From contig NZ_JAGSHT010000007.1 of assembly GCF_019947135.1 (NCBI RefSeq), positions 1-64,000 on the forward strand: 64,000 bases of DNA, read 5' to 3'. A program made the position numbers and the translations under genes. The notes beneath the pieces are model-generated. The model was not told the origin of the DNA. It saw nothing but the letters and a program-made list of their open reading frames with translations, and searched no databases. Below, piece by piece: positions 1 through 64,000 of the stretch. This DNA comes from Occultella gossypii. Lineage in GTDB: Bacteria; Actinomycetota; Actinomycetes; Actinomycetales; Beutenbergiaceae. Numbering within the stretch: the first letter of the stretch is position 1; each line of letters starts with the position of its first letter.

Positions 1-79
1 CCCCCCCTGCCCCCGCGGCGCGGGCCCCCCCCCCCGCGGGGGGGGGGGGGGCCCCCCCCCCCCCCCCCCCGCCACAGCC
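1..79. other. C/G homopolymer runs at the window edge
   Basis: Almost pure runs of C and G, up to about twenty identical bases, directly abut the stop codon of gatB. No gene, repeat unit or terminator can be recognised. The composition is unlike any other intergenic stretch in the window, so this is most likely low-quality sequence at a contig end rather than biology. Confidence 0.7.
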
Positions 80-1582
80 TCAGCCGAGGCGCTCCATGAT
101 CAGTTCGCGCACCCGGCCGGCGTCGGCCTGGCCGCGGGTGGCCTTCATGACCGCGCCGATCACGGCGCCGATCGGGCCGAGGTTGCCGGAGCGGATCTTC
201 TCCGCGATGTCCGGCTGCGCGGCGAGGGTCTCGTCGATGACCGCGAGCAGCGGGCCGTCGTCGGAGACCACCTCGAGGCCACGGGCGGTGACGATGTCCT
301 CCGGGGACCCCTCGCCGGCGAGCACACCCTCGAGGACCTGCCGGGCCAGCTTGTCGTTGATCCTCCCGGAGTCCACGAGCGCCTGCAGCTGCCCGATCTG
401 CTCCGGCGTGACCGGGAGGTCCTCCAGCGCGACGCCCTGGGTCTTGGCCGTGCGGGCCAGTTCCCCCATCCACCACTTGCGCGCGGCGGCCGGGGAGGCC
501 CCGGCGGCGATGGTGGTCTCGATGATGTCCACGGCGCCGGCGTTGACCACGTCGCGCATCTCTGCGTCGGCATAGCCCCACTCCTGGCGCAGGCGACGCC
601 GGCGCGCCACCGGGGCCTCGGGCAGGGTCGCCCGGATCTCCTCGACCCACTCCCGCGGCGGCGCGAGCGGCACCAGGTCGGGCTCGGGGAAGTACCGGTA
701 GTCGTCGGCGTCGGACTTGACCCGACCCGAGGACGTCGACCCTGTGTCCTCGTGGAAGTGACGCGTCTCCTGCAGAACGGAACCTCCGCCGTCGAGCACC
801 GCGGCCTGCCGCGACACCTCGTACCGGACCGACCGCTCGATGGAGCGGAACGAGTTCACGTTCTTGGTCTCGGTACGCGTGCCGAGCGGCGCATCCGCGG
901 ACTCGCGCAGGGACAGGTTCACGTCCGCGCGCACGTTGCCGCGCTCCATCCGCGCCTCGGAGACCCCGAGGGAGCGGAAGATGTCCCGCAGGGTCTGCAC
1001 GTACACCCGGGCGATCTCCGGCCCGCGGGTGCCGACGCCGGTGATCGGGCGGGTGACGATCTCCACGAGCGGGATGCCGGCCCGGTTGTAGTCCACGAGG
1101 GAGTACTCGGCGCCCTGGATCCGGCCGGTGGCGCCGCCCACGTGCGTGTTCTTGCCGGCGTCCTCCTCCATGTGCGCCCGCTCGATCTCGACGCGGAACA
1201 CCTCGCCGTCCTCGAGCTCGATGTCGAGGTAGCCGTCGAACGCGATCGGCTCGTCGTACTGCGAGGTCTGGAAGTTCTTCGGCACGTCCGGGTAGAAGTA
1301 GTTCTTCCGGGCGAACCGGCAGGTCTCGGCGATCTGGCAGTTCAGCGCCAGGCCGATCTTGATCGCGAACTCCACAGCCCGGCCGTTCACGACCGGCAGA
1401 GCGCCGGGCAGCCCCAGCGAGACCGGGGTGACCGAGGTGTTCGGGACCTCGCCGAAGGAGGCGGGCGCGTCGTCGAACATCTTCGTGGCGGTACCGAGCT
1501 CGACGTGCACCTCGATGCCGAGGACGGCGTCGTAGCGGGCGATCGCCTCGTCGTAGTCGACGAGTTCGTCGGTGACACTCAT
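80..1582 (-). CDS. gatB: Asp-tRNA(Asn)/Glu-tRNA(Gln) amidotransferase subunit B
   Basis: A 500-residue GatB. It is the tRNA-binding and kinase subunit of the GatCAB amidotransferase, which turns mischarged Glu-tRNA(Gln) or Asp-tRNA(Asn) into the correct aminoacyl-tRNA using ammonia from GatA. The N-terminal catalytic domain opens with [12 protein letters not shown]. The conserved stretch [20 protein letters not shown] lies near residues 165-185, and the C-terminal YqeY-like helical tail is complete. The chosen ATG at 1582 overlaps the gatA stop by 4 bp (ATGA), which fits translational coupling better than the possible upstream start at 1630. It is the last gene of gatC-gatA-gatB. The gene ends only 79 bases from the window edge. 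Confidence 0.97.
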
Positions 1583-3093
1583 GCGTTGACCTCGAGTTCC
1601 GGGGCGCGGGACAGCAGCGGGGCGCCCCACTGGGCGAGCAGCAGGGATTCCAGGGCGGCACCGACGCGGTACAACCGCTCGTCGGCGCGGGCCGGGGCGA
1701 GGATCTGGAACCCGACCGGCAGACCGTCGTCGGACAGCCCGCTCGGCAGGGACAGGCCCGGCACGCCAGCCAGGTTCGCCGGGATGGTGGCGACGTCGTT
1801 GAGGTACATCGCCATCGGGTCGTCGACCTTGTCCCCGAACCTGAACGCCGTGGTCGGCGCCGTCGGCGAGACGAGCACGTCCACCTGGGCGAACGCGGCC
1901 GCGAAGTCCCGCTGGATCAGTGTGCGGACCTTCTGGGCGCTGCCGTAGTAGGCGTCGTAGTAGCCCGCGGACAGGGCATAGGTGCCCAGGATGATGCGGC
2001 GCTTGACCTCGTCCCCGAAGCCGGCGCCGCGGGTCGCGGCCATCACGCGCTCGGCGGTGATCGGGCCCTCGGTGGGCTCGACCCGCAGCCCGAACCGCAT
2101 GCCGTCGAACTTGGCCAGGTTCGAGGACGCCTCCGAGGGCAGGATCAGGTAGTACGCGGCGAGCGCGGCGGTGAAGCTCGGGCAGGAGACCTCGACGATC
2201 TCCGCGCCGGCGCTCGTGAGCAGCTCCAGGCTCGCCTCGAAGCTGGCGCGGACGCCGCTCTGGTAGCCCTCGCCGCCGAGCTCGGTGACGACGCCGACCT
2301 TGAGACCGGTCAGGTCGGCGGTGGCGCCCGCCTTCGCGGCCTCGGTGTACGACGGCGGCCGCTCGCTCAGCGAGGTCGAGTCACGCGGGTCGTGGCCGCC
2401 GATGACGTCGTGCAGGAGCGCCGAGTCGAGCACGGTGCGGGTGCACGGGCCCGCCTGGTCCAGGCTGGAGGCGAGCGCGATCAGCCCGTAGCGGGAGACG
2501 CTGCCGTAGGTGGGCTTGACGCCCACGGTGCCGGTGACGGCGGCCGGCTGGCGGATCGAGCCGCCGGTGTCGGTGCCGATCGCGAGCGGCGCCTCGAACG
2601 CGGCGACCGCGGCGGCCGAGCCACCGCCCGAGCCGCCCGGGATGCGCTCCAGGTCCCACGGGTTGCGGGTGGGTCCGTACGCGGAGTGCTCGGTGGAGGA
2701 ACCCATCGCGAACTCGTCCATGTTCGTCTTGCCGAGGATCGGCATCCCGGCCGCGCGCAGCCGCTCGACCAGGGTCGCGTCGTACGGCGGGATCCAGTTC
2801 TCGAGGATCTTCGAGCCGGCCGTGGTGACCTGGCCCTTGGTGACCACGACGTCCTTGACGGCGATCGGCACCCCGGCCAGGGCGGGCAGGTCCTCGCCGG
2901 CGGCGCGGGCGGTGTCCACCGCGGCTGCGGCGGCGAGCGCCTCGTCGGTGTTCGTGTGCAGGAAGGCGTGCACGGCGCCGTCGACGGCGCCGATCCGGTC
3001 CAGGTGCGCCTGGGTGACCTCGACGCTGGAGACCTCGCAGGCGGCGAGCCTGGTGGCGAGTTCCGCCGCGGTCGCGCGGGTGAGGTCGCTCAC
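1579..3093 (-). CDS. gatA: Asp-tRNA(Asn)/Glu-tRNA(Gln) amidotransferase subunit A
   Basis: A 504-residue amidase-signature enzyme, the glutaminase subunit of GatCAB. It hydrolyses glutamine and channels ammonia to GatB. The Ser-cisSer-Lys triad can be placed: Lys in [10 protein letters not shown] (near residue 80), the cis-Ser in the loop [11 protein letters not shown], and the nucleophile Ser in [11 protein letters not shown]. The loop reads GGSGGGS where GGSSGGS is usual; the first Ser, taken to be the catalytic cis-Ser, is kept, so activity is expected. The start is GTG at 3093, overlapping the gatC stop by 4 bp (GTGA), and the gene overlaps gatB by 4 bp. Confidence 0.97.
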
Positions 3094-3389
3094 TGCTCCT
3101 CCCCCAGGATCTGCGGCACCAGGAACATGCCGCCCTCCGCAGCCGGCGCCTGGGCGAGCACGTCCGCCACGGGCAGCGTCTGGCCGACGGTGTCCTCGCG
3201 CAGCACGTTGGTGAGCGGGATCGGGTGACTGGTGGCGGGCACGTCGTCGCCGGCCACCTCACTCACGGTCGCGACTGCCTGGACGATGACGTCGAGCTCA
3301 CCGGCGAGGCGGGTGATCTCGTCGGGAGCGAGGTCGATTCGGGCGAGCGCGGCAAGGCGCGCGACCTCATCGGAATTGATGGTGGACAT
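3090..3389 (-). CDS. gatC: Asp-tRNA(Asn)/Glu-tRNA(Gln) amidotransferase subunit C
   Basis: A 99-residue GatC, the small belt-like subunit that holds GatA and GatB together. The helical N-terminus ([19 protein letters not shown]) and the C-terminal segment with PLTNVLRED and FLVPQIL are characteristic. The ATG at 3389 is chosen because it gives the normal family length and because a TAGACT -10 element lies 7 nt upstream, suggesting a leaderless mRNA. It is the first gene of the gatCAB operon. An in-frame extension to 3503 exists but is not GatC-like. Confidence 0.96.
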
Positions 3390-3396
3390 GGCCGCG

Positions 3397-3402
3397 AGTC
3401 TA
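3397..3402 (-). promoter_or_regulatory. -10 element of leaderless gatCAB promoter
   Basis: TAGACT read on the minus strand, followed by 7 nt and then the gatC ATG at 3389. This spacing places the transcript start at or next to the start codon. No convincing -35 was found. Confidence 0.5.
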
Positions 3403-3577
3403 CCCAGCGGCCGGCACCCGCCCGACGCCGCCCGGCACGGCCACCCGGCCCTACCCCGACCGGCCGAACGTACGGTTTCCCACGGTGGCGCGAACCGGAC
3501 CAACGTGGGAACCGCACGGTCGGCGCCCGGCGGCGATCGGCGACCAGGGCGTGCGGCGACCAGGGGCGTGCGGCGTC

Positions 3578-3583
3578 TACGGT
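3578..3583 (+). promoter_or_regulatory. -10 element of leaderless promoter for the DinB-like gene
   Basis: TACGGT followed by exactly 6 nt and a GTG at 3590. This is the same leaderless geometry seen before several other genes here, and it decides the start of the downstream gene. Confidence 0.5.
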
Positions 3584-3589
3584 GGTGCC

Positions 3590-4612
3590 GTGAGTGAGAA
3601 CGGCATCGCTGGAGACGACAAGGACTGGACCTGGGTCCTCGACCGCCGGTGCCCGGACTGCGGCCTCGACGCCGGCGCGATCACGCTGGCGGACGTCCCG
3701 GGCGCGATCCGGGCGCAGATCCCGCTCTGGCCCGAGGTGCTGCATCGCCCGGATGTGCGCGAGCGGCCGGACCCGGGCACCTGGTCCACCCTGGAGTACG
3801 CCGCCCACGTGCGCGACGTCTTCGAGGTGTTCGCCGGCCGCCTGAACCTGATGCTCACCGAGGATGACCCGCTCTTCCCGAACTGGGACCAGGACGCCGC
3901 CGCCGTGGCCGGCCGCTACGGCGAGCTCGAGCCGCACGACGTCTCCTTGGAGCTCCAGCGCCGCGGGGCCTCGCTCGCGTCCGACTTCGACGCCGTCACC
4001 GGCGAGCAGGCGACCCGGTCCGGGCTACGCAGCAACGGCTCGGTGTTCACCGTGCTGACGCTCGCCCAGTACCTGATCCATGACCTGGTCCACCACGCCT
4101 GGGACGTCACCCAGGGCCGGGCCGGACACGAGGGCGGCGACGTCGCGGCCTCGCCCGCCCGGACCGATCCCGGGGCCGCGTCCGCCGCCGGGGTGGTGCC
4201 GTCCGCGAACGACCTGGCCGACGGCGGCCCAAGCGTCGTCGAGGACGGTTCCGTCGACGGGACCACGGCCGAGGCCGGCCCGGCCGTGGACGGCGAGCCG
4301 TCCGCAGAGGCCGCCCCGCAGAAGGACCTGCCGCCGATCCAGCGCTTCGCACACGAGCACCGGCTGGCCGTCGGCTTGACGCTCGGCGTCCTCGCTCTGG
4401 CGCTCGCGGTGCTGTTCGCCGTCGCCACGCCCGACTCGGACGCGGGCGGATTCTCGGGGTTCGTCACCCGGTGGGCCAGCTCACTGTGCTGGCTCCTGGT
4501 CTCCGGTGTCGCGGTGTCCTGGGCGCTGCGAGCCAAACGCACCACCACGAACGGCCTCGCCTGGCTCGGGATCGCGTGCTACGCCTGCTACCTGTTCTTC
4601 CGGGCCGGCTGA
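3590..4612 (+). CDS. DinB-like domain protein with C-terminal membrane domain
   Basis: 340 residues. The N-terminal ~175 residues look like the DinB/maleylpyruvate-isomerase fold. They open with an actinobacterial WVLDRRCPDCGLDAG segment. Candidate metal-ligand histidines lie in YAAHVRDVFEVF and in LIHDLVHHAWDV. A low-complexity Ala/Gly/Pro/Asp linker of about 75 residues follows. The last ~85 residues hold about three hydrophobic segments, ending WLGIACYACYLFFRAG, so the C-terminus should sit in the membrane. DinB-family proteins are normally soluble, often thiol- or metal-dependent enzymes; the membrane tail is unusual. The start is the GTG at 3590, preceded by a TACGGT -10 six nt away. Activity is unknown. 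Confidence 0.75.
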   Translation: MSENGIAGDDKDWTWVLDRRCPDCGLDAGAITLADVPGAIRAQIPLWPEVLHRPDVRERPDPGTWSTLEYAAHVRDVFEVFAGRLNLMLTEDDPLFPNWDQDAAAVAGRYGELEPHDVSLELQRRGASLASDFDAVTGEQATRSGLRSNGSVFTVLTLAQYLIHDLVHHAWDVTQGRAGHEGGDVAASPARTDPGAASAAGVVPSANDLADGGPSVVEDGSVDGTTAEAGPAVDGEPSAEAAPQKDLPPIQRFAHEHRLAVGLTLGVLALALAVLFAVATPDSDAGGFSGFVTRWASSLCWLLVSGVAVSWALRAKRTTTNGLAWLGIACYACYLFFRAG

Positions 4613-4622
4613 GCCCGGGCGT

Positions 4623-5804
4623 ATGGAGACGTTCGAGGAGTTCGCAGCGGAGGCTGCTCGCGCGTTCGGCCGTCACCCCGCGGCATCGTCCACGGCGCCG
4701 AGCCCCGACGATCCCCGCGAGCTGATCGTCACCGTCGCGCAGGGGAACCGGCTCCGGGTCCGGCTGGACGCACCGTTCGCGCACGCCCGGACACTCCCCC
4801 CGCGGGAGCGGGACCGGTTCGTCGAGCGGTTCGTGGAGTCGACCCTGCGCCCGCCGGAGCCGATCGGCACGTTCGAGACCACGGCCGCGCGACTGCTGCC
4901 CGCGATCCGCGGCGACGCCTGGCTGGGCTCACACCCGCCGCAGATCGTCCCGGTCAGCCGGCCGGCCGCACCACTGCTGCACGTCGCCGTCGCGGTCGAC
5001 GACGTCGACCGGATCCGCTTCGTCGACCCCGAGACGTTCCACCGGTGGCGACGCCCGGCGGCGGACCTCATCGGCATCGCGGTCGGGAACCTGCGCCGCC
5101 ACCCGCTGGAGGTCGTCCCGCTCGATGGGGACCTCACCGGCGCCTTCGGGATCGGGGCACCGGACGGCTACGGGTCCTCGTGGCTGCTCACCCCCGACCT
5201 TCTGCTCGCTCACGCGGGACGGGTCCGCGGCGACCTGCTCGCGTTCGCGCCGACCCGTGACACCCTCCTGCTCGCGGGCACCGCGGATGCCGGGCCGCTG
5301 GCCGCCATGGCGGGCGCGCTGGACCTCTTCGACTCCCGCCCGCACCCGCTCTCGCCCGTGCCGTACCTGGTCCAGCCACAGGGCTTCGCGGCCTGGAATC
5401 CGCCGCCGGGTCATCCCGCCGGCCGGGGCGTGCACCTCGCTCGGGTGCGCCACGCGATCTCCGAGTACGACCAACAGACCGGGAACCTGACCCGGCGATT
5501 CGCCGCCGAGGGCCGCGACGCCCACGTCGCGAAACTGACCGGATTCTCACGCGATGGGCGCGTCACGACCGTGACCACCTGGGCCGAAGGGGTCACGGAC
5601 GCCCTGCTGCCCGGCGCGGACCTGATCGGCTTCGCCGGCCCGGACGGCGTCATCATGGTGCCGTGGCAGGAGGCCCAACGGATCGTCGGCGCTCTGCTCG
5701 TGCACGAGCCGGGCCACCTGCCGCAGCGCTGGCGCGTTCGCGGCTGGCCGAGCCCCCAGGTACTCGCCGCGCTGCGTGCCGCGGCGGCCCGCGCCGGCAC
5801 CTGA
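4623..5804 (+). CDS. DUF1444-like hypothetical protein
   Basis: 393 residues with no signal peptide or membrane segment. The central part resembles the DUF1444/YtpQ family pattern: VDDVDRIRFVDPETF, then LIGIAVGNLRRHPLEV, then a GYGSSWLLTPDLL segment, then GDLLAFAPTRDTLLLAG and PHPLSPVPYLV. That match is from memory of the family layout and is only moderately secure. The gene starts 10 bp after the DinB-like gene, so the two are probably co-transcribed. No catalytic residues can be assigned. The ATG at 4623 is preferred because the upstream in-frame sequence lies inside the preceding gene. Confidence 0.6.
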   Translation: METFEEFAAEAARAFGRHPAASSTAPSPDDPRELIVTVAQGNRLRVRLDAPFAHARTLPPRERDRFVERFVESTLRPPEPIGTFETTAARLLPAIRGDAWLGSHPPQIVPVSRPAAPLLHVAVAVDDVDRIRFVDPETFHRWRRPAADLIGIAVGNLRRHPLEVVPLDGDLTGAFGIGAPDGYGSSWLLTPDLLLAHAGRVRGDLLAFAPTRDTLLLAGTADAGPLAAMAGALDLFDSRPHPLSPVPYLVQPQGFAAWNPPPGHPAGRGVHLARVRHAISEYDQQTGNLTRRFAAEGRDAHVAKLTGFSRDGRVTTVTTWAEGVTDALLPGADLIGFAGPDGVIMVPWQEAQRIVGALLVHEPGHLPQRWRVRGWPSPQVLAALRAAAARAGT

Positions 5805-5835
5805 CCCACGAAACGTTCCCCGGGTCCCGTTGCTC

Positions 5836-6294
5836 TCAGTCCCGGCGTCGTCCGGACTGGTTGTCCGGAACCTCCCGCAGAACGTGCGCGAGACTGTCGT
5901 GGAGGGCAGTGAGCTCGGCGCGGCTCAGGCTTCCGAACAGGCTCTCGGCAACGCCGCGCGTCTGTTCCTGCGCGCGCTGCAGCCCCAGCGTGCCCGCCGC
6001 CGTGAGGGACAGCAGCCAGACGCGGCGATCCTCGACCGAGCGGGTCCGAGACACGAATCCGAGTTCTTCGAGGTCATCGATCACGCGGACCATGCCGGTC
6101 TTGTCCGTGTGCAGCTGCTGCACGAGGTCGCGGTGGGTTCGAGTGCCATCGCGGATGAGGAACATCGTCGCGACGTGCCGAGCACTCAGGTCCATCGGCC
6201 GCAACGCCGAGTTGAGGTCCTGAGTCGCGACTGCGTACGCGCGGTGGAGCAGCAGGCCCACCTGGAGTGGTGTCACGGCATCGGCAGAATTCAT
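5836..6294 (-). CDS. MarR family transcriptional regulator
   Basis: 152 residues with the MarR winged-helix layout. An N-terminal dimerisation helix leads to the DNA-binding region around residues 35-100 (DLSARHVATMFLIRDG, then THRDLVQQLHTDKTGMVRVI). The wing contains FVSRTRSVEDRRVWLLSLT, with the usual DRR of MarR wings. It is transcribed divergently from the small membrane protein at 6359 and probably controls both genes from the 64-bp gap between them. The ligand is unknown. Confidence 0.9.
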   Translation of the reverse strand: MNSADAVTPLQVGLLLHRAYAVATQDLNSALRPMDLSARHVATMFLIRDGTRTHRDLVQQLHTDKTGMVRVIDDLEELGFVSRTRSVEDRRVWLLSLTAAGTLGLQRAQEQTRGVAESLFGSLSRAELTALHDSLAHVLREVPDNQSGRRRD

Positions 6295-6317
6295 CGGACT
6301 CGCTTATTAGATCCATT

Positions 6318-6338
6318 TGGAACTGGTGCAACTGGAAC
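6318..6338. promoter_or_regulatory. Possible MarR operator (direct TGGAAC repeats)
   Basis: TGGAAC occurs at 6318-6323 and again at 6333-6338, with AACTGG also duplicated at 6321-6326 and 6330-6335. The repeats lie between divergent marR and the membrane-protein gene, overlapping the expected promoter zone. MarR proteins usually prefer inverted repeats, so the assignment is tentative. Confidence 0.35.
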
Positions 6339-6346
6339 CATACGGC

Positions 6347-6352
6347 TAGGGT
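6347..6352 (+). promoter_or_regulatory. -10 element of leaderless promoter
   Basis: TAGGGT followed by 6 nt and the ATG at 6359, giving a transcript that begins at the start codon. Confidence 0.45.
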
Positions 6353-6358
6353 CCTGCC

Positions 6359-6790
6359 ATGTCCACACACGACGCGCCCGCCCCACCCGCACCGCAATGG
6401 CCGCGCTGGTTGCTGCGAGTCTCGCTGACTCTCGCCGCCGTGCTGCTCTTCGCTCAATCCATCACCGCGGGGCTGTTCATGACTCAGGTGCGGGCCGCGT
6501 TCCCCATCCACCGGGAAGTGGCCAACGCGGCGGCGATCGCGATCCTGGTCGGCGTCGTCGCCGCGATCCTCTGCGTGCGTCTCCGGCGCGACCCGAGGTG
6601 GCCGATCGCGGCGGCCGTCGGCATGTTGATACTGATGTCGCTACAAGCGTTCGCCGGATTCCGCTCCCTGACCGCCCTGCACGTGCCGCTCGGCGTACTC
6701 ACCATCACGCTGGCCATCGCGTTCGCGGCCTGGACCTGGCTCGGCGGTCCGCGGCCGGCCATGGCACAACCACACCCGAATCGGGCCTGA
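6359..6790 (+). CDS. Four-helix integral membrane protein, MarR-linked
   Basis: 143 residues, with about four predicted membrane helices: LLRVSLTLAAVLLFAQSITA, then AAIAILVGVVAAILCV, then IAAAVGMLILMSLQAF, then LGVLTITLAIAFAAWTWL. No known motif is recognised. It is divergent from marR and is the natural target of that repressor. Small membrane proteins of this kind beside MarR are common and mostly uncharacterised. Confidence 0.75.
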   Translation: MSTHDAPAPPAPQWPRWLLRVSLTLAAVLLFAQSITAGLFMTQVRAAFPIHREVANAAAIAILVGVVAAILCVRLRRDPRWPIAAAVGMLILMSLQAFAGFRSLTALHVPLGVLTITLAIAFAAWTWLGGPRPAMAQPHPNRA

Positions 6791-6873
6791 CGCCGACCCC
6801 GAGCCACCCACCCGGGCACCGTGCCCCGGACCGCACCGACAGCCGATGTCGGTGCGTAGCCGGACACTGGGGT

Positions 6874-7239
6874 ATGACCACCGACCCCGTGCTCCGCGCC
6901 GTCGACTGCGTGACGATCCCGGTCCCCGACCTCGACACCGGCCTCGCGTTCTACGCCGGCGCACTCGGACACGAACTCCTCTGGCGCGACGAGACCACCG
7001 GGCAGGCCGGCCTGCGCCTGCCGGGCACCGAGACCGAGCTCGTCCTGACGACGACGGCGCCCTATGCGCCGGCGTGGCTCGTCGACGCGGTCCCGACGGC
7101 GGTGGACGCCCTGGTCGCAGCCGGCGCCACCGTACACCGGCCGGTCGAGGCGATCCCGGTCGGCCGGCTCGCCGTGGTCACCGACCCGTTCGGCAACGAC
7201 CTCGTGCTCCTCGACCTGTCCGCCGGCCGCTACCCGTGA
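6874..7239 (+). CDS. VOC (glyoxalase/bleomycin-resistance fold) protein
   Basis: 121 residues. The two beta-alpha-beta-beta-beta modules of the vicinal-oxygen-chelate fold are visible: DCVTIPVPDLDTGLAFYAGALGHEL, and a second half ending VVTDPFGNDLVLLDLS. The substrate cannot be told from sequence. It lies 83 bp after the membrane-protein gene and runs convergently into the araC gene, 13 bp away. Confidence 0.85.
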   Translation: MTTDPVLRAVDCVTIPVPDLDTGLAFYAGALGHELLWRDETTGQAGLRLPGTETELVLTTTAPYAPAWLVDAVPTAVDALVAAGATVHRPVEAIPVGRLAVVTDPFGNDLVLLDLSAGRYP

Positions 7240-7252
7240 CGCCCGGACCACC

Positions 7253-8140
7253 TCACGACACGTGGTCGGCCCGCGACGCCTGCCGGAACTGGGACGGGCT
7301 CGAGCCGCTCACCGCCCGGAACTGCCGGGAGAAATAGAACGCATCCGGGTAGCCGACCTCCCGGGCGACCTCGGCCACGGTCCGGCTCGTGGTCATCAGC
7401 ATCACCCGAGCCCTGGCCATCCGGATGCTCTTGACGTACTCGAGTACCCCGCCCCCGGTGGCGTGCCGGAACAGCGCCGCGAAGTGTGAGGCGCTCAGGC
7501 CCACATGCGCGGCCAGCTCCGGGACCCGGACCGGGGCGTCGAGGTGCTCGAGCAGGTAATCGCGGGCCCGCTGGACCGGGCCGGCATCGTTGCGCGGGCC
7601 GGCCAGCCGGTCCGCGCCGATCTGGGCGAGGACGTTCCAGGCCGCCCCGGCCGCAGCCATCAGGACCGGGCGGGTCTCGTCCCGTTCGAGCGCCTGCACC
7701 ACCTGCTCCATCGTGTGCACCGCGCGCGCGGGATCGTGCAGGTCCACCACCGCGTGCCCGGCCCCGCCGACGATCGGTGCGAGCAGCGTCGGCACGTCGG
7801 ACCCGGCGGCGTGGCACCACCAGAGCGTCCAGGGGTCATCGCGGTCGGCCCGGTACAGGTGCGGGGTGCCGGGCGCCAGCACCAGGGCCTGGCCGACCCC
7901 GATCGCCTCGGTCGAATCGCCGACATCGCACCAACCGCGGCCCTCGGTACACACCAGGACCACGGCTTCACGTGCCCCTTTCGGCCGGGAGCGGCCATGG
8001 TTCGCGGCGTGCGGGAAGTACCCGGCGTCGGTTGCCAGCAACCGCTCGGTGACCCCGACCGTCAGCGCCTCGCTGACCAGCGGACGCGGCAGCACCCGCA
8101 TCCGCTGCCCCGGGAAGCCGTCCCTCGTGTACGTCACCAT
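7253..8140 (-). CDS. AraC family regulator of the glycoside-use locus
   Basis: 295 residues. The N-terminal cupin-like sugar-sensing domain covers residues ~20-165 (for example QALVLAPGTPHLYRADRDDPW). A C-terminal AraC/XylS double helix-turn-helix follows, with LAAHVGLSASHFAALFRHATG and VAREVGYPDAFYFSRQFRAV. It is transcribed away from the DUF5107-hydrolase-ABC operon across an 84-bp gap, the usual position of a local activator of such clusters. The ATG at 8140 is chosen; MRVLPRP, 13 residues further in, is an alternative. The sequence does not identify the inducer. Confidence 0.9.
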   Translation of the reverse strand: MVTYTRDGFPGQRMRVLPRPLVSEALTVGVTERLLATDAGYFPHAANHGRSRPKGAREAVVLVCTEGRGWCDVGDSTEAIGVGQALVLAPGTPHLYRADRDDPWTLWWCHAAGSDVPTLLAPIVGGAGHAVVDLHDPARAVHTMEQVVQALERDETRPVLMAAAGAAWNVLAQIGADRLAGPRNDAGPVQRARDYLLEHLDAPVRVPELAAHVGLSASHFAALFRHATGGGVLEYVKSIRMARARVMLMTTSRTVAEVAREVGYPDAFYFSRQFRAVSGSSPSQFRQASRADHVS

Positions 8141-8212
8141 GGCAGTAGCCTGCCATCGAATCGTCCAGGAAGTCCGGCCGATCGGACATTCCCCGACCCA
8201 CCCTGGCCTGCC

Positions 8213-8218
8213 TACTGT
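8213..8218 (+). promoter_or_regulatory. -10 element of leaderless promoter for the carbohydrate operon
   Basis: TACTGT followed by exactly 6 nt and ATG at 8225. It would drive the DUF5107-hydrolase operon and lies in the gap shared with the divergent araC gene, so the AraC operator should be nearby. Confidence 0.5.
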
Positions 8219-8224
8219 CGAACC

Positions 8225-11200
8225 ATGCTCACAGCCGAGCCTCTGCTCGATCTCCCGGACCGCCCCGCCGACCAGGCCGGCGCCGACGTCGCCGTTTGGC
8301 GCGCGCCGCTGACCATGCGCACCTACCTGCCGGCACCGCCGTCCGACCTGCCCTCCTACCTCGACGCCCGCGTGTACCAGGGCTCGTCCGGGCGGGTGTA
8401 CCCGCTGCCGTTCCACGACCGGATCGACTCCGAGCCGCGCGAGCACGACTGGGACGCCGTGCACCTGGAGAACGAGTGGATCCGGCTCCTGGTCCTCCCG
8501 GAGCTCGGCGGGCGCATCCACCTCGCGATCGACCGCACCACCGGGCATGACCTGTTCTACGGGAACCCAGTGATCAAGCCGGCCCTCGTCGGCCTGGCCG
8601 GCCCGTGGATCGCCGGCGGCATCGAACTGAACTGGCCCCAGCACCACCGGCCCGCGACGTTCCTGCCCACCGACGTCGAGATCGAGCACGAGGACGACGG
8701 GTCCGTGACCGTGTGGTGCTCCGACCACGACCCGTTCGAGCGGATGAAGGGCATGCACGGAGTCCGGCTTCGACCGGGCCGCTCCGCGATCGAGCTGCGG
8801 GTCCGCCTGTACAACCGCACCCCGCTCACCCAGACGTTCCTCTGGTGGGCGAACGTCGCGGCCCGCGCCGACTCCGACTACCAGTCGTTCTTCCCCGAAG
8901 ACGTGGACGTCGTCGCCGACCACGCCAAGCGCGCCGTGACCGCCTTCCCCGCCGCGGACCGCCCCTACTACGACATCGACTACCCGGCCCGCCGCGAGCT
9001 GACCTTCACCACCGGTGACGGCGAGGTCGTCACCGGTGACCGCATCGACTGGTGGGAGAACATCCCGGTCCCGACCTCCTACATGGTCACGCACAGTGCC
9101 GAGGACTTCTTCGGCGGCTACGACCACGCCCGGGGCATGGGTTTCGCGCACGTGGCCGACCGGCAGATCGCCGTCGGGAAGAAGCAGTGGACCTGGGGCA
9201 ACTCCGCATTCGGGCGCGCGTGGGGCCGCAACCTCGCCGACGACGACTCCGCCTACGTCGAACTGATGGCCGGCGTGTTCACCGACAACCAGCCCGACTT
9301 CGCCTTCCTCGCCCCCGGCGAGACCAAGGTCTTCGAACAGTGCTGGTACCCCCTGCCCGCGGTCGGCCCGGCGAACCGGGCGACGGCCGAGGCCGCGGTC
9401 CGCGTCCGGGTCACCGCGGACGGTGCGCGCGTCGGCGTCGTCACCACGGCCCGCCGTCCCGGGTGCCGGATCGAACTGCTCGACGGCGCAGGTCGCCTGG
9501 TGGCCGAGACGGTCACCGACATCGACCCCGGCTCGCCGGCGCTGTGGCAGGCCAACCTGCCCGACGCCGTCGCGGCCGGTCATCTGACTGTCCGGGTGGT
9601 GTGTGGTGACGTCGTGCTCGTGGAGTACACCCGCCCCGCGGCCGCGGAGCACGGGCGGGACGCCGCGCCGACGGACGAGCACGCGGCGGTGGCCGCCCGG
9701 GAGCCGGCCACCCCGGACCAGGTGGTGAGCGTGGCGGAACTCCTCGACATCGCCGGCCACCTGGAGCAGTACCGGCACGCCACCCGCTCCCCCGAGCCGT
9801 ACTGGGCCGAGGCGCTGCGCCGCGATCCGGGCAACGCGGACGCCCACACGGCCGTGGGCATCCGCCGCCTGCGTCAGGCCCGCCTGGCGGAGGCCGAGAC
9901 ACACCTGCGCGCCGCCGTCGCCCGTCTGACCACCTTCCATCCCACCGCCCCGGACGCCACCGCGCTCTACCACCTCGGTCTGGTGCTGGCCATGGGCGGG
10001 CGTCCGAGCGAGGCGTACGACGCGTTCGGCAGGGCCTCGTGGAACCGCCCATGGCGGGCGCCGGCCGGCTACGAGATGGCCCGGATCGACGCCGCGGCGG
10101 GTCGCACAGCCACCGCGCTGCACCGCCTCACGGACGTTCTGCGCGCCGAGCCCGAGCACCTGCAGGCGCACACCCTGGCTGCGATCCTGCGCGGCCGCGC
10201 CGACCGAGGTGTCGATGCCGGCAACGCAGAACTCGCCCGCGATGGCGGCACCGACGCGGGACCGGCAGGCGTCACGGGACTCAACGCGCAGCTCGCCCGC
10301 GTCACGGACCTCGACCGACTGCACTGGTGGAGCCGCGACGCGGCCGGCGCCGAACTCGGCTGCGACGCGCAGACCTGCCTCGACGTCGCCCTCGAGTACG
10401 CGGGCATCGGTGCCCACGACGACGCGCTGCGAGTCCTGGGCGTCGCGCTCGACCGCGAGCGCGAGCGGGTGCCCGGGCAGCCGGCCGCGGAGCCGCTGCT
10501 GCGCCTGCACCGGGCGGCCATCCACGCGGCCCGCGGTGACACCGGAGCCGAACGGCGCGAGCTCGACGCAGCGGACGCCGCGTCCCGCGCGTGGTGTTTC
10601 CCCGGACGGCTCGCGGACGCCGTCATGCTCACGCAGACGCTCACCCGCCACCCGGCCCAGGCCACCGCCCTCGCGCTCCTGGGGCACTGGCTGTACGCGA
10701 TGGGCCGCACCACCGACGCTCTGGAGTCGTGGCAGGCGTCGGCCGCCGCGGATCCCGGGGACCCCGTGGTGCACCGCAATATCGGCCTGGCCCTGGTGAA
10801 CATCCGCGGTGACCTGGACGGTGCCCGCGACGCCTACGACCGATCCCGCTCCCTCGCGCCCGGCCACGCCCGGCTGCTCTTCGAGAGCGATCAGCTCGAC
10901 ACCCGCCGGGCCGTCGACCCGGCCACGCGCCTGGCCGTCCTGGAGGGCGCCCGCGACCTGGTCGCCGAACGCGACGACCTGACCGTGGTGCTCGCGCACC
11001 TTCTGATCACCGCCGGCCGCGCCGAGGACGCGCACGGCCTGCTCGCCGGCCGGGCGTTCCAGCCCTGGGAGGGCGGCGAGGGTGAGGTGCTGCGGGCCTG
11101 GGAACGCAGCTGCGTGGTCCTGGCCCGGCATGCTCTGGCCACCGGTGACGCCGAGGCGGCCAAGGTCCTGGTGGCGCAGGCGCTGGACTCGCCCGCGTCC

Positions 11201-11701
11201 CTCGGCGAGGCCCGGCACCCGCTCGCCACCACGGCCGGGCTCCAGCTGCTGGCCGGCGACACCGCGGCCGCTGCGGGACAGGCCGACGCAGCCCGCCACG
11301 CCTGGGCGATCGCGGCCGAGCAGGTCGGTGACTTCCGCACGATGAGCGCGTCCCGGCACAGCGAGGCGACGTACCACTCCGTGCTCGCGCTGCGCCGACT
11401 CGGCCGCGCCGCGGACGCCGACACCCTCGCCGCCGACCTCGCCGACTACGTCGACGAACAGGCCGGCACCCCCGCGCGGATCGACTACTTCGCGACGTCC
11501 CTGCCGCAGCTCCTGTTGTTCACCCCGGACCTGGACCAGGTCCGGGCGCAGCGCCTGGAGTTCCTACGCGCCCAGCTGGACGTGCTCTCGCGCGACGAGA
11601 CCTCCGCCGTCGGGCGGTTGCAGCACCTGCTGCACGAGGTGCCCGATCACACCGACGCCCACGACCTGCTCACCGCCGTCACCGAAGGAGCCCGCCCATG
11701 A
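8225..11701 (+). CDS. DUF5107 domain protein with TPR repeats
   Basis: 1,158 residues, cytoplasmic by the lack of a signal peptide. Residues ~45-340 match the DUF5107 pattern, with LENEWIRLLVLPELGGRIHL and GGIELNWPQHHRP. The region recalls the beta-sandwich of aldose-1-epimerase or GH-associated domains. Residues ~500-1130 are tetratricopeptide-like helical pairs, for example AEALRRDPGNADAHTAVGIR. DUF5107-TPR proteins occur in glycan-use clusters and are suspected carbohydrate-binding or glycosidase-like proteins, but I know of no proven reaction. It is first in the operon, with a leaderless TACTGT promoter, and overlaps the next gene by 4 bp (ATGA), so both should be made together. Confidence 0.85.
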   Translation: MLTAEPLLDLPDRPADQAGADVAVWRAPLTMRTYLPAPPSDLPSYLDARVYQGSSGRVYPLPFHDRIDSEPREHDWDAVHLENEWIRLLVLPELGGRIHLAIDRTTGHDLFYGNPVIKPALVGLAGPWIAGGIELNWPQHHRPATFLPTDVEIEHEDDGSVTVWCSDHDPFERMKGMHGVRLRPGRSAIELRVRLYNRTPLTQTFLWWANVAARADSDYQSFFPEDVDVVADHAKRAVTAFPAADRPYYDIDYPARRELTFTTGDGEVVTGDRIDWWENIPVPTSYMVTHSAEDFFGGYDHARGMGFAHVADRQIAVGKKQWTWGNSAFGRAWGRNLADDDSAYVELMAGVFTDNQPDFAFLAPGETKVFEQCWYPLPAVGPANRATAEAAVRVRVTADGARVGVVTTARRPGCRIELLDGAGRLVAETVTDIDPGSPALWQANLPDAVAAGHLTVRVVCGDVVLVEYTRPAAAEHGRDAAPTDEHAAVAAREPATPDQVVSVAELLDIAGHLEQYRHATRSPEPYWAEALRRDPGNADAHTAVGIRRLRQARLAEAETHLRAAVARLTTFHPTAPDATALYHLGLVLAMGGRPSEAYDAFGRASWNRPWRAPAGYEMARIDAAAGRTATALHRLTDVLRAEPEHLQAHTLAAILRGRADRGVDAGNAELARDGGTDAGPAGVTGLNAQLARVTDLDRLHWWSRDAAGAELGCDAQTCLDVALEYAGIGAHDDALRVLGVALDRERERVPGQPAAEPLLRLHRAAIHAARGDTGAERRELDAADAASRAWCFPGRLADAVMLTQTLTRHPAQATALALLGHWLYAMGRTTDALESWQASAAADPGDPVVHRNIGLALVNIRGDLDGARDAYDRSRSLAPGHARLLFESDQLDTRRAVDPATRLAVLEGARDLVAERDDLTVVLAHLLITAGRAEDAHGLLAGRAFQPWEGGEGEVLRAWERSCVVLARHALATGDAEAAKVLVAQALDSPASLGEARHPLATTAGLQLLAGDTAAAAGQADAARHAWAIAAEQVGDFRTMSASRHSEATYHSVLALRRLGRAADADTLAADLADYVDEQAGTPARIDYFATSLPQLLLFTPDLDQVRAQRLEFLRAQLDVLSRDETSAVGRLQHLLHEVPDHTDAHDLLTAVTEGARP

Positions 11702-12981
11702 CCGAGCCGTACCGCCCCGTGCCGACGGCCGCCCACCTGCCGGAGCACCTCACCATCACGCTCTGGGACTTCTCCTGGTTCGTGCGCACCGGGCCCGGAG
11801 AGCCGTTCGAGGATCTGGACGCCGCGTTCGCCGGGGCCGTCGAGCGCGGGTACAACACGATCCGCATCTGCGCGATGCCCTACCTGCTGTTCGGGTCCGG
11901 CCTGGACACCAGCGCGCTGCGGCTCGGGCCGCTCGGCGGTGGGTACGCCCAACAGGTGCGCTGGTACGACGTCGCGGCCGAGACCACGATCGACGCCCGC
12001 GAGCACCTGCTCGAGCTGTTCCGGGCCGCGAAGCGCCACGACTGCTACGTCATCGTGTCCTCCTGGGAGTATCAGCAGAGCCCCGCGTTCGCCGCGGAAC
12101 CCGACTGGTACCGGGCGCTGCACGCCATCGACCCGGAGGACCGGGCCGTCGAGCTCGCCCGTGCTCACGCCGCCCTGATCGACCTCCTCGCCTCCCACGA
12201 CCTGGCCGACCGGGTCGCGTTCGTCGAACTGCACAACGAGGTTCAGATCGGGCACCTCACCGCCGGGCTCGACGCCCGCGGCGACGACGCGATCGTGGCC
12301 CTCACACCCCGGCTCGAGCGCGGTCTGGCCGCCTTCCACGAGCTCCAGCCGGACGTCCCGGTGACCGTGAACTACGCCCACGTGCCGGTCGCGGTGATGC
12401 GGGCCATCCCGGCGAACCTGGACGTGCTCGTGGTGCACCCGTACATCTACGGGGTGCTCGACGCGCTGATCGAGACCTACGGCATGCGCGGGCCCATCGA
12501 GGACTTCCCGCAGGAGGCCGCCCGCCGCGACCTTCTCCGCCCCGGCGCCCCGGACATCGGCGACTGGGGTCTGCCGCCCGAGCACGAGTGGCGCCTGGAC
12601 GCGATGATCGTCGCCAAGCCGGAGATCTACGTGCACGACTGGGCCGACGCCGCCACCATCGACCGCTGGCTCTACGACCACTACGGCGAGCACCGGCTCG
12701 CGATGGCCCAGAAGCTGACGCTGTGGCTCGAGGTGGCCGCCGACCACGCCGAGCGCCGCGGCCTACCGCTCGTGTTCGGGGAGGGCTGGGTCGGCTACAC
12801 CCCGCTGCACGGGCAGTTCGAGGAAGGTCCGGTCGGAGCCCAGCTCTGCCGGTTCGCGATGTCGGAATCAGCCAGGGTCGGCGCCTGGGGCTCGATCGTC
12901 TGCTCGAACGCCGCGCCGCAGCACCCGATGTGGGCCGACGTCGCTCTGCAGAAGGAGGCCAACGCCCTCTTCACCGGCTGA
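11698..12981 (+). CDS. Cellulase-like clan GH-A glycoside hydrolase
   Basis: 427 residues and no signal peptide, so it acts inside the cell on imported sugars. It looks like a TIM-barrel of the cellulase-like family. The acid/base pair is visible as Asn180-Glu181 (VELHNEVQIG), and the likely nucleophile is Glu362 in VFGEGWVGY, the expected strand 4 and strand 7 positions of clan GH-A. The start overlaps the stop of the DUF5107 gene (ATGA). The exact linkage cleaved is unknown; the neighbouring GH36 and GH2 genes suggest galactosides or related oligosaccharides. Confidence 0.85.
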   Translation: MTEPYRPVPTAAHLPEHLTITLWDFSWFVRTGPGEPFEDLDAAFAGAVERGYNTIRICAMPYLLFGSGLDTSALRLGPLGGGYAQQVRWYDVAAETTIDAREHLLELFRAAKRHDCYVIVSSWEYQQSPAFAAEPDWYRALHAIDPEDRAVELARAHAALIDLLASHDLADRVAFVELHNEVQIGHLTAGLDARGDDAIVALTPRLERGLAAFHELQPDVPVTVNYAHVPVAVMRAIPANLDVLVVHPYIYGVLDALIETYGMRGPIEDFPQEAARRDLLRPGAPDIGDWGLPPEHEWRLDAMIVAKPEIYVHDWADAATIDRWLYDHYGEHRLAMAQKLTLWLEVAADHAERRGLPLVFGEGWVGYTPLHGQFEEGPVGAQLCRFAMSESARVGAWGSIVCSNAAPQHPMWADVALQKEANALFTG

Positions 12982-13114
12982 TCCACCCACCACAGCAGAC
13001 AACAGCACACCAGACGACCGCAGAGAGCAGCACCCCGAACACAAACCCCAGGTTCCGGCCAACCGGTCGGCCGCACCCCAACCAGCGCCAACGACGGCGC
13101 ACCGGAGGTCCCCG

Positions 13115-14431
13115 ATGAGCACCACATCCGACTACACCCGCCGAGGATTCCTGCTCGGCGCCACTGCGCTGGGCACCGGCGGCCTGCTGTCCGCCTGCGT
13201 CGGGTCCGGCGGCGGTTCCGGCGGCGAGACGAGCGGCTCCGGTGGCGGCGACGCGTCCGGCGATGCGGCCGGGCCGGTGACGCTGCAGTCCTCGCTGTCC
13301 GACCCCGCACCGAAGGCGGCCCTGGAACTGGTGATCGCCGACTACGACGGCGACGTCACCCTCAACACGGTGGCGATCGAGCAGTTCCGGGCGCAGCTGT
13401 CGACGTACCTGACGTCCAACACCCCGCCGGACGTGCTCACCTGGTACGCCGGGTCGGTGGCCCGTGACTACGCCGCCGAGGGGTTGCTCCTGGACGTCTC
13501 CGACCTGTGGACCGGCGACGGCGCCTGCGCCGGGTTCTCCGAGGCGCTGAAGTCGCTGTCCACCGCCGAGGACGGCTCGCAGATCTTCGTGCCGACGAAC
13601 TACTACTGGTGGTCGATCTTCTACAAGAAGAGCGCCTTCGCCGAGTGGGGCGTGACCATCCCGGAGACCTGGGACGACTTCCTCGCCCTCTGCGAGACCC
13701 TCAAGGGCCTCGGCGTGAACCCGCTCGCGAACGGGATCGGCTCGACCCCCTGGATGGCCTCCGGCTGGTTCGACTACCTCAACCTTCGCATCAACGGCGC
13801 GGCCTACCACCGCGAGCTCCTCGCGGGCGAGCACGCCTTCACCGACCCCGAGGTGGAGGCCGTGCTCACCGAGTACGCCAAGCTCATCCCCTACTTCGAC
13901 CCGAACATGGCCTCCTACTCCCACCAGGAGGCGGTGACGCCGATGATCCAGAACTCCGCGGCCATGTACCTGGTCGGGGCGTTCGTCACCCAGTTCTTCC
14001 CGGAGGACCAGCAGGACGACATCGACTTCTTCTCGGTGCCGCCGATCAACCCCGACGTGCCCAGCGCCGAGGAGGCGCCGACCGATGGCTACTTCGCGAG
14101 CGCGAACACCGCGAACGTCGAGGGCACGAAGGCCCTGCTGAGCTACCTCGCCTCCGCCGAGGCGCAGCAGCAGTTCATCTCCGAGTCCGCCTCCTCGAAC
14201 CTGCCCACAAGCCCGGACGTGGACAGTTCCGGGTTCAGCCCGCTGGTCCAGAAGGGCATCGAACTGCTGGAGAACACCGAGGAGATCACGCAGTTCTTCA
14301 ACCGGGACTCCTCCGACGCCCTGCAGAGCACCGCCGATGACGCGCTGACCCGGTTCCTCGCGGACCCGTCCGACATCCCGGGCATCCTCGCCGGCTGGCA
14401 GGCAGCAGCCGAACGGGTCTGGGCCCAGTGA
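13115..14431 (+). CDS. CUT1 ABC transporter substrate-binding lipoprotein
   Basis: 438 residues. The N-terminus has twin arginines (TRRGFLLGATAL) and a lipobox LLSAC with the lipidated Cys at residue 28, followed by a Gly/Ser-rich linker. The rest is a family-1 extracellular solute-binding protein (maltose/oligosaccharide type), with NTPPDVLTWYAGS and FVPTNYYWWSIFYKKSAF. The ribosome site GGAGG lies just upstream of the ATG. The 133-bp gap before it shows no clear hairpin. It overlaps the first permease gene by 4 bp (GTGA). Confidence 0.95.
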   Translation: MSTTSDYTRRGFLLGATALGTGGLLSACVGSGGGSGGETSGSGGGDASGDAAGPVTLQSSLSDPAPKAALELVIADYDGDVTLNTVAIEQFRAQLSTYLTSNTPPDVLTWYAGSVARDYAAEGLLLDVSDLWTGDGACAGFSEALKSLSTAEDGSQIFVPTNYYWWSIFYKKSAFAEWGVTIPETWDDFLALCETLKGLGVNPLANGIGSTPWMASGWFDYLNLRINGAAYHRELLAGEHAFTDPEVEAVLTEYAKLIPYFDPNMASYSHQEAVTPMIQNSAAMYLVGAFVTQFFPEDQQDDIDFFSVPPINPDVPSAEEAPTDGYFASANTANVEGTKALLSYLASAEAQQQFISESASSNLPTSPDVDSSGFSPLVQKGIELLENTEEITQFFNRDSSDALQSTADDALTRFLADPSDIPGILAGWQAAAERVWAQ

Positions 14432-15381
14432 GCAGCCCGAGCGCCACGGCCGTGGGTCCTGGCAGGTCGGCGGCCTCGGCACGGTCGACCCCACCGGACC
14501 CACGCCGGCGCTCGGTGCTGCGGCGGGTGCCGTGGGTGGTCTGGCTGTTCCTGCTGGTGCCGCTCGCGGCCGAGGTGTTCTGGGTGTTCTGGCCTGCGCT
14601 GAACTCGTTCTCGCTGTCGTTCACCCGATGGAACGGCATCGGTGCGGCCGAGCCGGTGGGCTTCGGCAACTACGTCGACCTGTGGAACGACCCGGTGTTC
14701 CGTACCGCCCTACGCAACAACGTGATCTGGGTGATCGGCTTCGGTGGGCTCTCCGTGCTCGGCGGCCTGATCCTGGCCGTGCTGCTGAACCGGCCCGGCC
14801 GGGGCATCGGCATCTACCGCAGCGCCATCTACCTGCCGATGGTGTTCTCCCTCGCCGTCACCGGGCTGTTCTGGCGGGTCATGTACTCCCCCGCGGGCCT
14901 GGTGAACACGACCCTGGGCGCGCTCGGCCTCGAGTCCTGGGAGCGGCAGTGGCTCGCCGACCCGGACGTCGCCCTGTACGCGGTGCTGATCGCGGCCGTC
15001 TGGCGGCAGGTCGGCTACATCATGGTGCTCTACCTGGCCGGACTCAAGGGCGTCGACCCTGCCCTCGAGGAGGCCGCGGCGATGGATGGCGCGAACCGGC
15101 GCCAGCGGTTCTTCTCCATCGTGATGCCGCAGCTGAAGGGCGTGAACGCGGTGGTGTTCGCGGTCACCGTGATCGACTCGCTGCGCACCTTCGACATCGT
15201 CTGGGCGATGACCCGCGGTGGGCCGTACAACAGCACCCAACTGCTCAGCACCTACATGTTCGAGCAGGGCTTCACGCTCGTGAACCTGGGCTACGGATCG
15301 GCGATCGCGGTGGTCATCTTCGCCCTCGCGATCGTGTTCATCATCTCGTACCTGGTCCGCTCGATCCGGCAGGAGGACTGA
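14428..15381 (+). CDS. Sugar ABC transporter permease (MalF/UgpA type)
   Basis: 317 residues with six predicted membrane helices after a basic, cytoplasmic N-terminus. The ABC permease EAA loop is clear near residues 214-240: LEEAAAMDGANRRQRFFSI, then VMPQL. It pairs with the next permease. The start is GTG, overlapping the lipoprotein stop. No ATP-binding subunit is encoded in the window; CUT1 systems in actinobacteria commonly share one MsiK-like ATPase encoded elsewhere. Confidence 0.95.
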   Translation: MSSPSATAVGPGRSAASARSTPPDPRRRSVLRRVPWVVWLFLLVPLAAEVFWVFWPALNSFSLSFTRWNGIGAAEPVGFGNYVDLWNDPVFRTALRNNVIWVIGFGGLSVLGGLILAVLLNRPGRGIGIYRSAIYLPMVFSLAVTGLFWRVMYSPAGLVNTTLGALGLESWERQWLADPDVALYAVLIAAVWRQVGYIMVLYLAGLKGVDPALEEAAAMDGANRRQRFFSIVMPQLKGVNAVVFAVTVIDSLRTFDIVWAMTRGGPYNSTQLLSTYMFEQGFTLVNLGYGSAIAVVIFALAIVFIISYLVRSIRQED

Positions 15382-15382
15382 C

Positions 15383-16276
15383 ATGAGTGCCACGAATCCC
15401 ACCCTCGGCGCCACCGGCGCCACGCCTCCTGGCCGCAAGCGTCACCACCGCCGGGTGATCGGGTCCCGGTCGCCGTGGTTCCACGTGTTCATGATCCCGT
15501 TCACCCTCGCCTGGATCACGCCGATGGTGTTCGTGCTGGTGGTCGCGTTCCGCTCGTTCGACGACATCGTCGCCCGGGGGCTGTCCGCGCTGCCCACCTC
15601 CCTGAGCTGGGAGGGGTTCGCCACGGCACTGTCCGCGGGCGGGATCGCAGGCGCGCTGCGCAACAGCGTGATCGTGACCGTGTGCGCGGTGATCATCTCG
15701 CTGTTCCTGGCGTCCATGGCCGCCTATGCGCTGAGCCGCTACCGGATCCCGTTCCGGAACGCGATCCTGCTGGTCATGCTCGCGGGGAACCTGCTCCCGC
15801 CGCAGATCCTGCTCATCCCGGTCGCCAAGATCGCCGAGGGCCTCGGCATCTATGACACCCTGCTCGCGCTGGTCGTCGTGCAGGTGGGCTTCGGCCTGGG
15901 CTTCTACACGTTCGTGCTGCACGGGTTCATGCGCTCGCTACCGGACGAGGTGTTCGAGGCGGCCCGGATCGACGGCGCCGGCCCGATCCGCATCTACGCC
16001 CAGATCGTGCTGCCGCTGTGCCGACCCTCCCTAGCCGCGCTGACGGCCCTGGCCACGACGTGGATCTTCAACGACCTGATCTGGGCGATGACGGTGCTGC
16101 GCACGGAGACGAACTTCCCGATCACTGCCGCGCTGCTGAACCTGCAGGGCGGCTTCGTGAGCCAGTGGAACGTGGTCGCGGCCGGCTCCATCATGGCCGC
16201 CGTGCCGACGGCGATCGTGTTCTTCATCTTCCAGAAGCAGTTCGTGTCCGGGCTGATGGTGGGGGCCAGCAAGTGA
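15383..16276 (+). CDS. Sugar ABC transporter permease (MalG/UgpE type)
   Basis: 297 residues with six predicted membrane helices and the EAA loop VFEAARIDGAGPIRIYAQIV, then LPLCRP. The ATG begins 1 bp after the preceding permease stop. It overlaps the alpha-galactosidase gene by 4 bp (GTGA). Together with the lipoprotein and the other permease it forms an oligosaccharide importer that must borrow an ATPase. Confidence 0.95.
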   Translation: MSATNPTLGATGATPPGRKRHHRRVIGSRSPWFHVFMIPFTLAWITPMVFVLVVAFRSFDDIVARGLSALPTSLSWEGFATALSAGGIAGALRNSVIVTVCAVIISLFLASMAAYALSRYRIPFRNAILLVMLAGNLLPPQILLIPVAKIAEGLGIYDTLLALVVVQVGFGLGFYTFVLHGFMRSLPDEVFEAARIDGAGPIRIYAQIVLPLCRPSLAALTALATTWIFNDLIWAMTVLRTETNFPITAALLNLQGGFVSQWNVVAAGSIMAAVPTAIVFFIFQKQFVSGLMVGASK

Positions 16277-18359
16277 GTGACGAGACCCAGGGGCCGTGGC
16301 TGCTGCCCACTGCGGACGCCGAGTTGGCCTACGTCCCATCCCCCGGCGGCGAGGGGCTGTTGCTGGACCGCTGGGGTCCGGGGGCAGGGTGGGCGCCGCC
16401 GGCCCGGGTCGCGGTCGAGACGCAGGCGGACGTGACGCCGCTGGCCCTCACCGCCGCCGGGACCCGCCAGGTCCAGCGGGCGGACCTGCTGGCCGAACGG
16501 CCGGACGGGCGCACCGGCGCGCGCCTGCGGCTCGGGCCGGTGCGGCTCACCCGCACGGGCACCCGCACCCGGCTCGCCGCGGAGCACTCCGATCCCGACG
16601 GCGGCGTGCAGGCCACGCTCTTCGTGGAATCCGACACGCGGCACGGCGCCGTCGCCCAGTGGGCGCAGATCGTCAACACCTCCACCGCTCCGATCCGGCT
16701 CACCGCGCGTTCGGCGGCTCCTGGGAACTGCCCGTCGGACCCGGCGCGCGGGTCGGCGTCCTGGCGGGCGCCTGGAGCCGGGAGTTCACGCCGGTCACCG
16801 TCGACCTGCCCGCCGGGACGTTCGCGATCGGCTCGCGCACCGGGCTCACCTCGCACCTGTACGCGCCGGTCGTCAGCGTCCGTCCCCGAGAGCCGGACGC
16901 GCCCGACGGCGGCATCATCCACGCCACCTTCTCCGTGGCCCTCGCCTGGAGCGGGTCGTGGTCGATGACGGTCGACGCGGTCCCGTTCCGTGACCGGGTC
17001 CGGGTGGGCGCCGGCGTCGACGACGAGACCGGCGTGGTCGAACTCGAGCCGGGCGCCTCGTTCACGACGCCACGCACCTATGCGATCCGGGCCGCGGAAC
17101 CGGCCGACCTGCCCGGCGCATGGCACGGCTTCCAGCGCACCGTCCTGCGCCGGGACGCCGCCGCCCACCACCACCCGGTCGTCTACAACTCCTGGTACGC
17201 CACCACGTTCGACGTCCGCGCCGACCACCAGCTCGCCCTGGCCCGGCGGGCCGCAGACCTCGGCGCCGAGGTGTTTGTGGTGGACGACGGCTGGTTCCGC
17301 GGCCGGACCTCGGACGCCGCCGGGCTCGGCGACTGGGACGTGGACCCGGCGAAGTTCCCGGACGGGCTCGGCCCGCTCATCGACGGCGTCCGCGACCTCG
17401 GCATGCGGTTCGGGATCTGGGTGGAGCCCGAGTGCGTGAACCCCGACTCGGACCTGTTCCGGGCGCACCCCGACTGGGTCTATCGCGCGGGCGAGCGCCC
17501 ACTGGTCACGGTCCGCAACCAGCACGTGCTGGACCTGGGCCGGCCCGAGGTGGAGGCGTTCGTGGCGGACATGCTGCGCCGGCTGCTCACCGGCCGCGAC
17601 ATCACCTACCTCAAGTGGGACATGAACCGCCCCGTCGGCGACGGCGGACGACCCGGCGAACCGCACGGTCTCGAATGGTCGATCCAGCACGCCCGCGCCT
17701 ACTACCGGCTGCTGGACCTGGTCCGCTCGGAGTTCCCCGCCGTGACCCTGGAGGCATGCGCGTCCGGCGGCGGCCGGGTGGACACCGAGGTGCTCGCCCG
17801 CAGCGACGTGGTCTGGGCCAGCGACGAGACCGGGCCGCGGGACCGGCTCGCGATCCAGCACGGCTTCCTGTCTGCGTACAGCGCGTCCTGGATGGCCTCC
17901 TGGGCCACGGACGAACCCGACCGGCTGGACACCGAGCCGACCAGCCTCGCGTTCCGGTTCCTGGTCGCGATGTGCGGTGTGCTTGGCGTCGGCGGGGATC
18001 TGGGCGCCTGGTCACCGGCCGACCTCGCCACCGCCCGCGACCTCGTCGGGGCCTACCGGGGGCTCCGGCCGGTCATCCTCGACGGTGACGTGACCCGGCA
18101 CGGAAGTCCCGCCGTCGGGCAGTACGTGGTGCAGTACCGCAGAACCGAGCCCGACGGCGGAGCGGACACGGTCGTGCTGCTCGCCTTCTCGCGGGGTGGC
18201 GTCCGCGAGCACGTCCGGCTCGCCGGGCTCGACGGCAGCTACCGCGTCCGAGGCAGCGACGCGATCGTGTCAGCGGCGGACGCGGCCGGCGCTGGGATCG
18301 AGATCGGCTATCGGGTCGCCCCGGATGCGGACCTGGTGGTGCTCGACCGGGTCGGGTGA
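16273..18359 (+). pseudogene. GH36 alpha-galactosidase, interrupted by a 1-bp frameshift
   Basis: The gene begins with GTG at 16273, overlapping the permease stop. The first ~143 codons (DETQGPWLLPTADAELAYV to IVNTSTAPIRLT) are in one frame. From about 16706 the protein continues in another frame (FGGSWELPVGPGARVGVLAGAW onward). Adding one base near 16701-16711 (CACCGCGCG to CACCCGCGCG) restores a full ~695-residue GH36 protein. In it, the nucleophile Asp ~450 (YLKWDMNRP) and acid/base Asp ~518 (VWASDETGPRDR) are intact, as is the cysteine motif EACASGGGR. GH36 enzymes remove alpha-1,6-galactose from raffinose-type sugars. The rest of the gene is undecayed, so a sequencing error is at least as likely as real loss. 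Otherwise translation would need to start internally and lose the N-terminal beta domain. Confidence 0.88.
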
Positions 18360-18393
18360 ACCGGGCGTGGGTGCGCCGGCGGGGTCGCCCGAC

Positions 18394-18774
18394 TCAGGTG
18401 GCCGCGTTGTCGGTGCACAGCCCGACCAGCCGGCCACCGGGGTCGACGATCTGCGCCCACCAGCCCATATCCCCACCGACCTCCTCACGGGTGTTGCGAA
18501 CGGTGCCGCCGGCGGCCTCGACCGCGGCGAGGGTCGCCTCGAGGTCGGCGACGTTGACGTAGACCCGGATGCCGTCCGAGGGGGCGAGTTCGGGCGCCTG
18601 CCAGAGCCCGCCGATCATGTCGGTCCCGTTCAGGATGCCTTCGTATCCCTCGCCGAACGGGGTGAAGCTCCACCCGAACACGGCGCCGTAGAAGGACTTC
18701 GCCTGGTCCAGGTCCGCGACCGGCAGTTCCCACCAGGTCACGGTGTTCAGGGGCGCGGGCGTCGGTTCGCTCAT
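18394..18774 (-). CDS. VOC family protein
   Basis: 126 residues of the vicinal-oxygen-chelate superfamily: WWELPVADLDQAKSFYGAVFGWSF in the first module and QIVDPGGRLVGLCTDN at the end of the second. An AAAGGAGAG ribosome site lies 3-12 nt before the ATG. It is convergent with the GH36 gene. Function is unknown; VOC proteins of this type are often metal-dependent lyases, dioxygenases or binding proteins. Confidence 0.88.
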   Translation of the reverse strand: MSEPTPAPLNTVTWWELPVADLDQAKSFYGAVFGWSFTPFGEGYEGILNGTDMIGGLWQAPELAPSDGIRVYVNVADLEATLAAVEAAGGTVRNTREEVGGDMGWWAQIVDPGGRLVGLCTDNAAT

Positions 18775-18860
18775 GGGACTCTCCTTTGATCGCAGTGGCG
18801 TAACCAGCCTTGCGCCACGTCGTCATGCGGTCAAGGTCGGCCCAGCCGAGCGGGCCGGCG

Positions 18861-21647
18861 TCACCAGCGCTGGTGCACGTCCTCGGCCCACCCGAACACG
18901 TCCGCGACCCGGAGCCACTGCCCCTCGACCCGGACCCGGCCCGACCAGGTGCCGAAGCACTGGTGGGTGAAGGAGGAGATCACCTTGAGGTCGATACCGC
19001 TGACCTTGTCATGCTCCGGGGTCAGGGTCAGGTCGACGTCGGTCCCGGAGACCCGCCAGGGCCGCAGCCAATCCTCGGTGTCGTAGTCCCAGACCAGCTC
19101 CTCGCTGATCTTGTGCAGCCGGCCGTCCACGAAGATCGCGTTCTCGGTCGACCCGGTGCCGTCGGTCCATTTCCCACCGAGCTGGATGCCGAGCACCCGG
19201 CCGTCCGTCCGTCCGGAACCGGCGCCCCAGTTCCAGTGCATCCGGTGCGGCCAACGGCCCCGGCCGTGGTCGAGCGTGGCCCACGACTGCCCCTCGGCGA
19301 GCCGGTGCTCGACCCCGTCCATCCAGATCCGCCCGGTCGCCGGGCGCGCGACGTCCTTGACGGTGTACTGGAACAGCCGCTCGCTCCAGGGCACCACGAC
19401 GCCGAGGGACTCGTGCCCGGCGGGCCGGTGCGCCAGGACGTCCACGCGGACCCGGTCGCCGATCGCGCGAAGGCGAGTACCGCCGTCGACCTCCTCGATG
19501 CGGACGGCAAGGCCAAGGATCCGCAGGGTCGTCGACCCGTCCTCGAGGGTGCCGGGCAGTGAGACCCCGACGCCCAACGGGGCCGTCACGTCCTGCCCGC
19601 GGATGGCGCCGGTGCGCCGGTCCCACAGCCACAGCCCGTGCACACCCGCGTAGTCGATGTGCGAGGTGGTCATGGCGACCACGTGGGTGGGCGTGGTCAC
19701 GGCCCAGTACTCCCAGCGCTTGTTGCGGCCCTTGCCGTACCGGCCCCGCCCGACGCCGTCGGTGCGGACCAGCGGGGTGCGGCACCAGCCGATGGCGTCA
19801 GGGTTGAGACGGCCGTCGGGGCGGGTCAGCGCCACGGGCGCGGTCAGTTCCCGCTCGGCGACACCGACCGGCATCGCCCCGGTACCGACGGCGGCTCCGA
19901 ACTCGCTGCGCAGCCCGTCGTTGGAGGCCCGGACGGCGCCGGCGTCCACCTTGAGGTGCTTGCGGTCGTAGGTGAGGAGCCCGTTCGTCTCCTGCTCGAC
20001 GTCGGCGAGCTGGGTGTAGACGAAGCCGGACAGCCCGCGGGCGATCGCGGGCCGGATCTGGGCCTGTTGGAGGCGGAGGTAGGCCCGGCCGAACGCGCCC
20101 CGGTCGGCGATCCGGCGGTACCCGAACTCGCTCTCGCTCCAGACGTGGCCACCTACCCGGTGGCTGTACCCGCCGTACTCGCTGACGACGGCGGCCCGTG
20201 GGTCGCGCTCGTCGGCGTCACTGAGCGTGTAGGGCACGAAGTAGACGTGCCGGCTGGCCACGTCTCCGGCGCCCTGGTCGTGCCAACCGCTGACCGAGTC
20301 GATGATCCGGGTCGGGTCGAGCGAGCGGAGCCGGTCGGTGAACGCGGCCGAGTCGAACTGTCCCCAGCCCTCGTTGAACGGCACCCAGGCGACCACGCTC
20401 GGGGTGTTCCGGAGGAGTTCGACGCATGCCTCGGACTCGGCCAGGAACTCCGTGCGGCCCACCTCGTCCTGGCGGCCGAACAGGCGGTGCCGTGTGTCGT
20501 CAAGCGTGAGCGGGGTGAGCACGGGCGCGGTGATGACAGCCGGGTTGTACGACCGGCCGCCGTTGACGAAGTCCTGCCAGACCAGCATCCCGAGCCGGTC
20601 GCAGTGGTGGTACCAGCGCTGTGGCTCGATCTTGATGTGCTTGCGCAGCATCGTGAACCCGAGCCGCTTCGCGGTCGTGATGTCGCCAACGATCGCCTCA
20701 TCGGAGGGTGCGGTGAGCAGTCCGTCCGGCCAGTACCCCTGATCGAGCAGGCCGGAGTGCAGGTAGGGCGCACCGTTGAGCAGCAGCCGGGTGCGGCCGG
20801 CCGCGTCGGAGCCGATCCCGACCGAGCGCATCGCCGCGTAGGAGGTGATGCGGTCCTCGCCCAGGACCACCTCGAGGTCGTACAGGTACGGGTCCTCCGG
20901 CGACCACAGGCGCGGCCGGTCGACATGGAACCGGGCGGTCCCGCCCGCGGCCACCTCGATCGTCTCGATCGGGGTGCCGGACGCACTCAGACTCACCTGT
21001 GCCGGCGATTCACCCGCGGCGACCACGCGGACCGCCAGCACGCCCTCGTCGAGGTGAGGGGTGATCTCGAGGCGCTCGACATGGGCTCTCGGCACCGACT
21101 CCAGCCAGACGGTCTGCCAGATACCGGACTGCGGCGAATACCAGATGCCGCCCGGCCGCAGCCGCTGCTTACCCCGGCTCCGGTAGGAGGAGTCGGTGAC
21201 GTCACGGACCCGGACCACGAGTTCGTGGGTGCCGGACCCGGCCAGCGCGTCGGTGATGTCGAGCGCGAAGGGCAGGAATCCACCGTGGTGCTCGCCCACC
21301 AGCGTGCCGTCGACGAACACCTCCGCGTCCTGGTCGACCGCGCCGAAATGGAGCAGCACCCGGTCGCCGGCGAAGCCGGCGGGCAGCTCGAACTCGCGCC
21401 TGTACCACAGGGCCTCGTGCGGCTGCAGGGTCCGGCCCACCCCGGACAGCGGCGCCTCCGGCGAGAACGGCACCAGGATGTCACCGTCCCAGTGGTCCGG
21501 GACGCGCGTGTGGAGCGCGTCCGTGAAGGCGTGTGCCCAGATCCCGTTGAGGTTCAGGTAGGAGTCCCGGACCAGCTGCGGCCGCGGGTACTCCTGGAGC
21601 ACTGCGGCGGGGTCGAGCCGCTCACCCCATTCGGTCAGCATCGTCAT
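18861..21647 (-). CDS. GH2 glycoside hydrolase fused to a DUF2804 domain
   Basis: 928 residues in one uninterrupted frame. Residues ~20-590 are a GH2 enzyme: jelly-roll sugar-binding domain (WYRREFELPAGF, EVFVDGTLVGEHHGGFLPF), an immunoglobulin-like domain, and a TIM barrel with acid/base Glu426 (VPFNEGWGQFD) and nucleophile Glu490 (VVSEYGGYS). Residues ~597-928 are a complete DUF2804 domain, recognisable by DGRLNPDAIGW, VVVPWSERLFQYTVK, HWNWGAGSG and LGGKWTDGTGSTENA. DUF2804 is normally a separate protein of about 330 residues, and an internal Met592 sits where such a protein would begin. The start overlaps the MFS stop (ATGA). No signal peptide, so it works on imported substrate. Confidence 0.9.
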   Translation of the reverse strand: MTMLTEWGERLDPAAVLQEYPRPQLVRDSYLNLNGIWAHAFTDALHTRVPDHWDGDILVPFSPEAPLSGVGRTLQPHEALWYRREFELPAGFAGDRVLLHFGAVDQDAEVFVDGTLVGEHHGGFLPFALDITDALAGSGTHELVVRVRDVTDSSYRSRGKQRLRPGGIWYSPQSGIWQTVWLESVPRAHVERLEITPHLDEGVLAVRVVAAGESPAQVSLSASGTPIETIEVAAGGTARFHVDRPRLWSPEDPYLYDLEVVLGEDRITSYAAMRSVGIGSDAAGRTRLLLNGAPYLHSGLLDQGYWPDGLLTAPSDEAIVGDITTAKRLGFTMLRKHIKIEPQRWYHHCDRLGMLVWQDFVNGGRSYNPAVITAPVLTPLTLDDTRHRLFGRQDEVGRTEFLAESEACVELLRNTPSVVAWVPFNEGWGQFDSAAFTDRLRSLDPTRIIDSVSGWHDQGAGDVASRHVYFVPYTLSDADERDPRAAVVSEYGGYSHRVGGHVWSESEFGYRRIADRGAFGRAYLRLQQAQIRPAIARGLSGFVYTQLADVEQETNGLLTYDRKHLKVDAGAVRASNDGLRSEFGAAVGTGAMPVGVAERELTAPVALTRPDGRLNPDAIGWCRTPLVRTDGVGRGRYGKGRNKRWEYWAVTTPTHVVAMTTSHIDYAGVHGLWLWDRRTGAIRGQDVTAPLGVGVSLPGTLEDGSTTLRILGLAVRIEEVDGGTRLRAIGDRVRVDVLAHRPAGHESLGVVVPWSERLFQYTVKDVARPATGRIWMDGVEHRLAEGQSWATLDHGRGRWPHRMHWNWGAGSGRTDGRVLGIQLGGKWTDGTGSTENAIFVDGRLHKISEELVWDYDTEDWLRPWRVSGTDVDLTLTPEHDKVSGIDLKVISSFTHQCFGTWSGRVRVEGQWLRVADVFGWAEDVHQRW

Positions 21648-22945
21648 GGTGCCACCGTCTCCTGTTCGGGTTCGCTCACGCCACCCGGCATCCGGCGCAG
21701 CGCACGCACGGGCACGATCACGGCAACCGCGACGACGGCGGCCGCCACGAAGATCCACGGCGTCGGGACGGTCTTGGCGACGCCGAGATCGACGTAGGTC
21801 TCGTCGGCGCCGGAGATCACCGCGGCGCCGATGAACGGGCCGATCACGCTGGGCAGCAGGACCACGGCGATCATCCGCAAGCCCTGGATCTGCCCGGCGC
21901 GGTCGGCCGGCGTGAGGTTGCGGATCGTCGCGGAGAGCATCGCCCCGGCCAGCAGGAACGTGCCGATGGTCAGGGTGCCGGCCACGATGACGGGAACCAT
22001 GCCGCGGGCGGCGAACATGGCCAGCAACGCGAGGACGTACACACCGACCACCGGCAGCAGCACGCCCGGGGACCGGCTGCGACCGAGCAACCGCCCGCCG
22101 ACGATGCTGATCACCGACGCGCCGACCAACACGCAGGCCAGGACCACCGCATAGGCGTCGATGACGAGGTACTTCTGGACGTAGATGATCAGGTACGGCA
22201 GGTACACCTGGAAGCTGATGCCGAGGACGGCCCACGCAGCCAGCACGGTGTACAGACGAGGGTTCGCGCGCACGGTGGACGGCCGGAGCCCATGCACCAC
22301 CGAGGACAGGTAGGTCCCGCTCGGCTGCGGGCTGGGTGCGCTGCGGATCCCGAACCATGCGACCAGGCCGACGACGGTGGTGAGGCCGCCGATGATCGCG
22401 AAGAAGAGCTGCCAGTTGCCGGCGCGGGTGATCGGGTCGAGCGCCCCGAACACGATCAGCATGCTCAGCAGTGGCAGGGTCTGGAGCACGCCGTCGATCC
22501 TGGTCCGGTTGCCCGGGTTGGTGGAGTCAGTGACCCAGGCCTGGAAGGCGGCGTCGTTGGCCCCGGAGCCTAGGAAGCTCATCACACAGTCGAGCAGCAC
22601 GATCGTGATCACGGCGATGGCGACCCCGTTCGGGATCGCCGAGTCCACGCCGACCAGCCCGAAGCCGGCCGTGGTCAGCCCCCACAGGACGTACCCGGAC
22701 GCGATGAACTCCCGCCGCCGCCCGACCCGGTCCGACCAGGCGCCGACGAGCAGCGTCGCGAACGTGGCCGCGATCGCGCTGGCCGCGACCAGCACGGCGA
22801 GCACCGTCGGATCGTCCGTGATCGTCTCGTGGACGAACACGTTGAGGTACATGTTCTCGATCGTCCAGGCGAGCTGGCCGGTGAGGCCGAGCAGGACGAT
22901 CCACAGCCACAGGCGACCGGAGACGCCGGCGGGGTTCGGAGTCAT
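21644..22945 (-). CDS. MFS transporter, likely for the GH2 substrate
   Basis: 433 residues with about twelve membrane helices and the MFS loop signature GAWSDRVGRRREFIASG between helices 2 and 3. It is the first gene of a two-gene operon with the GH2-DUF2804 enzyme, the overlap suggesting coupled synthesis. By analogy with sugar porters paired with hydrolases it may import a glycoside, but the sequence alone does not show the substrate. Confidence 0.88.
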   Translation of the reverse strand: MTPNPAGVSGRLWLWIVLLGLTGQLAWTIENMYLNVFVHETITDDPTVLAVLVAASAIAATFATLLVGAWSDRVGRRREFIASGYVLWGLTTAGFGLVGVDSAIPNGVAIAVITIVLLDCVMSFLGSGANDAAFQAWVTDSTNPGNRTRIDGVLQTLPLLSMLIVFGALDPITRAGNWQLFFAIIGGLTTVVGLVAWFGIRSAPSPQPSGTYLSSVVHGLRPSTVRANPRLYTVLAAWAVLGISFQVYLPYLIIYVQKYLVIDAYAVVLACVLVGASVISIVGGRLLGRSRSPGVLLPVVGVYVLALLAMFAARGMVPVIVAGTLTIGTFLLAGAMLSATIRNLTPADRAGQIQGLRMIAVVLLPSVIGPFIGAAVISGADETYVDLGVAKTVPTPWIFVAAAVVAVAVIVPVRALRRMPGGVSEPEQETVAP

Positions 22946-23023
22946 CAGCGCACTCTAGCCAGGATGCCCGGGCCTCCGGATTCGGTTGCGCCGGAGAGCG
23001 CCGAATGGAGCGGGATGGTCCGG

Positions 23024-23488
23024 CTACACCGCCGTGCGCAGAGCTGCCAGGGCCCGGTCCAGCTCGTCGGCTGCGGCGAGGAGCTCGGACCGGGCGCCCT
23101 GATCGGCGCCAGGCTCAGCGCCCGCGTACTCCGCAACCCGGCCGCCGAGCGCGCCTGCGGTGGCGGCGGCCCGCTCGGCCAGTTCCCGCGGACGGGCAGC
23201 CTTGGTCCGCTGGCTCAACTCTTCAACGGACCGGGCCACGTCGGCGCTGCGGCGTTGCAGGTCGGACCACACACCGGCGCCGGCGGCACCGGTGTGCCCG
23301 GCCCAGATCCGCACCGCGTCCACGACCTCGCCGCCCTGGTCGGCCAGACCGTTCGCCTCGTCATGCCAGCGCACCGCACGGCCGGACCGGCGGGACGCGG
23401 TGCCGATCGCGATCCCCGCCAGGGCCGCAAGCGCCAGGGCCACGACGACCCAGGTCACGATCGGCCCGGCCCCGGCGGCTTCCTGCAT
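23024..23488 (-). CDS. Single-pass membrane protein with coiled-coil tail
   Basis: 154 residues. An N-terminal membrane segment (IVTWVVVALALAALAGIAIG, residues ~10-29) is followed by a long Ala-rich helical region likely to form coiled coil (residues ~60-150). No family was recognised. It lies 6 bp downstream of the DUF1269 gene on the same strand and should share its promoter, which carries the regional 17-bp palindrome. Confidence 0.65.
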   Translation of the reverse strand: MQEAAGAGPIVTWVVVALALAALAGIAIGTASRRSGRAVRWHDEANGLADQGGEVVDAVRIWAGHTGAAGAGVWSDLQRRSADVARSVEELSQRTKAARPRELAERAAATAGALGGRVAEYAGAEPGADQGARSELLAAADELDRALAALRTAV

Positions 23489-23494
23489 GGTGGG

Positions 23495-23992
23495 TCAGGC
23501 CTCCTCGGAGAACGCCTCGCGCAGCTGCGCCTCCTGCTCATTGCTGAGGTTCGACTGGATCAGGGTGCCCTGGATGCCCCGGGCCCGGAGGCTGTCCCGC
23601 ACCTTGTCCACGACGGCGTTCTCGGACATCAGGAACAGCGCGGACGTGCCGGGGACCACCTGGTCGCGGACGGAGCCGATGAACTCGTCATCGATACCGA
23701 CGTCGGTCAGCGCCCCCGTGAGCGCCCCGATCCCGGCGCCGATGGCCGCACCGAGGAACGGCACGAAGAAGATCAGCCCGAAAAGCAGCCCCCAGAACGA
23801 GCCACCAAGGGCACCGACGCCCGCGGTATTGAGGCCCTGGCGCGTCTTCGGCTTCTTCTTTCCGGACTCCCAGGAGACGGTCGCCGAATCGTCGACCGTG
23901 ATCAAGCCCTGCTTCGACAGCTCCCCGAGGGCCACGGCCGCGTCATCCGCCCCTTCGGCTGTCTCGAACTTCCAAACACTCAGCGTTGCCAT
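23495..23992 (-). CDS. DUF1269 family membrane protein
   Basis: 165 residues. The N-terminal segment MATLSVWKFETAEGADDAAVALGEL and the glycine-rich membrane part (LNTAGVGALGGSFWGLLFGL, IFFVPFLGAAIGAGIGALTG) match the DUF1269 pattern, followed by an alpha/beta tail with VPGTSALFLM. Members are thought to sit in the membrane; their job is unknown. A GAGGAG ribosome site precedes the ATG. Upstream is the palindrome at 24086, with a GACGAT -10 22 bp from it on this strand. Confidence 0.85.
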   Translation of the reverse strand: MATLSVWKFETAEGADDAAVALGELSKQGLITVDDSATVSWESGKKKPKTRQGLNTAGVGALGGSFWGLLFGLIFFVPFLGAAIGAGIGALTGALTDVGIDDEFIGSVRDQVVPGTSALFLMSENAVVDKVRDSLRARGIQGTLIQSNLSNEQEAQLREAFSEEA

Positions 23993-24085
23993 GCTTCAGT
24001 CTCCTCATGGTGGGTGAACCGGCCCGGACGAGCACCGAAGCCGGTCTGTACCCCACCATCGTCCGAAGCCCGCCGGCCGGACGCC

Positions 24086-24102
24086 TCATCCATGGCGGGT
24101 GA
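24086..24102. promoter_or_regulatory. 17-bp regional palindrome (perfect)
   Basis: TCATCC-ATGGC-GGGTGA, a perfect match to TCAYCC-N5-GGRTGA. It lies between divergent DUF1269 (start 23992) and the small protein at 24199. On the minus strand a GACGAT -10 begins 22 bp away (24063-24058). No equally clear -10 was seen on the plus strand. Confidence 0.75.
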
Positions 24103-24198
24103 GCCCGACGTTGCCGAGCCTCGTCCGGAACGCGTGAGGCGTGGACGGCGCACACCAACGAGGCTTGGCCCCCGACCGAACGGGCGGACGGAGGTGCG

Positions 24199-24405
24199 AT
24201 GCGCTACGACATCCGGGTACGCGGGCGCTTCGACCGGGCGCTGGTGACCGCGCTGGGCGACATCACGATCACGGCAGCGGAGCGCGACACGATCCTGCAC
24301 TGCCAGGTTCCCGACGTCGCCGCGCTGGTCGGGATCCTGCACGCCGTCACGGCGCACGGCCTGACCGTGAAGGAGGTCCGGACGGCGGATGTCGAGTCCC
24401 CCTGA
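24199..24405 (+). CDS. Small protein of a four-member paralogous family (copy 1)
   Basis: 68 residues: it starts MRYDIRVRGRFDRALV and continues with DTILHCQVPDVAALVGIL and HGLTVKEVRTAD. A GGAGGTG ribosome site precedes the ATG. Three relatives are encoded at 31103, 42598 and 45445 in this window, all sharing the start M-[LR]-Y, a Gly at position 9, a central [TS]-x-x-x-x-x-V-P-D-like stretch and a C-terminal GL/GI-x-x-x-x-[LVM]-R strand. The pattern suggests a small alpha/beta (ACT/ferredoxin-like) fold. Function unknown. It is convergent with the SulP gene, ending 5 bp from it. Confidence 0.8.
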   Translation: MRYDIRVRGRFDRALVTALGDITITAAERDTILHCQVPDVAALVGILHAVTAHGLTVKEVRTADVESP

Positions 24406-24410
24406 GCGCC

Positions 24411-26162
24411 TCAGCCGGAACCTGGGTCGGGTGCCGCGTCCCCGTCGGTTCCGCCACGCGCAGCGGGTCCGTCGCCCGTTGCCGGCCGGTGTCGAACCCG
24501 CCGGCTGCTCGCCGCCTCCATGGCGTGCGTCGTCGACTCGCCGACGACCTCCGTGGCCGGGAACACCTCAAGGGCTGCCCCCACCCCGCTGAGCCGCTCC
24601 TCGTCCCAGTACTTCACCATGTCCGTCCCGAGGCCGCTCAGGTAGAGCCGCCCGCCGTTGACCTCCAGGCGCCGGGCGTACTCGGAGACCACCGTGAAGA
24701 AGGTGACCCCGAGGGTGGTCCGGCCCCGCAGACGCAGCACGACGGCCGCGTCGGTCGCCATCCCGGGATCGGGCAGCCGGGCCTGCAGGGTGCGCGCACC
24801 CGCGTAGAACAGGCTGCCGTAGACGTCCAGGACGACGACGTCACCCGCGGCGAGGGCCGCCGGCGCCGGGCCCTCGACCAGGTGACCCTCGTCGTCGCGC
24901 TGCAGTCGCACCACCTTCAGGTCCACGGCCTCCTGGTTGAGCTGGACGAGAAGTGAGAGGGCCACCCCGATCCCGACGGCGACGACAACCGGCAGGGCGA
25001 GTGTCGCCACGAAGGTGGTGGTGAGCGCGATCTGGGAACTGGCGCCGGCGCTCCAGATCGTGCGGATCCGCGCAGGATTCAGGGACCCGACGGCCGCGTA
25101 GATCAAGATCGCGGCCAGCGTCGGCATCGCCACTCGGCCGACCAGGCCCGCGAAGACCACCAGGATGAGGAGCATCCAGACGCCGGAGAAGACCGCAGCC
25201 CAGTGCGTCCGGGCGCCGGCGGCGACGTTGATCGCGGTCTGCCCGACGGAACCGCCCACCGGCATCCCCCCGAAGACCCCGGATGCCACATTCCCCCAGC
25301 CCTGGGCACCGAAATCGCGATTGGCGTCCGAACGCCGTCCGGACGGGTTCGGCGCGGACTCGGCGACACCCGCGCCCTGCACGAGCACGATGGCAGCGAC
25401 GGCGAAAGCACCACCGACCAGACCGAGGGAGAACGCCCCGGGATCGGGAATCTGCGGCAGGGGTAGGCCCGTGGGGATGGTGCCGACGTCGGACACATCG
25501 GCCACCGTGAGCCCGAGGATCGCGACCGCGGCCGTCGGGATGACCAGCGCGATCAGCGAACTCACCATCGCCAGACGCCCTTTGCCGAGGACGATGAGCA
25601 GCGCCAGGGCCGACAGCCCGATCAGCAGCGACGCGGGATCGATACGCCCGGGATGGCTGATCACGTCCCAGGCCTTGAGGAGCGCCACGGCTCCGGAAGC
25701 ATCCGCACCGGTCAGGTCCGGCAGCTGCCCGAAGATGATGTTCACCGAGACCCCGGTGAGGAAGCCCGTCATCACCGAATGGGAGACGAACCTCGTGTAC
25801 CGGCCCAGGCGCGCCAACCCAGCCGCCACCATGAGCCCTCCGGCGATCAGCGTCAGCCAGATGATCGCGTCGGACCGCTGCCCCTGCGGCACAGTCGAGA
25901 TGGCCGAACCTGCCGCGAGCGCAGCCGCGCTGGTGGTGGTGATGACCATCATCCGGGTACTCGCGGTCATCCCGCCCACCAGCGGACCCGCGAAGCTCGC
26001 GTAGAGGCCGTGCACGGGGTTCACCCCGGCGAGCACCCCGGAGGCCATGCCGTCCGGCACCGACGAGATCGCGCCCGGCAGTCCCGCGACGATGTCGGTC
26101 CGCAGGTCCTTCCACCGCGGCAGGCGCGGGCGACGGCGCGCGCGAGCGGACTCCTCGGTCAC
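24411..26162 (-). CDS. SulP family anion transporter (copy 1)
   Basis: 583 residues. The N-terminal signature LPGAISSVPDGMASGVLAGVNPVHGLY, ten or more membrane helices, and a C-terminal STAS domain (residues ~440-545, DVVVLDVYGSLFYAGARTLQ) mark a SulP/SLC26 carrier for sulfate, bicarbonate or related anions. A low-complexity hydrophilic tail follows. The start is GTG, overlapping the AI-2E family gene by 4 bp, so both form one operon behind the palindrome at 27295. Substrate not decidable. A second SulP gene lies at 32533. Confidence 0.93.
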   Translation of the reverse strand: MTEESARARRRPRLPRWKDLRTDIVAGLPGAISSVPDGMASGVLAGVNPVHGLYASFAGPLVGGMTASTRMMVITTTSAAALAAGSAISTVPQGQRSDAIIWLTLIAGGLMVAAGLARLGRYTRFVSHSVMTGFLTGVSVNIIFGQLPDLTGADASGAVALLKAWDVISHPGRIDPASLLIGLSALALLIVLGKGRLAMVSSLIALVIPTAAVAILGLTVADVSDVGTIPTGLPLPQIPDPGAFSLGLVGGAFAVAAIVLVQGAGVAESAPNPSGRRSDANRDFGAQGWGNVASGVFGGMPVGGSVGQTAINVAAGARTHWAAVFSGVWMLLILVVFAGLVGRVAMPTLAAILIYAAVGSLNPARIRTIWSAGASSQIALTTTFVATLALPVVVAVGIGVALSLLVQLNQEAVDLKVVRLQRDDEGHLVEGPAPAALAAGDVVVLDVYGSLFYAGARTLQARLPDPGMATDAAVVLRLRGRTTLGVTFFTVVSEYARRLEVNGGRLYLSGLGTDMVKYWDEERLSGVGAALEVFPATEVVGESTTHAMEAASSRRVRHRPATGDGPAARGGTDGDAAPDPGSG

Positions 26163-27259
26163 GTCGGTTCCTGCCCGCGGGTGACCGGGTCGTCACGCAG
26201 CAGTGCCGAGTCGATCAACTCGTGCCGCTGCAGGTAGGTCGAGATCACCGCCTGCGCGGTCGCCGCGAGGGGCAGGCCGATGAAGGCGCCCATCGGTCCG
26301 AGCACCGCGCCGAACGCGATCACCGCCACGAAGGAGACGGCCGGGTTGATCTCGAGCGCCTTGGACGAGACCCGGGGCGAGAGGATCAGGTTCTCGAACT
26401 GTTGATAGGCGATGATCCACGCCAGCACCACAAGGCCCAGCCCGATCGACTGCACGCCGGCCACCGCGATCGGCAGTGCGCCCGCGATGTAGGTGCCCAC
26501 GGTCGGCACGAACTGGGACACGACGCCGACGAACAGGCCGAGCGGCACGGCGTAGTCGAGGCCGATCACCGCGAGGAAGAGCGTGGTGCAGGTGGCTGAG
26601 ACGAGCGCCAGCACGACGCGGGAAGCGATGAAGCCGGAGAGCTTGTCCTGGGCGATCCCCCACATCGCGAGCACGCGAGCCTGCCGCATCGGCTCCAGCG
26701 GCCGGCAGATCGCGATCCGCAGCCGGGGTCCCGCGGCAAGCATGTAGAACGCGATCAGCAGGACGCCCGTCGCGGTGATGAAGCCTGAGGCGAGCACCCC
26801 GCCGATGCCCAGGATCCCGCTGGCGAGATCGGCGCCGTACCGCTCCAGGGCCTCGGTCACGAGCGCCTGCCGGTCCGGGATCTGGCCCGCGAGCGCCGGG
26901 TCCAGGCCCGCCCGGACGGCGACCAGCGCCTCGTCCAGGGCGGCCACGAGCTGCACCAGCTGGGTCACGAACAGGTTCCCGAAGACGGTGATGAGCGCGA
27001 CGACGGCGACGAGCCCGCCCACCATCACGGCTGCCGTCGCCACGGCCCGCCGCCACCGGTGCCGGACCAGTGCGTTGACCGCCGGCTCCATCGCCAGAGC
27101 GAGCACGAACGCGATCAGAACGGTGGAGACGATTCCCCGGAGGGAGCCGAGGATCCCGAACGCGATCACCCCCACGATGGCGGCGATGACCACCTGGACG
27201 AGCGCGCGGGGCAGCCATGGCGGTGGTCGCCGGTCCACGACGGGTAGGGACGCGCTCAC
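26159..27259 (-). CDS. AI-2E family transporter
   Basis: 366 residues from the GTG at 27259. Several membrane helices and the AI-2E/PerM family tail are visible: VPLGLFVGVVSQFVPTVGTY, LILSPRVSSKALEINPAVSF and LGPMGAFIGLPLAATAQAVI. The family includes TqsA and PerM and also some Na+(Li+)/H+ antiporters, so autoinducer export is not assured. The start is decided by the promoter: the palindrome at 27295-27311 overlaps the alternative GTG at 27298, and a TACCGT -10 (27272-27267) lies 7 nt before 27259, implying a leaderless mRNA. It is co-transcribed with SulP copy 1. Confidence 0.88.
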   Translation of the reverse strand: MSASLPVVDRRPPPWLPRALVQVVIAAIVGVIAFGILGSLRGIVSTVLIAFVLALAMEPAVNALVRHRWRRAVATAAVMVGGLVAVVALITVFGNLFVTQLVQLVAALDEALVAVRAGLDPALAGQIPDRQALVTEALERYGADLASGILGIGGVLASGFITATGVLLIAFYMLAAGPRLRIAICRPLEPMRQARVLAMWGIAQDKLSGFIASRVVLALVSATCTTLFLAVIGLDYAVPLGLFVGVVSQFVPTVGTYIAGALPIAVAGVQSIGLGLVVLAWIIAYQQFENLILSPRVSSKALEINPAVSFVAVIAFGAVLGPMGAFIGLPLAATAQAVISTYLQRHELIDSALLRDDPVTRGQEPT

Positions 27260-27266
27260 GTCGTGG

Positions 27267-27272
27267 ACGGTA
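27267..27272 (-). promoter_or_regulatory. -10 element of AI-2E/SulP promoter
   Basis: TACCGT on the minus strand, exactly 22 bp from the palindrome at 27295 and 7 nt before the GTG at 27259. It ties activator site, -10 and leaderless start together. Confidence 0.6.
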
Positions 27273-27294
27273 CGCCGGGGACCGTCCGCCGGAC

Positions 27295-27311
27295 TCACCC
27301 CATCCGCATGA
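27295..27311. promoter_or_regulatory. 17-bp regional palindrome (one mismatch)
   Basis: TCACCC-CATCC-GCATGA; the second arm has C for G at its second base. It lies between the end of the LuxR gene (27326) and the AI-2E/SulP operon, which it faces with the standard 22-bp distance to the -10. Confidence 0.65.
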
Positions 27312-27325
27312 AGGCCGGTGGCCCC

Positions 27326-30073
27326 TCAGAGGAGGTCGCGCTCCACAGCGATCCGGACCGCCTCCCGCCGCCCGGACGCGCCCAGTTTGCGGTAGACGGC
27401 ACGCATGTGCGTCTTGACCGTGTTCGCCGAGACGAACAGGGACCGTCCGATCTCGGCGGCCGTCATGGGCGAGCGGAGGTAGGTCAGGACCGTCATCTCC
27501 CGGTCCGTGAGTTCCCAGAACGAGGGCGACCGGCGGAGCGGGACCCGATCTCGCATTCGCGTGACGAGCTCGCCGACGGTCGTGCCGTACTGGGTTCCCC
27601 AGGCCAGGTGCTCGGACAGCAACGGAGCGATGGCGTTCCCGTGAAGCACGAGCGGGCGCGTCAGATCCGACTCGAACGATATCCGGAGCGTCCGCTCGAG
27701 CAGCACATGGGCCTCTTCCACCGCCCCCTCCTCGGCGGACATCAATGCCTCGGTCAGATTCGCGTACATCGCGATGTGCGCGGTCCGCCGCGAGGCGGGG
27801 ATGCCGGCCAGCACGGCACGTGCGTCCGCGTACGAGCCGGCGCGCCGGTGCAGGTCCGCGATCCAGACGAGGATGCTGGACTCGAGTTGGCCGGGGTCCA
27901 TCACGGTGACCCTGGCCAACGCGGCGACCGGGTCACCCAGGACGTCTTCGCGTATCGCCTCCACTATCTCCGCGATCGGCTCGGTGAGCCTGCCACCCCC
28001 GTCGTCCGGATCAGGCTGCGCCGTCACCCGAGCGACCTCGACGAGCGCGGCGTCGTCCGTGGACAGCCCGACGATCATCAGGACCAACGCCGCCCGCCTG
28101 CGGAGGTTTCCCTGCCGGGGCTGGGCCCGCCGGATGGCCTCCTCCAGATGCCCGCGAGCCTGCTCGGTGTGATCGCGCCAGTACTCGGCCACACCCAGGA
28201 CGAGATGAGCCGGGACGAGCGAACTGGAACCGGCCCGCCCGGCGCGTCGGCCGTCGTCGACCGCGGCACGCGCCAGCCGTGCGGCCTCGTCGAAGCGACC
28301 GAGGATCCACAGTGGGACCGGCGCCATGGCGGTGCTCGCCGCTGCGAGCTCGTGCAGATCGCAGCCGGAGGCGAGGTCCTCGGCCCGCTGGAGGTCCGCC
28401 AGGGCACCGGCGGGATCGTCGTCCAGCCGAACTGCCGTTTCACCGAGCAGGAAATGCGCGAAAGCCTCGACCGCACGGTCCCCGGTGTCGTCGGACGGAA
28501 GGAGTTCGCGGACCCGGTCGCGTGCTGTGACCACCTCCGTATCCCGGCCTGCCACGAACAACTGGAGCAGGGCGTCCACGAGTTCGACGTGGCGTGCGCG
28601 TTCCGTCGGCAACGTCGCGGCCCGGGCCTGTGCGCGCGCCCTCGTCGCGCTGCTCGTGCTGCGCTGGTCGAGGAACTCGCAGAGCGCGAGCACCAGCAGG
28701 ATCTCGGCGTCATCGGCCTCGGCCGACGGTAGTTGTGCGCACAGGCGCCGGAGGAGCTCCGTCTCGCCGCGGAGCAGCCGATCCGGCCATTGCGCGAGCA
28801 CCAACTCGAGCGCGAAGGTGCCATCCCCGCCCGCCACGGCGAGCGAGACCGCGAGCGGCACATCGACCGGAGCCCAGTACCGGGCGGCCCGGCGACGCAG
28901 GCTCAGCGCCGCCTCCGGATCGTTGCGCTGCAGGATCGCCCGGCACTGCGACGCGAACAACGCGTGCCAGCGGAACTCCTGCTCGTCACCCCCGAGCGCG
29001 GTCAGGAAGACGCCGAGCCGAACGCACTCCTCCAGGAGTGCTGCCCCGTGCGGATGGAGCACCTCGGCCAGGTCGCCTCTGATCCGGTCACCGATGGTGG
29101 CGTGCAGGATGAACTCGGCCAGCTCCGGGCGCAGTGTGCCGAGGATCTCGTCCGTGAGGTACCCGGTCAACGGCAGTTCCGCCCCGCCCATGGCCTGCAG
29201 CCGACCGTGCCGGTCCGTCGAGGCGCCGAGCGCCACGATCGCCATCCGGGTCGCGACGGGCCAACCACCGGTCGACTCGAGCAGGAGGTCGGTGTCCGGT
29301 TCGTCCAGCTCGAGCCCGGACTGCACTGCCAGGGCGGCTACCTCCGCCCGGTCGAAGCACAGGTCGGCCTCCCGAAGTTCTCCGAGTTCGCCGTCCAGAC
29401 GGCGCTTGTGCACGGGCAGGTTCGGGTCGGACCGGCCGGACAGGATGAGCCGCAGGTTCGGGGGCGCGAACCGCATCAGCCGGCCGACCACCTCCCGGGA
29501 AGCCACGTCATCCACGGCGTGCAGGTCGTCGATGATCAGCACGATCGGCGTCCGGAGTTCCTCCAGCGCCGTCAGTAGCGCGTCGTATTGTTCGGGATCC
29601 ACCCGGTACCGTGGCACCAGCGCCAACAGGCGAGCCCCGTCGGATCGTCCGGACCGGCGCACCGCGGTCCGGAGTGCGTTGACCAGGCCACGGAACAACC
29701 TGCGTGGGTCGTTGTCGAACTCGTCGATGGTCAACCAGGCGACGGTTGCGTCCGTCCTCGAACACCACATCGTCAGCAGGGTGGACTTGCCGTAGCCCGC
29801 GGGTGCGGTCACGAGCGTGAGCGGGTGGTCGGCCACGCACTCGGTCAGCCGGTCCAGGAGCCCGCGGCGCTCAAGCAGGTGCGCCCCGACGTTCGGGACC
29901 TCGATCTTCGCGGACGGTGTCGTCGTCGCCCAGGCCATGTCGCCGTCGGGCTCCGGAGATGTCTCCTCGCGGGCAGCCAGGTCGAAGAGCGGGTGCCGAA
30001 CGCCCGTTGCACCCGAGTCCGCCATGACGCGTTCGGCGTCCTCGCGTGCCCCCCTGAGCCCATCCGAGATCAT
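27326..30073 (-). CDS. LAL/MalT-type LuxR regulator 1
   Basis: About 915 residues. An STAND-type NTPase has Walker A APAGYGKST (residues ~90-98) and Walker B IVLIIDDLHAVDD. A long helical TPR-like sensor region follows. The C-terminal LuxR helix-turn-helix reads LTDREMTVLTYLRSPMTAAE, then IGRSLFVSANTVKTHMRAVY, then RKLGASGRREAVRIA. Such proteins bind ATP and an inducer, oligomerise and activate transcription. The ATG at 30073 has an AGGA site 7 nt upstream; Met at 30025 or 29938 remains possible, and an in-frame start exists at 30208. No convincing copy of the regional palindrome was found upstream, unlike the other two LuxR genes. It lies 144 bp downstream of the GAP-family gene. Confidence 0.9.
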   Translation of the reverse strand: MISDGLRGAREDAERVMADSGATGVRHPLFDLAAREETSPEPDGDMAWATTTPSAKIEVPNVGAHLLERRGLLDRLTECVADHPLTLVTAPAGYGKSTLLTMWCSRTDATVAWLTIDEFDNDPRRLFRGLVNALRTAVRRSGRSDGARLLALVPRYRVDPEQYDALLTALEELRTPIVLIIDDLHAVDDVASREVVGRLMRFAPPNLRLILSGRSDPNLPVHKRRLDGELGELREADLCFDRAEVAALAVQSGLELDEPDTDLLLESTGGWPVATRMAIVALGASTDRHGRLQAMGGAELPLTGYLTDEILGTLRPELAEFILHATIGDRIRGDLAEVLHPHGAALLEECVRLGVFLTALGGDEQEFRWHALFASQCRAILQRNDPEAALSLRRRAARYWAPVDVPLAVSLAVAGGDGTFALELVLAQWPDRLLRGETELLRRLCAQLPSAEADDAEILLVLALCEFLDQRSTSSATRARAQARAATLPTERARHVELVDALLQLFVAGRDTEVVTARDRVRELLPSDDTGDRAVEAFAHFLLGETAVRLDDDPAGALADLQRAEDLASGCDLHELAAASTAMAPVPLWILGRFDEAARLARAAVDDGRRAGRAGSSSLVPAHLVLGVAEYWRDHTEQARGHLEEAIRRAQPRQGNLRRRAALVLMIVGLSTDDAALVEVARVTAQPDPDDGGGRLTEPIAEIVEAIREDVLGDPVAALARVTVMDPGQLESSILVWIADLHRRAGSYADARAVLAGIPASRRTAHIAMYANLTEALMSAEEGAVEEAHVLLERTLRISFESDLTRPLVLHGNAIAPLLSEHLAWGTQYGTTVGELVTRMRDRVPLRRSPSFWELTDREMTVLTYLRSPMTAAEIGRSLFVSANTVKTHMRAVYRKLGASGRREAVRIAVERDLL

Positions 30074-30217
30074 CCGGTCGTCCTGCCCGAGTCCCCAGCC
30101 ATGACTGACGCACACCGCCTCGTGCCCGTCCCCCTGCAGCCATCCAAGCGAGCGCGTCACATCCCTGTCAACAGGCCCGCCCTCGCGGGTCACGCGTGAG
30201 CGCGGCACGACGACACG

Positions 30218-30892
30218 TCAGACGAGGATGGCGATCGCATCCCCGATCACCTTGGTTCCCAGGACCAGTAGCAGGACGGACATGATGACGGCGTTGTTCG
30301 CCAACATCCAGGCCCGCATGCCCTCGAGCAGCCGCGCCGCCCGCTCGCCCATCACGAGGTAGAGGACCACCGGGAGGATGACACCGATGCTGGCCACCAC
30401 GGTGAACACCGCCAGGGCCACGAACTGATCGCCGCGGGCACCTGTGGCGTGCGCGATCGCGGTCGCCCCCGCGACGACCAGGAGCAGGTTCTTCGGGTTG
30501 ATGCCGCCCAGCAGGAACGCGAGACCGAACGCTTTGACGGGGGTGAACGTCTCGATCGCGGCCATCCACTTCGGCGCCACCGGCTCAACGTCGCTGCCGG
30601 GCCGGCCATGCCACTGCTTCACCGCGAGGAACAGCAGCCCCAGGCCGAGTGCCAGCTTCAACAGGCCCACCCAGACGGGCGTGGCGCCGTCGTCCCCGCC
30701 GGCCGTGTCGCCGACGAGGAGCAGCACGACCGATCCGACCACGGCGATGCCCGCGACCCATCCGAGCACGAACGCGATGCCGTTCGACCTGGCCCGCGCG
30801 GAGACCAGCATCAACACGACCGCCACGATCGGCATCGGGGAGACCATCACACCGACCGCTATCGGCAACGACTGACCGATCGCCTCGCCCAT
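30218..30892 (-). CDS. GAP family (Sap/SfLAP-like) membrane protein
   Basis: 224 residues with about six membrane helices in the LysE-like arrangement of the GAP/Sap family (sulfolipid-addressing protein): LPIAVGVMVSPMPIVAVVLM, then GLAFLLGGINPKNLLLVVAG. Mycobacterial relatives act in glycolipid export; here the substrate is unknown. An AGGAGG ribosome site 7 nt upstream fixes the ATG at 30892. The palindrome at 30978 lies upstream, with a GAGGAT -10 22 bp from it on this strand. Confidence 0.88.
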   Translation of the reverse strand: MGEAIGQSLPIAVGVMVSPMPIVAVVLMLVSARARSNGIAFVLGWVAGIAVVGSVVLLLVGDTAGGDDGATPVWVGLLKLALGLGLLFLAVKQWHGRPGSDVEPVAPKWMAAIETFTPVKAFGLAFLLGGINPKNLLLVVAGATAIAHATGARGDQFVALAVFTVVASIGVILPVVLYLVMGERAARLLEGMRAWMLANNAVIMSVLLLVLGTKVIGDAIAILV

Positions 30893-30977
30893 CCCGGGCC
30901 TCCTCGTCCTCGCCACACCGACCGCCATGGCCGGATCCCGACCCCTGTCATCCTCGCCCGGTCCGCCGGCGGCGCAC

Positions 30978-30994
30978 TCATCCCGAACGGGTGG
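30978..30994. promoter_or_regulatory. 17-bp regional palindrome (one mismatch)
   Basis: TCATCC-CGAAC-GGGTGG. It lies between the divergent GAP-family gene and small-protein copy 2. GAGGAT (minus strand, 22 bp away) and GAGACT (plus strand, 23 bp away) are possible -10 elements, so the site could serve both genes. Confidence 0.6.
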
Positions 30995-31102
30995 TTCGCA
31001 GTTCTGTCGACGCGGGTGAGACTCGGAACCTGGTCCGCACCGTCGGCGCCCCGCCCGTTCCCCGGACCGTCCTCGGTCACGACGATGCCGAAGGAGGTCA
31101 GC

Positions 31103-31312
31103 GTGCTCTACCAGGTCCTCGTGGACGGTGCCGTGCGCCCCGATCGGCTCATCGGCATCGACTTCGTCAGCGTCACACCGATCGCTGATCAAACGCTGCT
31201 GGCCTGCGCGGTGCCAGATCCGGAGGGTGTGGCCGAACTAGTCAGCGTGCTGACCGACCACGGTCTGCGGTTCGAGCGGCTCTGCCGGATCCTCGACGTC
31301 CGGCCGTTCTGA
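31103..31312 (+). CDS. Small protein of the four-member family (copy 2)
   Basis: 69 residues from a GTG at 31103, preceded by a strong AAGGAGG site 5 nt upstream: MLYQVLVDGAVRPDRLIGID, then TLLACAVPDPEGVAELVSVL, then HGLRFERLCRILDV. It aligns along its full length with copies 1 and 3 and more loosely with copy 4. Divergent from the GAP-family gene, with a palindrome between them. Function unknown. Confidence 0.78.
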   Translation: MLYQVLVDGAVRPDRLIGIDFVSVTPIADQTLLACAVPDPEGVAELVSVLTDHGLRFERLCRILDVRPF

Positions 31313-31318
31313 GCTGTC

Positions 31319-31335
31319 TCATCACGTTGGGGTGA
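31319..31335. promoter_or_regulatory. 17-bp regional palindrome (one mismatch)
   Basis: TCATCA-CGTTG-GGGTGA, starting 7 bp after the stop of small-protein copy 2. A CAGGCT -10-like element begins 22 bp downstream (31358-31363), pointing at the DUF7144-SulP-MscS operon. Confidence 0.65.
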
Positions 31336-31418
31336 GGCAGTCGTTCCGGCCACGTTCCAGGCTGGAGACGACCGGGTCCCGCGGTGGGTGCCGGACCGAT
31401 GAAAGGCAGGTGTGGACG

Positions 31419-31817
31419 ATGGCGAGGAAGGTGACCGCCTGGGTCGGCTGGATCTGGTTCGCCGGCCTGATCATGCTCAGTTCCGGGGTGTTCAATCTGC
31501 TCAGCGGGATCTACGCGGTGGGTGCACGAGACATCGGCATCGTCGAGGTCGGCACCCAGATCCTGCTCCTGGACGTCAACTCCTGGGGCTGGATCCACAT
31601 CGCGATCGGTGTCCTGCTGATCGTGGTCGGCATCTGCCTGCTCGCCGGGCAGGGCTGGGCCCGGATCGGCGCCGTGGTCGTGGTCGGCCTGAACATGATG
31701 ACCCAGTTCCTCTACCTACCACTGACACCGTGGTGGTCGATCGTCGTGATCGCCCTCGACATGGTCGTCCTGTGGGCGCTCGTCGTACACGGCGAGGAAG
31801 CCGAACAGGCGTCGTGA
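31419..31817 (+). CDS. DUF7144 family membrane protein
   Basis: 132 residues with four membrane helices: VGWIWFAGLIMLSSGVFNLL, then WGWIHIAIGVLLIVVGICLL, then WARIGAVVVVGLNMMTQFLY, then WWSIVVIALDMVVLWALVV. The layout matches DUF7144. No activity is known. It is first gene of a four-gene operon (DUF7144, membrane protein, SulP, MscS) joined by overlaps or 2-bp gaps and preceded by the palindrome at 31319. Confidence 0.85.
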   Translation: MARKVTAWVGWIWFAGLIMLSSGVFNLLSGIYAVGARDIGIVEVGTQILLLDVNSWGWIHIAIGVLLIVVGICLLAGQGWARIGAVVVVGLNMMTQFLYLPLTPWWSIVVIALDMVVLWALVVHGEEAEQAS

Positions 31818-32530
31818 CCGCACCGCAGGAGCCCGACGGCGGGACTGCTCCACCGGTGCGGGCGCGGCTGTTCCAGGGTTCCGGCGCCGGCCTCGCCGGC
31901 CTGCTCTTCGCGGTCCTGTTCGTCGTCGGTTTCGTGGTCCTCGACCAGGTGCCGGACTCGGCGACCCACGATGAGCTCACCGCCTACTACGAGGGTGCCG
32001 GCGGCAGCGCCGTGATCGTGGCCGGGTTCTATCTCGTGCCGTTCTCGGGCCTGGCCTTCCTGTGGTTCATCGCCGCATCCCGGCACCGGCTGCGTTCCCT
32101 CGCGCGCCGGGAGGACCCGTTGCTCGACACGGTGCAGATCACGTCCGGTGTGCTGTTCGTCGCGATGATCTTCGTCGCGGCCGCCGCAGCGGTGACGGGC
32201 GTCTCCGCGGTCCGTCTCAACGGCTCGAACGCCGCCGCCGATCTCGTCACGCTCGAGCAGGCCTCGACGATGACGTCCTACGCGCAGACCCTGCTGTTGA
32301 TCTACGCATTCCGCACGGCCGGTGTGTTCATCCTGGCCAGCACGACCCGTGGCTTGCGGGCGAAACTGTTCCCGCTCTGGTTCGCGGCCCTGAGCTACCT
32401 GGCAGTCGCGGTGCTGCTGCTGTCGCTGACGTCCGTGCGCGCCGTCGTCCTCGTGGTCCCGGTGTGGGTAGCCGCAGCCTCTGCCGTCATCTTGTTCCGG
32501 CGGGCCACCGGTCAGTTGGAGGTCGCCTGA
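31814..32530 (+). CDS. Integral membrane protein of unknown function
   Basis: 238 residues with about six hydrophobic segments, for example GLAGLLFAVLFVVGFVVLD and LWFAALSYLAVAVLLLSLT, and a conserved-looking FYLVPFSGLAFLWFIAASR. No family was recognised with confidence. The start is GTG, overlapping the DUF7144 stop by 4 bp. Translational coupling to both neighbours suggests it works with DUF7144 or the downstream SulP carrier. Confidence 0.75.
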   Translation: MTAPQEPDGGTAPPVRARLFQGSGAGLAGLLFAVLFVVGFVVLDQVPDSATHDELTAYYEGAGGSAVIVAGFYLVPFSGLAFLWFIAASRHRLRSLARREDPLLDTVQITSGVLFVAMIFVAAAAAVTGVSAVRLNGSNAAADLVTLEQASTMTSYAQTLLLIYAFRTAGVFILASTTRGLRAKLFPLWFAALSYLAVAVLLLSLTSVRAVVLVVPVWVAAASAVILFRRATGQLEVA

Positions 32531-32532
32531 CC

Positions 32533-34266
32533 ATGTCCCCCGCATCCGGGGCCGGGCGCGTGCCAGTGCTCTTCGGCTCGCTGCGCGGCTACCAGGGCCA
32601 GTGGCTCCGCCGCGACCTGGTCGCCGGGCTCACGGTCTGGGCGGTGATGGTGCCGGAGGCGTTCGCATACGCGACGATCGCCGGCGTGCCGCCGGTGGTC
32701 GGCCTCTACGCGGCAGTACCAGCACTGATCGCGTATGCCGCATTCGGCTCCTCGCGACACCTGGTGGTCGGTCCGATGTCCGCCACGGCGGCCCTCTCCG
32801 CGGCGACGATCGCCGAGTTCGCACCCGGGAACTCCGACGCCTTCATCGTCCTGACGACCGTGCTCGCGGTCGTCACCGGTGTGCTCGCGATCCTGGCCGG
32901 ACTGGCCCGGCTCGGCTTCGTGGCGACGTTCATCTCGGAGCCGGTCCTCAAGGGCTTCATCGTGGGCCTGGCGCTGACGATCATCATCGGGCAGCTCCCG
33001 AAGCTGTTCGGGGTCGAGGGCGGCGGAGAGGGCGCGATCGGCAAATTCGTCCAGGTGCTCGGGGAGCTTGGCCAGCTCTCGGTTCTGACGACCGTCATCG
33101 GCGTGCTGTCCCTGGTGATCGTGCTGGCCTTGAAGCGATGGCTCCCGGTGGTGCCGGCGTCCTTGGCCGTGGTGCTGGTCGGGATCGTCACGGTCCACGT
33201 ATTCGGTCTGAGCGATCGCCTCGACGTGGTCGGCGAGATCGACCCGGGCCTGCCGACTCTTGGCCTGCCGTCCACGACTTGGAACGACTACGCCCAGCTG
33301 GCCGGTCCCGCCGTCGGCGTCATGCTGATCGCGTTCGCCGAGGGGTTGGGAGCGGCGAAGACGTACGCCGCGAGGAACGGCTACGAGGTGGACGCGAACC
33401 GGGAACTCATCGGCCTCGGCGCCGCGAACCTCGGCTCCGGGCTGGCCTCCGGCATGGTGGTCAACGGAAGCCTGTCCAAGACCGCGGTGAACGGCTCGGC
33501 CGGTGCCCGCTCGCAGGTGAGCGGCCTCGTCGTGGCCGCACTGAGCCTGATCACGCTGCTGTTCCTGACCGCGCTGTTCGAGGAGTTGCCGGAGGCGGTG
33601 CTGGCTGCCGTGGTCATCTGTGCGGTCATCGAGATGGTCGACACGAAGGCGATCGTGCGGCTCTACCGGGTCTGGACCCCGCGCCTGGGCGGCACCTATG
33701 GCTCCGCCGCGCGCGCCGACTTCATCGGGGCGGTCGCCGCACTGCTCGGGGTCCTCGTCTTCGACACCCTGCCCGGTCTCATCATCGGCATCGTGACCTC
33801 GATCCTGCTCCTGCTGTACCGCGCATCGCGCCCGAGCGTGCGCCGCCTCACCGACGTGGACGGCAACTGGGTGGACGCACAGGCGCATGCCGACCATCCG
33901 GTGGACCCGGCGGTGCTGGTGGTCCGGGTGGAGTCGGGACTGTTCTTCGCGAACGCCGACCATGTCAAGGACGAGATCCTCCGTCGGCGCACACCACAGA
34001 CCCGACTGGTGGTCCTGGATGCCCAGACCACGCCGTTCGTCGACGTCAGCGGCGCGACCGCGCTGGCGGAACTGACCGACGACCTGGCTCGGGACCATGT
34101 CGCGTTCGCGATCGCAGGGAACATCGGTCAGGTCCGGGATGTCCTGCGCGCCGATCGCGCCGGCGGTCCCCGACCGTTCGCCACGGTCGCCGAGGCGATC
34201 GGCGTGCTCGGGGCAGGCTCCGGCTCGGAAGCCAGCTGGGACGATCCGAGACCGGCCGAGCCGTGA
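32533..34266 (+). CDS. SulP family anion transporter (copy 2)
   Basis: 577 residues. The membrane part carries LVAGLTVWAVMVPEAFAYAT, VVGPMSATAALSAATIAEF and SGMVVNGSLSKTAVNGSAGA; the C-terminal STAS domain spans residues ~450-560 with LVVRVESGLFFANADHVKDE and VVLDAQTTPFVDVSGATAL. That Ser in the DVSG loop is the usual STAS phosphorylation or binding position. It is only distantly similar to copy 1, so this is not a recent duplication. It begins 2 bp after the upstream gene and overlaps mscS by 4 bp. Confidence 0.94.
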   Translation: MSPASGAGRVPVLFGSLRGYQGQWLRRDLVAGLTVWAVMVPEAFAYATIAGVPPVVGLYAAVPALIAYAAFGSSRHLVVGPMSATAALSAATIAEFAPGNSDAFIVLTTVLAVVTGVLAILAGLARLGFVATFISEPVLKGFIVGLALTIIIGQLPKLFGVEGGGEGAIGKFVQVLGELGQLSVLTTVIGVLSLVIVLALKRWLPVVPASLAVVLVGIVTVHVFGLSDRLDVVGEIDPGLPTLGLPSTTWNDYAQLAGPAVGVMLIAFAEGLGAAKTYAARNGYEVDANRELIGLGAANLGSGLASGMVVNGSLSKTAVNGSAGARSQVSGLVVAALSLITLLFLTALFEELPEAVLAAVVICAVIEMVDTKAIVRLYRVWTPRLGGTYGSAARADFIGAVAALLGVLVFDTLPGLIIGIVTSILLLLYRASRPSVRRLTDVDGNWVDAQAHADHPVDPAVLVVRVESGLFFANADHVKDEILRRRTPQTRLVVLDAQTTPFVDVSGATALAELTDDLARDHVAFAIAGNIGQVRDVLRADRAGGPRPFATVAEAIGVLGAGSGSEASWDDPRPAEP

Positions 34267-35111
34267 TCGGCGCCGAGGGACAGAACCCGACGGACCAGCT
34301 GACCGAACTGGTGGACTCCGCGAGCCTGAACGGCTGGGACCTCCTCGTGGTCGTGATCGTGGTGATCCTCACCTGGGTCGGGTCACGTACGGGCCGGCGC
34401 ACGGTGATGCGGCTGCTCACCAAGACCGATGCGGTCCCCTACGAAGTGGCCTACACCTGCTCGCGCGCGGTGGGCTACTTCATCGTCCTGCTCGGGGTCG
34501 GGATCGCGCTGTCGGTCCTCGGCGCGCAGATCCAACCGGTGCTCGCCGCAGTGATCCTCATTGCGGTGGTGGCCTACTTCGCCCTGCGGGGCGTGGCCGA
34601 CAACTTCGGCGCGAGCCTGATCCTGCAGATGCGTAAACCCCTGCGCGTCGGCGACTGGGTCGAGACGGACGACCGCTGGGGCACCGTCACCGACATGAAC
34701 GCCCGATCCGTCGTGCTGCGGACCTCCGACGGGAAGGTGATCCACGTCCCGAACGCCCAGCTCCTCTCCGACCCCCTGGTGATCCAACCCGTCAAGGGGT
34801 CCGTACGTTCCGAGATCGAGGTCCGGACCACGGACGTAAGCAGGCTGACGGCGGTCGCCACGACCGCCGTCACGCTGGCCGCCGCCGTGGACGGGGTCCT
34901 CGCCGAGCCGGCCCCCGACCTGGTCTGGGTGGCGAGCACTCCGGAGCGGACCACCGGGCGGATCCGGGTCTGGCACGAGGCCGGTGCGAACACCAAGGTG
35001 GGCTCGAACGTGGTTCGCGTCGTCTCCGAGGGCCTCGCCGAAGCCGGCCTCACGGTGAGCCTCACCTCGCCTCCGCCGGCACCGCCGCTGAGTCCGGCGC
35101 CGTCGCTCTGA
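34263..35111 (+). CDS. MscS family mechanosensitive channel protein
   Basis: 282 residues. Two or three membrane helices lead into an MscS pore-lining segment (LRGVADNFGASLILQMRKPL) and the beta domain with the family motif RVGDWVETDDRWGTVTDMN and DGKVIHVPNAQLLSDP. A C-terminal alpha/beta domain and a Pro-rich end follow. It opens under membrane tension to release solutes. The start is GTG, overlapping the SulP stop. Its place in an anion-transporter operon fits a role in osmotic or ion balance. Confidence 0.93.
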   Translation: MIGAEGQNPTDQLTELVDSASLNGWDLLVVVIVVILTWVGSRTGRRTVMRLLTKTDAVPYEVAYTCSRAVGYFIVLLGVGIALSVLGAQIQPVLAAVILIAVVAYFALRGVADNFGASLILQMRKPLRVGDWVETDDRWGTVTDMNARSVVLRTSDGKVIHVPNAQLLSDPLVIQPVKGSVRSEIEVRTTDVSRLTAVATTAVTLAAAVDGVLAEPAPDLVWVASTPERTTGRIRVWHEAGANTKVGSNVVRVVSEGLAEAGLTVSLTSPPPAPPLSPAPSL

Positions 35112-35151
35112 CGCTATCCGCCACGCGGGTGGGCGCACGGCCCCGGCGCGA

Positions 35152-36042
35152 TCAGACGTCGGTCCGGGCCACCGGCGAGACGTGATGCCGGAACCGTACG
35201 TCCTGCCCGGGCCGGAGCTGACCGGCGGCGTCCCGTGCGGACTCGGTGAGCACCGCGATCACCGGGTATCCGCCGGTCACGGGATGGTCCGGCCCGAAGA
35301 TCAGCGGCTGTCCGTCGGGGGGCACCTGCACCGCGCCCGCCACCACCGGCTCCGAAGGAAGCTCGTCGTCGCGGGCGCGACTCAGCGGGGCGCCGCGCAG
35401 TCGCACCCCGACCCGGTCGCCGACGTCCGTGACCCGATACCGGCCGGCGAACAGCGTCCGCCAGGCGTCCTGCGTGAACCAGTCCCGGCGCGGCCCGGGC
35501 ATGGCGTCGAGCATGAACGCGGGGCCCGTCGGCGGGGCCTGGCCGGCGTCGATCGTCGCCAGGGCGGAGCGCGCCCACCCGACGGGCAGCACGTCGCCGC
35601 TGCGCAATGGCTCGGGACCGAGCCCGGACAGGACATCTGTCGAACGGGATCCGAGGACCTCTGGCACGGCGAGCCCACCGACGACCGCGAGGTAGGTGCG
35701 CAGGCCCCACCGCGGTATCCCGAGCCGCACGACGGATCCCGCCGCCACCGCAAGCACCTGGTGGGATGGCACCGCGGCGCCGTCGACGGTGGCCGGGGCG
35801 GACGCTCCCGTCAGGGCGAGGAGCAGATCGGACTCGGCCCGCACCGTCAGGCCACCCATGGTGACCTCCAGGGCGGCCGCGCCGTCGTCGTTGCCCAGCA
35901 GGCGGTTCGCGGCGATCAGCGCGCCCCGGTCGGCAGCGCCGGAGGGGGACACACCGAGCGCGGCGAACCCAGGACGGCCGAGGTCCTCGATCAGGGTGAG
36001 CCCACCACCTACCGCGAGTACGGTCAGAATTCGGTCGCTCAC
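35152..36042 (-). CDS. pxpC: 5-oxoprolinase subunit C (biotin-dependent carboxyltransferase family)
   Basis: 296 residues of the KipA/PxpC family: TLIEDLGRPGFAALGVSPSG near the start and IFGPDHPVTGGYPVIAVL near the end. With PxpA and PxpB it forms the ATP-dependent enzyme that opens 5-oxoproline to glutamate, a damage-clearing reaction. The start is GTG, overlapping the pxpB stop by 4 bp. Third gene of the pxpA-pxpB-pxpC operon; no regional palindrome precedes the operon, so it looks unrelated to the surrounding regulon. Confidence 0.93.
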   Translation of the reverse strand: MSDRILTVLAVGGGLTLIEDLGRPGFAALGVSPSGAADRGALIAANRLLGNDDGAAALEVTMGGLTVRAESDLLLALTGASAPATVDGAAVPSHQVLAVAAGSVVRLGIPRWGLRTYLAVVGGLAVPEVLGSRSTDVLSGLGPEPLRSGDVLPVGWARSALATIDAGQAPPTGPAFMLDAMPGPRRDWFTQDAWRTLFAGRYRVTDVGDRVGVRLRGAPLSRARDDELPSEPVVAGAVQVPPDGQPLIFGPDHPVTGGYPVIAVLTESARDAAGQLRPGQDVRFRHHVSPVARTDV

Positions 36043-36650
36043 CCGGCCACCTCGAACCGGACCCGCATTCCTGCCCGCAGCAGCGCCGGCGGGTCCGCGG
36101 TCACGTCGAACAGGGGCGCGTCGGTCCGCCCGAGCAGGCGCCAGCCGCCCGGGGAGGCGCGCGGGTAGACAGCGGTGCGGTCGGCGGCGATCGCGACCGA
36201 ACCGGCGGGCACCCTCAGCCTGGGTGTGATCAGCCGCGGCAGGTTCAGCGCCGGGTCGAGCCCGGAGAGGTAGCCGAAGCCCGGGGCGAATCCGATGAAG
36301 TCCACGATGTACTCGGGTGCGGTGTGCCGGGCGACCACCTCGGCCTCGGTCAGACCGGTGGCGCCCGCCACGTCCGTGAGATCCGCGCCGTCGTAATGCA
36401 CCGCGATCCGGACCAGGCCTCCCACCGGACGGGCAGTCGGCACGTCGTTGTCCAGGTCCCGTACCCGTGCGGCGACGCCCGGCAGGTGCGCGGCGGAGTC
36501 CGCGACCACGAGTACGGTACGGGCCGCGGGAACGACATCCACGATCCGGGGATCGGACGCGGCGGCCAGGGCCGCGGCGAGCGCATGCACCTGGGCGAGG
36601 GTCGCCACCTCGACTAGGACGGCGCGCTCGCCGCTGGGCCAGATCTGCAT
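36039..36650 (-). CDS. pxpB: 5-oxoprolinase subunit B
   Basis: 203 residues of the KipI/PxpB family: MQIWPSGERAVLVEVATLAQ at the N-terminus and the family block EYIVDFIGFAPGFGYLSGLD near residue 120, then VPAGSVAIAADRTAVYPRASP. The ATG at 36650 is chosen because a GAGGTGGG stretch lies just before it; a GTG three codons upstream is possible. It is 10 bp from pxpA and overlaps pxpC. Confidence 0.93.
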   Translation of the reverse strand: MQIWPSGERAVLVEVATLAQVHALAAALAAASDPRIVDVVPAARTVLVVADSAAHLPGVAARVRDLDNDVPTARPVGGLVRIAVHYDGADLTDVAGATGLTEAEVVARHTAPEYIVDFIGFAPGFGYLSGLDPALNLPRLITPRLRVPAGSVAIAADRTAVYPRASPGGWRLLGRTDAPLFDVTADPPALLRAGMRVRFEVAG

Positions 36651-36660
36651 CGGTCCCACC

Positions 36661-37392
36661 TCAGCTGAACGGCACCGGTGTCATGCCGGCGCGCTCGAGC
36701 TCGGCGCGGACCCGGGTCGCGATCGCGACGGCGTCCGGGTTGTCGCCGTGCACGCAGATGGTCCGCACGTCCAGGCGGACCTGGCTGCCGTCGACGGCGG
36801 TGAGCGCGCCGGTGCGGATCAGGCCGGCCACCCGGACCGCGATGGCTGCCGCGTCGTGCAGCACCGCTCCGGGTTCGGTGCGCGGCACGAGGGTCCCGAG
36901 TGGGGTGTAGGCGCGGTCCGCGAAGCCTTCCGCGATCGCGGTCAGGCCGGCGTCGCGGGCCAGGTCCAGGTCCAGGCTGCCGGGGGCACCGACGACGGCG
37001 AGTCCCGCCCCGCGTGCGAGCGTCACCACCGCTCGTGCGTGCGTTGGGTGGGAGCCGGCCGCGTGGTAGAGCGCACCGTGCGGTTTCACGTAGCTCACCC
37101 GGGTGCCGGCTGCCGCCGCCATGTCGGTGAGTTCGCCGAACTGCTCGGTGATGTGTGCGAGTAGGTCCGCCTCGGTGAGGTCCACGAACCTGCGGCCGAA
37201 ATTCTCCCTGTCCGGGTAGGCGACATGGGCCCCCACCCGGACGCCGCGCGCGGCGGCCGCCTCGCACACCGCGCGCATCGTGGCCCGGTCGCCTGCATGT
37301 CCGCCGCAGGCCACGTTGGCGCTGGTGACCACCGCAAGCATGGCCGTGTCGTCGCCCATGCCTTCACCGAGGTCGGCGTTCAGGTCCAGCAT
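36661..37392 (-). CDS. pxpA: 5-oxoprolinase subunit A (LamB/YcsF family)
   Basis: 243 residues. The family signature is plain: LDLNADLGEGMGDD, then SANVACGGHAGDRATMRAVC, and YVKPHGALYHAA. First gene of pxpABC. A GATCAT element 6 nt before the ATG (minus strand, 37404-37399) could be the -10 of a leaderless promoter. The 81-bp gap to the SHOCT gene shows no palindrome of the regional type. Confidence 0.95.
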   Translation of the reverse strand: MLDLNADLGEGMGDDTAMLAVVTSANVACGGHAGDRATMRAVCEAAAARGVRVGAHVAYPDRENFGRRFVDLTEADLLAHITEQFGELTDMAAAAGTRVSYVKPHGALYHAAGSHPTHARAVVTLARGAGLAVVGAPGSLDLDLARDAGLTAIAEGFADRAYTPLGTLVPRTEPGAVLHDAAAIAVRVAGLIRTGALTAVDGSQVRLDVRTICVHGDNPDAVAIATRVRAELERAGMTPVPFS

Positions 37393-37473
37393 GCACCGAT
37401 GATCCCACGCACGGGGTGGGACTGCGCCGCGCCCACCCGGGACGATCAGATCGCCCGGTGTGGCAGCGCCGCC

Positions 37474-37773
37474 TCAGCCGGCCAGGATGCGGGCCTTCTG
37501 GGCCTCGAACTCGGCGTCGGAGAGGATGCCCTGCTCCTTCAGCGCGCCGAGATCCTTCAGCTGCGCGAGCTTCTCATCCATGCTGGCGCTCGGTGCCGGA
37601 GCGGCGGGCGCAGGGGGCGGCGCGGCGGAGGCGGGTTGCTGCGGCGGAGGTGCCTGCGCCGCCTGTTGTTCCTGCCATCTACCGGCCTGGCGGTGGGCGA
37701 CGCGGCCGGAGACGGCGGTGGCGGTGCCGGCGATCGCGGCGGTACGAGCCATGGTGCGAAGCAGTCGTGGCAT
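37474..37773 (-). CDS. SHOCT domain protein
   Basis: 99 residues. A basic N-terminus with a short Ala-rich segment (MARTAAIAGTATAVSGRVAH) is followed by a Gln/Ala/Pro-rich linker and a C-terminal SHOCT domain: MDEKLAQLKDLGALKEQGIL, then SDAEFEAQKARIL. SHOCT is a short oligomerisation or interaction motif. It lies 48 bp downstream of the DUF6325 gene on the same strand; these two families are often neighbours in actinobacteria. Confidence 0.88.
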   Translation of the reverse strand: MPRLLRTMARTAAIAGTATAVSGRVAHRQAGRWQEQQAAQAPPPQQPASAAPPPAPAAPAPSASMDEKLAQLKDLGALKEQGILSDAEFEAQKARILAG

Positions 37774-37821
37774 GGTGGGTCCCTTCCAATGGGTCCGGGT
37801 GGATGGTCGGATCGGTCGGGC

Positions 37822-38265
37822 TCAGGCGTCCGCTTCGGTCTCGTCGAGGGACGCCAGGAACTCCTCGAGCGGGATCCTGCCGGTGGAGACCAACTGCCCG
37901 CCGGAGGCCCGGACGGCTGCCGCGAACGGAACCGCCCACACGTTCTCGTAGATCAGCACTGCGGCGGAACTGCCCGGCTCGATGACCCCGCCGACATCGT
38001 CGAGGTCGTCCTCCCCGATCAGCCCGGTCGAGGCACCTTCGAAGACCCCGAGGTCGAGCTCGCCATCGCCGTCCAGGTCAGAGACGGTCAGCATCACGAC
38101 CTCACCGTCGACTTCCTTGCGGACGAACAGCAGGTCGATGATCCTGATCAGCCCGCCGTCCACGAGATCGAGCAGTCGCGGAAAGACATCACCGCGGAAC
38201 TGGTTGCCCGGGAACTCCAGAACGAGGTAGTCGATGGGGCCGATCTCGTCGAGAGTTTCGGTCAT
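37822..38265 (-). CDS. DUF6325 family protein
   Basis: 147 residues, acidic and soluble. The start MTETLDEIGPIDYLVLEFPG and the segment LVDGGLIRIIDLLFVRKEVD, plus VLIYENVWAVPFAAAVRASG, match DUF6325. Function is unknown. It leads a two-gene unit with the SHOCT protein; the palindrome at 38390 lies 124 bp upstream, with a CATGCT -10-like element 23 bp from it. Confidence 0.85.
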   Translation of the reverse strand: MTETLDEIGPIDYLVLEFPGNQFRGDVFPRLLDLVDGGLIRIIDLLFVRKEVDGEVVMLTVSDLDGDGELDLGVFEGASTGLIGEDDLDDVGGVIEPGSSAAVLIYENVWAVPFAAAVRASGGQLVSTGRIPLEEFLASLDETEADA

Positions 38266-38389
38266 GGTGCATCCTCCGGATCCGATCGGTGGTGGTGCCC
38301 GCCGCGCGATCTGTGGCAACAGCAGCGTGGCGCGACACCGGGGCCCTCCGCCCACGGACCAGCATGCTCGCCGAGCCCGCGGGGGCGCC

Positions 38390-38406
38390 TCACCCAACCA
38401 GGATGA
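38390..38406. promoter_or_regulatory. 17-bp regional palindrome (perfect)
   Basis: TCACCC-AACCA-GGATGA, between the end of the tetR gene and the DUF6325-SHOCT unit. CATGCT (minus strand, 38366-38361) begins 23 bp away as a possible -10. Confidence 0.75.
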
Positions 38407-38428
38407 AAGCACCTGACCGGTGGCCGAC

Positions 38429-39196
38429 TCAGGACTCGATGAGGTCCGCGAGACCTGCCAGGACCCGGTCCAGGCCGAACCCGAACGCCGCGTCCGGGTG
38501 GTACGCGGCGCCCTGGGCAACACCGGCCGCCGCACCGATCCGGACGGCCCGCGGATAGCGGGCGGGGTCGAGCACGCTCGCGAGCAGGGGCCCGTTCACG
38601 GCCCACCACTGTGCATCCGTGGCACCGGAGTCGCGGCGCGCCGTTTCGACCGCGCGTTCGGCGAGTGCCTGCTGCTGGGTGAAGCCGAGCACGAAGGTCA
38701 GGGCGGCATCGACGTCGACGTCGGACAGACCGGTACCGTCGAACGCGGCCAGCTCATGCTCGTACTTGGCCGTCTGGCCGGGGCCGAGGGGCGGCCGGGA
38801 CAGCGCCACGACCTCCACCAGCCATGGGTGCGCCCGGAGCAGGTCCCGGTTCGCCTCGGCCACGGCCCGGACCCTGCCGCGCCAGCGCCGGCGCCCCCAC
38901 GCCGGGCGCGGCATCGCCAGATACAGCTGATCGACCATGAGGTCGGTCAGCTCCGACATCCCGGGCACATGGGTGTACAGGGACATCGGTGCCATGCCGA
39001 CTGCGGCAGCCACGGCTCGCACGCTCAGCGCCGCCGGTCCATCGGCGTCCGCGAGCGCGATCGCGGCCGCGATCACCTCGTCGAGCGTGTGTGCGGGCGT
39101 AGGTCCGCGACGGCGCGGGACCTGCGGTCCCTGACCGCGCCAGAGCAGGGCGAGGGTCCGGTCGCTACTGCCCACCTCGGATTCGTCGTCGCCCAT
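38429..39196 (-). CDS. TetR/AcrR family regulator
   Basis: 255 residues. The TetR helix-turn-helix spans residues ~38-85 (LDEVIAAAIALADADGPAAL, then VRAVAAAVGMAPMSLYTHVP), and the ligand domain resembles the TetR_C class of tetracycline-type repressors. It is divergent from the VOC gene at 39286, with a clear inverted repeat in the gap, so it most likely represses that gene and itself. An AAGAAT element 7 nt before the ATG could be a leaderless -10. It has no regional palindrome of its own. Confidence 0.92.
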   Translation of the reverse strand: MGDDESEVGSSDRTLALLWRGQGPQVPRRRGPTPAHTLDEVIAAAIALADADGPAALSVRAVAAAVGMAPMSLYTHVPGMSELTDLMVDQLYLAMPRPAWGRRRWRGRVRAVAEANRDLLRAHPWLVEVVALSRPPLGPGQTAKYEHELAAFDGTGLSDVDVDAALTFVLGFTQQQALAERAVETARRDSGATDAQWWAVNGPLLASVLDPARYPRAVRIGAAAGVAQGAAYHPDAAFGFGLDRVLAGLADLIES

Positions 39197-39229
39197 GGGA
39201 ATGATTCTTGCATCCCGATCGTTGTGCAG

Positions 39230-39260
39230 CGTACGGTGTAATTACCTTGTACGCCGTACG
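39230..39260. promoter_or_regulatory. TetR operator: inverted repeat between tetR and VOC gene
   Basis: GTACGGTGTA (39231-39240) and TACGCCGTAC (39250-39259) form an inverted repeat with one mismatch in ten and a 9-bp spacer; the flanking C/G extends it by one pair. A smaller palindrome GTAATTAC lies at 39238-39245. The unusually AT-rich setting between the two divergent starts is typical of a TetR operator. Confidence 0.7.
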
Positions 39261-39285
39261 CCATTACTTGTTAGAAGGAGACCCC

Positions 39286-39678
39286 ATGCGCATCACCGAG
39301 TCATCCCTGTCGCTCAACGTGCCCGACGTCGAGGCCTCGGCCGCCTGGGTCCGCGATCACCTGGGCTTCGCACAGGTCATGGCGGCGGACGGATTCGTCG
39401 CGTTGACACATCCCGAGGCGAGCATCACCCTCATCTATCTGCGGGTAGGGCTGCCGACGTTCAAACCGGCCTCGGCCGCCGGGCCAGCCGACGGCCTTCT
39501 CGTCGTCTTCACGGTGGACGGGATCGACGCCGAGTACGAGCGGCTGCGCGGCGAGGGCGTCGAGATCGTCACCGAGATCGAGACAGAACCGTGGGGAGAG
39601 CGGTACTTCCAGATGAGGGACCCGAACGGCGTCATCTACCAGCTCGTGCAGTGGGTCGCGGCGCCTGACCAGCAGTGA
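39286..39678 (+). CDS. VOC family protein under TetR control
   Basis: 130 residues: ITESSLSLNVPDVEASAAWV and RDHLGFAQVMAADGFVALTH in the first module, FQMRDPNGVIYQLVQWV closing the second. An AGAAGGAG ribosome site lies 5 nt before the ATG. The tetR operator overlaps its promoter region, so it is probably induced by the TetR ligand, perhaps as a detoxifying or antibiotic-binding protein; this is inference from context. Confidence 0.88.
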   Translation: MRITESSLSLNVPDVEASAAWVRDHLGFAQVMAADGFVALTHPEASITLIYLRVGLPTFKPASAAGPADGLLVVFTVDGIDAEYERLRGEGVEIVTEIETEPWGERYFQMRDPNGVIYQLVQWVAAPDQQ

Positions 39679-39714
39679 GGTCCGGCGCTTGCGGCGCACA
39701 CGGTCCCAGAAATC

Positions 39715-39731
39715 TCATCCGCCCGGGATGA
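39715..39731. promoter_or_regulatory. 17-bp regional palindrome (perfect)
   Basis: TCATCC-GCCCG-GGATGA. TAGCGT (39754-39759) begins 22 bp downstream and lies 8 nt before the ATG of the DUF2254 gene, giving the clearest promoter layout of the set: activator site, -10 and near-leaderless start. Confidence 0.8.
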
Positions 39732-39767
39732 GGTCCCGGGAACCGGACCTCCCTAGCGTGTCGGATC

Positions 39768-41048
39768 ATGGCTGCACCCCGGTCCTGGCGGGCCCGGTTC
39801 CGCACGAGGTCCTACCTGAAGGACAGTTTGTGGGTCCTGCCCCTGGCGTGCGCGCTGCTGGGTGCACTCCTCGGGATGGGCACGGCCCGTATCGACGCCA
39901 TCGTGACGACACCCGTCGGCCTGCAGTACGACCCGGGTACCGCGACGACCGTGCTCACCACCATCGCCGGGGCCATGGTGGGCCTGCTCGGCCTGGTGGT
40001 CACCATCGGCGTGGTCGTGGTGCAGCAAGCCACCACTGTGCTCTCGCCGCGGTTCATGCGGCTGTGGTACCGGCAGCGGCTGCAGAAAGTGGTCCTGGGG
40101 ACGTTCACCGGGACGTTCACGTTCGCGTTCACCAACCTGCGCCGGGTTGACGACGGGTCGGTACCCGATCTGGGCGTCACCTTGGCCGGGATCCTCTGCC
40201 TCACCAGTCTCGTGCTGCTCCTGGTGTACCTGGACAGGTTCACGCAGCACCTGCGCCCGGTGGCGGTGGCGGCCCTCGTGCTGACAGCCGGAAGACGCGA
40301 GGCGGACACCGCCCTGCCAGTGACCCGGCCGCACCTGGACGCCACCATGAAAGGGGATCCGGTCCTGGTCGTGCGCACCCCGGCGGATGGCGTGCTCCAA
40401 GGTCTCGATGCTCGCGGACTGCTGGCGCTGGCAGGGCGAGCCGGATGCACCGTGATGCTCGTTCCGGCGGTGGGCACCTTCGTCCCGGCCGGCTCGACGA
40501 TCTTCGAGGTGTACGGACCTGGCGTCCCACGGGCCGTGGACCTGGAGCGCTGCGTGGTCCTCGGGCTGGAGCGGACCATCGAACAGGACCCGGCGTTCGC
40601 CCTGCGGGTGCTCGTGGACATCGCGGCCCGGGCGCTCTCCTCGGCATTCAACGATCCGACGACCGCCGTCCAGGTCATGGACTACATCGAGTCGTTCCTG
40701 ATCGCGGCGGGGCAGCAGGAACTGCCCGCCAGGCATGTGCTGGCCGACGACGCCGGCGTCGCCCGTGTCGTCATCCCAGGACGGCCCTGGGAGGAGTATC
40801 TCGACCTCGGCCTCGCTGAGATCCTGCATTACGGAGCCACCGACCTGCAGGTCTGCCGACGCCTGGCCGCGCTGCTGGACCACTTGCAGACCACCGTCGG
40901 GCCCGAACGGCGGCCGGCCGTGGAGAGCCACCGAGCCGAACTGAGGGCCGCCGTCGAGAGGTCCTTCCCCTCGCCCACGGACCGCGCCCGAGCAGGCCGC
41001 AGCGACCGTCAGGGACTCGGCGCCACCACCGAGCACGCCGACCGCTGA
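39768..41048 (+). CDS. DUF2254 family membrane protein
   Basis: 426 residues. Membrane helices occupy the first ~165 residues (TYPE: LWVLPLACALLGALLGMG, then GAMVGLLGLVVTIGVVVVQQ, with SPRFMRLWYRQRLQKVVLGT between). A large soluble part includes ALSSAFNDPTTAVQVMDYIE, a hallmark of DUF2254. The C-terminal ~40 residues are disordered and charged. Function is not established. It is preceded by a perfect regional palindrome and followed, 73 bp on, by the ClC gene. Confidence 0.9.
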   Translation: MAAPRSWRARFRTRSYLKDSLWVLPLACALLGALLGMGTARIDAIVTTPVGLQYDPGTATTVLTTIAGAMVGLLGLVVTIGVVVVQQATTVLSPRFMRLWYRQRLQKVVLGTFTGTFTFAFTNLRRVDDGSVPDLGVTLAGILCLTSLVLLLVYLDRFTQHLRPVAVAALVLTAGRREADTALPVTRPHLDATMKGDPVLVVRTPADGVLQGLDARGLLALAGRAGCTVMLVPAVGTFVPAGSTIFEVYGPGVPRAVDLERCVVLGLERTIEQDPAFALRVLVDIAARALSSAFNDPTTAVQVMDYIESFLIAAGQQELPARHVLADDAGVARVVIPGRPWEEYLDLGLAEILHYGATDLQVCRRLAALLDHLQTTVGPERRPAVESHRAELRAAVERSFPSPTDRARAGRSDRQGLGATTEHADR

Positions 41049-41053
41049 ACTGC

Positions 41054-41070
41054 TCACCCAGCCTGGACGA
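41054..41070. promoter_or_regulatory. 17-bp regional palindrome (one mismatch)
   Basis: TCACCC-AGCCT-GGACGA, in the 73-bp gap before the ClC gene. GATCCT (41093-41098) begins exactly 22 bp downstream as the -10. Confidence 0.65.
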
Positions 41071-41121
41071 TGACGCAGGGCCGACCGGTCGGGATCCTGG
41101 GGACTGGCCAAGGGAGTTCGG

Positions 41122-42480
41122 ATGCACGCACCCAACGCCCAGGACGGGCCGAGCGCCCCGACCCTTCCATCCCTCCATTCACGCCGCTACCTCGAGATCC
41201 TCCTGATGGCCGCGGCCGTAGGTGTGCCGATCTCCGCTGTGGCCTGGGGATACATGCAACTGGTGCATCGGCTGCAGCACTGGGTCTACGAGGACCTACC
41301 GGCCGCCGTCGGGTTCGGGCAGACACCGATCTGGTGGCCCGTGGCGCCGATGGTGCTGGCCGGACTGCTCGTGGGCCTGACCGTGCGATACCTGCCGGGC
41401 CGCGGTGGAGACTCGCCGGCGGATGGCTTCCATGCGGGTCCCCCGCCCCCATTGCGGGAGCTTCCCGGAATCGTCCTGGCCACGGTGGCGAGCCTCGGAC
41501 TCGGCGCGGTGGTGGGCCCGGAGGCGCCGCTGATCGCGCTGGGCGCGGGCCTGGCCGCGCGCGCGCCTGAGGCGTTCCGGCGTGGACACGACGTCCAGGC
41601 CGTTGCCGTGGTGGGGGCCGCGGGGAGCTTCGCCGCGATCAGCCTGCTGCTCGGTTCCCCGCTGTTGGGCGCGTTCCTGGTGATGGAGGCGGCCGCGGTG
41701 GGTGGCACCGTGCTCGGCCTGATGATGCTGCCCGGCCTGCTCGCCGCCGGGATCGGGGCGCTGGTGATCATCGGACTCGGCTCCCTGACCGGCCTCGGCA
41801 CCGCCTCACTGGCCATCCCCGGTCTGCCCGAGTACGTCCGCCCGGACGTCGTCCAGTTCGGTTGGGCCGTCGGCATCGGGTTGATGGCGCCCTTCCTCGG
41901 GCTGGCGATCCAACGACTGGCCCGGGTGGTGCGGGATCGGGTGGGTTCCCGGCCGGTGCTCGGTACCTCGGTGGTAGGGCTGGCAATCGCGGGCCTGGCG
42001 ATCGCGTACGCGGCGCTGACCGGTGAGGCTCCCACCGCCGTGCTGTTCTCCGGCGAACTGGCGCTCGGTCCGCTCCTGTTGCAGGCCGCGGACTACTCGG
42101 TCCTGACACTGGTCCTGCTCATGGTGTTCAAGGGCCTGGCGTACGCCCTCTCGCTGGGTGCGTTCCGGGGCGGTCCGGTCTTCCCCGGGATGTTCCTCGG
42201 CGCGGCAGGTGGGGTGGCGCTCTCGCATCTGCCCGGCCTGCCCACGGTGGCCGGTGCGGCGATGGGGATCGCCGCGATGTGCGTGGTGATGCTGCGGATG
42301 CCACTGGTCTCGGTCCTGCTGGCCACTCTGCTGCTGTCGCAGGGTCTCGCCCTGATGCCGCTCGTCATCGTCGCCGTCGTCGTGGCCCACGTCCTGACGG
42401 CGTACCTGGCCCGGGCGGGGACGGCGGCCGGTCCCGCCGCACCCGGCGCCGTCGGGCGAACGCAGGTTCAGCCTTCGTGA
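41122..42480 (+). CDS. ClC family chloride channel or antiporter
   Basis: 452 residues with many hydrophobic helices. ClC landmarks: GPEAPLIALG at the pore (the gating Glu is kept, but the common G-[KR]-E-G-P reads G-P-E-A-P), FRGGPVFPGMFLGAAGG (the GxFxP region) and SLLLGSPLLGAFLVMEAAA. No CBS domains. The AAGGGAG ribosome site lies 5 nt before the ATG. A palindrome with a correctly spaced -10 (GATCCT) precedes it. It moves chloride, perhaps against protons, which fits the CPA1 antiporter gene nearby. Confidence 0.92.
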   Translation: MHAPNAQDGPSAPTLPSLHSRRYLEILLMAAAVGVPISAVAWGYMQLVHRLQHWVYEDLPAAVGFGQTPIWWPVAPMVLAGLLVGLTVRYLPGRGGDSPADGFHAGPPPPLRELPGIVLATVASLGLGAVVGPEAPLIALGAGLAARAPEAFRRGHDVQAVAVVGAAGSFAAISLLLGSPLLGAFLVMEAAAVGGTVLGLMMLPGLLAAGIGALVIIGLGSLTGLGTASLAIPGLPEYVRPDVVQFGWAVGIGLMAPFLGLAIQRLARVVRDRVGSRPVLGTSVVGLAIAGLAIAYAALTGEAPTAVLFSGELALGPLLLQAADYSVLTLVLLMVFKGLAYALSLGAFRGGPVFPGMFLGAAGGVALSHLPGLPTVAGAAMGIAAMCVVMLRMPLVSVLLATLLLSQGLALMPLVIVAVVVAHVLTAYLARAGTAAGPAAPGAVGRTQVQPS

Positions 42481-42516
42481 AACGTCGAGGATGGGCCACC
42501 CCCGGAGGGCTCGCGA

Positions 42517-42533
42517 TCGTCCGATTCGTATGA
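42517..42533. promoter_or_regulatory. 17-bp regional palindrome (weak, two mismatches)
   Basis: TCGTCC-GATTC-GTATGA. On its own this would be dismissed, but GAACCT (42556-42561) begins 22 bp downstream, the same spacing as at the other sites, and the next gene is small-protein copy 3. Confidence 0.4.
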
Positions 42534-42597
42534 GGTGGTCGGCTCCCCGACGGCGGAACCTGGGGCGGGCAGCATCGATCAGCGCCGAGGAGGAGCC

Positions 42598-42801
42598 ATG
42601 CTCTACGACATCCGGGTGCGCGGGAGCATCCGGGCCGATGTTGTGGCCGGACTCGGTGACGTGACCGCCGTCGAATCGGGCGCGGACACGATCCTGCGGT
42701 GCCGCGTCCCTGACGTCGCCGCCCTCGCCGGACTCCTTCGTGCCCTGGCGCAGGCCGGCCTGCTGATCCGCGAGTTGCGGAAGGTCGATCCCGGCTCGTG
42801 A
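42598..42801 (+). CDS. Small protein of the four-member family (copy 3)
   Basis: 67 residues: MLYDIRVRGSIRADVVAGLG, then DTILRCRVPDVAALAGLLRA and AGLLIRELRKVD. It is closest to copy 1; both share YDIRVRG, DTIL, VPDVAAL and a following LL/IL helix. A GAGGAGGAG ribosome site lies 3-4 nt before the ATG. Convergent with the antiporter gene (21-bp gap). Function unknown. Confidence 0.82.
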   Translation: MLYDIRVRGSIRADVVAGLGDVTAVESGADTILRCRVPDVAALAGLLRALAQAGLLIRELRKVDPGS

Positions 42802-42822
42802 GGGTCGTGCAGGGCCGGCGGC

Positions 42823-44118
42823 TCAGGAGTGCAGGTCCAGGCGCCGCCGCGGGGCCGGAGCCACCTCGACGAGTTCGGGAGAGGTGGCCGACCGCCCAGC
42901 CGCCCACCTCCCGTAGCGAGCGGCGAGCGGCCCGGCACTGAACCCGTGCACGAGGATCGATGCCAGCACCGTGACGGCCGCGATGTCGAGCAGATGGTCC
43001 GAGAGCGCCGAGGCCCCCAGTGACTCCAGGGCGATGAGGGCGAAGATGACCGTCGCGAGCCCGCGCGGACCGAACCAGCCGACGAACGCGATGGTCGGGA
43101 TCGACCATCCGCGGCCCACCATGGCGATCGCGACCGGGACCATCCGGACCACGGTCAGCGCGCCCACCGCGATGAGCACGGTGCCGATCGTGGCCCTGGA
43201 CAGTGCGGGACCGACCATCGCGGCACCGAACGCGAGCCAGACCACGTACGAGGCCAGCAGGCCAGACGTCTCCGTGTATTCCAGGTCCGCGCCGGCCTCC
43301 TCGGATCCCAACGCCGCGGCCATCACCATCCCACCGACGAAGGCGGCGACGAAGCCGTTCGCAACCACCGCCGTCGCCCCCAGATAGCTCAGCAACGCCA
43401 GCGCGAGGGCTGCCACCTGCTCGGACAGCGGCGACGTCCAACCGCGGCGCCGGCACGAGCGCAGGACCACGCCTCCCCCACCGCCGACCACCACGCCGAC
43501 CAGGACACCGATCGTCAGCGACCACAGCGCGCGTACCTCCCAGCTCTCGTCCCCGAGCAGGCCGGCCTGAGCGGCGACCACCGCGATCAGGACCGTGACC
43601 ACCGGCGTCGCCAGGCCGTCGTTGAGCCCGCTCTCCACGTTCAGCAGGCGGCGTACCCGGGCCGGCACCCGGACATCGCTGACGACGGCGGCACCCAGTG
43701 CCGCATCGGTGGGCGCCAGCAGCGCCGCGATCAGGGCCGCGACGGCCCAGCCCGACGAGGGGAACACCGCGAACGCCAGCAGCGTCCCGGCGACGACGGT
43801 GAGCGGAAGTCCGATGAACAGCAGGCGGCCCACCGGTCGCGGATCACCGCCGACCTCCCGCAGTCGTAGCCGAGCCGCATCCGAGAAGAGCAGCAGCGCC
43901 AGGGTGATCTCGGCGACGGAGAGCAACCACGGCGCGTCCGGGTCCACGGGCACGATCGCGGTGCCGGACTCGCCGAGCACCACACCGATCGCCACGAACA
44001 CCATCGCCGCCGTGATGCCCACTCGCTCGAGCCGCCGCGCCGTGATCGCGTAGGCCAGCACCGACGCCACGATCAGGAGCGGGACCGCGATGCCCGCGAC
44101 CTCGTCACTCGAGCCCAT
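42823..44118 (-). CDS. CPA1-type cation:proton antiporter
   Basis: 431 residues with about twelve membrane helices. Family landmarks include LLAPTDAALGAAVVSDVRVP, with the transport-site Asp region, and LLNVESGLNDGLATPVVTVL, and VGWFGPRGLATVIFAL. It exchanges Na+ or K+ for H+. The ATG at 44118 is chosen: GGAGGAG lies just before it and it gives normal family length; an in-frame start at 44178 is less likely. The palindrome at 44188 and a TACGGT -10 (44165-44160), 22 bp apart, lie upstream. Confidence 0.93.
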   Translation of the reverse strand: MGSSDEVAGIAVPLLIVASVLAYAITARRLERVGITAAMVFVAIGVVLGESGTAIVPVDPDAPWLLSVAEITLALLLFSDAARLRLREVGGDPRPVGRLLFIGLPLTVVAGTLLAFAVFPSSGWAVAALIAALLAPTDAALGAAVVSDVRVPARVRRLLNVESGLNDGLATPVVTVLIAVVAAQAGLLGDESWEVRALWSLTIGVLVGVVVGGGGGVVLRSCRRRGWTSPLSEQVAALALALLSYLGATAVVANGFVAAFVGGMVMAAALGSEEAGADLEYTETSGLLASYVVWLAFGAAMVGPALSRATIGTVLIAVGALTVVRMVPVAIAMVGRGWSIPTIAFVGWFGPRGLATVIFALIALESLGASALSDHLLDIAAVTVLASILVHGFSAGPLAARYGRWAAGRSATSPELVEVAPAPRRRLDLHS

Positions 44119-44187
44119 CACTCCTCCGTGCGCGCCCGGTGTTGGTCCGGGATCCTCGCACCGTAGGCCCACCGTCACGAGAGTGCG

Positions 44188-44204
44188 TCACCCAGTCCGT
44201 GTGA
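44188..44204. promoter_or_regulatory. 17-bp regional palindrome (one mismatch), antiporter side
   Basis: TCACCC-AGTCC-GTGTGA. On the minus strand TACGGT (44165-44160) begins exactly 22 bp away, driving the antiporter gene. It is one of two copies in this divergent gap. Confidence 0.65.
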
Positions 44205-44227
44205 GGGCGGCCGCACCCGGATCCAGA

Positions 44228-44244
44228 TCATGCAGCCTGGGTGA
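44228..44244. promoter_or_regulatory. 17-bp regional palindrome (one mismatch), CYTH side
   Basis: TCATGC-AGCCT-GGGTGA, 40 bp from the neighbouring copy start to start. It lies 108 bp before the CYTH gene; a good -10 at the standard distance was not seen (TTGGAT at 44267-44272 is the nearest). Confidence 0.55.
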
Positions 44245-44352
44245 AGCCCAGCCGCCACCGACGGCGTTGGATGACATTGTCACGCCGCCCGCGCCAGACG
44301 TGATGGGTTGCCACGCCCGACCGTCGGCGCGCGGAAGGTCAGGGTTGACGAG

Positions 44353-45129
44353 ATGAAGACCGAGAGCCCACGGCTGCTGAGCGAGGACCTGATCCACGTT
44401 CTCGATCTGGTGAAGGATGCCGACAGCATCGAGTTGAAGCTGACGGTGCCGGGCTCGTCGTACCGACAGTCGGCGGCTGCCCTCGGTGTGGATCCGCTCG
44501 AGGCACAGATCCGCCAGGTCTTCTTCTTCGACACCCCCGATCTCAGGCTGAACCAGGCGGGGGTGGTCGCGCGGGCGCGGCGGGTCCAGGGACGCGGCGA
44601 CGACTCCGTGATCAAGCTCCGTCCGGTGGTGCCCTCGGAACTGCCCGACGACGTGCGCACGTCCGAGAACCTCGGCGTCGAGGTGGACGTGATGCCTGGC
44701 GGCTATGTGTGCTCCGCCTCGATGAAGCACGTGCTCACGGCGCCCCGGGTGCGGCAGGCCGTGGTGGGCGAACTGCCGCTACACAAGTTGTTCTCCAAGG
44801 AGCAACGGGCCTTCCTCGCCGCGCACGCCCCGGATGGTCTGGCGATCGACGACCTGTCCGTCCTCGGCCCGATCTTCGTGCTCAAGCTCAAGGTGCGTCC
44901 GGACGCGTTCTCGCGCCGTCTGGTGGTCGAGGTCTGGCTGTATCCGGACGGCTCGCGCGTCTTCGAGCTCTCGACGAAGTGCCTGCCGGGCGAAGGAGTG
45001 ATGGTAGGGCTCGAGGCCCGGCAGTTCCTGGAGAGCAAGGGCATTCCCCTCAGCGGCGCCCAGCAGACCAAGACCAAGACGGCGCTGGAGTTCTTCTCTG
45101 CCGAACTGCTCGGCACCGGCCCCGAATGA
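44353..45129 (+). CDS. CYTH-like protein (annotated as adenylate cyclase in relatives)
   Basis: 258 residues. The N-terminal part has the CYTH/triphosphate-tunnel look: SIELKLTVPGSSYRQSAAAL, then VFFFDTPDLRLNQAGVVARA, then DDSVIKLRPVVPSEL. The usual ExExK is reduced to E-L-K, so catalysis is doubtful. Related actinobacterial proteins are commonly labelled adenylate cyclase without proof that I know of. The ATG at 44353 fits this family start. It is divergent from the antiporter gene with two regional palindromes between them. Confidence 0.72.
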   Translation: MKTESPRLLSEDLIHVLDLVKDADSIELKLTVPGSSYRQSAAALGVDPLEAQIRQVFFFDTPDLRLNQAGVVARARRVQGRGDDSVIKLRPVVPSELPDDVRTSENLGVEVDVMPGGYVCSASMKHVLTAPRVRQAVVGELPLHKLFSKEQRAFLAAHAPDGLAIDDLSVLGPIFVLKLKVRPDAFSRRLVVEVWLYPDGSRVFELSTKCLPGEGVMVGLEARQFLESKGIPLSGAQQTKTKTALEFFSAELLGTGPE

Positions 45130-45147
45130 ACCGCGTTCGGCCGGGCT

Positions 45148-45230
45148 GCTGAACGGCCGCAAGCACGCGGTACGGGTCTCGTGCGCGCAGGCATGGGTCC
45201 GGCGGTGCCACCGCGCGGCCGTCGTTCAGC
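45148..45230. terminator. Structured convergent gap, possible bidirectional terminator
   Basis: GCTGAACGGCCGC (45148-45160) and GCGGCCGTC-GTTCAGC (45215-45230) form a long imperfect inverted repeat, and GCGGTG-C-CACCGC (45202-45214) a tight hairpin inside it. The gap separates convergent CYTH and small-protein copy 4 genes. There is no T-tract. Confidence 0.35.
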
Positions 45231-45244
45231 TGAGCCGCGCGGGC

Positions 45245-45445
45245 TCAGTCAGGTAGCCGCCGCATCTCCACCACGGAGATGCCGAGGTCGTCAAAACGCT
45301 CCAGCAACTCACGGACGCGGGCGTCGTCGTCGACCGGGCCGTACATCGACGTGCCTCCTGCCGCCGACTTCGTCACGGTCAGCTCCGGGAAGGCGGCCTC
45401 GACCGTCTCGGAGACGCTGCCCGCGACCATGAACTCGTATCTCAC
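45245..45445 (-). CDS. Small protein of the four-member family (copy 4)
   Basis: 66 residues: MRYEFMVAGSVSETVEAAFP, then MYGPVDDDARVRELLERFDD, then LGISVVEMRRLPD. It is the most diverged copy, but keeps M-[LR]-Y, the Gly at position 9, the acidic turn before a central helix and the C-terminal LGISVVEMRR strand. A GGAGGTGGC stretch lies just before the ATG. Divergent from LuxR 2 with a perfect palindrome in the gap. Function unknown. Confidence 0.75.
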   Translation of the reverse strand: MRYEFMVAGSVSETVEAAFPELTVTKSAAGGTSMYGPVDDDARVRELLERFDDLGISVVEMRRLPD

Positions 45446-45521
45446 GTGCCACCTCCATCAGTGCCCGATTCCCCATGAGCCCGTCGACTTCCCACGGTGC
45501 CGCGCCGACGCGACCGTTCCC

Positions 45522-45538
45522 TCACCCCTCGGGGGTGA
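45522..45538. promoter_or_regulatory. 17-bp regional palindrome (perfect)
   Basis: TCACCC-CTCGG-GGGTGA, between small-protein copy 4 and LuxR 2. CACCGT (minus strand, 45499-45494) is 22 bp away; AACGCT (plus strand, 45560-45565) is 21 bp away. The arms match completely, and the central bases extend the pairing. Confidence 0.8.
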
Positions 45539-45633
45539 AAGAGCCCGAGCGCGGTCGAGAACGCTGGCGACCCCATCCCGCACACCGATTTGATGTGTCG
45601 TGGGAAACGCAATGTCGCACGGAGGGGAACGCT

Positions 45634-48237
45634 GTGACCACGATCAACACGACATCGACGACCACCACTGCGCACACGGCTCCGACTCGGGTCGAACGGA
45701 CCCGGTTGCTCGCGCGCATCGCGGCCGACCTGGCGGGCGCATCGAACATCGTCGCGCTGATCGCACCCGCCGGGTCGGGCAAGACGACGGTGCTCGACCA
45801 GTTGCTCGATGCCCGACGGGCGCAGGGCGACAACGTGCTCAGCCTGCCCGCACCCCACACGTGCGGAGCCGGCGGCCTCTGGCCGAACCTCCTCGCCGCG
45901 ATCCAAGCGGCATCGCTCCCTACCGGGATGTCGAGCGAACTGGCGAGCGTGCTCGGAGACGCGTTGCACGGGTCGGGCAGTCCCGGTCCGACCCAGCTGG
46001 ACCTGCCCACGCCGGTATGGGTGTGCGTCGACGACGCTCACGAGTGGTCCGGGGCCGGGGCCCGCCGTCACCTCGCCGGCCTCCTGTCGCTCGCCCAGCC
46101 GTTGCTGCGCTTCGCCATCGGCGCCCGGCACACCCCCCACGGGCTCCTCTCGACCTCGCTGCTGAACGGTTCTGCCCACGAGTACCGGTCCGCCGACCTC
46201 GCATTCGACCGCGACGAGGCGCGCATGCTCATGGTGGCCGATGGCATCGGCCTCGGCGAGGGCGATCTCGGCACGTTGCTGGCCCGTACCGACGGCTGGG
46301 TCGCAGGCCTGCGGCTCGCCGCGCTGGCCATGGGCAGCCGGCGCGATCGATCGACCTTCGTACGGAACTTCGCGGGCACGGATCGGACCGTGGCCGACTA
46401 CCTGGTCACCGAGGTGCTCTCCAGCCTCCCGCAGGACCGCATCGAACTCCTGCTCGACGTGTCAGTGGCCGAACGGATCAACCTCGATCTCGCCCGGGTC
46501 CTGACCGGACGCTGCGATGCCGGCGGTCTGCTCGAGGAACTGGTGGTGAGCAACGCCCTGGTCCGCACGGTGCGCGACGAGCCGGACTGGTACGAACTCC
46601 ATCCCCTGCTGCGCAGTTATCTCCGTGCCGAGTCCCAACGCCGTGACGAGAGCCGGCACCGCCGTCACCAGGTGGCGACGATCGACTGGTTCGAGACGGC
46701 GGGCGATATCCGGGGCGCCATCCGTCACGCCATCACCGCCGCCGACTGGTCGCGAGCGGAGTCGCTGACCGCGGAGTCGTGCGTGCGCATCGCCGTCACC
46801 GACGGACCTGAGGCCATGCGGGAGATCCTCCGGTCCCTGCCCGCCTGGCTGCAGACCCGTCCTGCCGTCGCCGGAGCCGCGGCTCTGACGGCCGTGCTCG
46901 ACGATAATCTCGCGGCAGCGGAACTGGATCTCGCCGTCCTGGACACGACCACGGACGAACCCACCCGGCGAGCGGCCTACCGAGCCATCGCCCTGCTCGC
47001 CTCGGCACGGAACCGGCCGCTCGGGCCGGACGAGGTGACCGGCGCGCTCGCGGCCCTGGAGACGGAAGCCGGTCGGGACCCGGACCTGGTCCTGCTGGGC
47101 CGATCTCTGGCCAGCATGGCGCTGGCGATGCTCGGCGACCTGGACGCCGCAGCGACGACGGCGAGTTCCATCGCCCGGATCAGTCGCGCCCGTGGGCTGG
47201 ACTTCCTGCTGTTCCGAACGCTCGGTGCGAAATGCGCGGTCGCCACGTTCCGCTCCGACCTGGGCAGCGTCCGGGCCCACGCGTCCGAAGCGATCGAGCT
47301 CGCGGACCGCCGGGGTTGGTACCGCTCCCCTCGACTGGCGCAGTTGCACGGTGAACTCGCCCTCGCCGAATGGCAGCGCGGCGACGACGTGAGCGCTGCG
47401 CACCACGCTCGCATGGCGGTCGAGATGGCCGACCCGGACGCGGACCCGCTCAGCGCCGCGGCGGCCGCGTGCATCTACGACCTGACCGTCGGTGCGGCGG
47501 AGGCCGGCCTGGACCTGGGCACCATCGCTGACATCCAAGCGTTCAACGCCCTCTGGACGTCGCTCCCGCCGGCCGCCGTAGCGGCGTTCGCATGCTTCGA
47601 GTTGATGGTGACACTGCGTTGCCATGAGGTGGATCTGGCCGGCTCGGTCGTCCGCCGCGCCGCGGACGTCATCCCCCAAGCTCCGGATGTCGAGGTGTTC
47701 AAGGCGATGCGGCACGTCTACTCCGGGCACGGGGCCGCCGCTCGTGAGGATCTCGATCGGGTTGGGAACCGGACGTTCCTGACATCCCGGACGGCGGTGG
47801 TCGCCTCGGCGATCACGGCACACCTCGCTGACGAGGCGGGCCGGCCGGCGCACAGCCACGAGGCGCTCCTCGACGCGCTCCGGGTCGCCGAACAGGGCCA
47901 CCTGATGCGGTGCCTGCTGGACGCCGCCCCGTCGGTCCGGAACCTCCTCCTGCGCGGTCGCGGACGGTTCGGGCGGCACGAGGGCTTCGTCGCCGAGATC
48001 CTGAACTTCGCGAGCACCCGGCCCTACCCCGAGGGTGGCACCGGGCTGGCCCTCACGGGCAAGGAACTAGCCGTGCTGCGTGACCTGCCCTCGATGCTGT
48101 CCCTGCGGGAGATCGCCGACGCGCACGTGGTGAGCATCAACACCGTGAAGACGCACGTACGGGCCGTGTACCGGAAGTTCGGCGTCGCGACCAGGCGAGA
48201 GGCCGTCGACGCCGCCCGGCAGTCCGGCCTGCTCTGA
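45634..48237 (+). CDS. LAL/MalT-type LuxR regulator 2
   Basis: 867 residues from a GTG at 45634 with GGAGGGG 6 nt upstream. NTPase domain: Walker A APAGSGKTT (residues ~48-56) and Walker B WVCVDDAHEW. A long helical sensor region follows. The C-terminal LuxR helix-turn-helix reads LTGKELAVLRDLPSMLSLRE, then IADAHVVSINTVKTHVRAVY, then RKFGVATRREAVDAA. Only distantly similar to regulators 1 and 3 outside these parts. Its promoter holds a perfect palindrome shared with small-protein copy 4, compatible with autoregulation or regulation by a sister protein. Confidence 0.92.
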   Translation: MTTINTTSTTTTAHTAPTRVERTRLLARIAADLAGASNIVALIAPAGSGKTTVLDQLLDARRAQGDNVLSLPAPHTCGAGGLWPNLLAAIQAASLPTGMSSELASVLGDALHGSGSPGPTQLDLPTPVWVCVDDAHEWSGAGARRHLAGLLSLAQPLLRFAIGARHTPHGLLSTSLLNGSAHEYRSADLAFDRDEARMLMVADGIGLGEGDLGTLLARTDGWVAGLRLAALAMGSRRDRSTFVRNFAGTDRTVADYLVTEVLSSLPQDRIELLLDVSVAERINLDLARVLTGRCDAGGLLEELVVSNALVRTVRDEPDWYELHPLLRSYLRAESQRRDESRHRRHQVATIDWFETAGDIRGAIRHAITAADWSRAESLTAESCVRIAVTDGPEAMREILRSLPAWLQTRPAVAGAAALTAVLDDNLAAAELDLAVLDTTTDEPTRRAAYRAIALLASARNRPLGPDEVTGALAALETEAGRDPDLVLLGRSLASMALAMLGDLDAAATTASSIARISRARGLDFLLFRTLGAKCAVATFRSDLGSVRAHASEAIELADRRGWYRSPRLAQLHGELALAEWQRGDDVSAAHHARMAVEMADPDADPLSAAAAACIYDLTVGAAEAGLDLGTIADIQAFNALWTSLPPAAVAAFACFELMVTLRCHEVDLAGSVVRRAADVIPQAPDVEVFKAMRHVYSGHGAAAREDLDRVGNRTFLTSRTAVVASAITAHLADEAGRPAHSHEALLDALRVAEQGHLMRCLLDAAPSVRNLLLRGRGRFGRHEGFVAEILNFASTRPYPEGGTGLALTGKELAVLRDLPSMLSLREIADAHVVSINTVKTHVRAVYRKFGVATRREAVDAARQSGLL

Positions 48238-48275
48238 ACCGGGACCGCGGGCTGCTCGCGGAGGCACGGACCTCG

Positions 48276-48320
48276 CCCGGTGATGTCCGGGTGGACCAGG
48301 GTCAGGCCCCGGTGCGGGCC
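48276..48320. terminator. Possible bidirectional terminator hairpins
   Basis: CCCGG-TGATGT-CCGGG (48276-48291) and GGCCC-CGGTGC-GGGCC (48305-48320) lie between convergent LuxR 2 and the surface-protein gene. The stems are short and there is no T-tract, so this is only suggestive. Confidence 0.3.
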
Positions 48321-48327
48321 GCGTCCG

Positions 48328-51300
48328 TCAGACCGTGCTCCGGCGACGCCGCGCAATCACCAGGAACACGCCCGCACCGATCAGCAGGAGCGCTGCACCG
48401 GCCAGCCAGCCGGCGTCCGAACCGGTCGCCGGGATCTGCGGGTCCGCAGGGCCGGGCGCCGGCGGCGGTACCGGGTCGAACGCGTTCGTCACTGTCACCT
48501 GGGCCTGGCCCGGCGCCGTCGTGCCGGTCAACGGGACCACCACGGTGGTGCCGGTCGTGGTGACCGGCTCGGTGCCGTCGATCTCTACGACGATCGACGT
48601 GTCGTCCGCCTCGCCGGTCACGGTCTCAGTGAGTTCACAGTCCGCACCGACCGGCAGATCCGCGTAGGTGGCGACCACGTCATCGGGGGCTTGCAGAACC
48701 CGCGCCGGACCGCCGGGGATCTCAAGGTCCGTCGCGACGCCGTCGACCATCCACGTGCAGGTCAGCGTCACTTCGAACCGGCCGTCCGAACCGCTCGCGG
48801 CCCAGTCGCCGTCGATCTCCTTGACGACTTCGAGCGAGGTGAGGTCGAAGACGTTCGTGACGGTTACGGTCGCGACCGCGGGCTCCTCGTCGCCCTCCGC
48901 CGGTGCCGGGACCGTGACCGCGCCGCCCTCGGGTGCGATCACCGTGCTCGTCGCCCCCGCGGTCCCGGTCTCGGTGACGGCGCACTCGGCGCCGACCGGG
49001 AGTTCCTCGTAGAGCACTGGCGTGCCCGGCATGATCTCCCGCTCCGCGCCGCCCGGGATCTCGACGGACTCGCCGTCGAAGCTGCACTCGAGCGTGACCC
49101 CGAACGGACCCGCGCCGTAGAGATCGGCACCGTCCCCCTCGGTGAGCTTGTCGACCTGGATCGAACCCAGCTGGAATGTGTTCGTCGCGACGATGCCGAC
49201 GGCGGTGGGTTCGCCACCGGGGTCGACCGGCGGCACGATGACCTCGGCGCTCGTGCCGCCCGTCTGCACCGGCTCCTCGCCGGCCACGGTGACGGTCATC
49301 GAGGTACCGGTCGCGTCGCCGTCGTCGGTCTCGGTGACCGTGCACTCGGCACCCACCGGCAGGCCGTCGACGCCCACCGGCGCGCCCGGGGTGATCTCCC
49401 GTTCCGCGCCGCCCGGGATCGCAACGGGCTCATCCTCGTAGGTGCACTCGAGCGTGACCGTGAATGGCCCGTCGCCGTAGAGGTCGGCGCCGTCGCCGTC
49501 GACGACCTTGTCCAGCACGATCGAGCCCACGTCGAAGGTGTTCGTGGCCGTGACGGTGACGGTGTCCGCGGACCCGATCGTCACCGAACTCGGCTCGACC
49601 ACGCTGGAGGTCGCTCCGCCGTCGTCGGTCTCGGTCACCGCGCACACGGCTCCGGTGGGCAGGTTCGCGATCTGCGCCTCCAGCGGGCCGGCCGCGCCGA
49701 GCACCACCGTGGCGTCGTAGACGACTCGGGGCTCGCCCGAGCCGTCGCCGTCATCGTCGAAGGTGCACTGCACCGCGAGCACGAACGGTCCGGTCCCGTA
49801 GGCCTGCGCACCGTCGCCGGCGACGACCTTGACGAGGTCGAGCTGGCCGACGTCGTAGATGTTGGTCAGAACCACGTCGTTGCCCGTCGTGCCGTCGTCG
49901 GCGTCGGTCACGAGCGTGATCTCGGTCGACGGACCGTCCGTCGGGACCGGCTCGGCGTCACCCTGCGTGACGAGGATGGTGACCGCGGATGCGTTGCCGG
50001 TCCCGGTCTCCGTCACCGTGCACTCGCTGCCGACGGGGAACCCGTCCAGATGGACGGTCTCGTCGTCCTCGATCGGGAGGACCATCGGGTCGTCCGGACC
50101 ATAGCCCTCGGCGTAGACCGGGTCGCCGAGGAACGTGCACTCGACGGTGACCTCGAACGGCCCGAACGGCACCGGCTCGCCGTCCGCGTCCACGGCGTCG
50201 GTGACGACATCCTTCGAGACGTCGATTCCGGCGACCTCGTACCTGTTGACCGCCACGATGGTGGTCGGGTCGTCCGGATCCTCACTGTCGATCGTCACGG
50301 TGCCGACGATGAGCTCGGTCTGCCCGTTCGTACCGTCCTCGGTGATGGTGCACTCGGCCCCGTACGGGAGATTCGGCACGGTCACCGGAACGCCCGCGGT
50401 CACCGTGATGGGGATCGGGTCGAGCACTGTCTCGACGGGGGTGCCGATCGCGGAGGTGCACTGGACGAACAGCAGCAGCGTCTCCGGCGCGTCCCCTGCG
50501 GCGGGCCCGATCACGAATTTGAGCACCGAGAGCGGGCCGGAGGCCGTCGCGACGCCGACCTTCGTGCCCTCGGTGGGCAGCAGCGGGAGTTCCGTGCCGT
50601 CCGCGGTCACCACGACGGCGGCGGCGGCGGTGGAGTTCCAGGCGATCGAACGGCCACCGGCCTCTTGGACTTCGGGCGGCGTGGTCGTCTCGAAGTCCAG
50701 AGCGATGAACTCGCCGGGGACGAAGAGGGCCCCTTCTGGGAAGTCGATGACTATCTGTACGGCAGTGATCGCATCCAGAGTGGCCTGGTCGACGTCCTCA
50801 CCCAGCTCGGCCCAGCCGGTGGTCGGGTCCACCGGGCAGGGCCGGTTGATCGGGTCGGTCAGGTCGTCCATGCAGTAGTCGTCGACGGTCGTGTAGTAGA
50901 GGCTCAACGCCGCCCCGGCCGGCCCGACGGCGAGCGTCGGCACCGATGCCGAGGAGAGCAGCGTCTCCCACTGCGAACCGCGAGGCGAGTCCGCGAACGA
51001 GCCGGTGTCGCCCGGGGTGGGAAGCCGGTCGTAGAGGACCACCCTGTTCATCGGCAGGTTGCCGACGTTGTCCACCTCGATCCGCCACGTCTCGTCGTGA
51101 CCGGGGATGATCACCGGCGTGCACGGGTAGGCATAGAACCCGTCGGCGTCCGGGATGCACTCCACGTCCTGGTCCGGTGCGGCGGGGTCGATCATGACGT
51201 CGAGCTCGTCGTCGGCGGTGGCGCGCACATACTTGGACTGAGCGAGCACGGCGGCCGGCACCGTGGTCACGTCGGAGTCGGCCTCGCAGACGCCGGTGGC

Positions 51301-54300
51301 CGGGTTGAGCCGGCTCACGCAGGCATCCCACGGCCGGTCGCCCGTGACGCCGGCCGTGTTCTCGACCAGGGCGCCGGCCTCGAGCCCGAGCCGGAACTGG
51401 ACCTGGACGGTGATCGTGTACGTCTGCCCCACCTCGAACGCCGTCCCGTCGGGGAACGAGAACGTGAGCGACTCGAGATCACCGACCTGATCGACCGTCA
51501 CGTCGGCCGGATCGGTCGGCAGCGGGTCGCCGCTGGCCGGGTCCGGCGGGTCGCCGGCGAGCGCGTACGAGAAGGGCTCCTCGACGTCGGCCAGCACCAG
51601 CTGCCCCCCGCCGGCGTCCGTCGGCATCGGGTCCGTGACCACCAGATCGAAGATCGGCCGGCTACCGGTGTTCGTGACCGTGATGTTCATCGGGAAGACG
51701 GCGGCAGGCGGCTGAGTGCCGCCGGTGATCGTGCCGTCGAAGTCCTTGACGATCTCGACGGCGTTGGTCGCGTGCGCGTAGACGATCTGTGCGGCCGCAT
51801 CGGCGTTGGCCGAGACCGGCACGAGGTCACCCGTGTCGGGGTCGACGACCAGGTCCGCCCCGGTGACGACGCCGTCCACGGTGTTGCTCGTCACCCCGGG
51901 GGCGGTCTCCCCGGGTGCGGGCTCGTTGCCCTCGAGGTCGGTGAGCACCGGACCACCGGTGCGCATGTCCTCGCGGCGCTCCACCGAGATCGGCACCGAC
52001 TGGACCGGCGTGGCTGGGTTCTCCCAGATCGAACCGTCGGTACGACTGAAGGTGAAGCGCAGGCCCTGGACATCCTCGGGGGCGACGCCGTCGGGCAGGG
52101 CGAAGGTCGCGGACGGCTCACCGTCGCCGCCGACCCACTGGCCCCCGCCGACGACCACGCCGTCGGGACCCTCGGTGAAGGTACCCCCGGTGTAGGCCTC
52201 CACCAGGACCTGCTCGATGGGCGCAGTCAGCGTGGCGCCGTCGAAGGCAACGAAGTCGTAGGAGTTCCAGAACTGCGGATCGCTGTCCTCGAGCACCATC
52301 TCCACGGCTCGCGAGGGCCCGACGGGCTGACCGGTCAGGGTCATCGTCACCGGGCCGGTGCCCGGCTCGACGATCTGCGCCGGGTCGAACGACTTCCCGA
52401 CCACGACATCGATCCCGGCGACCTGCAGCGGCATCGCCGCGTCGTCGTACGCAAGCCGCACGTCCTCGGGGGTACCGCCCGGGTCGTCGATCGTCGCGAC
52501 CGCGCCGTTCGGCACCGGGTTCTCATCGACGACGATCGTGCCGGCGTCGCCATAGATCGGGACCTCGGTGTAGCGGTCCGCGGCCCGCAGCTGCAGCGTC
52601 AGATCCATGCTCCCCGTTGCGGCCGGCATGACGAGCCCGTCGTAGGAGGCCTCGACGCCGACCACGTCCACCAGGTCCGCCGCGGTGAGCGCCTCGGCTC
52701 CGGCCTCGTCGAACTGCGCCGTCGAGCCGTCGACGGCGGTGAGCGTGACGGTCGTGGACGTCGCCCCGGCGGGCGGCGTCAGATCGAGCCCGGTGAGGGT
52801 GAACACGTCGAACGGGGACGTGCCCTCGCCGGTCTGGACGTCACCGGAGTCCGGCGCGCCGGGCTCCACCAGGCGCAGCTGGTCGACCTTCGCCGCGGAC
52901 GCGTTCGTGCCGGTGATCGTGACGACGGTCGAGGGGTAGGCCTCGACGGGGGTATCCGGCGGTGGCACCGAGATCGGGCCACCGGTCCAGTCCTTGGCGA
53001 CGGTCACGTTCAGCGGCTGGTCCAGGATCAGCACGTCGTCGCCGTCGGTGTCGGTGTAGTCGTTGCCCTCGAAGGTGCCGGTGGCACGGGCCGTGTCGTT
53101 GACAAGACCCGGGTCGGCGGTGTTGTAGATCGTGCCGTTCGTGGATCCGAGTACCGGCTCCGTCGGGGCGCCGCGCCGGTAGTCCCGCACCTCGAAGGTG
53201 AGGTTCAGGTGCCGCCCGTCGGCCTGGGTGGAGCGCGCCACGCCGTCACCCGGCTGCGGTGCGAGCGGGTCGTCGGTGCCACGGTTCTCGGACTCGGTGT
53301 AGGTGACCCGCACCGAGGTGGCATCCTCCTGCTCCTCGGGCTCGAGGTCGAAGCCGGGCATCGAGCCGTCACACGGGCACGGATCGTTGATCGCCGGGAC
53401 CCAGGCGCCGTCGATGAACAGCTCGACTCCCACGACCCGGTCGTACTGCATGAGCGGGTCGACCGACGCATCGATCCCCTCGACACGGACGAGGTCGAAC
53501 GCGTCGTAGAAGGAGTCCTCGATCGCGGTGGTCTCCGGGTCGGCGATGTCGGACAGCACCATCGGGTCGACGCCGGAGAAGCCGCTGGTGGACCAGGTCA
53601 GCTGCGCGGTCACCCGGTCGTCCGAACGGGCGAGCACGGACACCGGCGCGTCACCGAGGAACGTCTTGTCGATCGAGTCGATGTCGCCCTCACCGTCAAC
53701 GGGGAACGGGTCGACGGTCGCGCACCCTTGCGCGGGCTCGGTCGGATCGACCGTCCCGGAGGAGGCGCTTGAGGCGCCGCAGTTCGTGAGCGGGTCGTCC
53801 TGCGTCGTCGGGCCGGTGAACTCGGCGACGAAGTTCGGTTGGAACTGGGTGCCGGGCGGGAACCCGTCGCCGGTCGAGTCGAAGACGAACTGCACGCCCT
53901 GGGCGTCAGGGGGCAGGTCACAACTGACGGTGGCCGCCCCGGTGAACGGACCACACTCCGGCGTCGGCGCCGGGACCCACGCGGTCCCGTTCCAGTAGTT
54001 GATGGTCAGGATCGCGCCAGCCGGCACGTCCGTGCTGCGCACGGAGGTAGGGAGGAAGTGGTCCCAGAAGTCGGTCGGGTTCGCCGGGTCCGTCGGGTCG
54101 GAGATCACGACCTGGTCGGCGTTCGTGGTCGACCCGTCCGGTCCGAACGGCAGCAGTTGCGTCGGCAGCTGGACGATGACGCTCTGGCCTGGGACAGCCG
54201 GGATGGTCGACGGCGAGATCACCTTGGTCGTGTCGGTCGCCAGGCGGTCGACCAGGGTGACGAGGTCGGCCGATGCGGTGGTGCCTGCGTTCGGGACGTC

Positions 54301-55788
54301 GGCCGCGATGGTGTTGGGGTGGGTGACGTCGTCGGGTGTCTGGTCGGGGTCGGTGTCGGCGGTGAACGGGATCGTGGCGGAGGCACCGTTGACGAGGTCT
54401 CCGGTGAACTCGACCGAGAAGCCCTCGACGACGCAGTCGGGCGGCGGGTTCGGCAGGGTGTTGACGGTGGTGGTCTCCTGGCTGGGCGTGGTCCCGTCCG
54501 CGCAGGTGAACGTGACGGTCGCCGCCGTCGCACCGGTCGGCCACGTGACCCCGGTCCCGTCACCGGCGGGGCCGAAGCCGGTGAACGTGAGCGGGTCGTC
54601 CCCCTCGAACGGACTCGCAGTCCCCGGGTCCGGCTCGGTGATGGTCATCGACGTCACCGCGGTGCCCGTGTTGGTCGCGCCGAGGGTCACCGTCGTCGGG
54701 TCGCCGGCGCTCACCGTGGCCGGGTCGAAGCTCTTGCTCGCCTCGACCGAGTTGTTCGGTGGCGTGATGACGTAGGTGTCGGAGGCGGTCGTCGGTGTCG
54801 ACTCGCCGTCACCGTGGATGACATAGGAGGAGGTGTCGTTCGTGACCGTCGTCGCCTCGGTGAGTTCGGTCACGGCATCGTTCTGCTGCACCCCGACCGG
54901 GATCGTGGCCGTCGCGCCGGGCTGGATGTCACCGCTGAAGGTGTACCGCACGCCCTGCACGTCCGCCGGGTCGACCGTGTCGTCGATGGGTAGCCACTGG
55001 GTCCCGTCCCAGTACTCCTGCGTGACCGTGTCCGCGTTCGGCGGCATGGCGATGTCACCGGTGCCCGTGTACTCGAGGTAGGTGAACGGGTTGGGCGTGG
55101 CCGTCGGGTCGACCGGGTCCTGGATGACGAGGGTGTCCACCGGGTCGTTCGAGGTGTTCGTGGCACCCAGGTTCATCGTCGCGGCCGTGCCAGGCTCGGC
55201 GAGGGCGCCCTCGGGCTCGATGGACTTCGTCGTCTCGGAGTCGAGGACGAGCGGCACCACCGGCACGATGTCGTCGGAGGCCGACTGCTCGGTCGCGTTG
55301 TCCGAGACCACCGTCGCGGTGTTCGTGATCGGCACGCCGTCCGCGCTGAACGGCAGGTCCGGGTCGACCTGCGCGGTCACGAGGATCTGCACCTGGCCAC
55401 CGTTCGTGACGCTGTCAGCCGTGTAGGTCACCGTGTCCGTATCGGTGTCCGCGACCAGCTCACCGTTGGTCGCGCCCGCCTGGCTCTGGATCGAGGCACT
55501 GACGAGCTCCAGTCCGTCGGGCAGCGGGTCGGTCAGCGTGGTCGGGGTACACGGCTCGGCGTTCGGGTCGGAGCAGGACACCGTGACGAACCACAGCACC
55601 TCGTCACCGGGCTCGTACGGCCCAGTGCTCGTCTCGACCTTCTGGATGCCCCAGGTCGCCGCGAAGGCCGGCAGCGCCGGCACGAGCGAGAACGGCAGCA
55701 CCAGAAGGGCTGTGACCAGCCCGGCCCAGGTGAGCCGACGCCGGCGCAGGTCCGTCCCCGGTCGTGATTGCAGTGTCCGGTCGGTCAT
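48328..55788 (-). CDS. Giant cell-wall-anchored repeat protein (DUF11-like and DUF5979 domains)
   Basis: 2,486 residues. A Sec signal peptide covers residues 1-43 (basic LRRRRLTW, hydrophobic core, cleavage near AFA-AT). The first ~1,700 residues are DUF11/isopeptide-type adhesin repeats rich in Asp, Thr and Pro, for example TNTATVVSDNATEQSASDD. Six DUF5979 repeats follow (see the repeat entry). The C-terminus has a sortase-like signal, IPATG from residue 2452, a hydrophobic helix and a RRRR tail. Ile replaces the usual Leu of LPxTG. It is probably displayed on the cell wall as a long stalk or adhesin. The start at 55788 overlaps the DUF389 stop (ATGA), so it should be co-expressed with that membrane protein. 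No sortase gene is in the window. Confidence 0.9.
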   Translation of the reverse strand: MTDRTLQSRPGTDLRRRRLTWAGLVTALLVLPFSLVPALPAFAATWGIQKVETSTGPYEPGDEVLWFVTVSCSDPNAEPCTPTTLTDPLPDGLELVSASIQSQAGATNGELVADTDTDTVTYTADSVTNGGQVQILVTAQVDPDLPFSADGVPITNTATVVSDNATEQSASDDIVPVVPLVLDSETTKSIEPEGALAEPGTAATMNLGATNTSNDPVDTLVIQDPVDPTATPNPFTYLEYTGTGDIAMPPNADTVTQEYWDGTQWLPIDDTVDPADVQGVRYTFSGDIQPGATATIPVGVQQNDAVTELTEATTVTNDTSSYVIHGDGESTPTTASDTYVITPPNNSVEASKSFDPATVSAGDPTTVTLGATNTGTAVTSMTITEPDPGTASPFEGDDPLTFTGFGPAGDGTGVTWPTGATAATVTFTCADGTTPSQETTTVNTLPNPPPDCVVEGFSVEFTGDLVNGASATIPFTADTDPDQTPDDVTHPNTIAADVPNAGTTASADLVTLVDRLATDTTKVISPSTIPAVPGQSVIVQLPTQLLPFGPDGSTTNADQVVISDPTDPANPTDFWDHFLPTSVRSTDVPAGAILTINYWNGTAWVPAPTPECGPFTGAATVSCDLPPDAQGVQFVFDSTGDGFPPGTQFQPNFVAEFTGPTTQDDPLTNCGASSASSGTVDPTEPAQGCATVDPFPVDGEGDIDSIDKTFLGDAPVSVLARSDDRVTAQLTWSTSGFSGVDPMVLSDIADPETTAIEDSFYDAFDLVRVEGIDASVDPLMQYDRVVGVELFIDGAWVPAINDPCPCDGSMPGFDLEPEEQEDATSVRVTYTESENRGTDDPLAPQPGDGVARSTQADGRHLNLTFEVRDYRRGAPTEPVLGSTNGTIYNTADPGLVNDTARATGTFEGNDYTDTDGDDVLILDQPLNVTVAKDWTGGPISVPPPDTPVEAYPSTVVTITGTNASAAKVDQLRLVEPGAPDSGDVQTGEGTSPFDVFTLTGLDLTPPAGATSTTVTLTAVDGSTAQFDEAGAEALTAADLVDVVGVEASYDGLVMPAATGSMDLTLQLRAADRYTEVPIYGDAGTIVVDENPVPNGAVATIDDPGGTPEDVRLAYDDAAMPLQVAGIDVVVGKSFDPAQIVEPGTGPVTMTLTGQPVGPSRAVEMVLEDSDPQFWNSYDFVAFDGATLTAPIEQVLVEAYTGGTFTEGPDGVVVGGGQWVGGDGEPSATFALPDGVAPEDVQGLRFTFSRTDGSIWENPATPVQSVPISVERREDMRTGGPVLTDLEGNEPAPGETAPGVTSNTVDGVVTGADLVVDPDTGDLVPVSANADAAAQIVYAHATNAVEIVKDFDGTITGGTQPPAAVFPMNITVTNTGSRPIFDLVVTDPMPTDAGGGQLVLADVEEPFSYALAGDPPDPASGDPLPTDPADVTVDQVGDLESLTFSFPDGTAFEVGQTYTITVQVQFRLGLEAGALVENTAGVTGDRPWDACVSRLNPATGVCEADSDVTTVPAAVLAQSKYVRATADDELDVMIDPAAPDQDVECIPDADGFYAYPCTPVIIPGHDETWRIEVDNVGNLPMNRVVLYDRLPTPGDTGSFADSPRGSQWETLLSSASVPTLAVGPAGAALSLYYTTVDDYCMDDLTDPINRPCPVDPTTGWAELGEDVDQATLDAITAVQIVIDFPEGALFVPGEFIALDFETTTPPEVQEAGGRSIAWNSTAAAAVVVTADGTELPLLPTEGTKVGVATASGPLSVLKFVIGPAAGDAPETLLLFVQCTSAIGTPVETVLDPIPITVTAGVPVTVPNLPYGAECTITEDGTNGQTELIVGTVTIDSEDPDDPTTIVAVNRYEVAGIDVSKDVVTDAVDADGEPVPFGPFEVTVECTFLGDPVYAEGYGPDDPMVLPIEDDETVHLDGFPVGSECTVTETGTGNASAVTILVTQGDAEPVPTDGPSTEITLVTDADDGTTGNDVVLTNIYDVGQLDLVKVVAGDGAQAYGTGPFVLAVQCTFDDDGDGSGEPRVVYDATVVLGAAGPLEAQIANLPTGAVCAVTETDDGGATSSVVEPSSVTIGSADTVTVTATNTFDVGSIVLDKVVDGDGADLYGDGPFTVTLECTYEDEPVAIPGGAEREITPGAPVGVDGLPVGAECTVTETDDGDATGTSMTVTVAGEEPVQTGGTSAEVIVPPVDPGGEPTAVGIVATNTFQLGSIQVDKLTEGDGADLYGAGPFGVTLECSFDGESVEIPGGAEREIMPGTPVLYEELPVGAECAVTETGTAGATSTVIAPEGGAVTVPAPAEGDEEPAVATVTVTNVFDLTSLEVVKEIDGDWAASGSDGRFEVTLTCTWMVDGVATDLEIPGGPARVLQAPDDVVATYADLPVGADCELTETVTGEADDTSIVVEIDGTEPVTTTGTTVVVPLTGTTAPGQAQVTVTNAFDPVPPPAPGPADPQIPATGSDAGWLAGAALLLIGAGVFLVIARRRRSTV
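48475..50540 (-). repeat. Six DUF5979-type protein repeats
   Basis: Six tandem units of about 100-130 residues end the surface protein. Each begins with a strand such as GSIVLDKVVDGDGADLYGDG or GSIQVDKLTEGDGADLYGAG, then a conserved CT/CS, then LPVGAECTVTETD, and closes with TNTFDV or TNVFDL. Units four and five are the most alike, suggesting the newest duplication. The diverged outer units suggest old expansion. Confidence 0.8.
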
Positions 55789-56825
55789 GGCTCGACCCTC
55801 TCCCCCACGGTGTGGACGACGATGACCCGCGGCTCCCAAGGAACCAGACTGTCCACCTGGTCAACAAGCGGTGCGATGTCGGGCAACTCGCCGGGACTGC
55901 GCACCTCGACGACGAGGTCCTGGCCGAGCCAGGACACGTCCTCGACGACGGCGTCGTCGACCCCCTCCACCCACTCCTGCGCGGCCGCCCCGGCCTGGCG
56001 CAGCCACAGGTCGGCGAGCAGTGCCTGCACAGAGTTCGCCACCATCGGGACCGCGACGACCAGGACCGCAACGAGAGCGACCAGTGTCGTCGAGCGACGC
56101 CGTCGGGCTCCGGCCGTGCCCCGCACGGCACGCGCCCGCGCGCCGTACCCGACGGCGGAGAAGACCACCGTGGCCGCGACGACGAGCGCGACGGCGTTCG
56201 ATCCGAAGAGGAGCAGCGCGCCGGCGGCCAGAGCGGGCTGGCCGACGCCGAGGCAGACGCCGACCACGCCGAGCGGTGGGACGAGCGAGATCGCGATCGC
56301 GATGCCCGGCAGGATGTCTCCGAGGTCGCGCCGGGTGAGCGCGATGGCCCCCGCGAACCCGGTGGCGAACGCGGCGACGAGGTCACCGACGCCGGGCGCC
56401 GTCCGCCCGGTGACCTGCGAGTTGCCGGCAACCCCGGTCGTTGCGGGCAGGACCAGCGTCACCAGCAGGCCGAGCGCGACCACGACGACAATGCCACCCA
56501 GGACGTAGCCGACCGACCGCAGGATCGCCGAGCGATCCCCCACGACGATGCCGAGCCCGATCCCGAGGATCGGTGTGGACAGCGGTGCGATGATCATCGC
56601 GCCGATCACCGTCGCGGTGGAGTCCGTCACCACGCCGCACACCGCGATCACACCGGCCAGGACCAGCATCACCCAGAATGCGGAGCGCTTCGCACGGGTG
56701 TCTCCGCCGTCGAGGTCGAGCCTGTCGGCGACGGTCGCCGGGTCGCGGCGTTGCGAGTGCGGCACCAGCGCGTCGACGAGGCGGCGCGGGCGGCGCTCAC
56801 CCGTGTCGACGACCGGTGCCTTCAT
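55785..56825 (-). CDS. DUF389 family membrane protein
   Basis: 346 residues. The DUF389 core has about six to eight membrane helices with ATVIGAMIIAPLSTPILGIG and ISLVPPLGVVGVCLGVGQPA. A C-terminal extracytoplasmic-looking segment ends PWEPRVIVVHTVGERVEP. Function unknown; the family has been linked to transport only by its topology. A GGAAGGGG site precedes the ATG at 56825. A perfect palindrome at 56915 with a TACGTT -10 (56891-56886) lies upstream, so the operon DUF389-surface protein is part of the regulon. Confidence 0.9.
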   Translation of the reverse strand: MKAPVVDTGERRPRRLVDALVPHSQRRDPATVADRLDLDGGDTRAKRSAFWVMLVLAGVIAVCGVVTDSTATVIGAMIIAPLSTPILGIGLGIVVGDRSAILRSVGYVLGGIVVVVALGLLVTLVLPATTGVAGNSQVTGRTAPGVGDLVAAFATGFAGAIALTRRDLGDILPGIAIAISLVPPLGVVGVCLGVGQPALAAGALLLFGSNAVALVVAATVVFSAVGYGARARAVRGTAGARRRRSTTLVALVAVLVVAVPMVANSVQALLADLWLRQAGAAAQEWVEGVDDAVVEDVSWLGQDLVVEVRSPGELPDIAPLVDQVDSLVPWEPRVIVVHTVGERVEP

Positions 56826-56885
56826 CGTCTGCCCCTTCCGGACTCGGTCCACGCGCGGGCGCACGGATTCTGTCGGTGAGATTTT

Positions 56886-56891
56886 CAACGT
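56886..56891 (-). promoter_or_regulatory. -10 element of DUF389/surface-protein promoter
   Basis: TACGTT on the minus strand, 23 bp from the palindrome at 56915 and about 60 nt before the DUF389 start. Confidence 0.6.
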
Positions 56892-56914
56892 AGGAGCCAC
56901 GTTCTGGGCCGACA

Positions 56915-56931
56915 TCACCCGCCCTGGGTGA
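56915..56931. promoter_or_regulatory. 17-bp regional palindrome (perfect)
   Basis: TCACCC-GCCCT-GGGTGA, with fully complementary arms, in the gap between the sulfatase stop and the DUF389 start. Confidence 0.8.
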
Positions 56932-56944
56932 GCGCTCGGCGAGG

Positions 56945-59269
56945 TCAGTCGCGGGCCAGCGCCGCCATGGCCTCGGTCTCGAGGTCGAGATAGCTCTCGT
57001 CGCTGACGTCGATCGCAACGCCGAGGATCTTGCCGCCCGTGAAGGCGAACGGAGCCTGGTACGAGCGGCTGACGGAGTCGGCACTGTCGAAGCCGACGCA
57101 GAGCCCGTCGCCGCAGAGCGTGAACTTTCCGACCTGGGCCCGCATCGGTCCCTCCGCGACGACCTGATCGTCGACGTAGAGCCTCGTGCTGCCGACCGAC
57201 TCCTTGTTCGGTCCAGCTCCTTCGCGGACGAACTCCATCCCGAGCGCGTGTGGTCCGGGAGTGAGCACGTCCGAGACGAAGGTCTGCTCCGGTGGGATCC
57301 CGAGGAAGTTGTAGACGTAGTGCAACTTCCGGTCCGTGATGAACAGGGCGTGCCCACCGAAGCGGGAACCGTGCGCGAACATGATGCCCTCGGCGTCCGC
57401 ACTGATGTCGACGTCCGCGATGATCTTGTAGGACCGACCGCGCACGTTCACGGCCACGCCCTCCGGGACCGCGCTGGTGCCCGCGTAGTAGACGAACCTG
57501 GTCCGCGGCGGTTCGGAGGTGGGGCGGTCGAGAGTAAGTTGATCCATCGCGGTGCGGTCGTCCAGCGGGAGCGCGTTGTTCGCCTCTGCCTCGGCGAACC
57601 AGGACGCGACGAGCTCCTCGACCTTCGCCGGATACTCGTGGGCCAGGTTCGTCGACTCCGACCGGTCCTCGTCGACGTGGTAGAGCTCCCACTCGTCGTC
57701 CTCGAAGTGTCCCTTGCCGGTGATCGGCGCATGGGTGGCCGCGACCTTCCAGCCGTCCTCCCACAGCCCGCGGGTTCCGATCATGGAGTAGAACTGGCGC
57801 TTCTTCCGGGTCGGAGCGTCCGCGTCGTCGAAGCTGTAGCGCATCGACACACCGGCCAGCGGAGCCTGTGCCACACCCCGATACACGTCCGGCATCTCCA
57901 GCCCGGCCAGGTCGAGGATCGTCGGCACGATGTCGGTGACGTGGTGGTACTGATGCCGGATCTCGCCACGCGCCTTGATGCCCTTCGGCCAGTGGATCAC
58001 CAGCGGGTCGCAGGTACCGCCGGAGTACTGGCTGTACCGCTTGAACATCTGGAACGGTGTACTGAATGCGGCCGCCCAACCCGTCGGGTAGTGGTTGTAG
58101 GTCTCCGGGCCACCGAGGTTCTCCAGCTGGGTCAGGTTCTCGGCGAGATCGTCGGGATAGTTGTTGAAGAACTTGTTCTCGTTCACCGATCCGTCCGGTG
58201 AACCCTCGCCGGACGCGCCGTTGTCGGCACAGTAGAAGACGATCGTGTTGTCGAGTTGACCGGTCTCCTCCAGGTAGTCGATGACACGGCCCACCTGGGC
58301 GTCGGTGTACTCGCTGAAGCCGGCGAACACCTCCGCCATCCGGGCGAACAGCCGTTTCTCGTCAGCGCGGAGCGAGTCCCACGGCTTGACGTAGTCGGCT
58401 GGGTTGGCCTGGTCGGCGCCGATCGGGTTGAACGGGGTCAGCTCGGTGCCCGCCGGCAGGACGCCCTTCTCCACCATCCGCGCCAGCACCCACTCGCGGT
58501 AGGCGTCGTAGCCGTCGTCGAAAGCGCCCTTGTACTTGTCGATGTACTCCTGGGGAGCATGGTGCGGCGCGTGGTTGGCCCCGGGGCAGAACCACATGTA
58601 CCAGGGCTTGGACGGGTTCGACGCCTGCTGGTCCCGGACCATCTTGATCGCCCGGTCGGCGAGGTCCTTGGAGAGGTGGTACCCCTCCTCCGGAGTGTAG
58701 GGCTGCTCGATGTAGTGGTTGTCCTCGCACAGGTCCGGGTACCACTGGTTGGTCTCGCCGCCGAGAAAGCCGTAGAAGCGGTCGAAGCCGAGCTGGAGCG
58801 GCCACTGCCGGCGGCTGCCACCGGCGGCGTTGTCCTGCTCGGGCACGTTGTGGTCCTTGCCCAGCCAGAAGGTGCTGTAGCCATTGTCCTGCAGGATGTG
58901 CCCGATGGTCGCACAGTCCTCCGGGATGCGGCCCGAGTTTCCGGGGAATCCGTTGGTGGATTCCATCAGCGAGGCGATCCCGTTCCTGGTGTGGTTGCGC
59001 CCGGTCAGGAAGCAGGAACGGGTCGGCGAGCACAGCGCCGTCGTGTGCCACTGGGTGTAGATCAGGCCGTTCTCGGCGAGCCGCTCCAGTGTCGGCATGG
59101 CGATGCGGCCACCGTAGGGCGTCCACGACGCCATCCCGGTGTCGTCGTAGAGCACGACCAGTACGTTCGGGGCACCGTCCGGCGCCTTGGGCAACTCGTA
59201 CGGGGACCAGTCGGGTACCGAATCCCTGACGTCGAGGTTGATGACCCCGTTGAACTCCTTGGCTGCCAT
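56945..59269 (-). CDS. Type I sulfatase (arylsulfatase family)
   Basis: 774 residues. The formylglycine site CSPTR is in TTALCSPTRSCFLTGRNH (near residue 80), with metal-site residues in VVLYDDTGMASWTPYGGRIA and later FYCADNGASGEGSPDG. The long C-terminal part (residues ~590-774) is a beta-rich domain seen in large bacterial arylsulfatases. There is no signal peptide from the ATG at 59269, so it seems to be intracellular unless exported otherwise. It needs a formylglycine-generating enzyme, not found in the window. GAGAGGGAAGG precedes the start. The shared palindrome at 59414 and a GACGAT -10 (59391-59386) lie upstream. Confidence 0.93.
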   Translation of the reverse strand: MAAKEFNGVINLDVRDSVPDWSPYELPKAPDGAPNVLVVLYDDTGMASWTPYGGRIAMPTLERLAENGLIYTQWHTTALCSPTRSCFLTGRNHTRNGIASLMESTNGFPGNSGRIPEDCATIGHILQDNGYSTFWLGKDHNVPEQDNAAGGSRRQWPLQLGFDRFYGFLGGETNQWYPDLCEDNHYIEQPYTPEEGYHLSKDLADRAIKMVRDQQASNPSKPWYMWFCPGANHAPHHAPQEYIDKYKGAFDDGYDAYREWVLARMVEKGVLPAGTELTPFNPIGADQANPADYVKPWDSLRADEKRLFARMAEVFAGFSEYTDAQVGRVIDYLEETGQLDNTIVFYCADNGASGEGSPDGSVNENKFFNNYPDDLAENLTQLENLGGPETYNHYPTGWAAAFSTPFQMFKRYSQYSGGTCDPLVIHWPKGIKARGEIRHQYHHVTDIVPTILDLAGLEMPDVYRGVAQAPLAGVSMRYSFDDADAPTRKKRQFYSMIGTRGLWEDGWKVAATHAPITGKGHFEDDEWELYHVDEDRSESTNLAHEYPAKVEELVASWFAEAEANNALPLDDRTAMDQLTLDRPTSEPPRTRFVYYAGTSAVPEGVAVNVRGRSYKIIADVDISADAEGIMFAHGSRFGGHALFITDRKLHYVYNFLGIPPEQTFVSDVLTPGPHALGMEFVREGAGPNKESVGSTRLYVDDQVVAEGPMRAQVGKFTLCGDGLCVGFDSADSVSRSYQAPFAFTGGKILGVAIDVSDESYLDLETEAMAALARD

Positions 59270-59413
59270 GTCCGATGGCCTTCCCTCTCCGAGACGAGCG
59301 CGTCGCCGAACCATGGGCCGCCCGGATGGCATTGCACGCATCGATCGGACCGATCGGAACCGACCGGACGGCGTCTGTCCTGCCCATCGTCTGCCTCGAC
59401 CTGGGTGCGATCG

Positions 59414-59430
59414 TCACCCCATCTGGATGA
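59414..59430. promoter_or_regulatory. 17-bp regional palindrome (perfect)
   Basis: TCACCC-CATCT-GGATGA, between the divergent sulfatase and LuxR 3 genes. GACGAT (minus strand, 59391-59386) is 22 bp away and CACGCT (plus strand, 59454-59459) 23 bp away, so both directions have a possible -10. Confidence 0.8.
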
Positions 59431-59502
59431 GCCGGTGACCAGGGCCCCAATGACACGCTCGGCTCGCGACCGCAGGATCGGCGCGAGATTCGGCCGTGAC
59501 GC

Positions 59503-59508
59503 TAGGCT
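59503..59508 (+). promoter_or_regulatory. -10 element of a leaderless LuxR 3 promoter
   Basis: TAGGCT followed by 6 nt and ATG at 59515. It may be a second, basal promoter in addition to the palindrome-linked one further upstream. Confidence 0.5.
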
Positions 59509-59514
59509 CCCAGC

Positions 59515-62229
59515 ATGCAGGCTGGGAGCATTGGCGCGCGCCCACTGCGGCGCTCGCGCGACGCACGGCGGGCAATGCCACCTGGCCACGCGGCGCAGGG
59601 GGTGGCCGGTGCCAGGGCGTACGTCTCCCGGACCCGGGTCCGGGTCCCCCGGGTGTCTGACGCCTTCGTCCCGCGGGAACGCCTGGCAGCCACGGACCTC
59701 GGCAGGCGCGCGGTTTCCCTCGTCAGCGCCCCCGCCGGGTCGGGGAAGACCATGCTCGTGGTCGATTGGGCGCACCGGGCATCGGATCGCGGCGAGGCGG
59801 TCGCCTGGCTCGCCCTCGACGAGAGCGACGACCGGCCCTACGAGTTCTGGTCGGCGCTCATCGACGCTCTGATCGAGGCCGCGCCCACCGACGCAGCCGA
59901 AGAGCTCGATCAGCTCAGCCCGCCTCGGGGACGCGTGGAGCCACGCTTCATCACTGCGCTGACCGAGGTGCTCGATTCGAGTCAGCCGGTCCGATGGCTG
60001 GTCCTCGACGATGTGCACCGGCTGCGCTCGCCGGACGTGCTGGTCGGGCTGGACGCGCTGCTCGCGGACCTCCCGCCTGGCCTGGGTGTCGTCCTGATCA
60101 GCCGCTACGAGCCGGACCTGAACCTCCACCGGCTCCGGTTGTCCGGTGCGATCCACGACGTGCGTGCGGAGGACCTCGCCTTCACCGAGTCCGAGGCGTC
60201 CGACCTGTTCGAACGGGTGGGCAGCACACTCTCGCCGCTGGACGTCGCGCGCGTGGTCGCCCGCACCGAGGGCTGGGCGGCCGGGCTCCGGCTGGCGGCG
60301 GTCTCACTCGCCGGGGCGTCGGATCCGAGCCTGCTCCTCGCGCAGTTCGAGGGCGATCGACGCGAGGTTGCCGACTACCTGTTCACGGAGGTCGTGCAAC
60401 ACCTGCCCGACGACACTCTCAGCTTCCTCCTCGCCACGTGCGCGCCCGAGCAGCTGTCGGTCGAACTGGCCGCCGAACTCTCCGGTCGCGCCGACGCCGG
60501 CAGGATCCTCGACCGCCTCTGCCGGCTGAACGCTCTGGTGGTCCAGTCGGGCGACTCGTCCTGGTACCGGTACCACAGCCTCATGCGTGACTACCTGTCG
60601 GCCGCCTTGGCCCGGGGCGACGTTGACGCGCCGCAGCGTCAACATGCGGCAGCCGCCCGGTGGTTCGATCACCACGACGAACCGGTCGTCGCGTTCGAGC
60701 ACGCGCTGCGTGCCCGTGACCCGGACCTCCTCGCCGGTCTGATCCGCAGCCGTGGGGTGCGTTTGATCCTCTCCGGACACGCACCCACGGTCAGGGACAC
60801 GATCGCGCATTCCGCGCCGGCCGTCCGCCACGACCCCGGTGTCGTCACGATCGCCGCGCTGGCCGCCCTCGAGCTGTCCGACGCCGCGGCCGCCGACGAG
60901 CAACTGGCCGCCCTAGCCGGACTCGGCCCGCCGCACGACGCACAGCAGGCGGCGCTACGAGCGGCCGCCGTCGTCAATCGTGCGCTGCTCGGCGGCGACG
61001 TGCCTCGTGCGCTGCGTGCCACGGGCATCCTCGAGCGCCCACTCTCCGGCGACGCCGATATCGACCTCACCGTCCTGGTGCAGCGTGGCCCCGCACGGAT
61101 GCGCACCGGCGACTACGCGGGCGCCACCGCCGACCTCGAACGGGCCCTGGAACTGGCTCGCGCCGGTGGCCACGACCAGGTCGTCCTCACCACGCTGTCG
61201 CAGTTGGCCGGGATCACCGGGGCCGCGTGCGACTTCCCCGCGACGCAGTCGTGGACCGGCAAGGCGATCGAGTATGCCGTCCCTCGCGGCTGGGCCGATT
61301 CCCCCAGACTCGCCTACGCCTACCTGCTCGCAGGGTGGACGGCGTTCCAGGTCGGGGACGAGCGCGCCGGCGAGTACGCCGACAAAGCGATCCGGGCGCT
61401 CGAGGAGCATGGCAATGTGGAGGTGGAGGTCGGCGTCCGGAGCATGCATGCACTGGCCACGTTCGAGGCCACGACCGGCACCGACCGACACCGGGCGGTC
61501 GCGACGTTCCGGGAGATCTGGGAGAGCCCGCATGCGGAGCAGGTCTCCCCCGGACTGATCGGCTACGCCACGCCCCAGGAGATACGGCTCGCGCTCGCAG
61601 TGGGCGAACACGACTGGGCGGACGACGCCGTGGAGCGGGTCAACAGGCTCCTGCCGAACAGCCTCGAGGCGCTCGCCATGAGAGCGCAGCTCTGGCATGC
61701 ACGTGGCCGGTCGACCGAGGCCCGCCGTCTGCTCACCGTGGCGCTCCGCGACGATCACGTGGTGCATCAGGAGGCGACCAGGGTCTCGGTCAACGTGCTG
61801 GCCGCGGTGGTGGAGGAGGGGCAGGGGAACGACGCCCTCGCGTTCGAGGCCCTGGAGCGCGCCGTCGCCCTCGCCGCGCCGCGGAACTTCAGACGTCCGT
61901 TCATCGACCTCTGGGGAGACATGGAGCCCTTGCTGCGCAAGCACCAGGGGCGATTCGCCCACGATGACACCTTCGTCTCCGCCCTGCTCGACACCGCGCG
62001 GCTACGCGGCGTCGGAGAGGACGGTGCCGCTACGAGCAACACCCTCAGCCCTCGAGAACTCGAACTGCTGCGCGATCTCCCTTCGCCACTGTCGATCAGG
62101 GACATCGCTGCGGCCCGCGGGGTCAGCATCAACACCACCAAGACGCACCTCAGCTCCGTGTACCGCAAGCTCGGCGTCTCGGGTCGGTTCGCCGCGATCC
62201 GGGCGGGGCGTGACCGCGGACTGTTGTGA
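59515..62229 (+). CDS. LAL/MalT-type LuxR regulator 3
   Basis: 904 residues. NTPase domain: Walker A APAGSGKTM (residues ~71-79) and Walker B WLVLDDVHRL, followed by MalT-like motifs such as ARTEGWAAGLRLAAVSLAG. The helical sensor region has TPR-like pairs (RTGDYAGATADLERALELAR). The C-terminal helix-turn-helix reads LSPRELELLRDLPSPLSIRD, then IAAARGVSINTTKTHLSSVY, then RKLGVSGRFAAIRA. The leaderless TAGGCT promoter supports the ATG at 59515. Divergent from the sulfatase gene with a perfect palindrome between them. Confidence 0.93.
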   Translation: MQAGSIGARPLRRSRDARRAMPPGHAAQGVAGARAYVSRTRVRVPRVSDAFVPRERLAATDLGRRAVSLVSAPAGSGKTMLVVDWAHRASDRGEAVAWLALDESDDRPYEFWSALIDALIEAAPTDAAEELDQLSPPRGRVEPRFITALTEVLDSSQPVRWLVLDDVHRLRSPDVLVGLDALLADLPPGLGVVLISRYEPDLNLHRLRLSGAIHDVRAEDLAFTESEASDLFERVGSTLSPLDVARVVARTEGWAAGLRLAAVSLAGASDPSLLLAQFEGDRREVADYLFTEVVQHLPDDTLSFLLATCAPEQLSVELAAELSGRADAGRILDRLCRLNALVVQSGDSSWYRYHSLMRDYLSAALARGDVDAPQRQHAAAARWFDHHDEPVVAFEHALRARDPDLLAGLIRSRGVRLILSGHAPTVRDTIAHSAPAVRHDPGVVTIAALAALELSDAAAADEQLAALAGLGPPHDAQQAALRAAAVVNRALLGGDVPRALRATGILERPLSGDADIDLTVLVQRGPARMRTGDYAGATADLERALELARAGGHDQVVLTTLSQLAGITGAACDFPATQSWTGKAIEYAVPRGWADSPRLAYAYLLAGWTAFQVGDERAGEYADKAIRALEEHGNVEVEVGVRSMHALATFEATTGTDRHRAVATFREIWESPHAEQVSPGLIGYATPQEIRLALAVGEHDWADDAVERVNRLLPNSLEALAMRAQLWHARGRSTEARRLLTVALRDDHVVHQEATRVSVNVLAAVVEEGQGNDALAFEALERAVALAAPRNFRRPFIDLWGDMEPLLRKHQGRFAHDDTFVSALLDTARLRGVGEDGAATSNTLSPRELELLRDLPSPLSIRDIAAARGVSINTTKTHLSSVYRKLGVSGRFAAIRAGRDRGLL

Positions 62230-62289
62230 CCGCGTCGTCTTGGGCCACGGTCCGGCCGTGGCCACCCAGGACCCACATCGGCTGCGTCG

Positions 62290-63216
62290 TCAGCCGGTGT
62301 AGGTCCAGTGCCACGGCTCCGCGGCCACCGTCTCGGTGAAGCCGAAGTCGCCGGCATTCGCGCGCATCCAGCCCAGCTCCTCGAAATCGAGGGTCAGGTC
62401 CACGCTGATGCCCCAGCCGTGCTCGCTCAGCCCTGGCTCCGCGGCCGTGCCGCCCTCGTCGAGGGTGCCGAGTTGTTCGGCCAGCGCGACCTGCTCGTCG
62501 TAGGTGCGGTACGCGGAGTTGATCTCGAACACGACCCCTGCGGCGAGCGCGGCGGCACGAACCTGTTCGAACGCGGCAGCCGCTTCGGCCACGAGCAGGT
62601 AGGTGCCCTGGCCGCTGTCGATCGGGACGAGCGTGGCCGGGTCCAGCCGGCCGTTGTCGGAATCCGCGGCCGACGCCGCAGGCTCGCCCTGCGACTGTGA
62701 CTGCGCGTCCTCCTGCTGAGCCGGTTCGCCGTCCGCAGGCCACTGCTCCTGCGCGGCGCCGTCCGCCTGGCCGTTCGGTGCCGGCGTGGAGCCCTTCGCC
62801 AGCAACGTGTACGCGCCGGCCAGCACCATGGCGAGCACCACGAGGCCGCCCAGTACCGCCAGGACGCGGCGATGAGTGCGCCGGCCTGCGCGGGACGCCG
62901 TCCGCCCCGCCGTAGTTCCGCGGCCGGTTCGTGCTGCCACGACCGGTCGGTGCCCTCGGCCGGCGGGCGGGCGCCGCGGCTGCGTGCCACGCCCGGGTGC
63001 AGGTGCGCGTGAGGACGCCGCAGGCCGGGTCGGCGACTGCGCCCTGACCGTACTCGCGCGCCGGGCCGTGACCTGTTCGCCCGGGCGGCGCGTGGCACGG
63101 GTGGACCCACCCGTGTCGGCACGTGGCAACGGCACCACGTGCGCCGAGCCGGAGCGCGATCGAGCCCTCGGGCGTACCGGACGGGGCCCGGTCTGCGGGC
63201 CTGCGCCGTCCACCAT
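62290..63216 (-). CDS. VanY-like D-Ala-D-Ala carboxypeptidase, membrane-anchored
   Basis: 308 residues. A basic, disordered N-terminus (~110 residues, Arg/Pro/Ala-rich) precedes one membrane helix (VLAVLGGLVVLAMVLAGAYT), then a Gln/Ala linker, then an extracellular M15B peptidase domain. Zinc and catalytic motifs are visible: SAYRTYDEQ, the SxHxxGxxxD motif in GLSEHGWGISVDL, and EPWHWTY. It trims peptidoglycan stem peptides. The ATG at 63216 is chosen over 63252 because a TATCCT -10 lies exactly 6 nt upstream (leaderless). It is convergent with LuxR 3 but carries no regional palindrome. Confidence 0.9.
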   Translation of the reverse strand: MVDGAGPQTGPRPVRPRARSRSGSAHVVPLPRADTGGSTRATRRPGEQVTARRASTVRAQSPTRPAASSRAPAPGRGTQPRRPPAGRGHRPVVAARTGRGTTAGRTASRAGRRTHRRVLAVLGGLVVLAMVLAGAYTLLAKGSTPAPNGQADGAAQEQWPADGEPAQQEDAQSQSQGEPAASAADSDNGRLDPATLVPIDSGQGTYLLVAEAAAAFEQVRAAALAAGVVFEINSAYRTYDEQVALAEQLGTLDEGGTAAEPGLSEHGWGISVDLTLDFEELGWMRANAGDFGFTETVAAEPWHWTYTG

Positions 63217-63222
63217 GGCCAC

Positions 63223-63228
63223 AGGATA
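63223..63228 (-). promoter_or_regulatory. -10 element of leaderless promoter for the VanY-like gene
   Basis: TATCCT on the minus strand, followed by 6 nt and the ATG at 63216. Confidence 0.55.
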
Positions 63229-63348
63229 GGCAGCGGCCGACCGGGCCGGCATCAGACCAGGGGTTGATCGCGGCGGAGCCGGGTCCCGACGTCGGCTGTC
63301 ACGCCCACCCGAGGGAATGATTCACGCCACACCCTTCTTGTCAGATAT

Positions 63349-64000
63349 ATGCGCCTACCTCCGGCATCGGCCGCGATCTCCACCGACGAGGCGGCCGCCA
63401 TCGACGAACTGCTGGGCCGGATGCGGTGGTCCGCGGGCGGGATCGAACGGCTGCAGCTGATGCCCGGGCACGCCCGCCGGGTACGCGGCGCGGGCGTCCG
63501 GTTCGTGTACGTGGTCTCCGGCACCGCCGTGCTGCCCGGGCTGCCCGTCGAGGCCGCTGCCGGGTCCGCGATCGCGACCACCGGGGATGTCCGGGTGCAG
63601 CCGGGTGACTTCGTGCTCCTGCCCCGTGGCGGCGCGTACGAGGTGCGCACCGAGCCGGCCGCGGCCGGGGCGAGCCTGGTCACCGGCACGCTCGCGCTGG
63701 CCGCGGCACCGTTCGAACGCATCACCGACCTGATGCCGGCGGTGCTGTTCAGCTGCGGGTTCCGGCTGGCCGAACCGGCCTACGGCGGCCTGCTGGGCAT
63801 GATCGACGCCGAGCTCGCCCGCGCCCGCCCCGGTGGCCCGGCCGTGCTCGACCGGCTGATCGACCTGGTGGTCTCCGCGGCGCTGCGAGCCTGGTTGGAA
63901 CGTGGCTGTGCGAGTGCGCGGACCTGGCTCACCCAGCTGCGCGATCCCCAGCTGCGCCGCGCCCTCGAGGCCATCCACGCCGAGCCGGGCTCACCCTGGA
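63349..64000 (+). CDS. AraC family regulator, N-terminal part (runs off the window)
   Basis: An open frame of 217 codons with no stop before the end. It starts ATG at 63349 (MRLPPASAAISTDEAAAIDE). The visible part is a cupin-type sensor domain: VYVVSGTAVLPG, GDFVLLPRGGAYEV, then LVTGTLALAAAPFERITDLM. The last residues, WLTQLRDPQLRRALEAIHAE, are those that usually lead into an AraC helix-turn-helix, which must lie beyond the window. The gene is divergent from the VanY-like gene (132-bp gap), whose TATCCT promoter lies in that gap. Confidence 0.82.
   Translation, partial: MRLPPASAAISTDEAAAIDELLGRMRWSAGGIERLQLMPGHARRVRGAGVRFVYVVSGTAVLPGLPVEAAAGSAIATTGDVRVQPGDFVLLPRGGAYEVRTEPAAAGASLVTGTLALAAAPFERITDLMPAVLFSCGFRLAEPAYGGLLGMIDAELARARPGGPAVLDRLIDLVVSAALRAWLERGCASARTWLTQLRDPQLRRALEAIHAEPGSPW

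Follow-up and report, generated by a model that had tools for sequence, protein, structure and literature searches.

The window analysed here is the whole stretch of 64,000 nucleotides formed by positions 1-64,000 of contig NZ_JAGSHT010000007.1 of Occultella gossypii (GCF_019947135.1), and coordinates are numbered from its first letter. By direct sequence match, a 17-bp palindrome, TCAYCC-N5-GGRTGA, is found at 13 sites across 24086-59430. The sites and their genes are as follows, with protein families assigned by Pfam.

24086-24102, minus: operator, exact; -10 GACGAT at 24063-24058; predicted to drive the DUF1269 gene; site conserved in genomes G001, G002 and O. glacieicola
23495-23992, minus: DUF1269 membrane protein gene
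27295-27311, minus: operator, one mismatch; -10 TACCGT at 27272-27267; predicted to drive the AI-2E and SulP genes; site conserved in G001, G002 and O. glacieicola
26159-27238, minus: AI-2E family transporter gene; likely start 27238
24411-26162, minus: SulP-type anion transporter gene; putative operon with the AI-2E gene, whose end it overlaps
30978-30994, minus: operator, one mismatch; -10 GAGGAT at 30955-30950; predicted to drive SfLAP and probably LAL1
30218-30928, minus: SfLAP family membrane protein gene; start 30928 or 30892
27326-30208, minus: LAL1, AAA/STAND ATPase with C-terminal GerE (LuxR) domain; immediately behind SfLAP
31319-31335, plus: operator, one mismatch; -10 CAGGCT at 31358-31363; predicted to drive the DUF7144 gene
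31419-31817, plus: DUF7144 membrane protein gene; presumed start
38390-38406, minus: operator, exact; -10 CATGCT at 38366-38361 (offset 23); predicted to drive DUF6325, SHOCT and probably pxpABC; arrangement repeated in O. aeris
37822-38265, minus: DUF6325 gene
37474-37773, minus: SHOCT-domain protein gene
35152-37392, minus: three genes encoding YcsF and carboxyltransferase domains, which we take to be the 5-oxoprolinase genes pxpA, pxpB and pxpC
39715-39731, plus: operator, exact; -10 TAGCGT at 39754-39759; predicted to drive the DUF2254 gene
39768-41048, plus: DUF2254 membrane protein gene
41054-41070, plus: operator, one mismatch; -10 GATCCT at 41093-41098; predicted to drive the CLC gene
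41122-42480, plus: CLC chloride channel/antiporter gene
42517-42533, plus: weak operator, two mismatches; -10 GAACCT at 42556-42561; faces a small ORF
42599-42802, plus: small ORF (MLYDIRVRG...); resembles ORF66 by eye
44188-44204, minus: operator, one mismatch; -10 TACGGT at 44165-44160; predicted to drive the Na+/H+ exchanger gene
42823-44121, minus: Na+/H+ exchanger gene; presumed start
44228-44244, plus: operator, one mismatch; in place of NANNNT it has TTGGAT at offset 22; faces ORF273
44308-45129, plus: ORF273, no Pfam match; start unsure
45522-45538, minus: operator, exact; -10 CACCGT at 45499-45494 faces ORF66; towards LAL2 no NANNNT at 22
45245-45445, minus: small ORF66; a relative lies behind a site in locus L128
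45634-48237, plus: LAL2, AAA/STAND ATPase with GerE domain; presumed start
56915-56931, minus: operator, exact; -10 TACGTT at 56892-56887; predicted to drive DUF389 and probably the giant surface protein; site conserved in G001 and G002
55785-56825, minus: DUF389 membrane protein gene, the end of which overlaps the giant gene
48328-55839, minus: giant DUF5979-repeat protein gene, about 2500 aa
59414-59430, minus: operator, exact; -10 GACGAT at 59391-59386; predicted to drive the sulfatase gene; towards LAL3 no NANNNT at 22; site conserved in G001, G002 and G003
56945-59341, minus: sulfatase gene
59515-62229, plus: LAL3, AAA/STAND ATPase with GerE domain and a MalT-like TPR signal below the Pfam cut-off

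The operator in the window

An earlier sequence-only reading had located these 13 sites, and all its site coordinates are correct: six copies are exact, six have one mismatch and one has two. It had also placed a NANNNT -10 element 22-23 bp from the palindrome, which is seen at 12 of the 13 sites, the exception being 44228 with TTGGAT; its -10 for the 56915 site (56891-56886) has to be shifted by one base to 56892-56887. The statement that the palindrome marks nearly every transcription unit went too far. The 13 sites are real, but several units are not faced by a site with a -10, and in the composite and matrix scans of the window no such site faces MscS, TetR, glyoxalase, LAL2, LAL3 or VanY. 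A further one-mismatch copy at 15442 lies outside 24086-59430 and within a gene.

Could such a palindrome be an artefact of chance or composition in GC-rich DNA? A pattern search shows that the whole genome of 5.84 Mb has nine exact copies, six of them in these 35 kb. What speaks for chance is the palindrome by itself in the window, where 20 matches with up to two mismatches stand against 12.0 expected, a weak excess that was attained in 1 of 100 shuffles. For the operator followed by N22 and NANNNT, also with up to two mismatches, there are 21 matches against 1.1 expected, and no shuffle reached 21. The reversed-pattern and spacer controls given below, and the conservation across the class and beyond, exclude chance, whose probability we regard as negligible.

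A weight matrix was trained on 100 exact composite sites from other genera, and 15 first-order Markov windows served as its null. In the scan of the window, 12 of the 13 sites are within the top 13 matches. Ten sites score 16.9-28.6, while 44228 and 42517 score 13.3 and 12.5; for all of these the Markov windows give 0 to 0.07 expected matches per window, one null window having reached 18.7. The 38390 site scores only about 9, a level at which about one chance match is expected, because its -10 stands at 23 and that of the matrix at 22.

Spacing and promoter geometry across actinobacteria

Does the spacing hold in loci that were not chosen by the motif? A DUF1269 protein profile gave 80 loci, of which 64 actinobacterial ones form the named set; three Occultella loci and one near-duplicate (L212) were left out, and 12 non-actinobacterial loci were counted apart. 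Note that eight proteins encoded in site-bearing regions went into the profile, which is a mild bias, and that the motif-selected set has at least one locus (L243) in common with the named set. The 64 loci hold 77 exact palindromes with the N5 spacer, which are not independent since related species are kept, and 0-2 with any other spacer (one with N4). NANNNT starts at offset 22 in 52 of 152 orientations and at offset 23 in 31 of 152, other offsets giving about 2, and it stands on at least one side of 68 of the 77 palindromes. One-mismatch sites, unselected for spacing and with the Occultella orthologs included, have it at 22 in 32 of 116 and at 23 in 14 of 116. Equal matching of coding and intergenic DNA, which the sequence-only reading had named as evidence against itself, was not found: only 9 of the 77 palindromes fall within called genes, while 86% of that DNA is coding.

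No -35 sequence appears under or beside the operator in the matrix of 100 aligned sites. The features of a class II GerE promoter are thus seen in the sequence, namely an operator centre near -42, a fixed -10 phase and an absent -35. The shared spacing, the site centre near -43 and the activator-type geometry proposed earlier are upheld on the 64 profile-found loci, as far as sequence can tell.

We consider it rather probable that the palindrome is a class-II activator site near -43, with LAL-type LuxR proteins as putative binders, and that it drives a conserved envelope and transport regulon. Each palindrome would be the operator of an activator-dependent promoter. A GerE-domain dimer would occupy -51 to -35 and replace the -35 box, and once bound it would recruit RNA polymerase to the conserved -10 NANNNT, whose first base lies 22-23 bp downstream. 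A palindrome beside a -10 could also suit a repressor that overlies the promoter at its upstream edge. However, with no conserved -35 in 100 aligned promoters the -10 would be weak on its own, the fixed phase of 22-23 bp is what class-II activation requires, and GerE proteins at about -42 usually activate, so that repression is very unlikely.

How far does the arrangement reach? In the order, 43 of 396 genomes contain the operator with NANNNT placed 22 bp downstream, against 1 for the reversed pattern; in the class it is 65 of 296 genomes, against 5. The composite is seen in 23 of the 109 genera sampled in the order and also in further classes, and several promoters are conserved in three other Occultella species. 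No N5 site was found in the 12 non-actinobacterial DUF1269 loci, nor in those of Oerskovia (4) and Cellulosimicrobium (9).

Candidate binders

There is a further question, which protein binds the operator? LAL1, LAL2 and LAL3, each of roughly 900 aa, have AAA and GerE domains above the Pfam cut-offs. A MalT-like TPR signal is given by LAL3 (E 1.9e-8) and LAL2 (E 3e-4), both under the Pfam cut-off of 45 bits, and none is reported for LAL1. In 13 of 77 site-centred regions, each from a different non-Occultella genome, the end of a LAL reading frame is 0-188 bp away from the site. In the order set, 16 of 120 palindromes, where 4.2 would be expected, lie within 400 bp of either end of a GerE ORF that is 700 aa or longer; any such ORF was taken as a LAL, the ATPase domain not being required. 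In the named DUF1269 loci the same adjacency is 7 against 5.1 expected, no excess. A LAL profile match at E <= 1e-60 is present in 17 of 22 site-bearing and 61 of 353 site-less genomes (odds ratio 16, p 6e-9, uncorrected for genome size and phylogeny). The 22 are non-Occultella genomes and none contributed to the profile. Five of them (G180, G195, G234, G304 and G339, with one exact composite match each) have no LAL at this cut-off, and the 61 carry a LAL without an exact composite site. The site at the DUF1269 promoter tracks LAL presence weakly, being found in 23 of 36 LAL-containing loci and in 18 of 44 that lack one (p 0.047), and in five Cellulosimicrobium loci a GerE ORF of LAL size is present and no site. 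The earlier suggestion of a LuxR binder is thus favoured by the motif-selected adjacency and the co-occurrence, but not by the adjacency in the named set.

Might the owner of the operator be a non-GerE regulator, with the LALs as mere fellow members or targets of the regulon? The lack of excess adjacency in the named loci and the five site-bearing genomes without a LAL match would agree with it, and a TetR gene is also present in the region. Against it stand the adjacency and the co-occurrence of LALs seen in the order set, and also the identical half-site of the GerE protein BldM in the accessible part of PMC4125116. We regard such an owner as quite unlikely.

Another possibility is that the operator belongs to BldM, or to a BldM-like response regulator of the NarL type, and not to a LAL. 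The accessible text of PMC4125116 gives the Streptomyces BldM group I consensus as TCACcCgnncGgGTGA, which is repeated in that of PMC8914203, and its half-sites TCACCC/GGGTGA are common to the present operator. BldM orthologs contain a GerE domain, and their recognition helix (TVKTH) resembles that of many site-adjacent LALs. Genome G027 combines a BldM ortholog with N5 sites, which make up 11 of its 20 matches at spacers 2-8. However, BldM uses N4, whereas the 64 actinobacterial loci have 77 N5 sites and one N4. A full-length BldM ortholog is present in 1 of 24 site-bearing genomes tested, and in G293 and G311 the 73% match to BldM covers the HTH only. In the window's genome the best BldM matches among those listed are at most 45% identical, with no match at ortholog level, while G024 and G030 have a BldM ortholog and lack the exact composite site. 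GerE ORFs shorter than 700 aa are within 400 bp of 0 of 120 palindromes in the order set (0.6 expected) and of 1 of 77 in the named set. BldM as the general binder was rejected on its N4 spacer and on the single site-bearing genome in 24 with a full-length ortholog, and ownership by BldM or a BldM-like regulator is on the whole unlikely.

To return to the LALs, the binder, judged from adjacency and co-occurrence, would most likely be one of these AAA/STAND ATPases with a C-terminal GerE domain, and LAL1 is probably the best candidate among the three. In Occultella aeris LAL3 has shrunken to a remnant and the sites are retained, which points to LAL1. LAL2 and LAL3 perhaps share the operator; the sites beside these two genes point away from both. 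Since LAL1 lies behind SfLAP on the same strand, it is likely autoactivated, and this apparent place in its own operon would give positive feedback.

Target families and known systems

The families DUF7144, SulP, AI-2E, SHOCT, DUF6325 and sulfatase recur downstream of sites above controls. The comparison used 128 of 148 downstream genes, called by a simple codon-position gene finder and not taken from annotation; 18 DUF1269 genes, which had selected the loci, and two genes at L084 and L117 were left out. The controls were 108 of 134 genes, and most of the 26 omitted came from site-less loci. Among the first genes downstream of sites, GerE proteins show no enrichment (5/128 against 4/108 controls, or 5/109 if one omitted control gene, a LAL at L148, is counted).

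Judged by gene content, the regulon probably consists of conserved actinobacterial membrane, ion/anion transport and envelope genes, and it would respond to envelope, ionic or pH stress. We lean, only somewhat beyond even chances, towards an envelope and ion-homeostasis regulon that spans the phylum Actinomycetota and has so far gone undescribed, in which LAL STAND ATPases act as global regulators via the invariant module TCAYCC-N5-GGRTGA-N22/23-NANNNT. If this is true, DUF1269, DUF6325, DUF7144, DUF2254, DUF389 and SHOCT/PLDc_N proteins join one physiological response, and these domains of unknown function are placed under one control by a precise and testable operator-promoter code. It would also offer orphan LAL regulators a concrete candidate DNA target. 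Targets can be read directly from the genome, and therefore the inducing conditions could be searched in existing transcriptomes.

The sequence-only reading knew of no published regulon with this operator. Among the leading matches in the open-licence literature no report of the operator or regulon was found, which does not prove absence from print, and the accessible part of PMC3581485 has nothing on it; the BldM group I operator does share the half-site, with a spacer of 4 (PMC4125116, in part). How does the proposed system compare with known ones? The LALs resemble MalT-like regulators in the AAA ATPase and C-terminal GerE domain, and LAL2 and LAL3 perhaps also in the sub-threshold TPR signal. 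MalT uses different, directly repeated boxes. In several papers of the accessible literature LALs are pathway-specific regulators of antibiotic clusters, whereas the present operator, linked to LALs, is shared by many unrelated units class-wide. In the DevR/DosR and OsdR dormancy regulons a GerE dimer sits on a palindrome near -42, with many stress and membrane targets; the regulator there is a two-component one, with the operator core GGGACT...AGTCCC. The GerE dimer near -42, here proposed, is alike, while operator core, regulator type and targets differ. The closest known operator is that of BldM group I, which in the accessible text of PMC4125116 also has palindromic half-sites, lies between genes and serves activation, its binder being proposed as a homodimer of an orphan response regulator. 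It differs in being a 16-bp palindrome with N4, against 17 bp with N5 here. The BldM regulon concerns development, with the chaplin, pigment and geosmin genes of S. griseus in the part of PMC8914203 available, while the present one comprises transporters and DUF membrane proteins.

Operator copies in the window and its genome

The sequence-only reading listed 13 copies of the 17-bp operator TCAYCC-N5-GGRTGA in the window, and all 13 positions are correct. It also reported a -10 element at a shared spacing, and a NANNNT does begin 22 or 23 bp past the palindrome at 12 of the 13. Is the motif over-fitted to the window? A matrix built on 100 exact composite sites (exact palindrome, 22 bp, NANNNT) from other genera placed 12 of the 13 sites within the window's top 13 matches, so over-fitting does not account for it; site 38390 ranks lower because its -10 sits at 23. 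The 5,844,339-base genome has nine exact palindromes, six of them in the 35-kb region (24086-59430). One of the three outside has counterparts in other species, while the remaining two are without NANNNT at 22 bp.

Further operators
Contig C10 of the window's genome (G000), 37109-37125: operator outside the cluster, with counterparts in three other Occultella species (loci L161, L042 and L048)
Window 24121-24137, + strand: additional operator with two mismatches, 35 bp away from site 24086 and directed away from the DUF1269 gene; GAGGCT stands at its offset 22

The C10 operator has a TAGCGT -10 at 23 bp in the window's genome and at 22 bp in the three other species. In L161 (Occultella genome G001) its counterpart precedes a gene for a HAD-type hydrolase and has a weakly sulfatase-like gene next to it.

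Spread of the module and tests against chance

How widely is the composite distributed? In the order, 43 of 396 genomes have it (reversed-pattern control, 1); in the class, 65 of 296 do (control, 5), and some genomes belong to both samples. The cleanest test uses loci found with a DUF1269 protein profile, a search in which the DNA motif played no part, though the eight proteins behind the profile were themselves taken from site-bearing regions. The count covered 64 actinobacterial loci (1.18 Mb), after removal of the Occultella loci, a duplicate and 12 loci that are not actinobacterial. For k from 0 to 11, TCAYCC-Nk-GGRTGA occurs 0, 0, 0, 2, 1, 77, 0, 0, 2, 1, 0 and 0 times, and the everted control 0-2 times at each k. 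The promoter spacing, which had been thought hard to explain by chance, is indeed beyond it: NANNNT stands at offset 22 in 52 of 152 orientations and at 23 in 31, with a mean of about 2 (range 0-7) at other offsets, and for 68 of the 77 palindromes it is present on one side or both. The intergenic bias that the reading had proposed to check is present as well, since only 9 of the 77 palindromes are inside called genes in DNA that is 86% coding; for the motif-selected order set the numbers are 19 of 120 and 80%. The named organisms in which exact sites occur include Pseudonocardia, Blastococcus, Geodermatophilus, Kribbella, Nocardioides, Aeromicrobium, Actinomycetospora, Rhodococcus, Cellulomonas and a Nitriliruptoraceae bacterium; the Oerskovia and Cellulosimicrobium loci are without them. 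The operator-promoter module is real and widespread.

In family f38 of the class sample (e.g. G539, G557 and G611), whose genomes are several Mb in size, up to 12 exact composite sites, mainly TCACCC/GGGTGA, are spread over the chromosome.

Target genes

Pfam families were tallied for 128 genes that come immediately after exact composite sites and for 108 control genes more than 2.5 kb from any site. Downstream genes comprise DUF7144 (10), SulP (9), AI-2E (9), SHOCT (9), DUF6325 (8), sulfatase (7), STAS (7), PLDc_N (7) and MFS (5). The controls hold two each of SulP, DUF6325 and STAS and at most one of each other family just named, a ceiling set by a list extending down to single members. GerE proteins are not enriched as first gene (5/128 vs 4/108).

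The window units facing the 13 sites are DUF1269; AI-2E with SulP; SfLAP with LAL1; DUF7144; DUF6325 with SHOCT and three 5-oxoprolinase-type genes; DUF2254; CLC; a small ORF; a Na+/H+ exchanger; ORF273; ORF66; DUF389 with a giant DUF5979 protein; and a sulfatase. Sites in other regions precede glutamate decarboxylase-type, amino-acid permease, cardiolipin-synthase-like, GH15/trehalase-like and P-type ATPase genes. This gene content suggests a regulon for envelope, ion or pH homeostasis.

Window genes with coordinates
48328-55839: giant DUF5979-repeat protein, about 2500 aa, overlapping the end of DUF389
42599-42802 and 45245-45445: small ORFs of ~66 aa each, similar by eye, each behind an operator

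Because of this overlap the giant protein probably belongs to the regulon; a protein 66% identical to it was found near sites in another genome (G009, locus L088).

Candidate binder and relation to BldM

If the -10 is placed at -12 to -7, the palindrome covers -51 to -35, which agrees with the site centre near -43 read earlier, and the aligned promoters of the 100-site matrix show no -35 sequence. Class-II activation by a GerE dimer involves an operator layout such as that found at these promoters. A GerE dimer on the palindrome would be predicted to activate the promoter in class-II manner.

Which protein might bind? The region encodes three LALs, large AAA/STAND ATPases with a C-terminal GerE (LuxR) domain. 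Of the 77 regions fetched around sites, 13, each from a different genome outside Occultella, hold a LAL reading frame that ends 0-188 bp from a site. Among the 120 palindromes of the order set, 16 lie no more than 400 bp from either end of a GerE ORF that is 700 aa or longer, against an expectation of 4.2, and none is that close to a shorter one, against 0.6; the named set, chosen by the DUF1269 profile, shows no excess (7 vs 5.1 expected; shorter, 1 vs 0.8). A profile was built from 20 LALs, every one from a fetched region also holding a site; 38 of the 43 genomes with sites match it at E <= 1e-60. When profile-source genomes and all Occultella are excluded, a match is found in 17 of 22 site-bearing genomes vs 61 of 353 without sites. 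Among 69 genomes picked mostly within genera, the nine site-bearing genomes outside the profile have higher scores than the 45 without sites (p 7e-4). In Occultella aeris (G002, locus L028, 3080-4105 and 15228-16208), a remnant is what is left of LAL3, and LAL2 is fragmented beside the contig end, but LAL1 and the operators are retained, those neighbouring LAL2 and LAL3 being intact. This favours LAL1 as the candidate main binder.

Within this reading of the module, binding by a LAL and the role in stress are still predictions. Overall, the best explanation, which we hold to be fairly probable, is an operator bound by a LAL that activates an envelope/ion regulon in class-II manner. That it represents an undescribed, phylum-wide LAL-run homeostasis regulon of Actinomycetota is somewhat less assured, with the balance still in its favour. 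Both judgements were lowered slightly on rechecking, when more weight was given to two findings: no excess of LALs next to sites in the named loci, and loci that have a LAL but no site. Searches of open-licence papers found, among the top-ranked matches, no paper describing the operator or regulon.

Could this be the BldM regulon? A passage of PMC4125116 gives TCACcCgnncGgGTGA as bound by Streptomyces BldM; compared with the sequence given there, the half-site here is identical, whereas the BldM spacer is shorter by one base. G024, G027 and G030 each carry a full-length BldM ortholog (67-69% identity to the query). No such ortholog turned up in the 16 searched members of the window's family, and among 24 site-bearing genomes just 1 has it; exact composite sites are absent from G024 and G030. 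Given this rarity, the site-free ortholog genomes and the different spacer, that identity was rejected: the operator is BldM-like in half-site recognition, yet it is not the BldM regulon.
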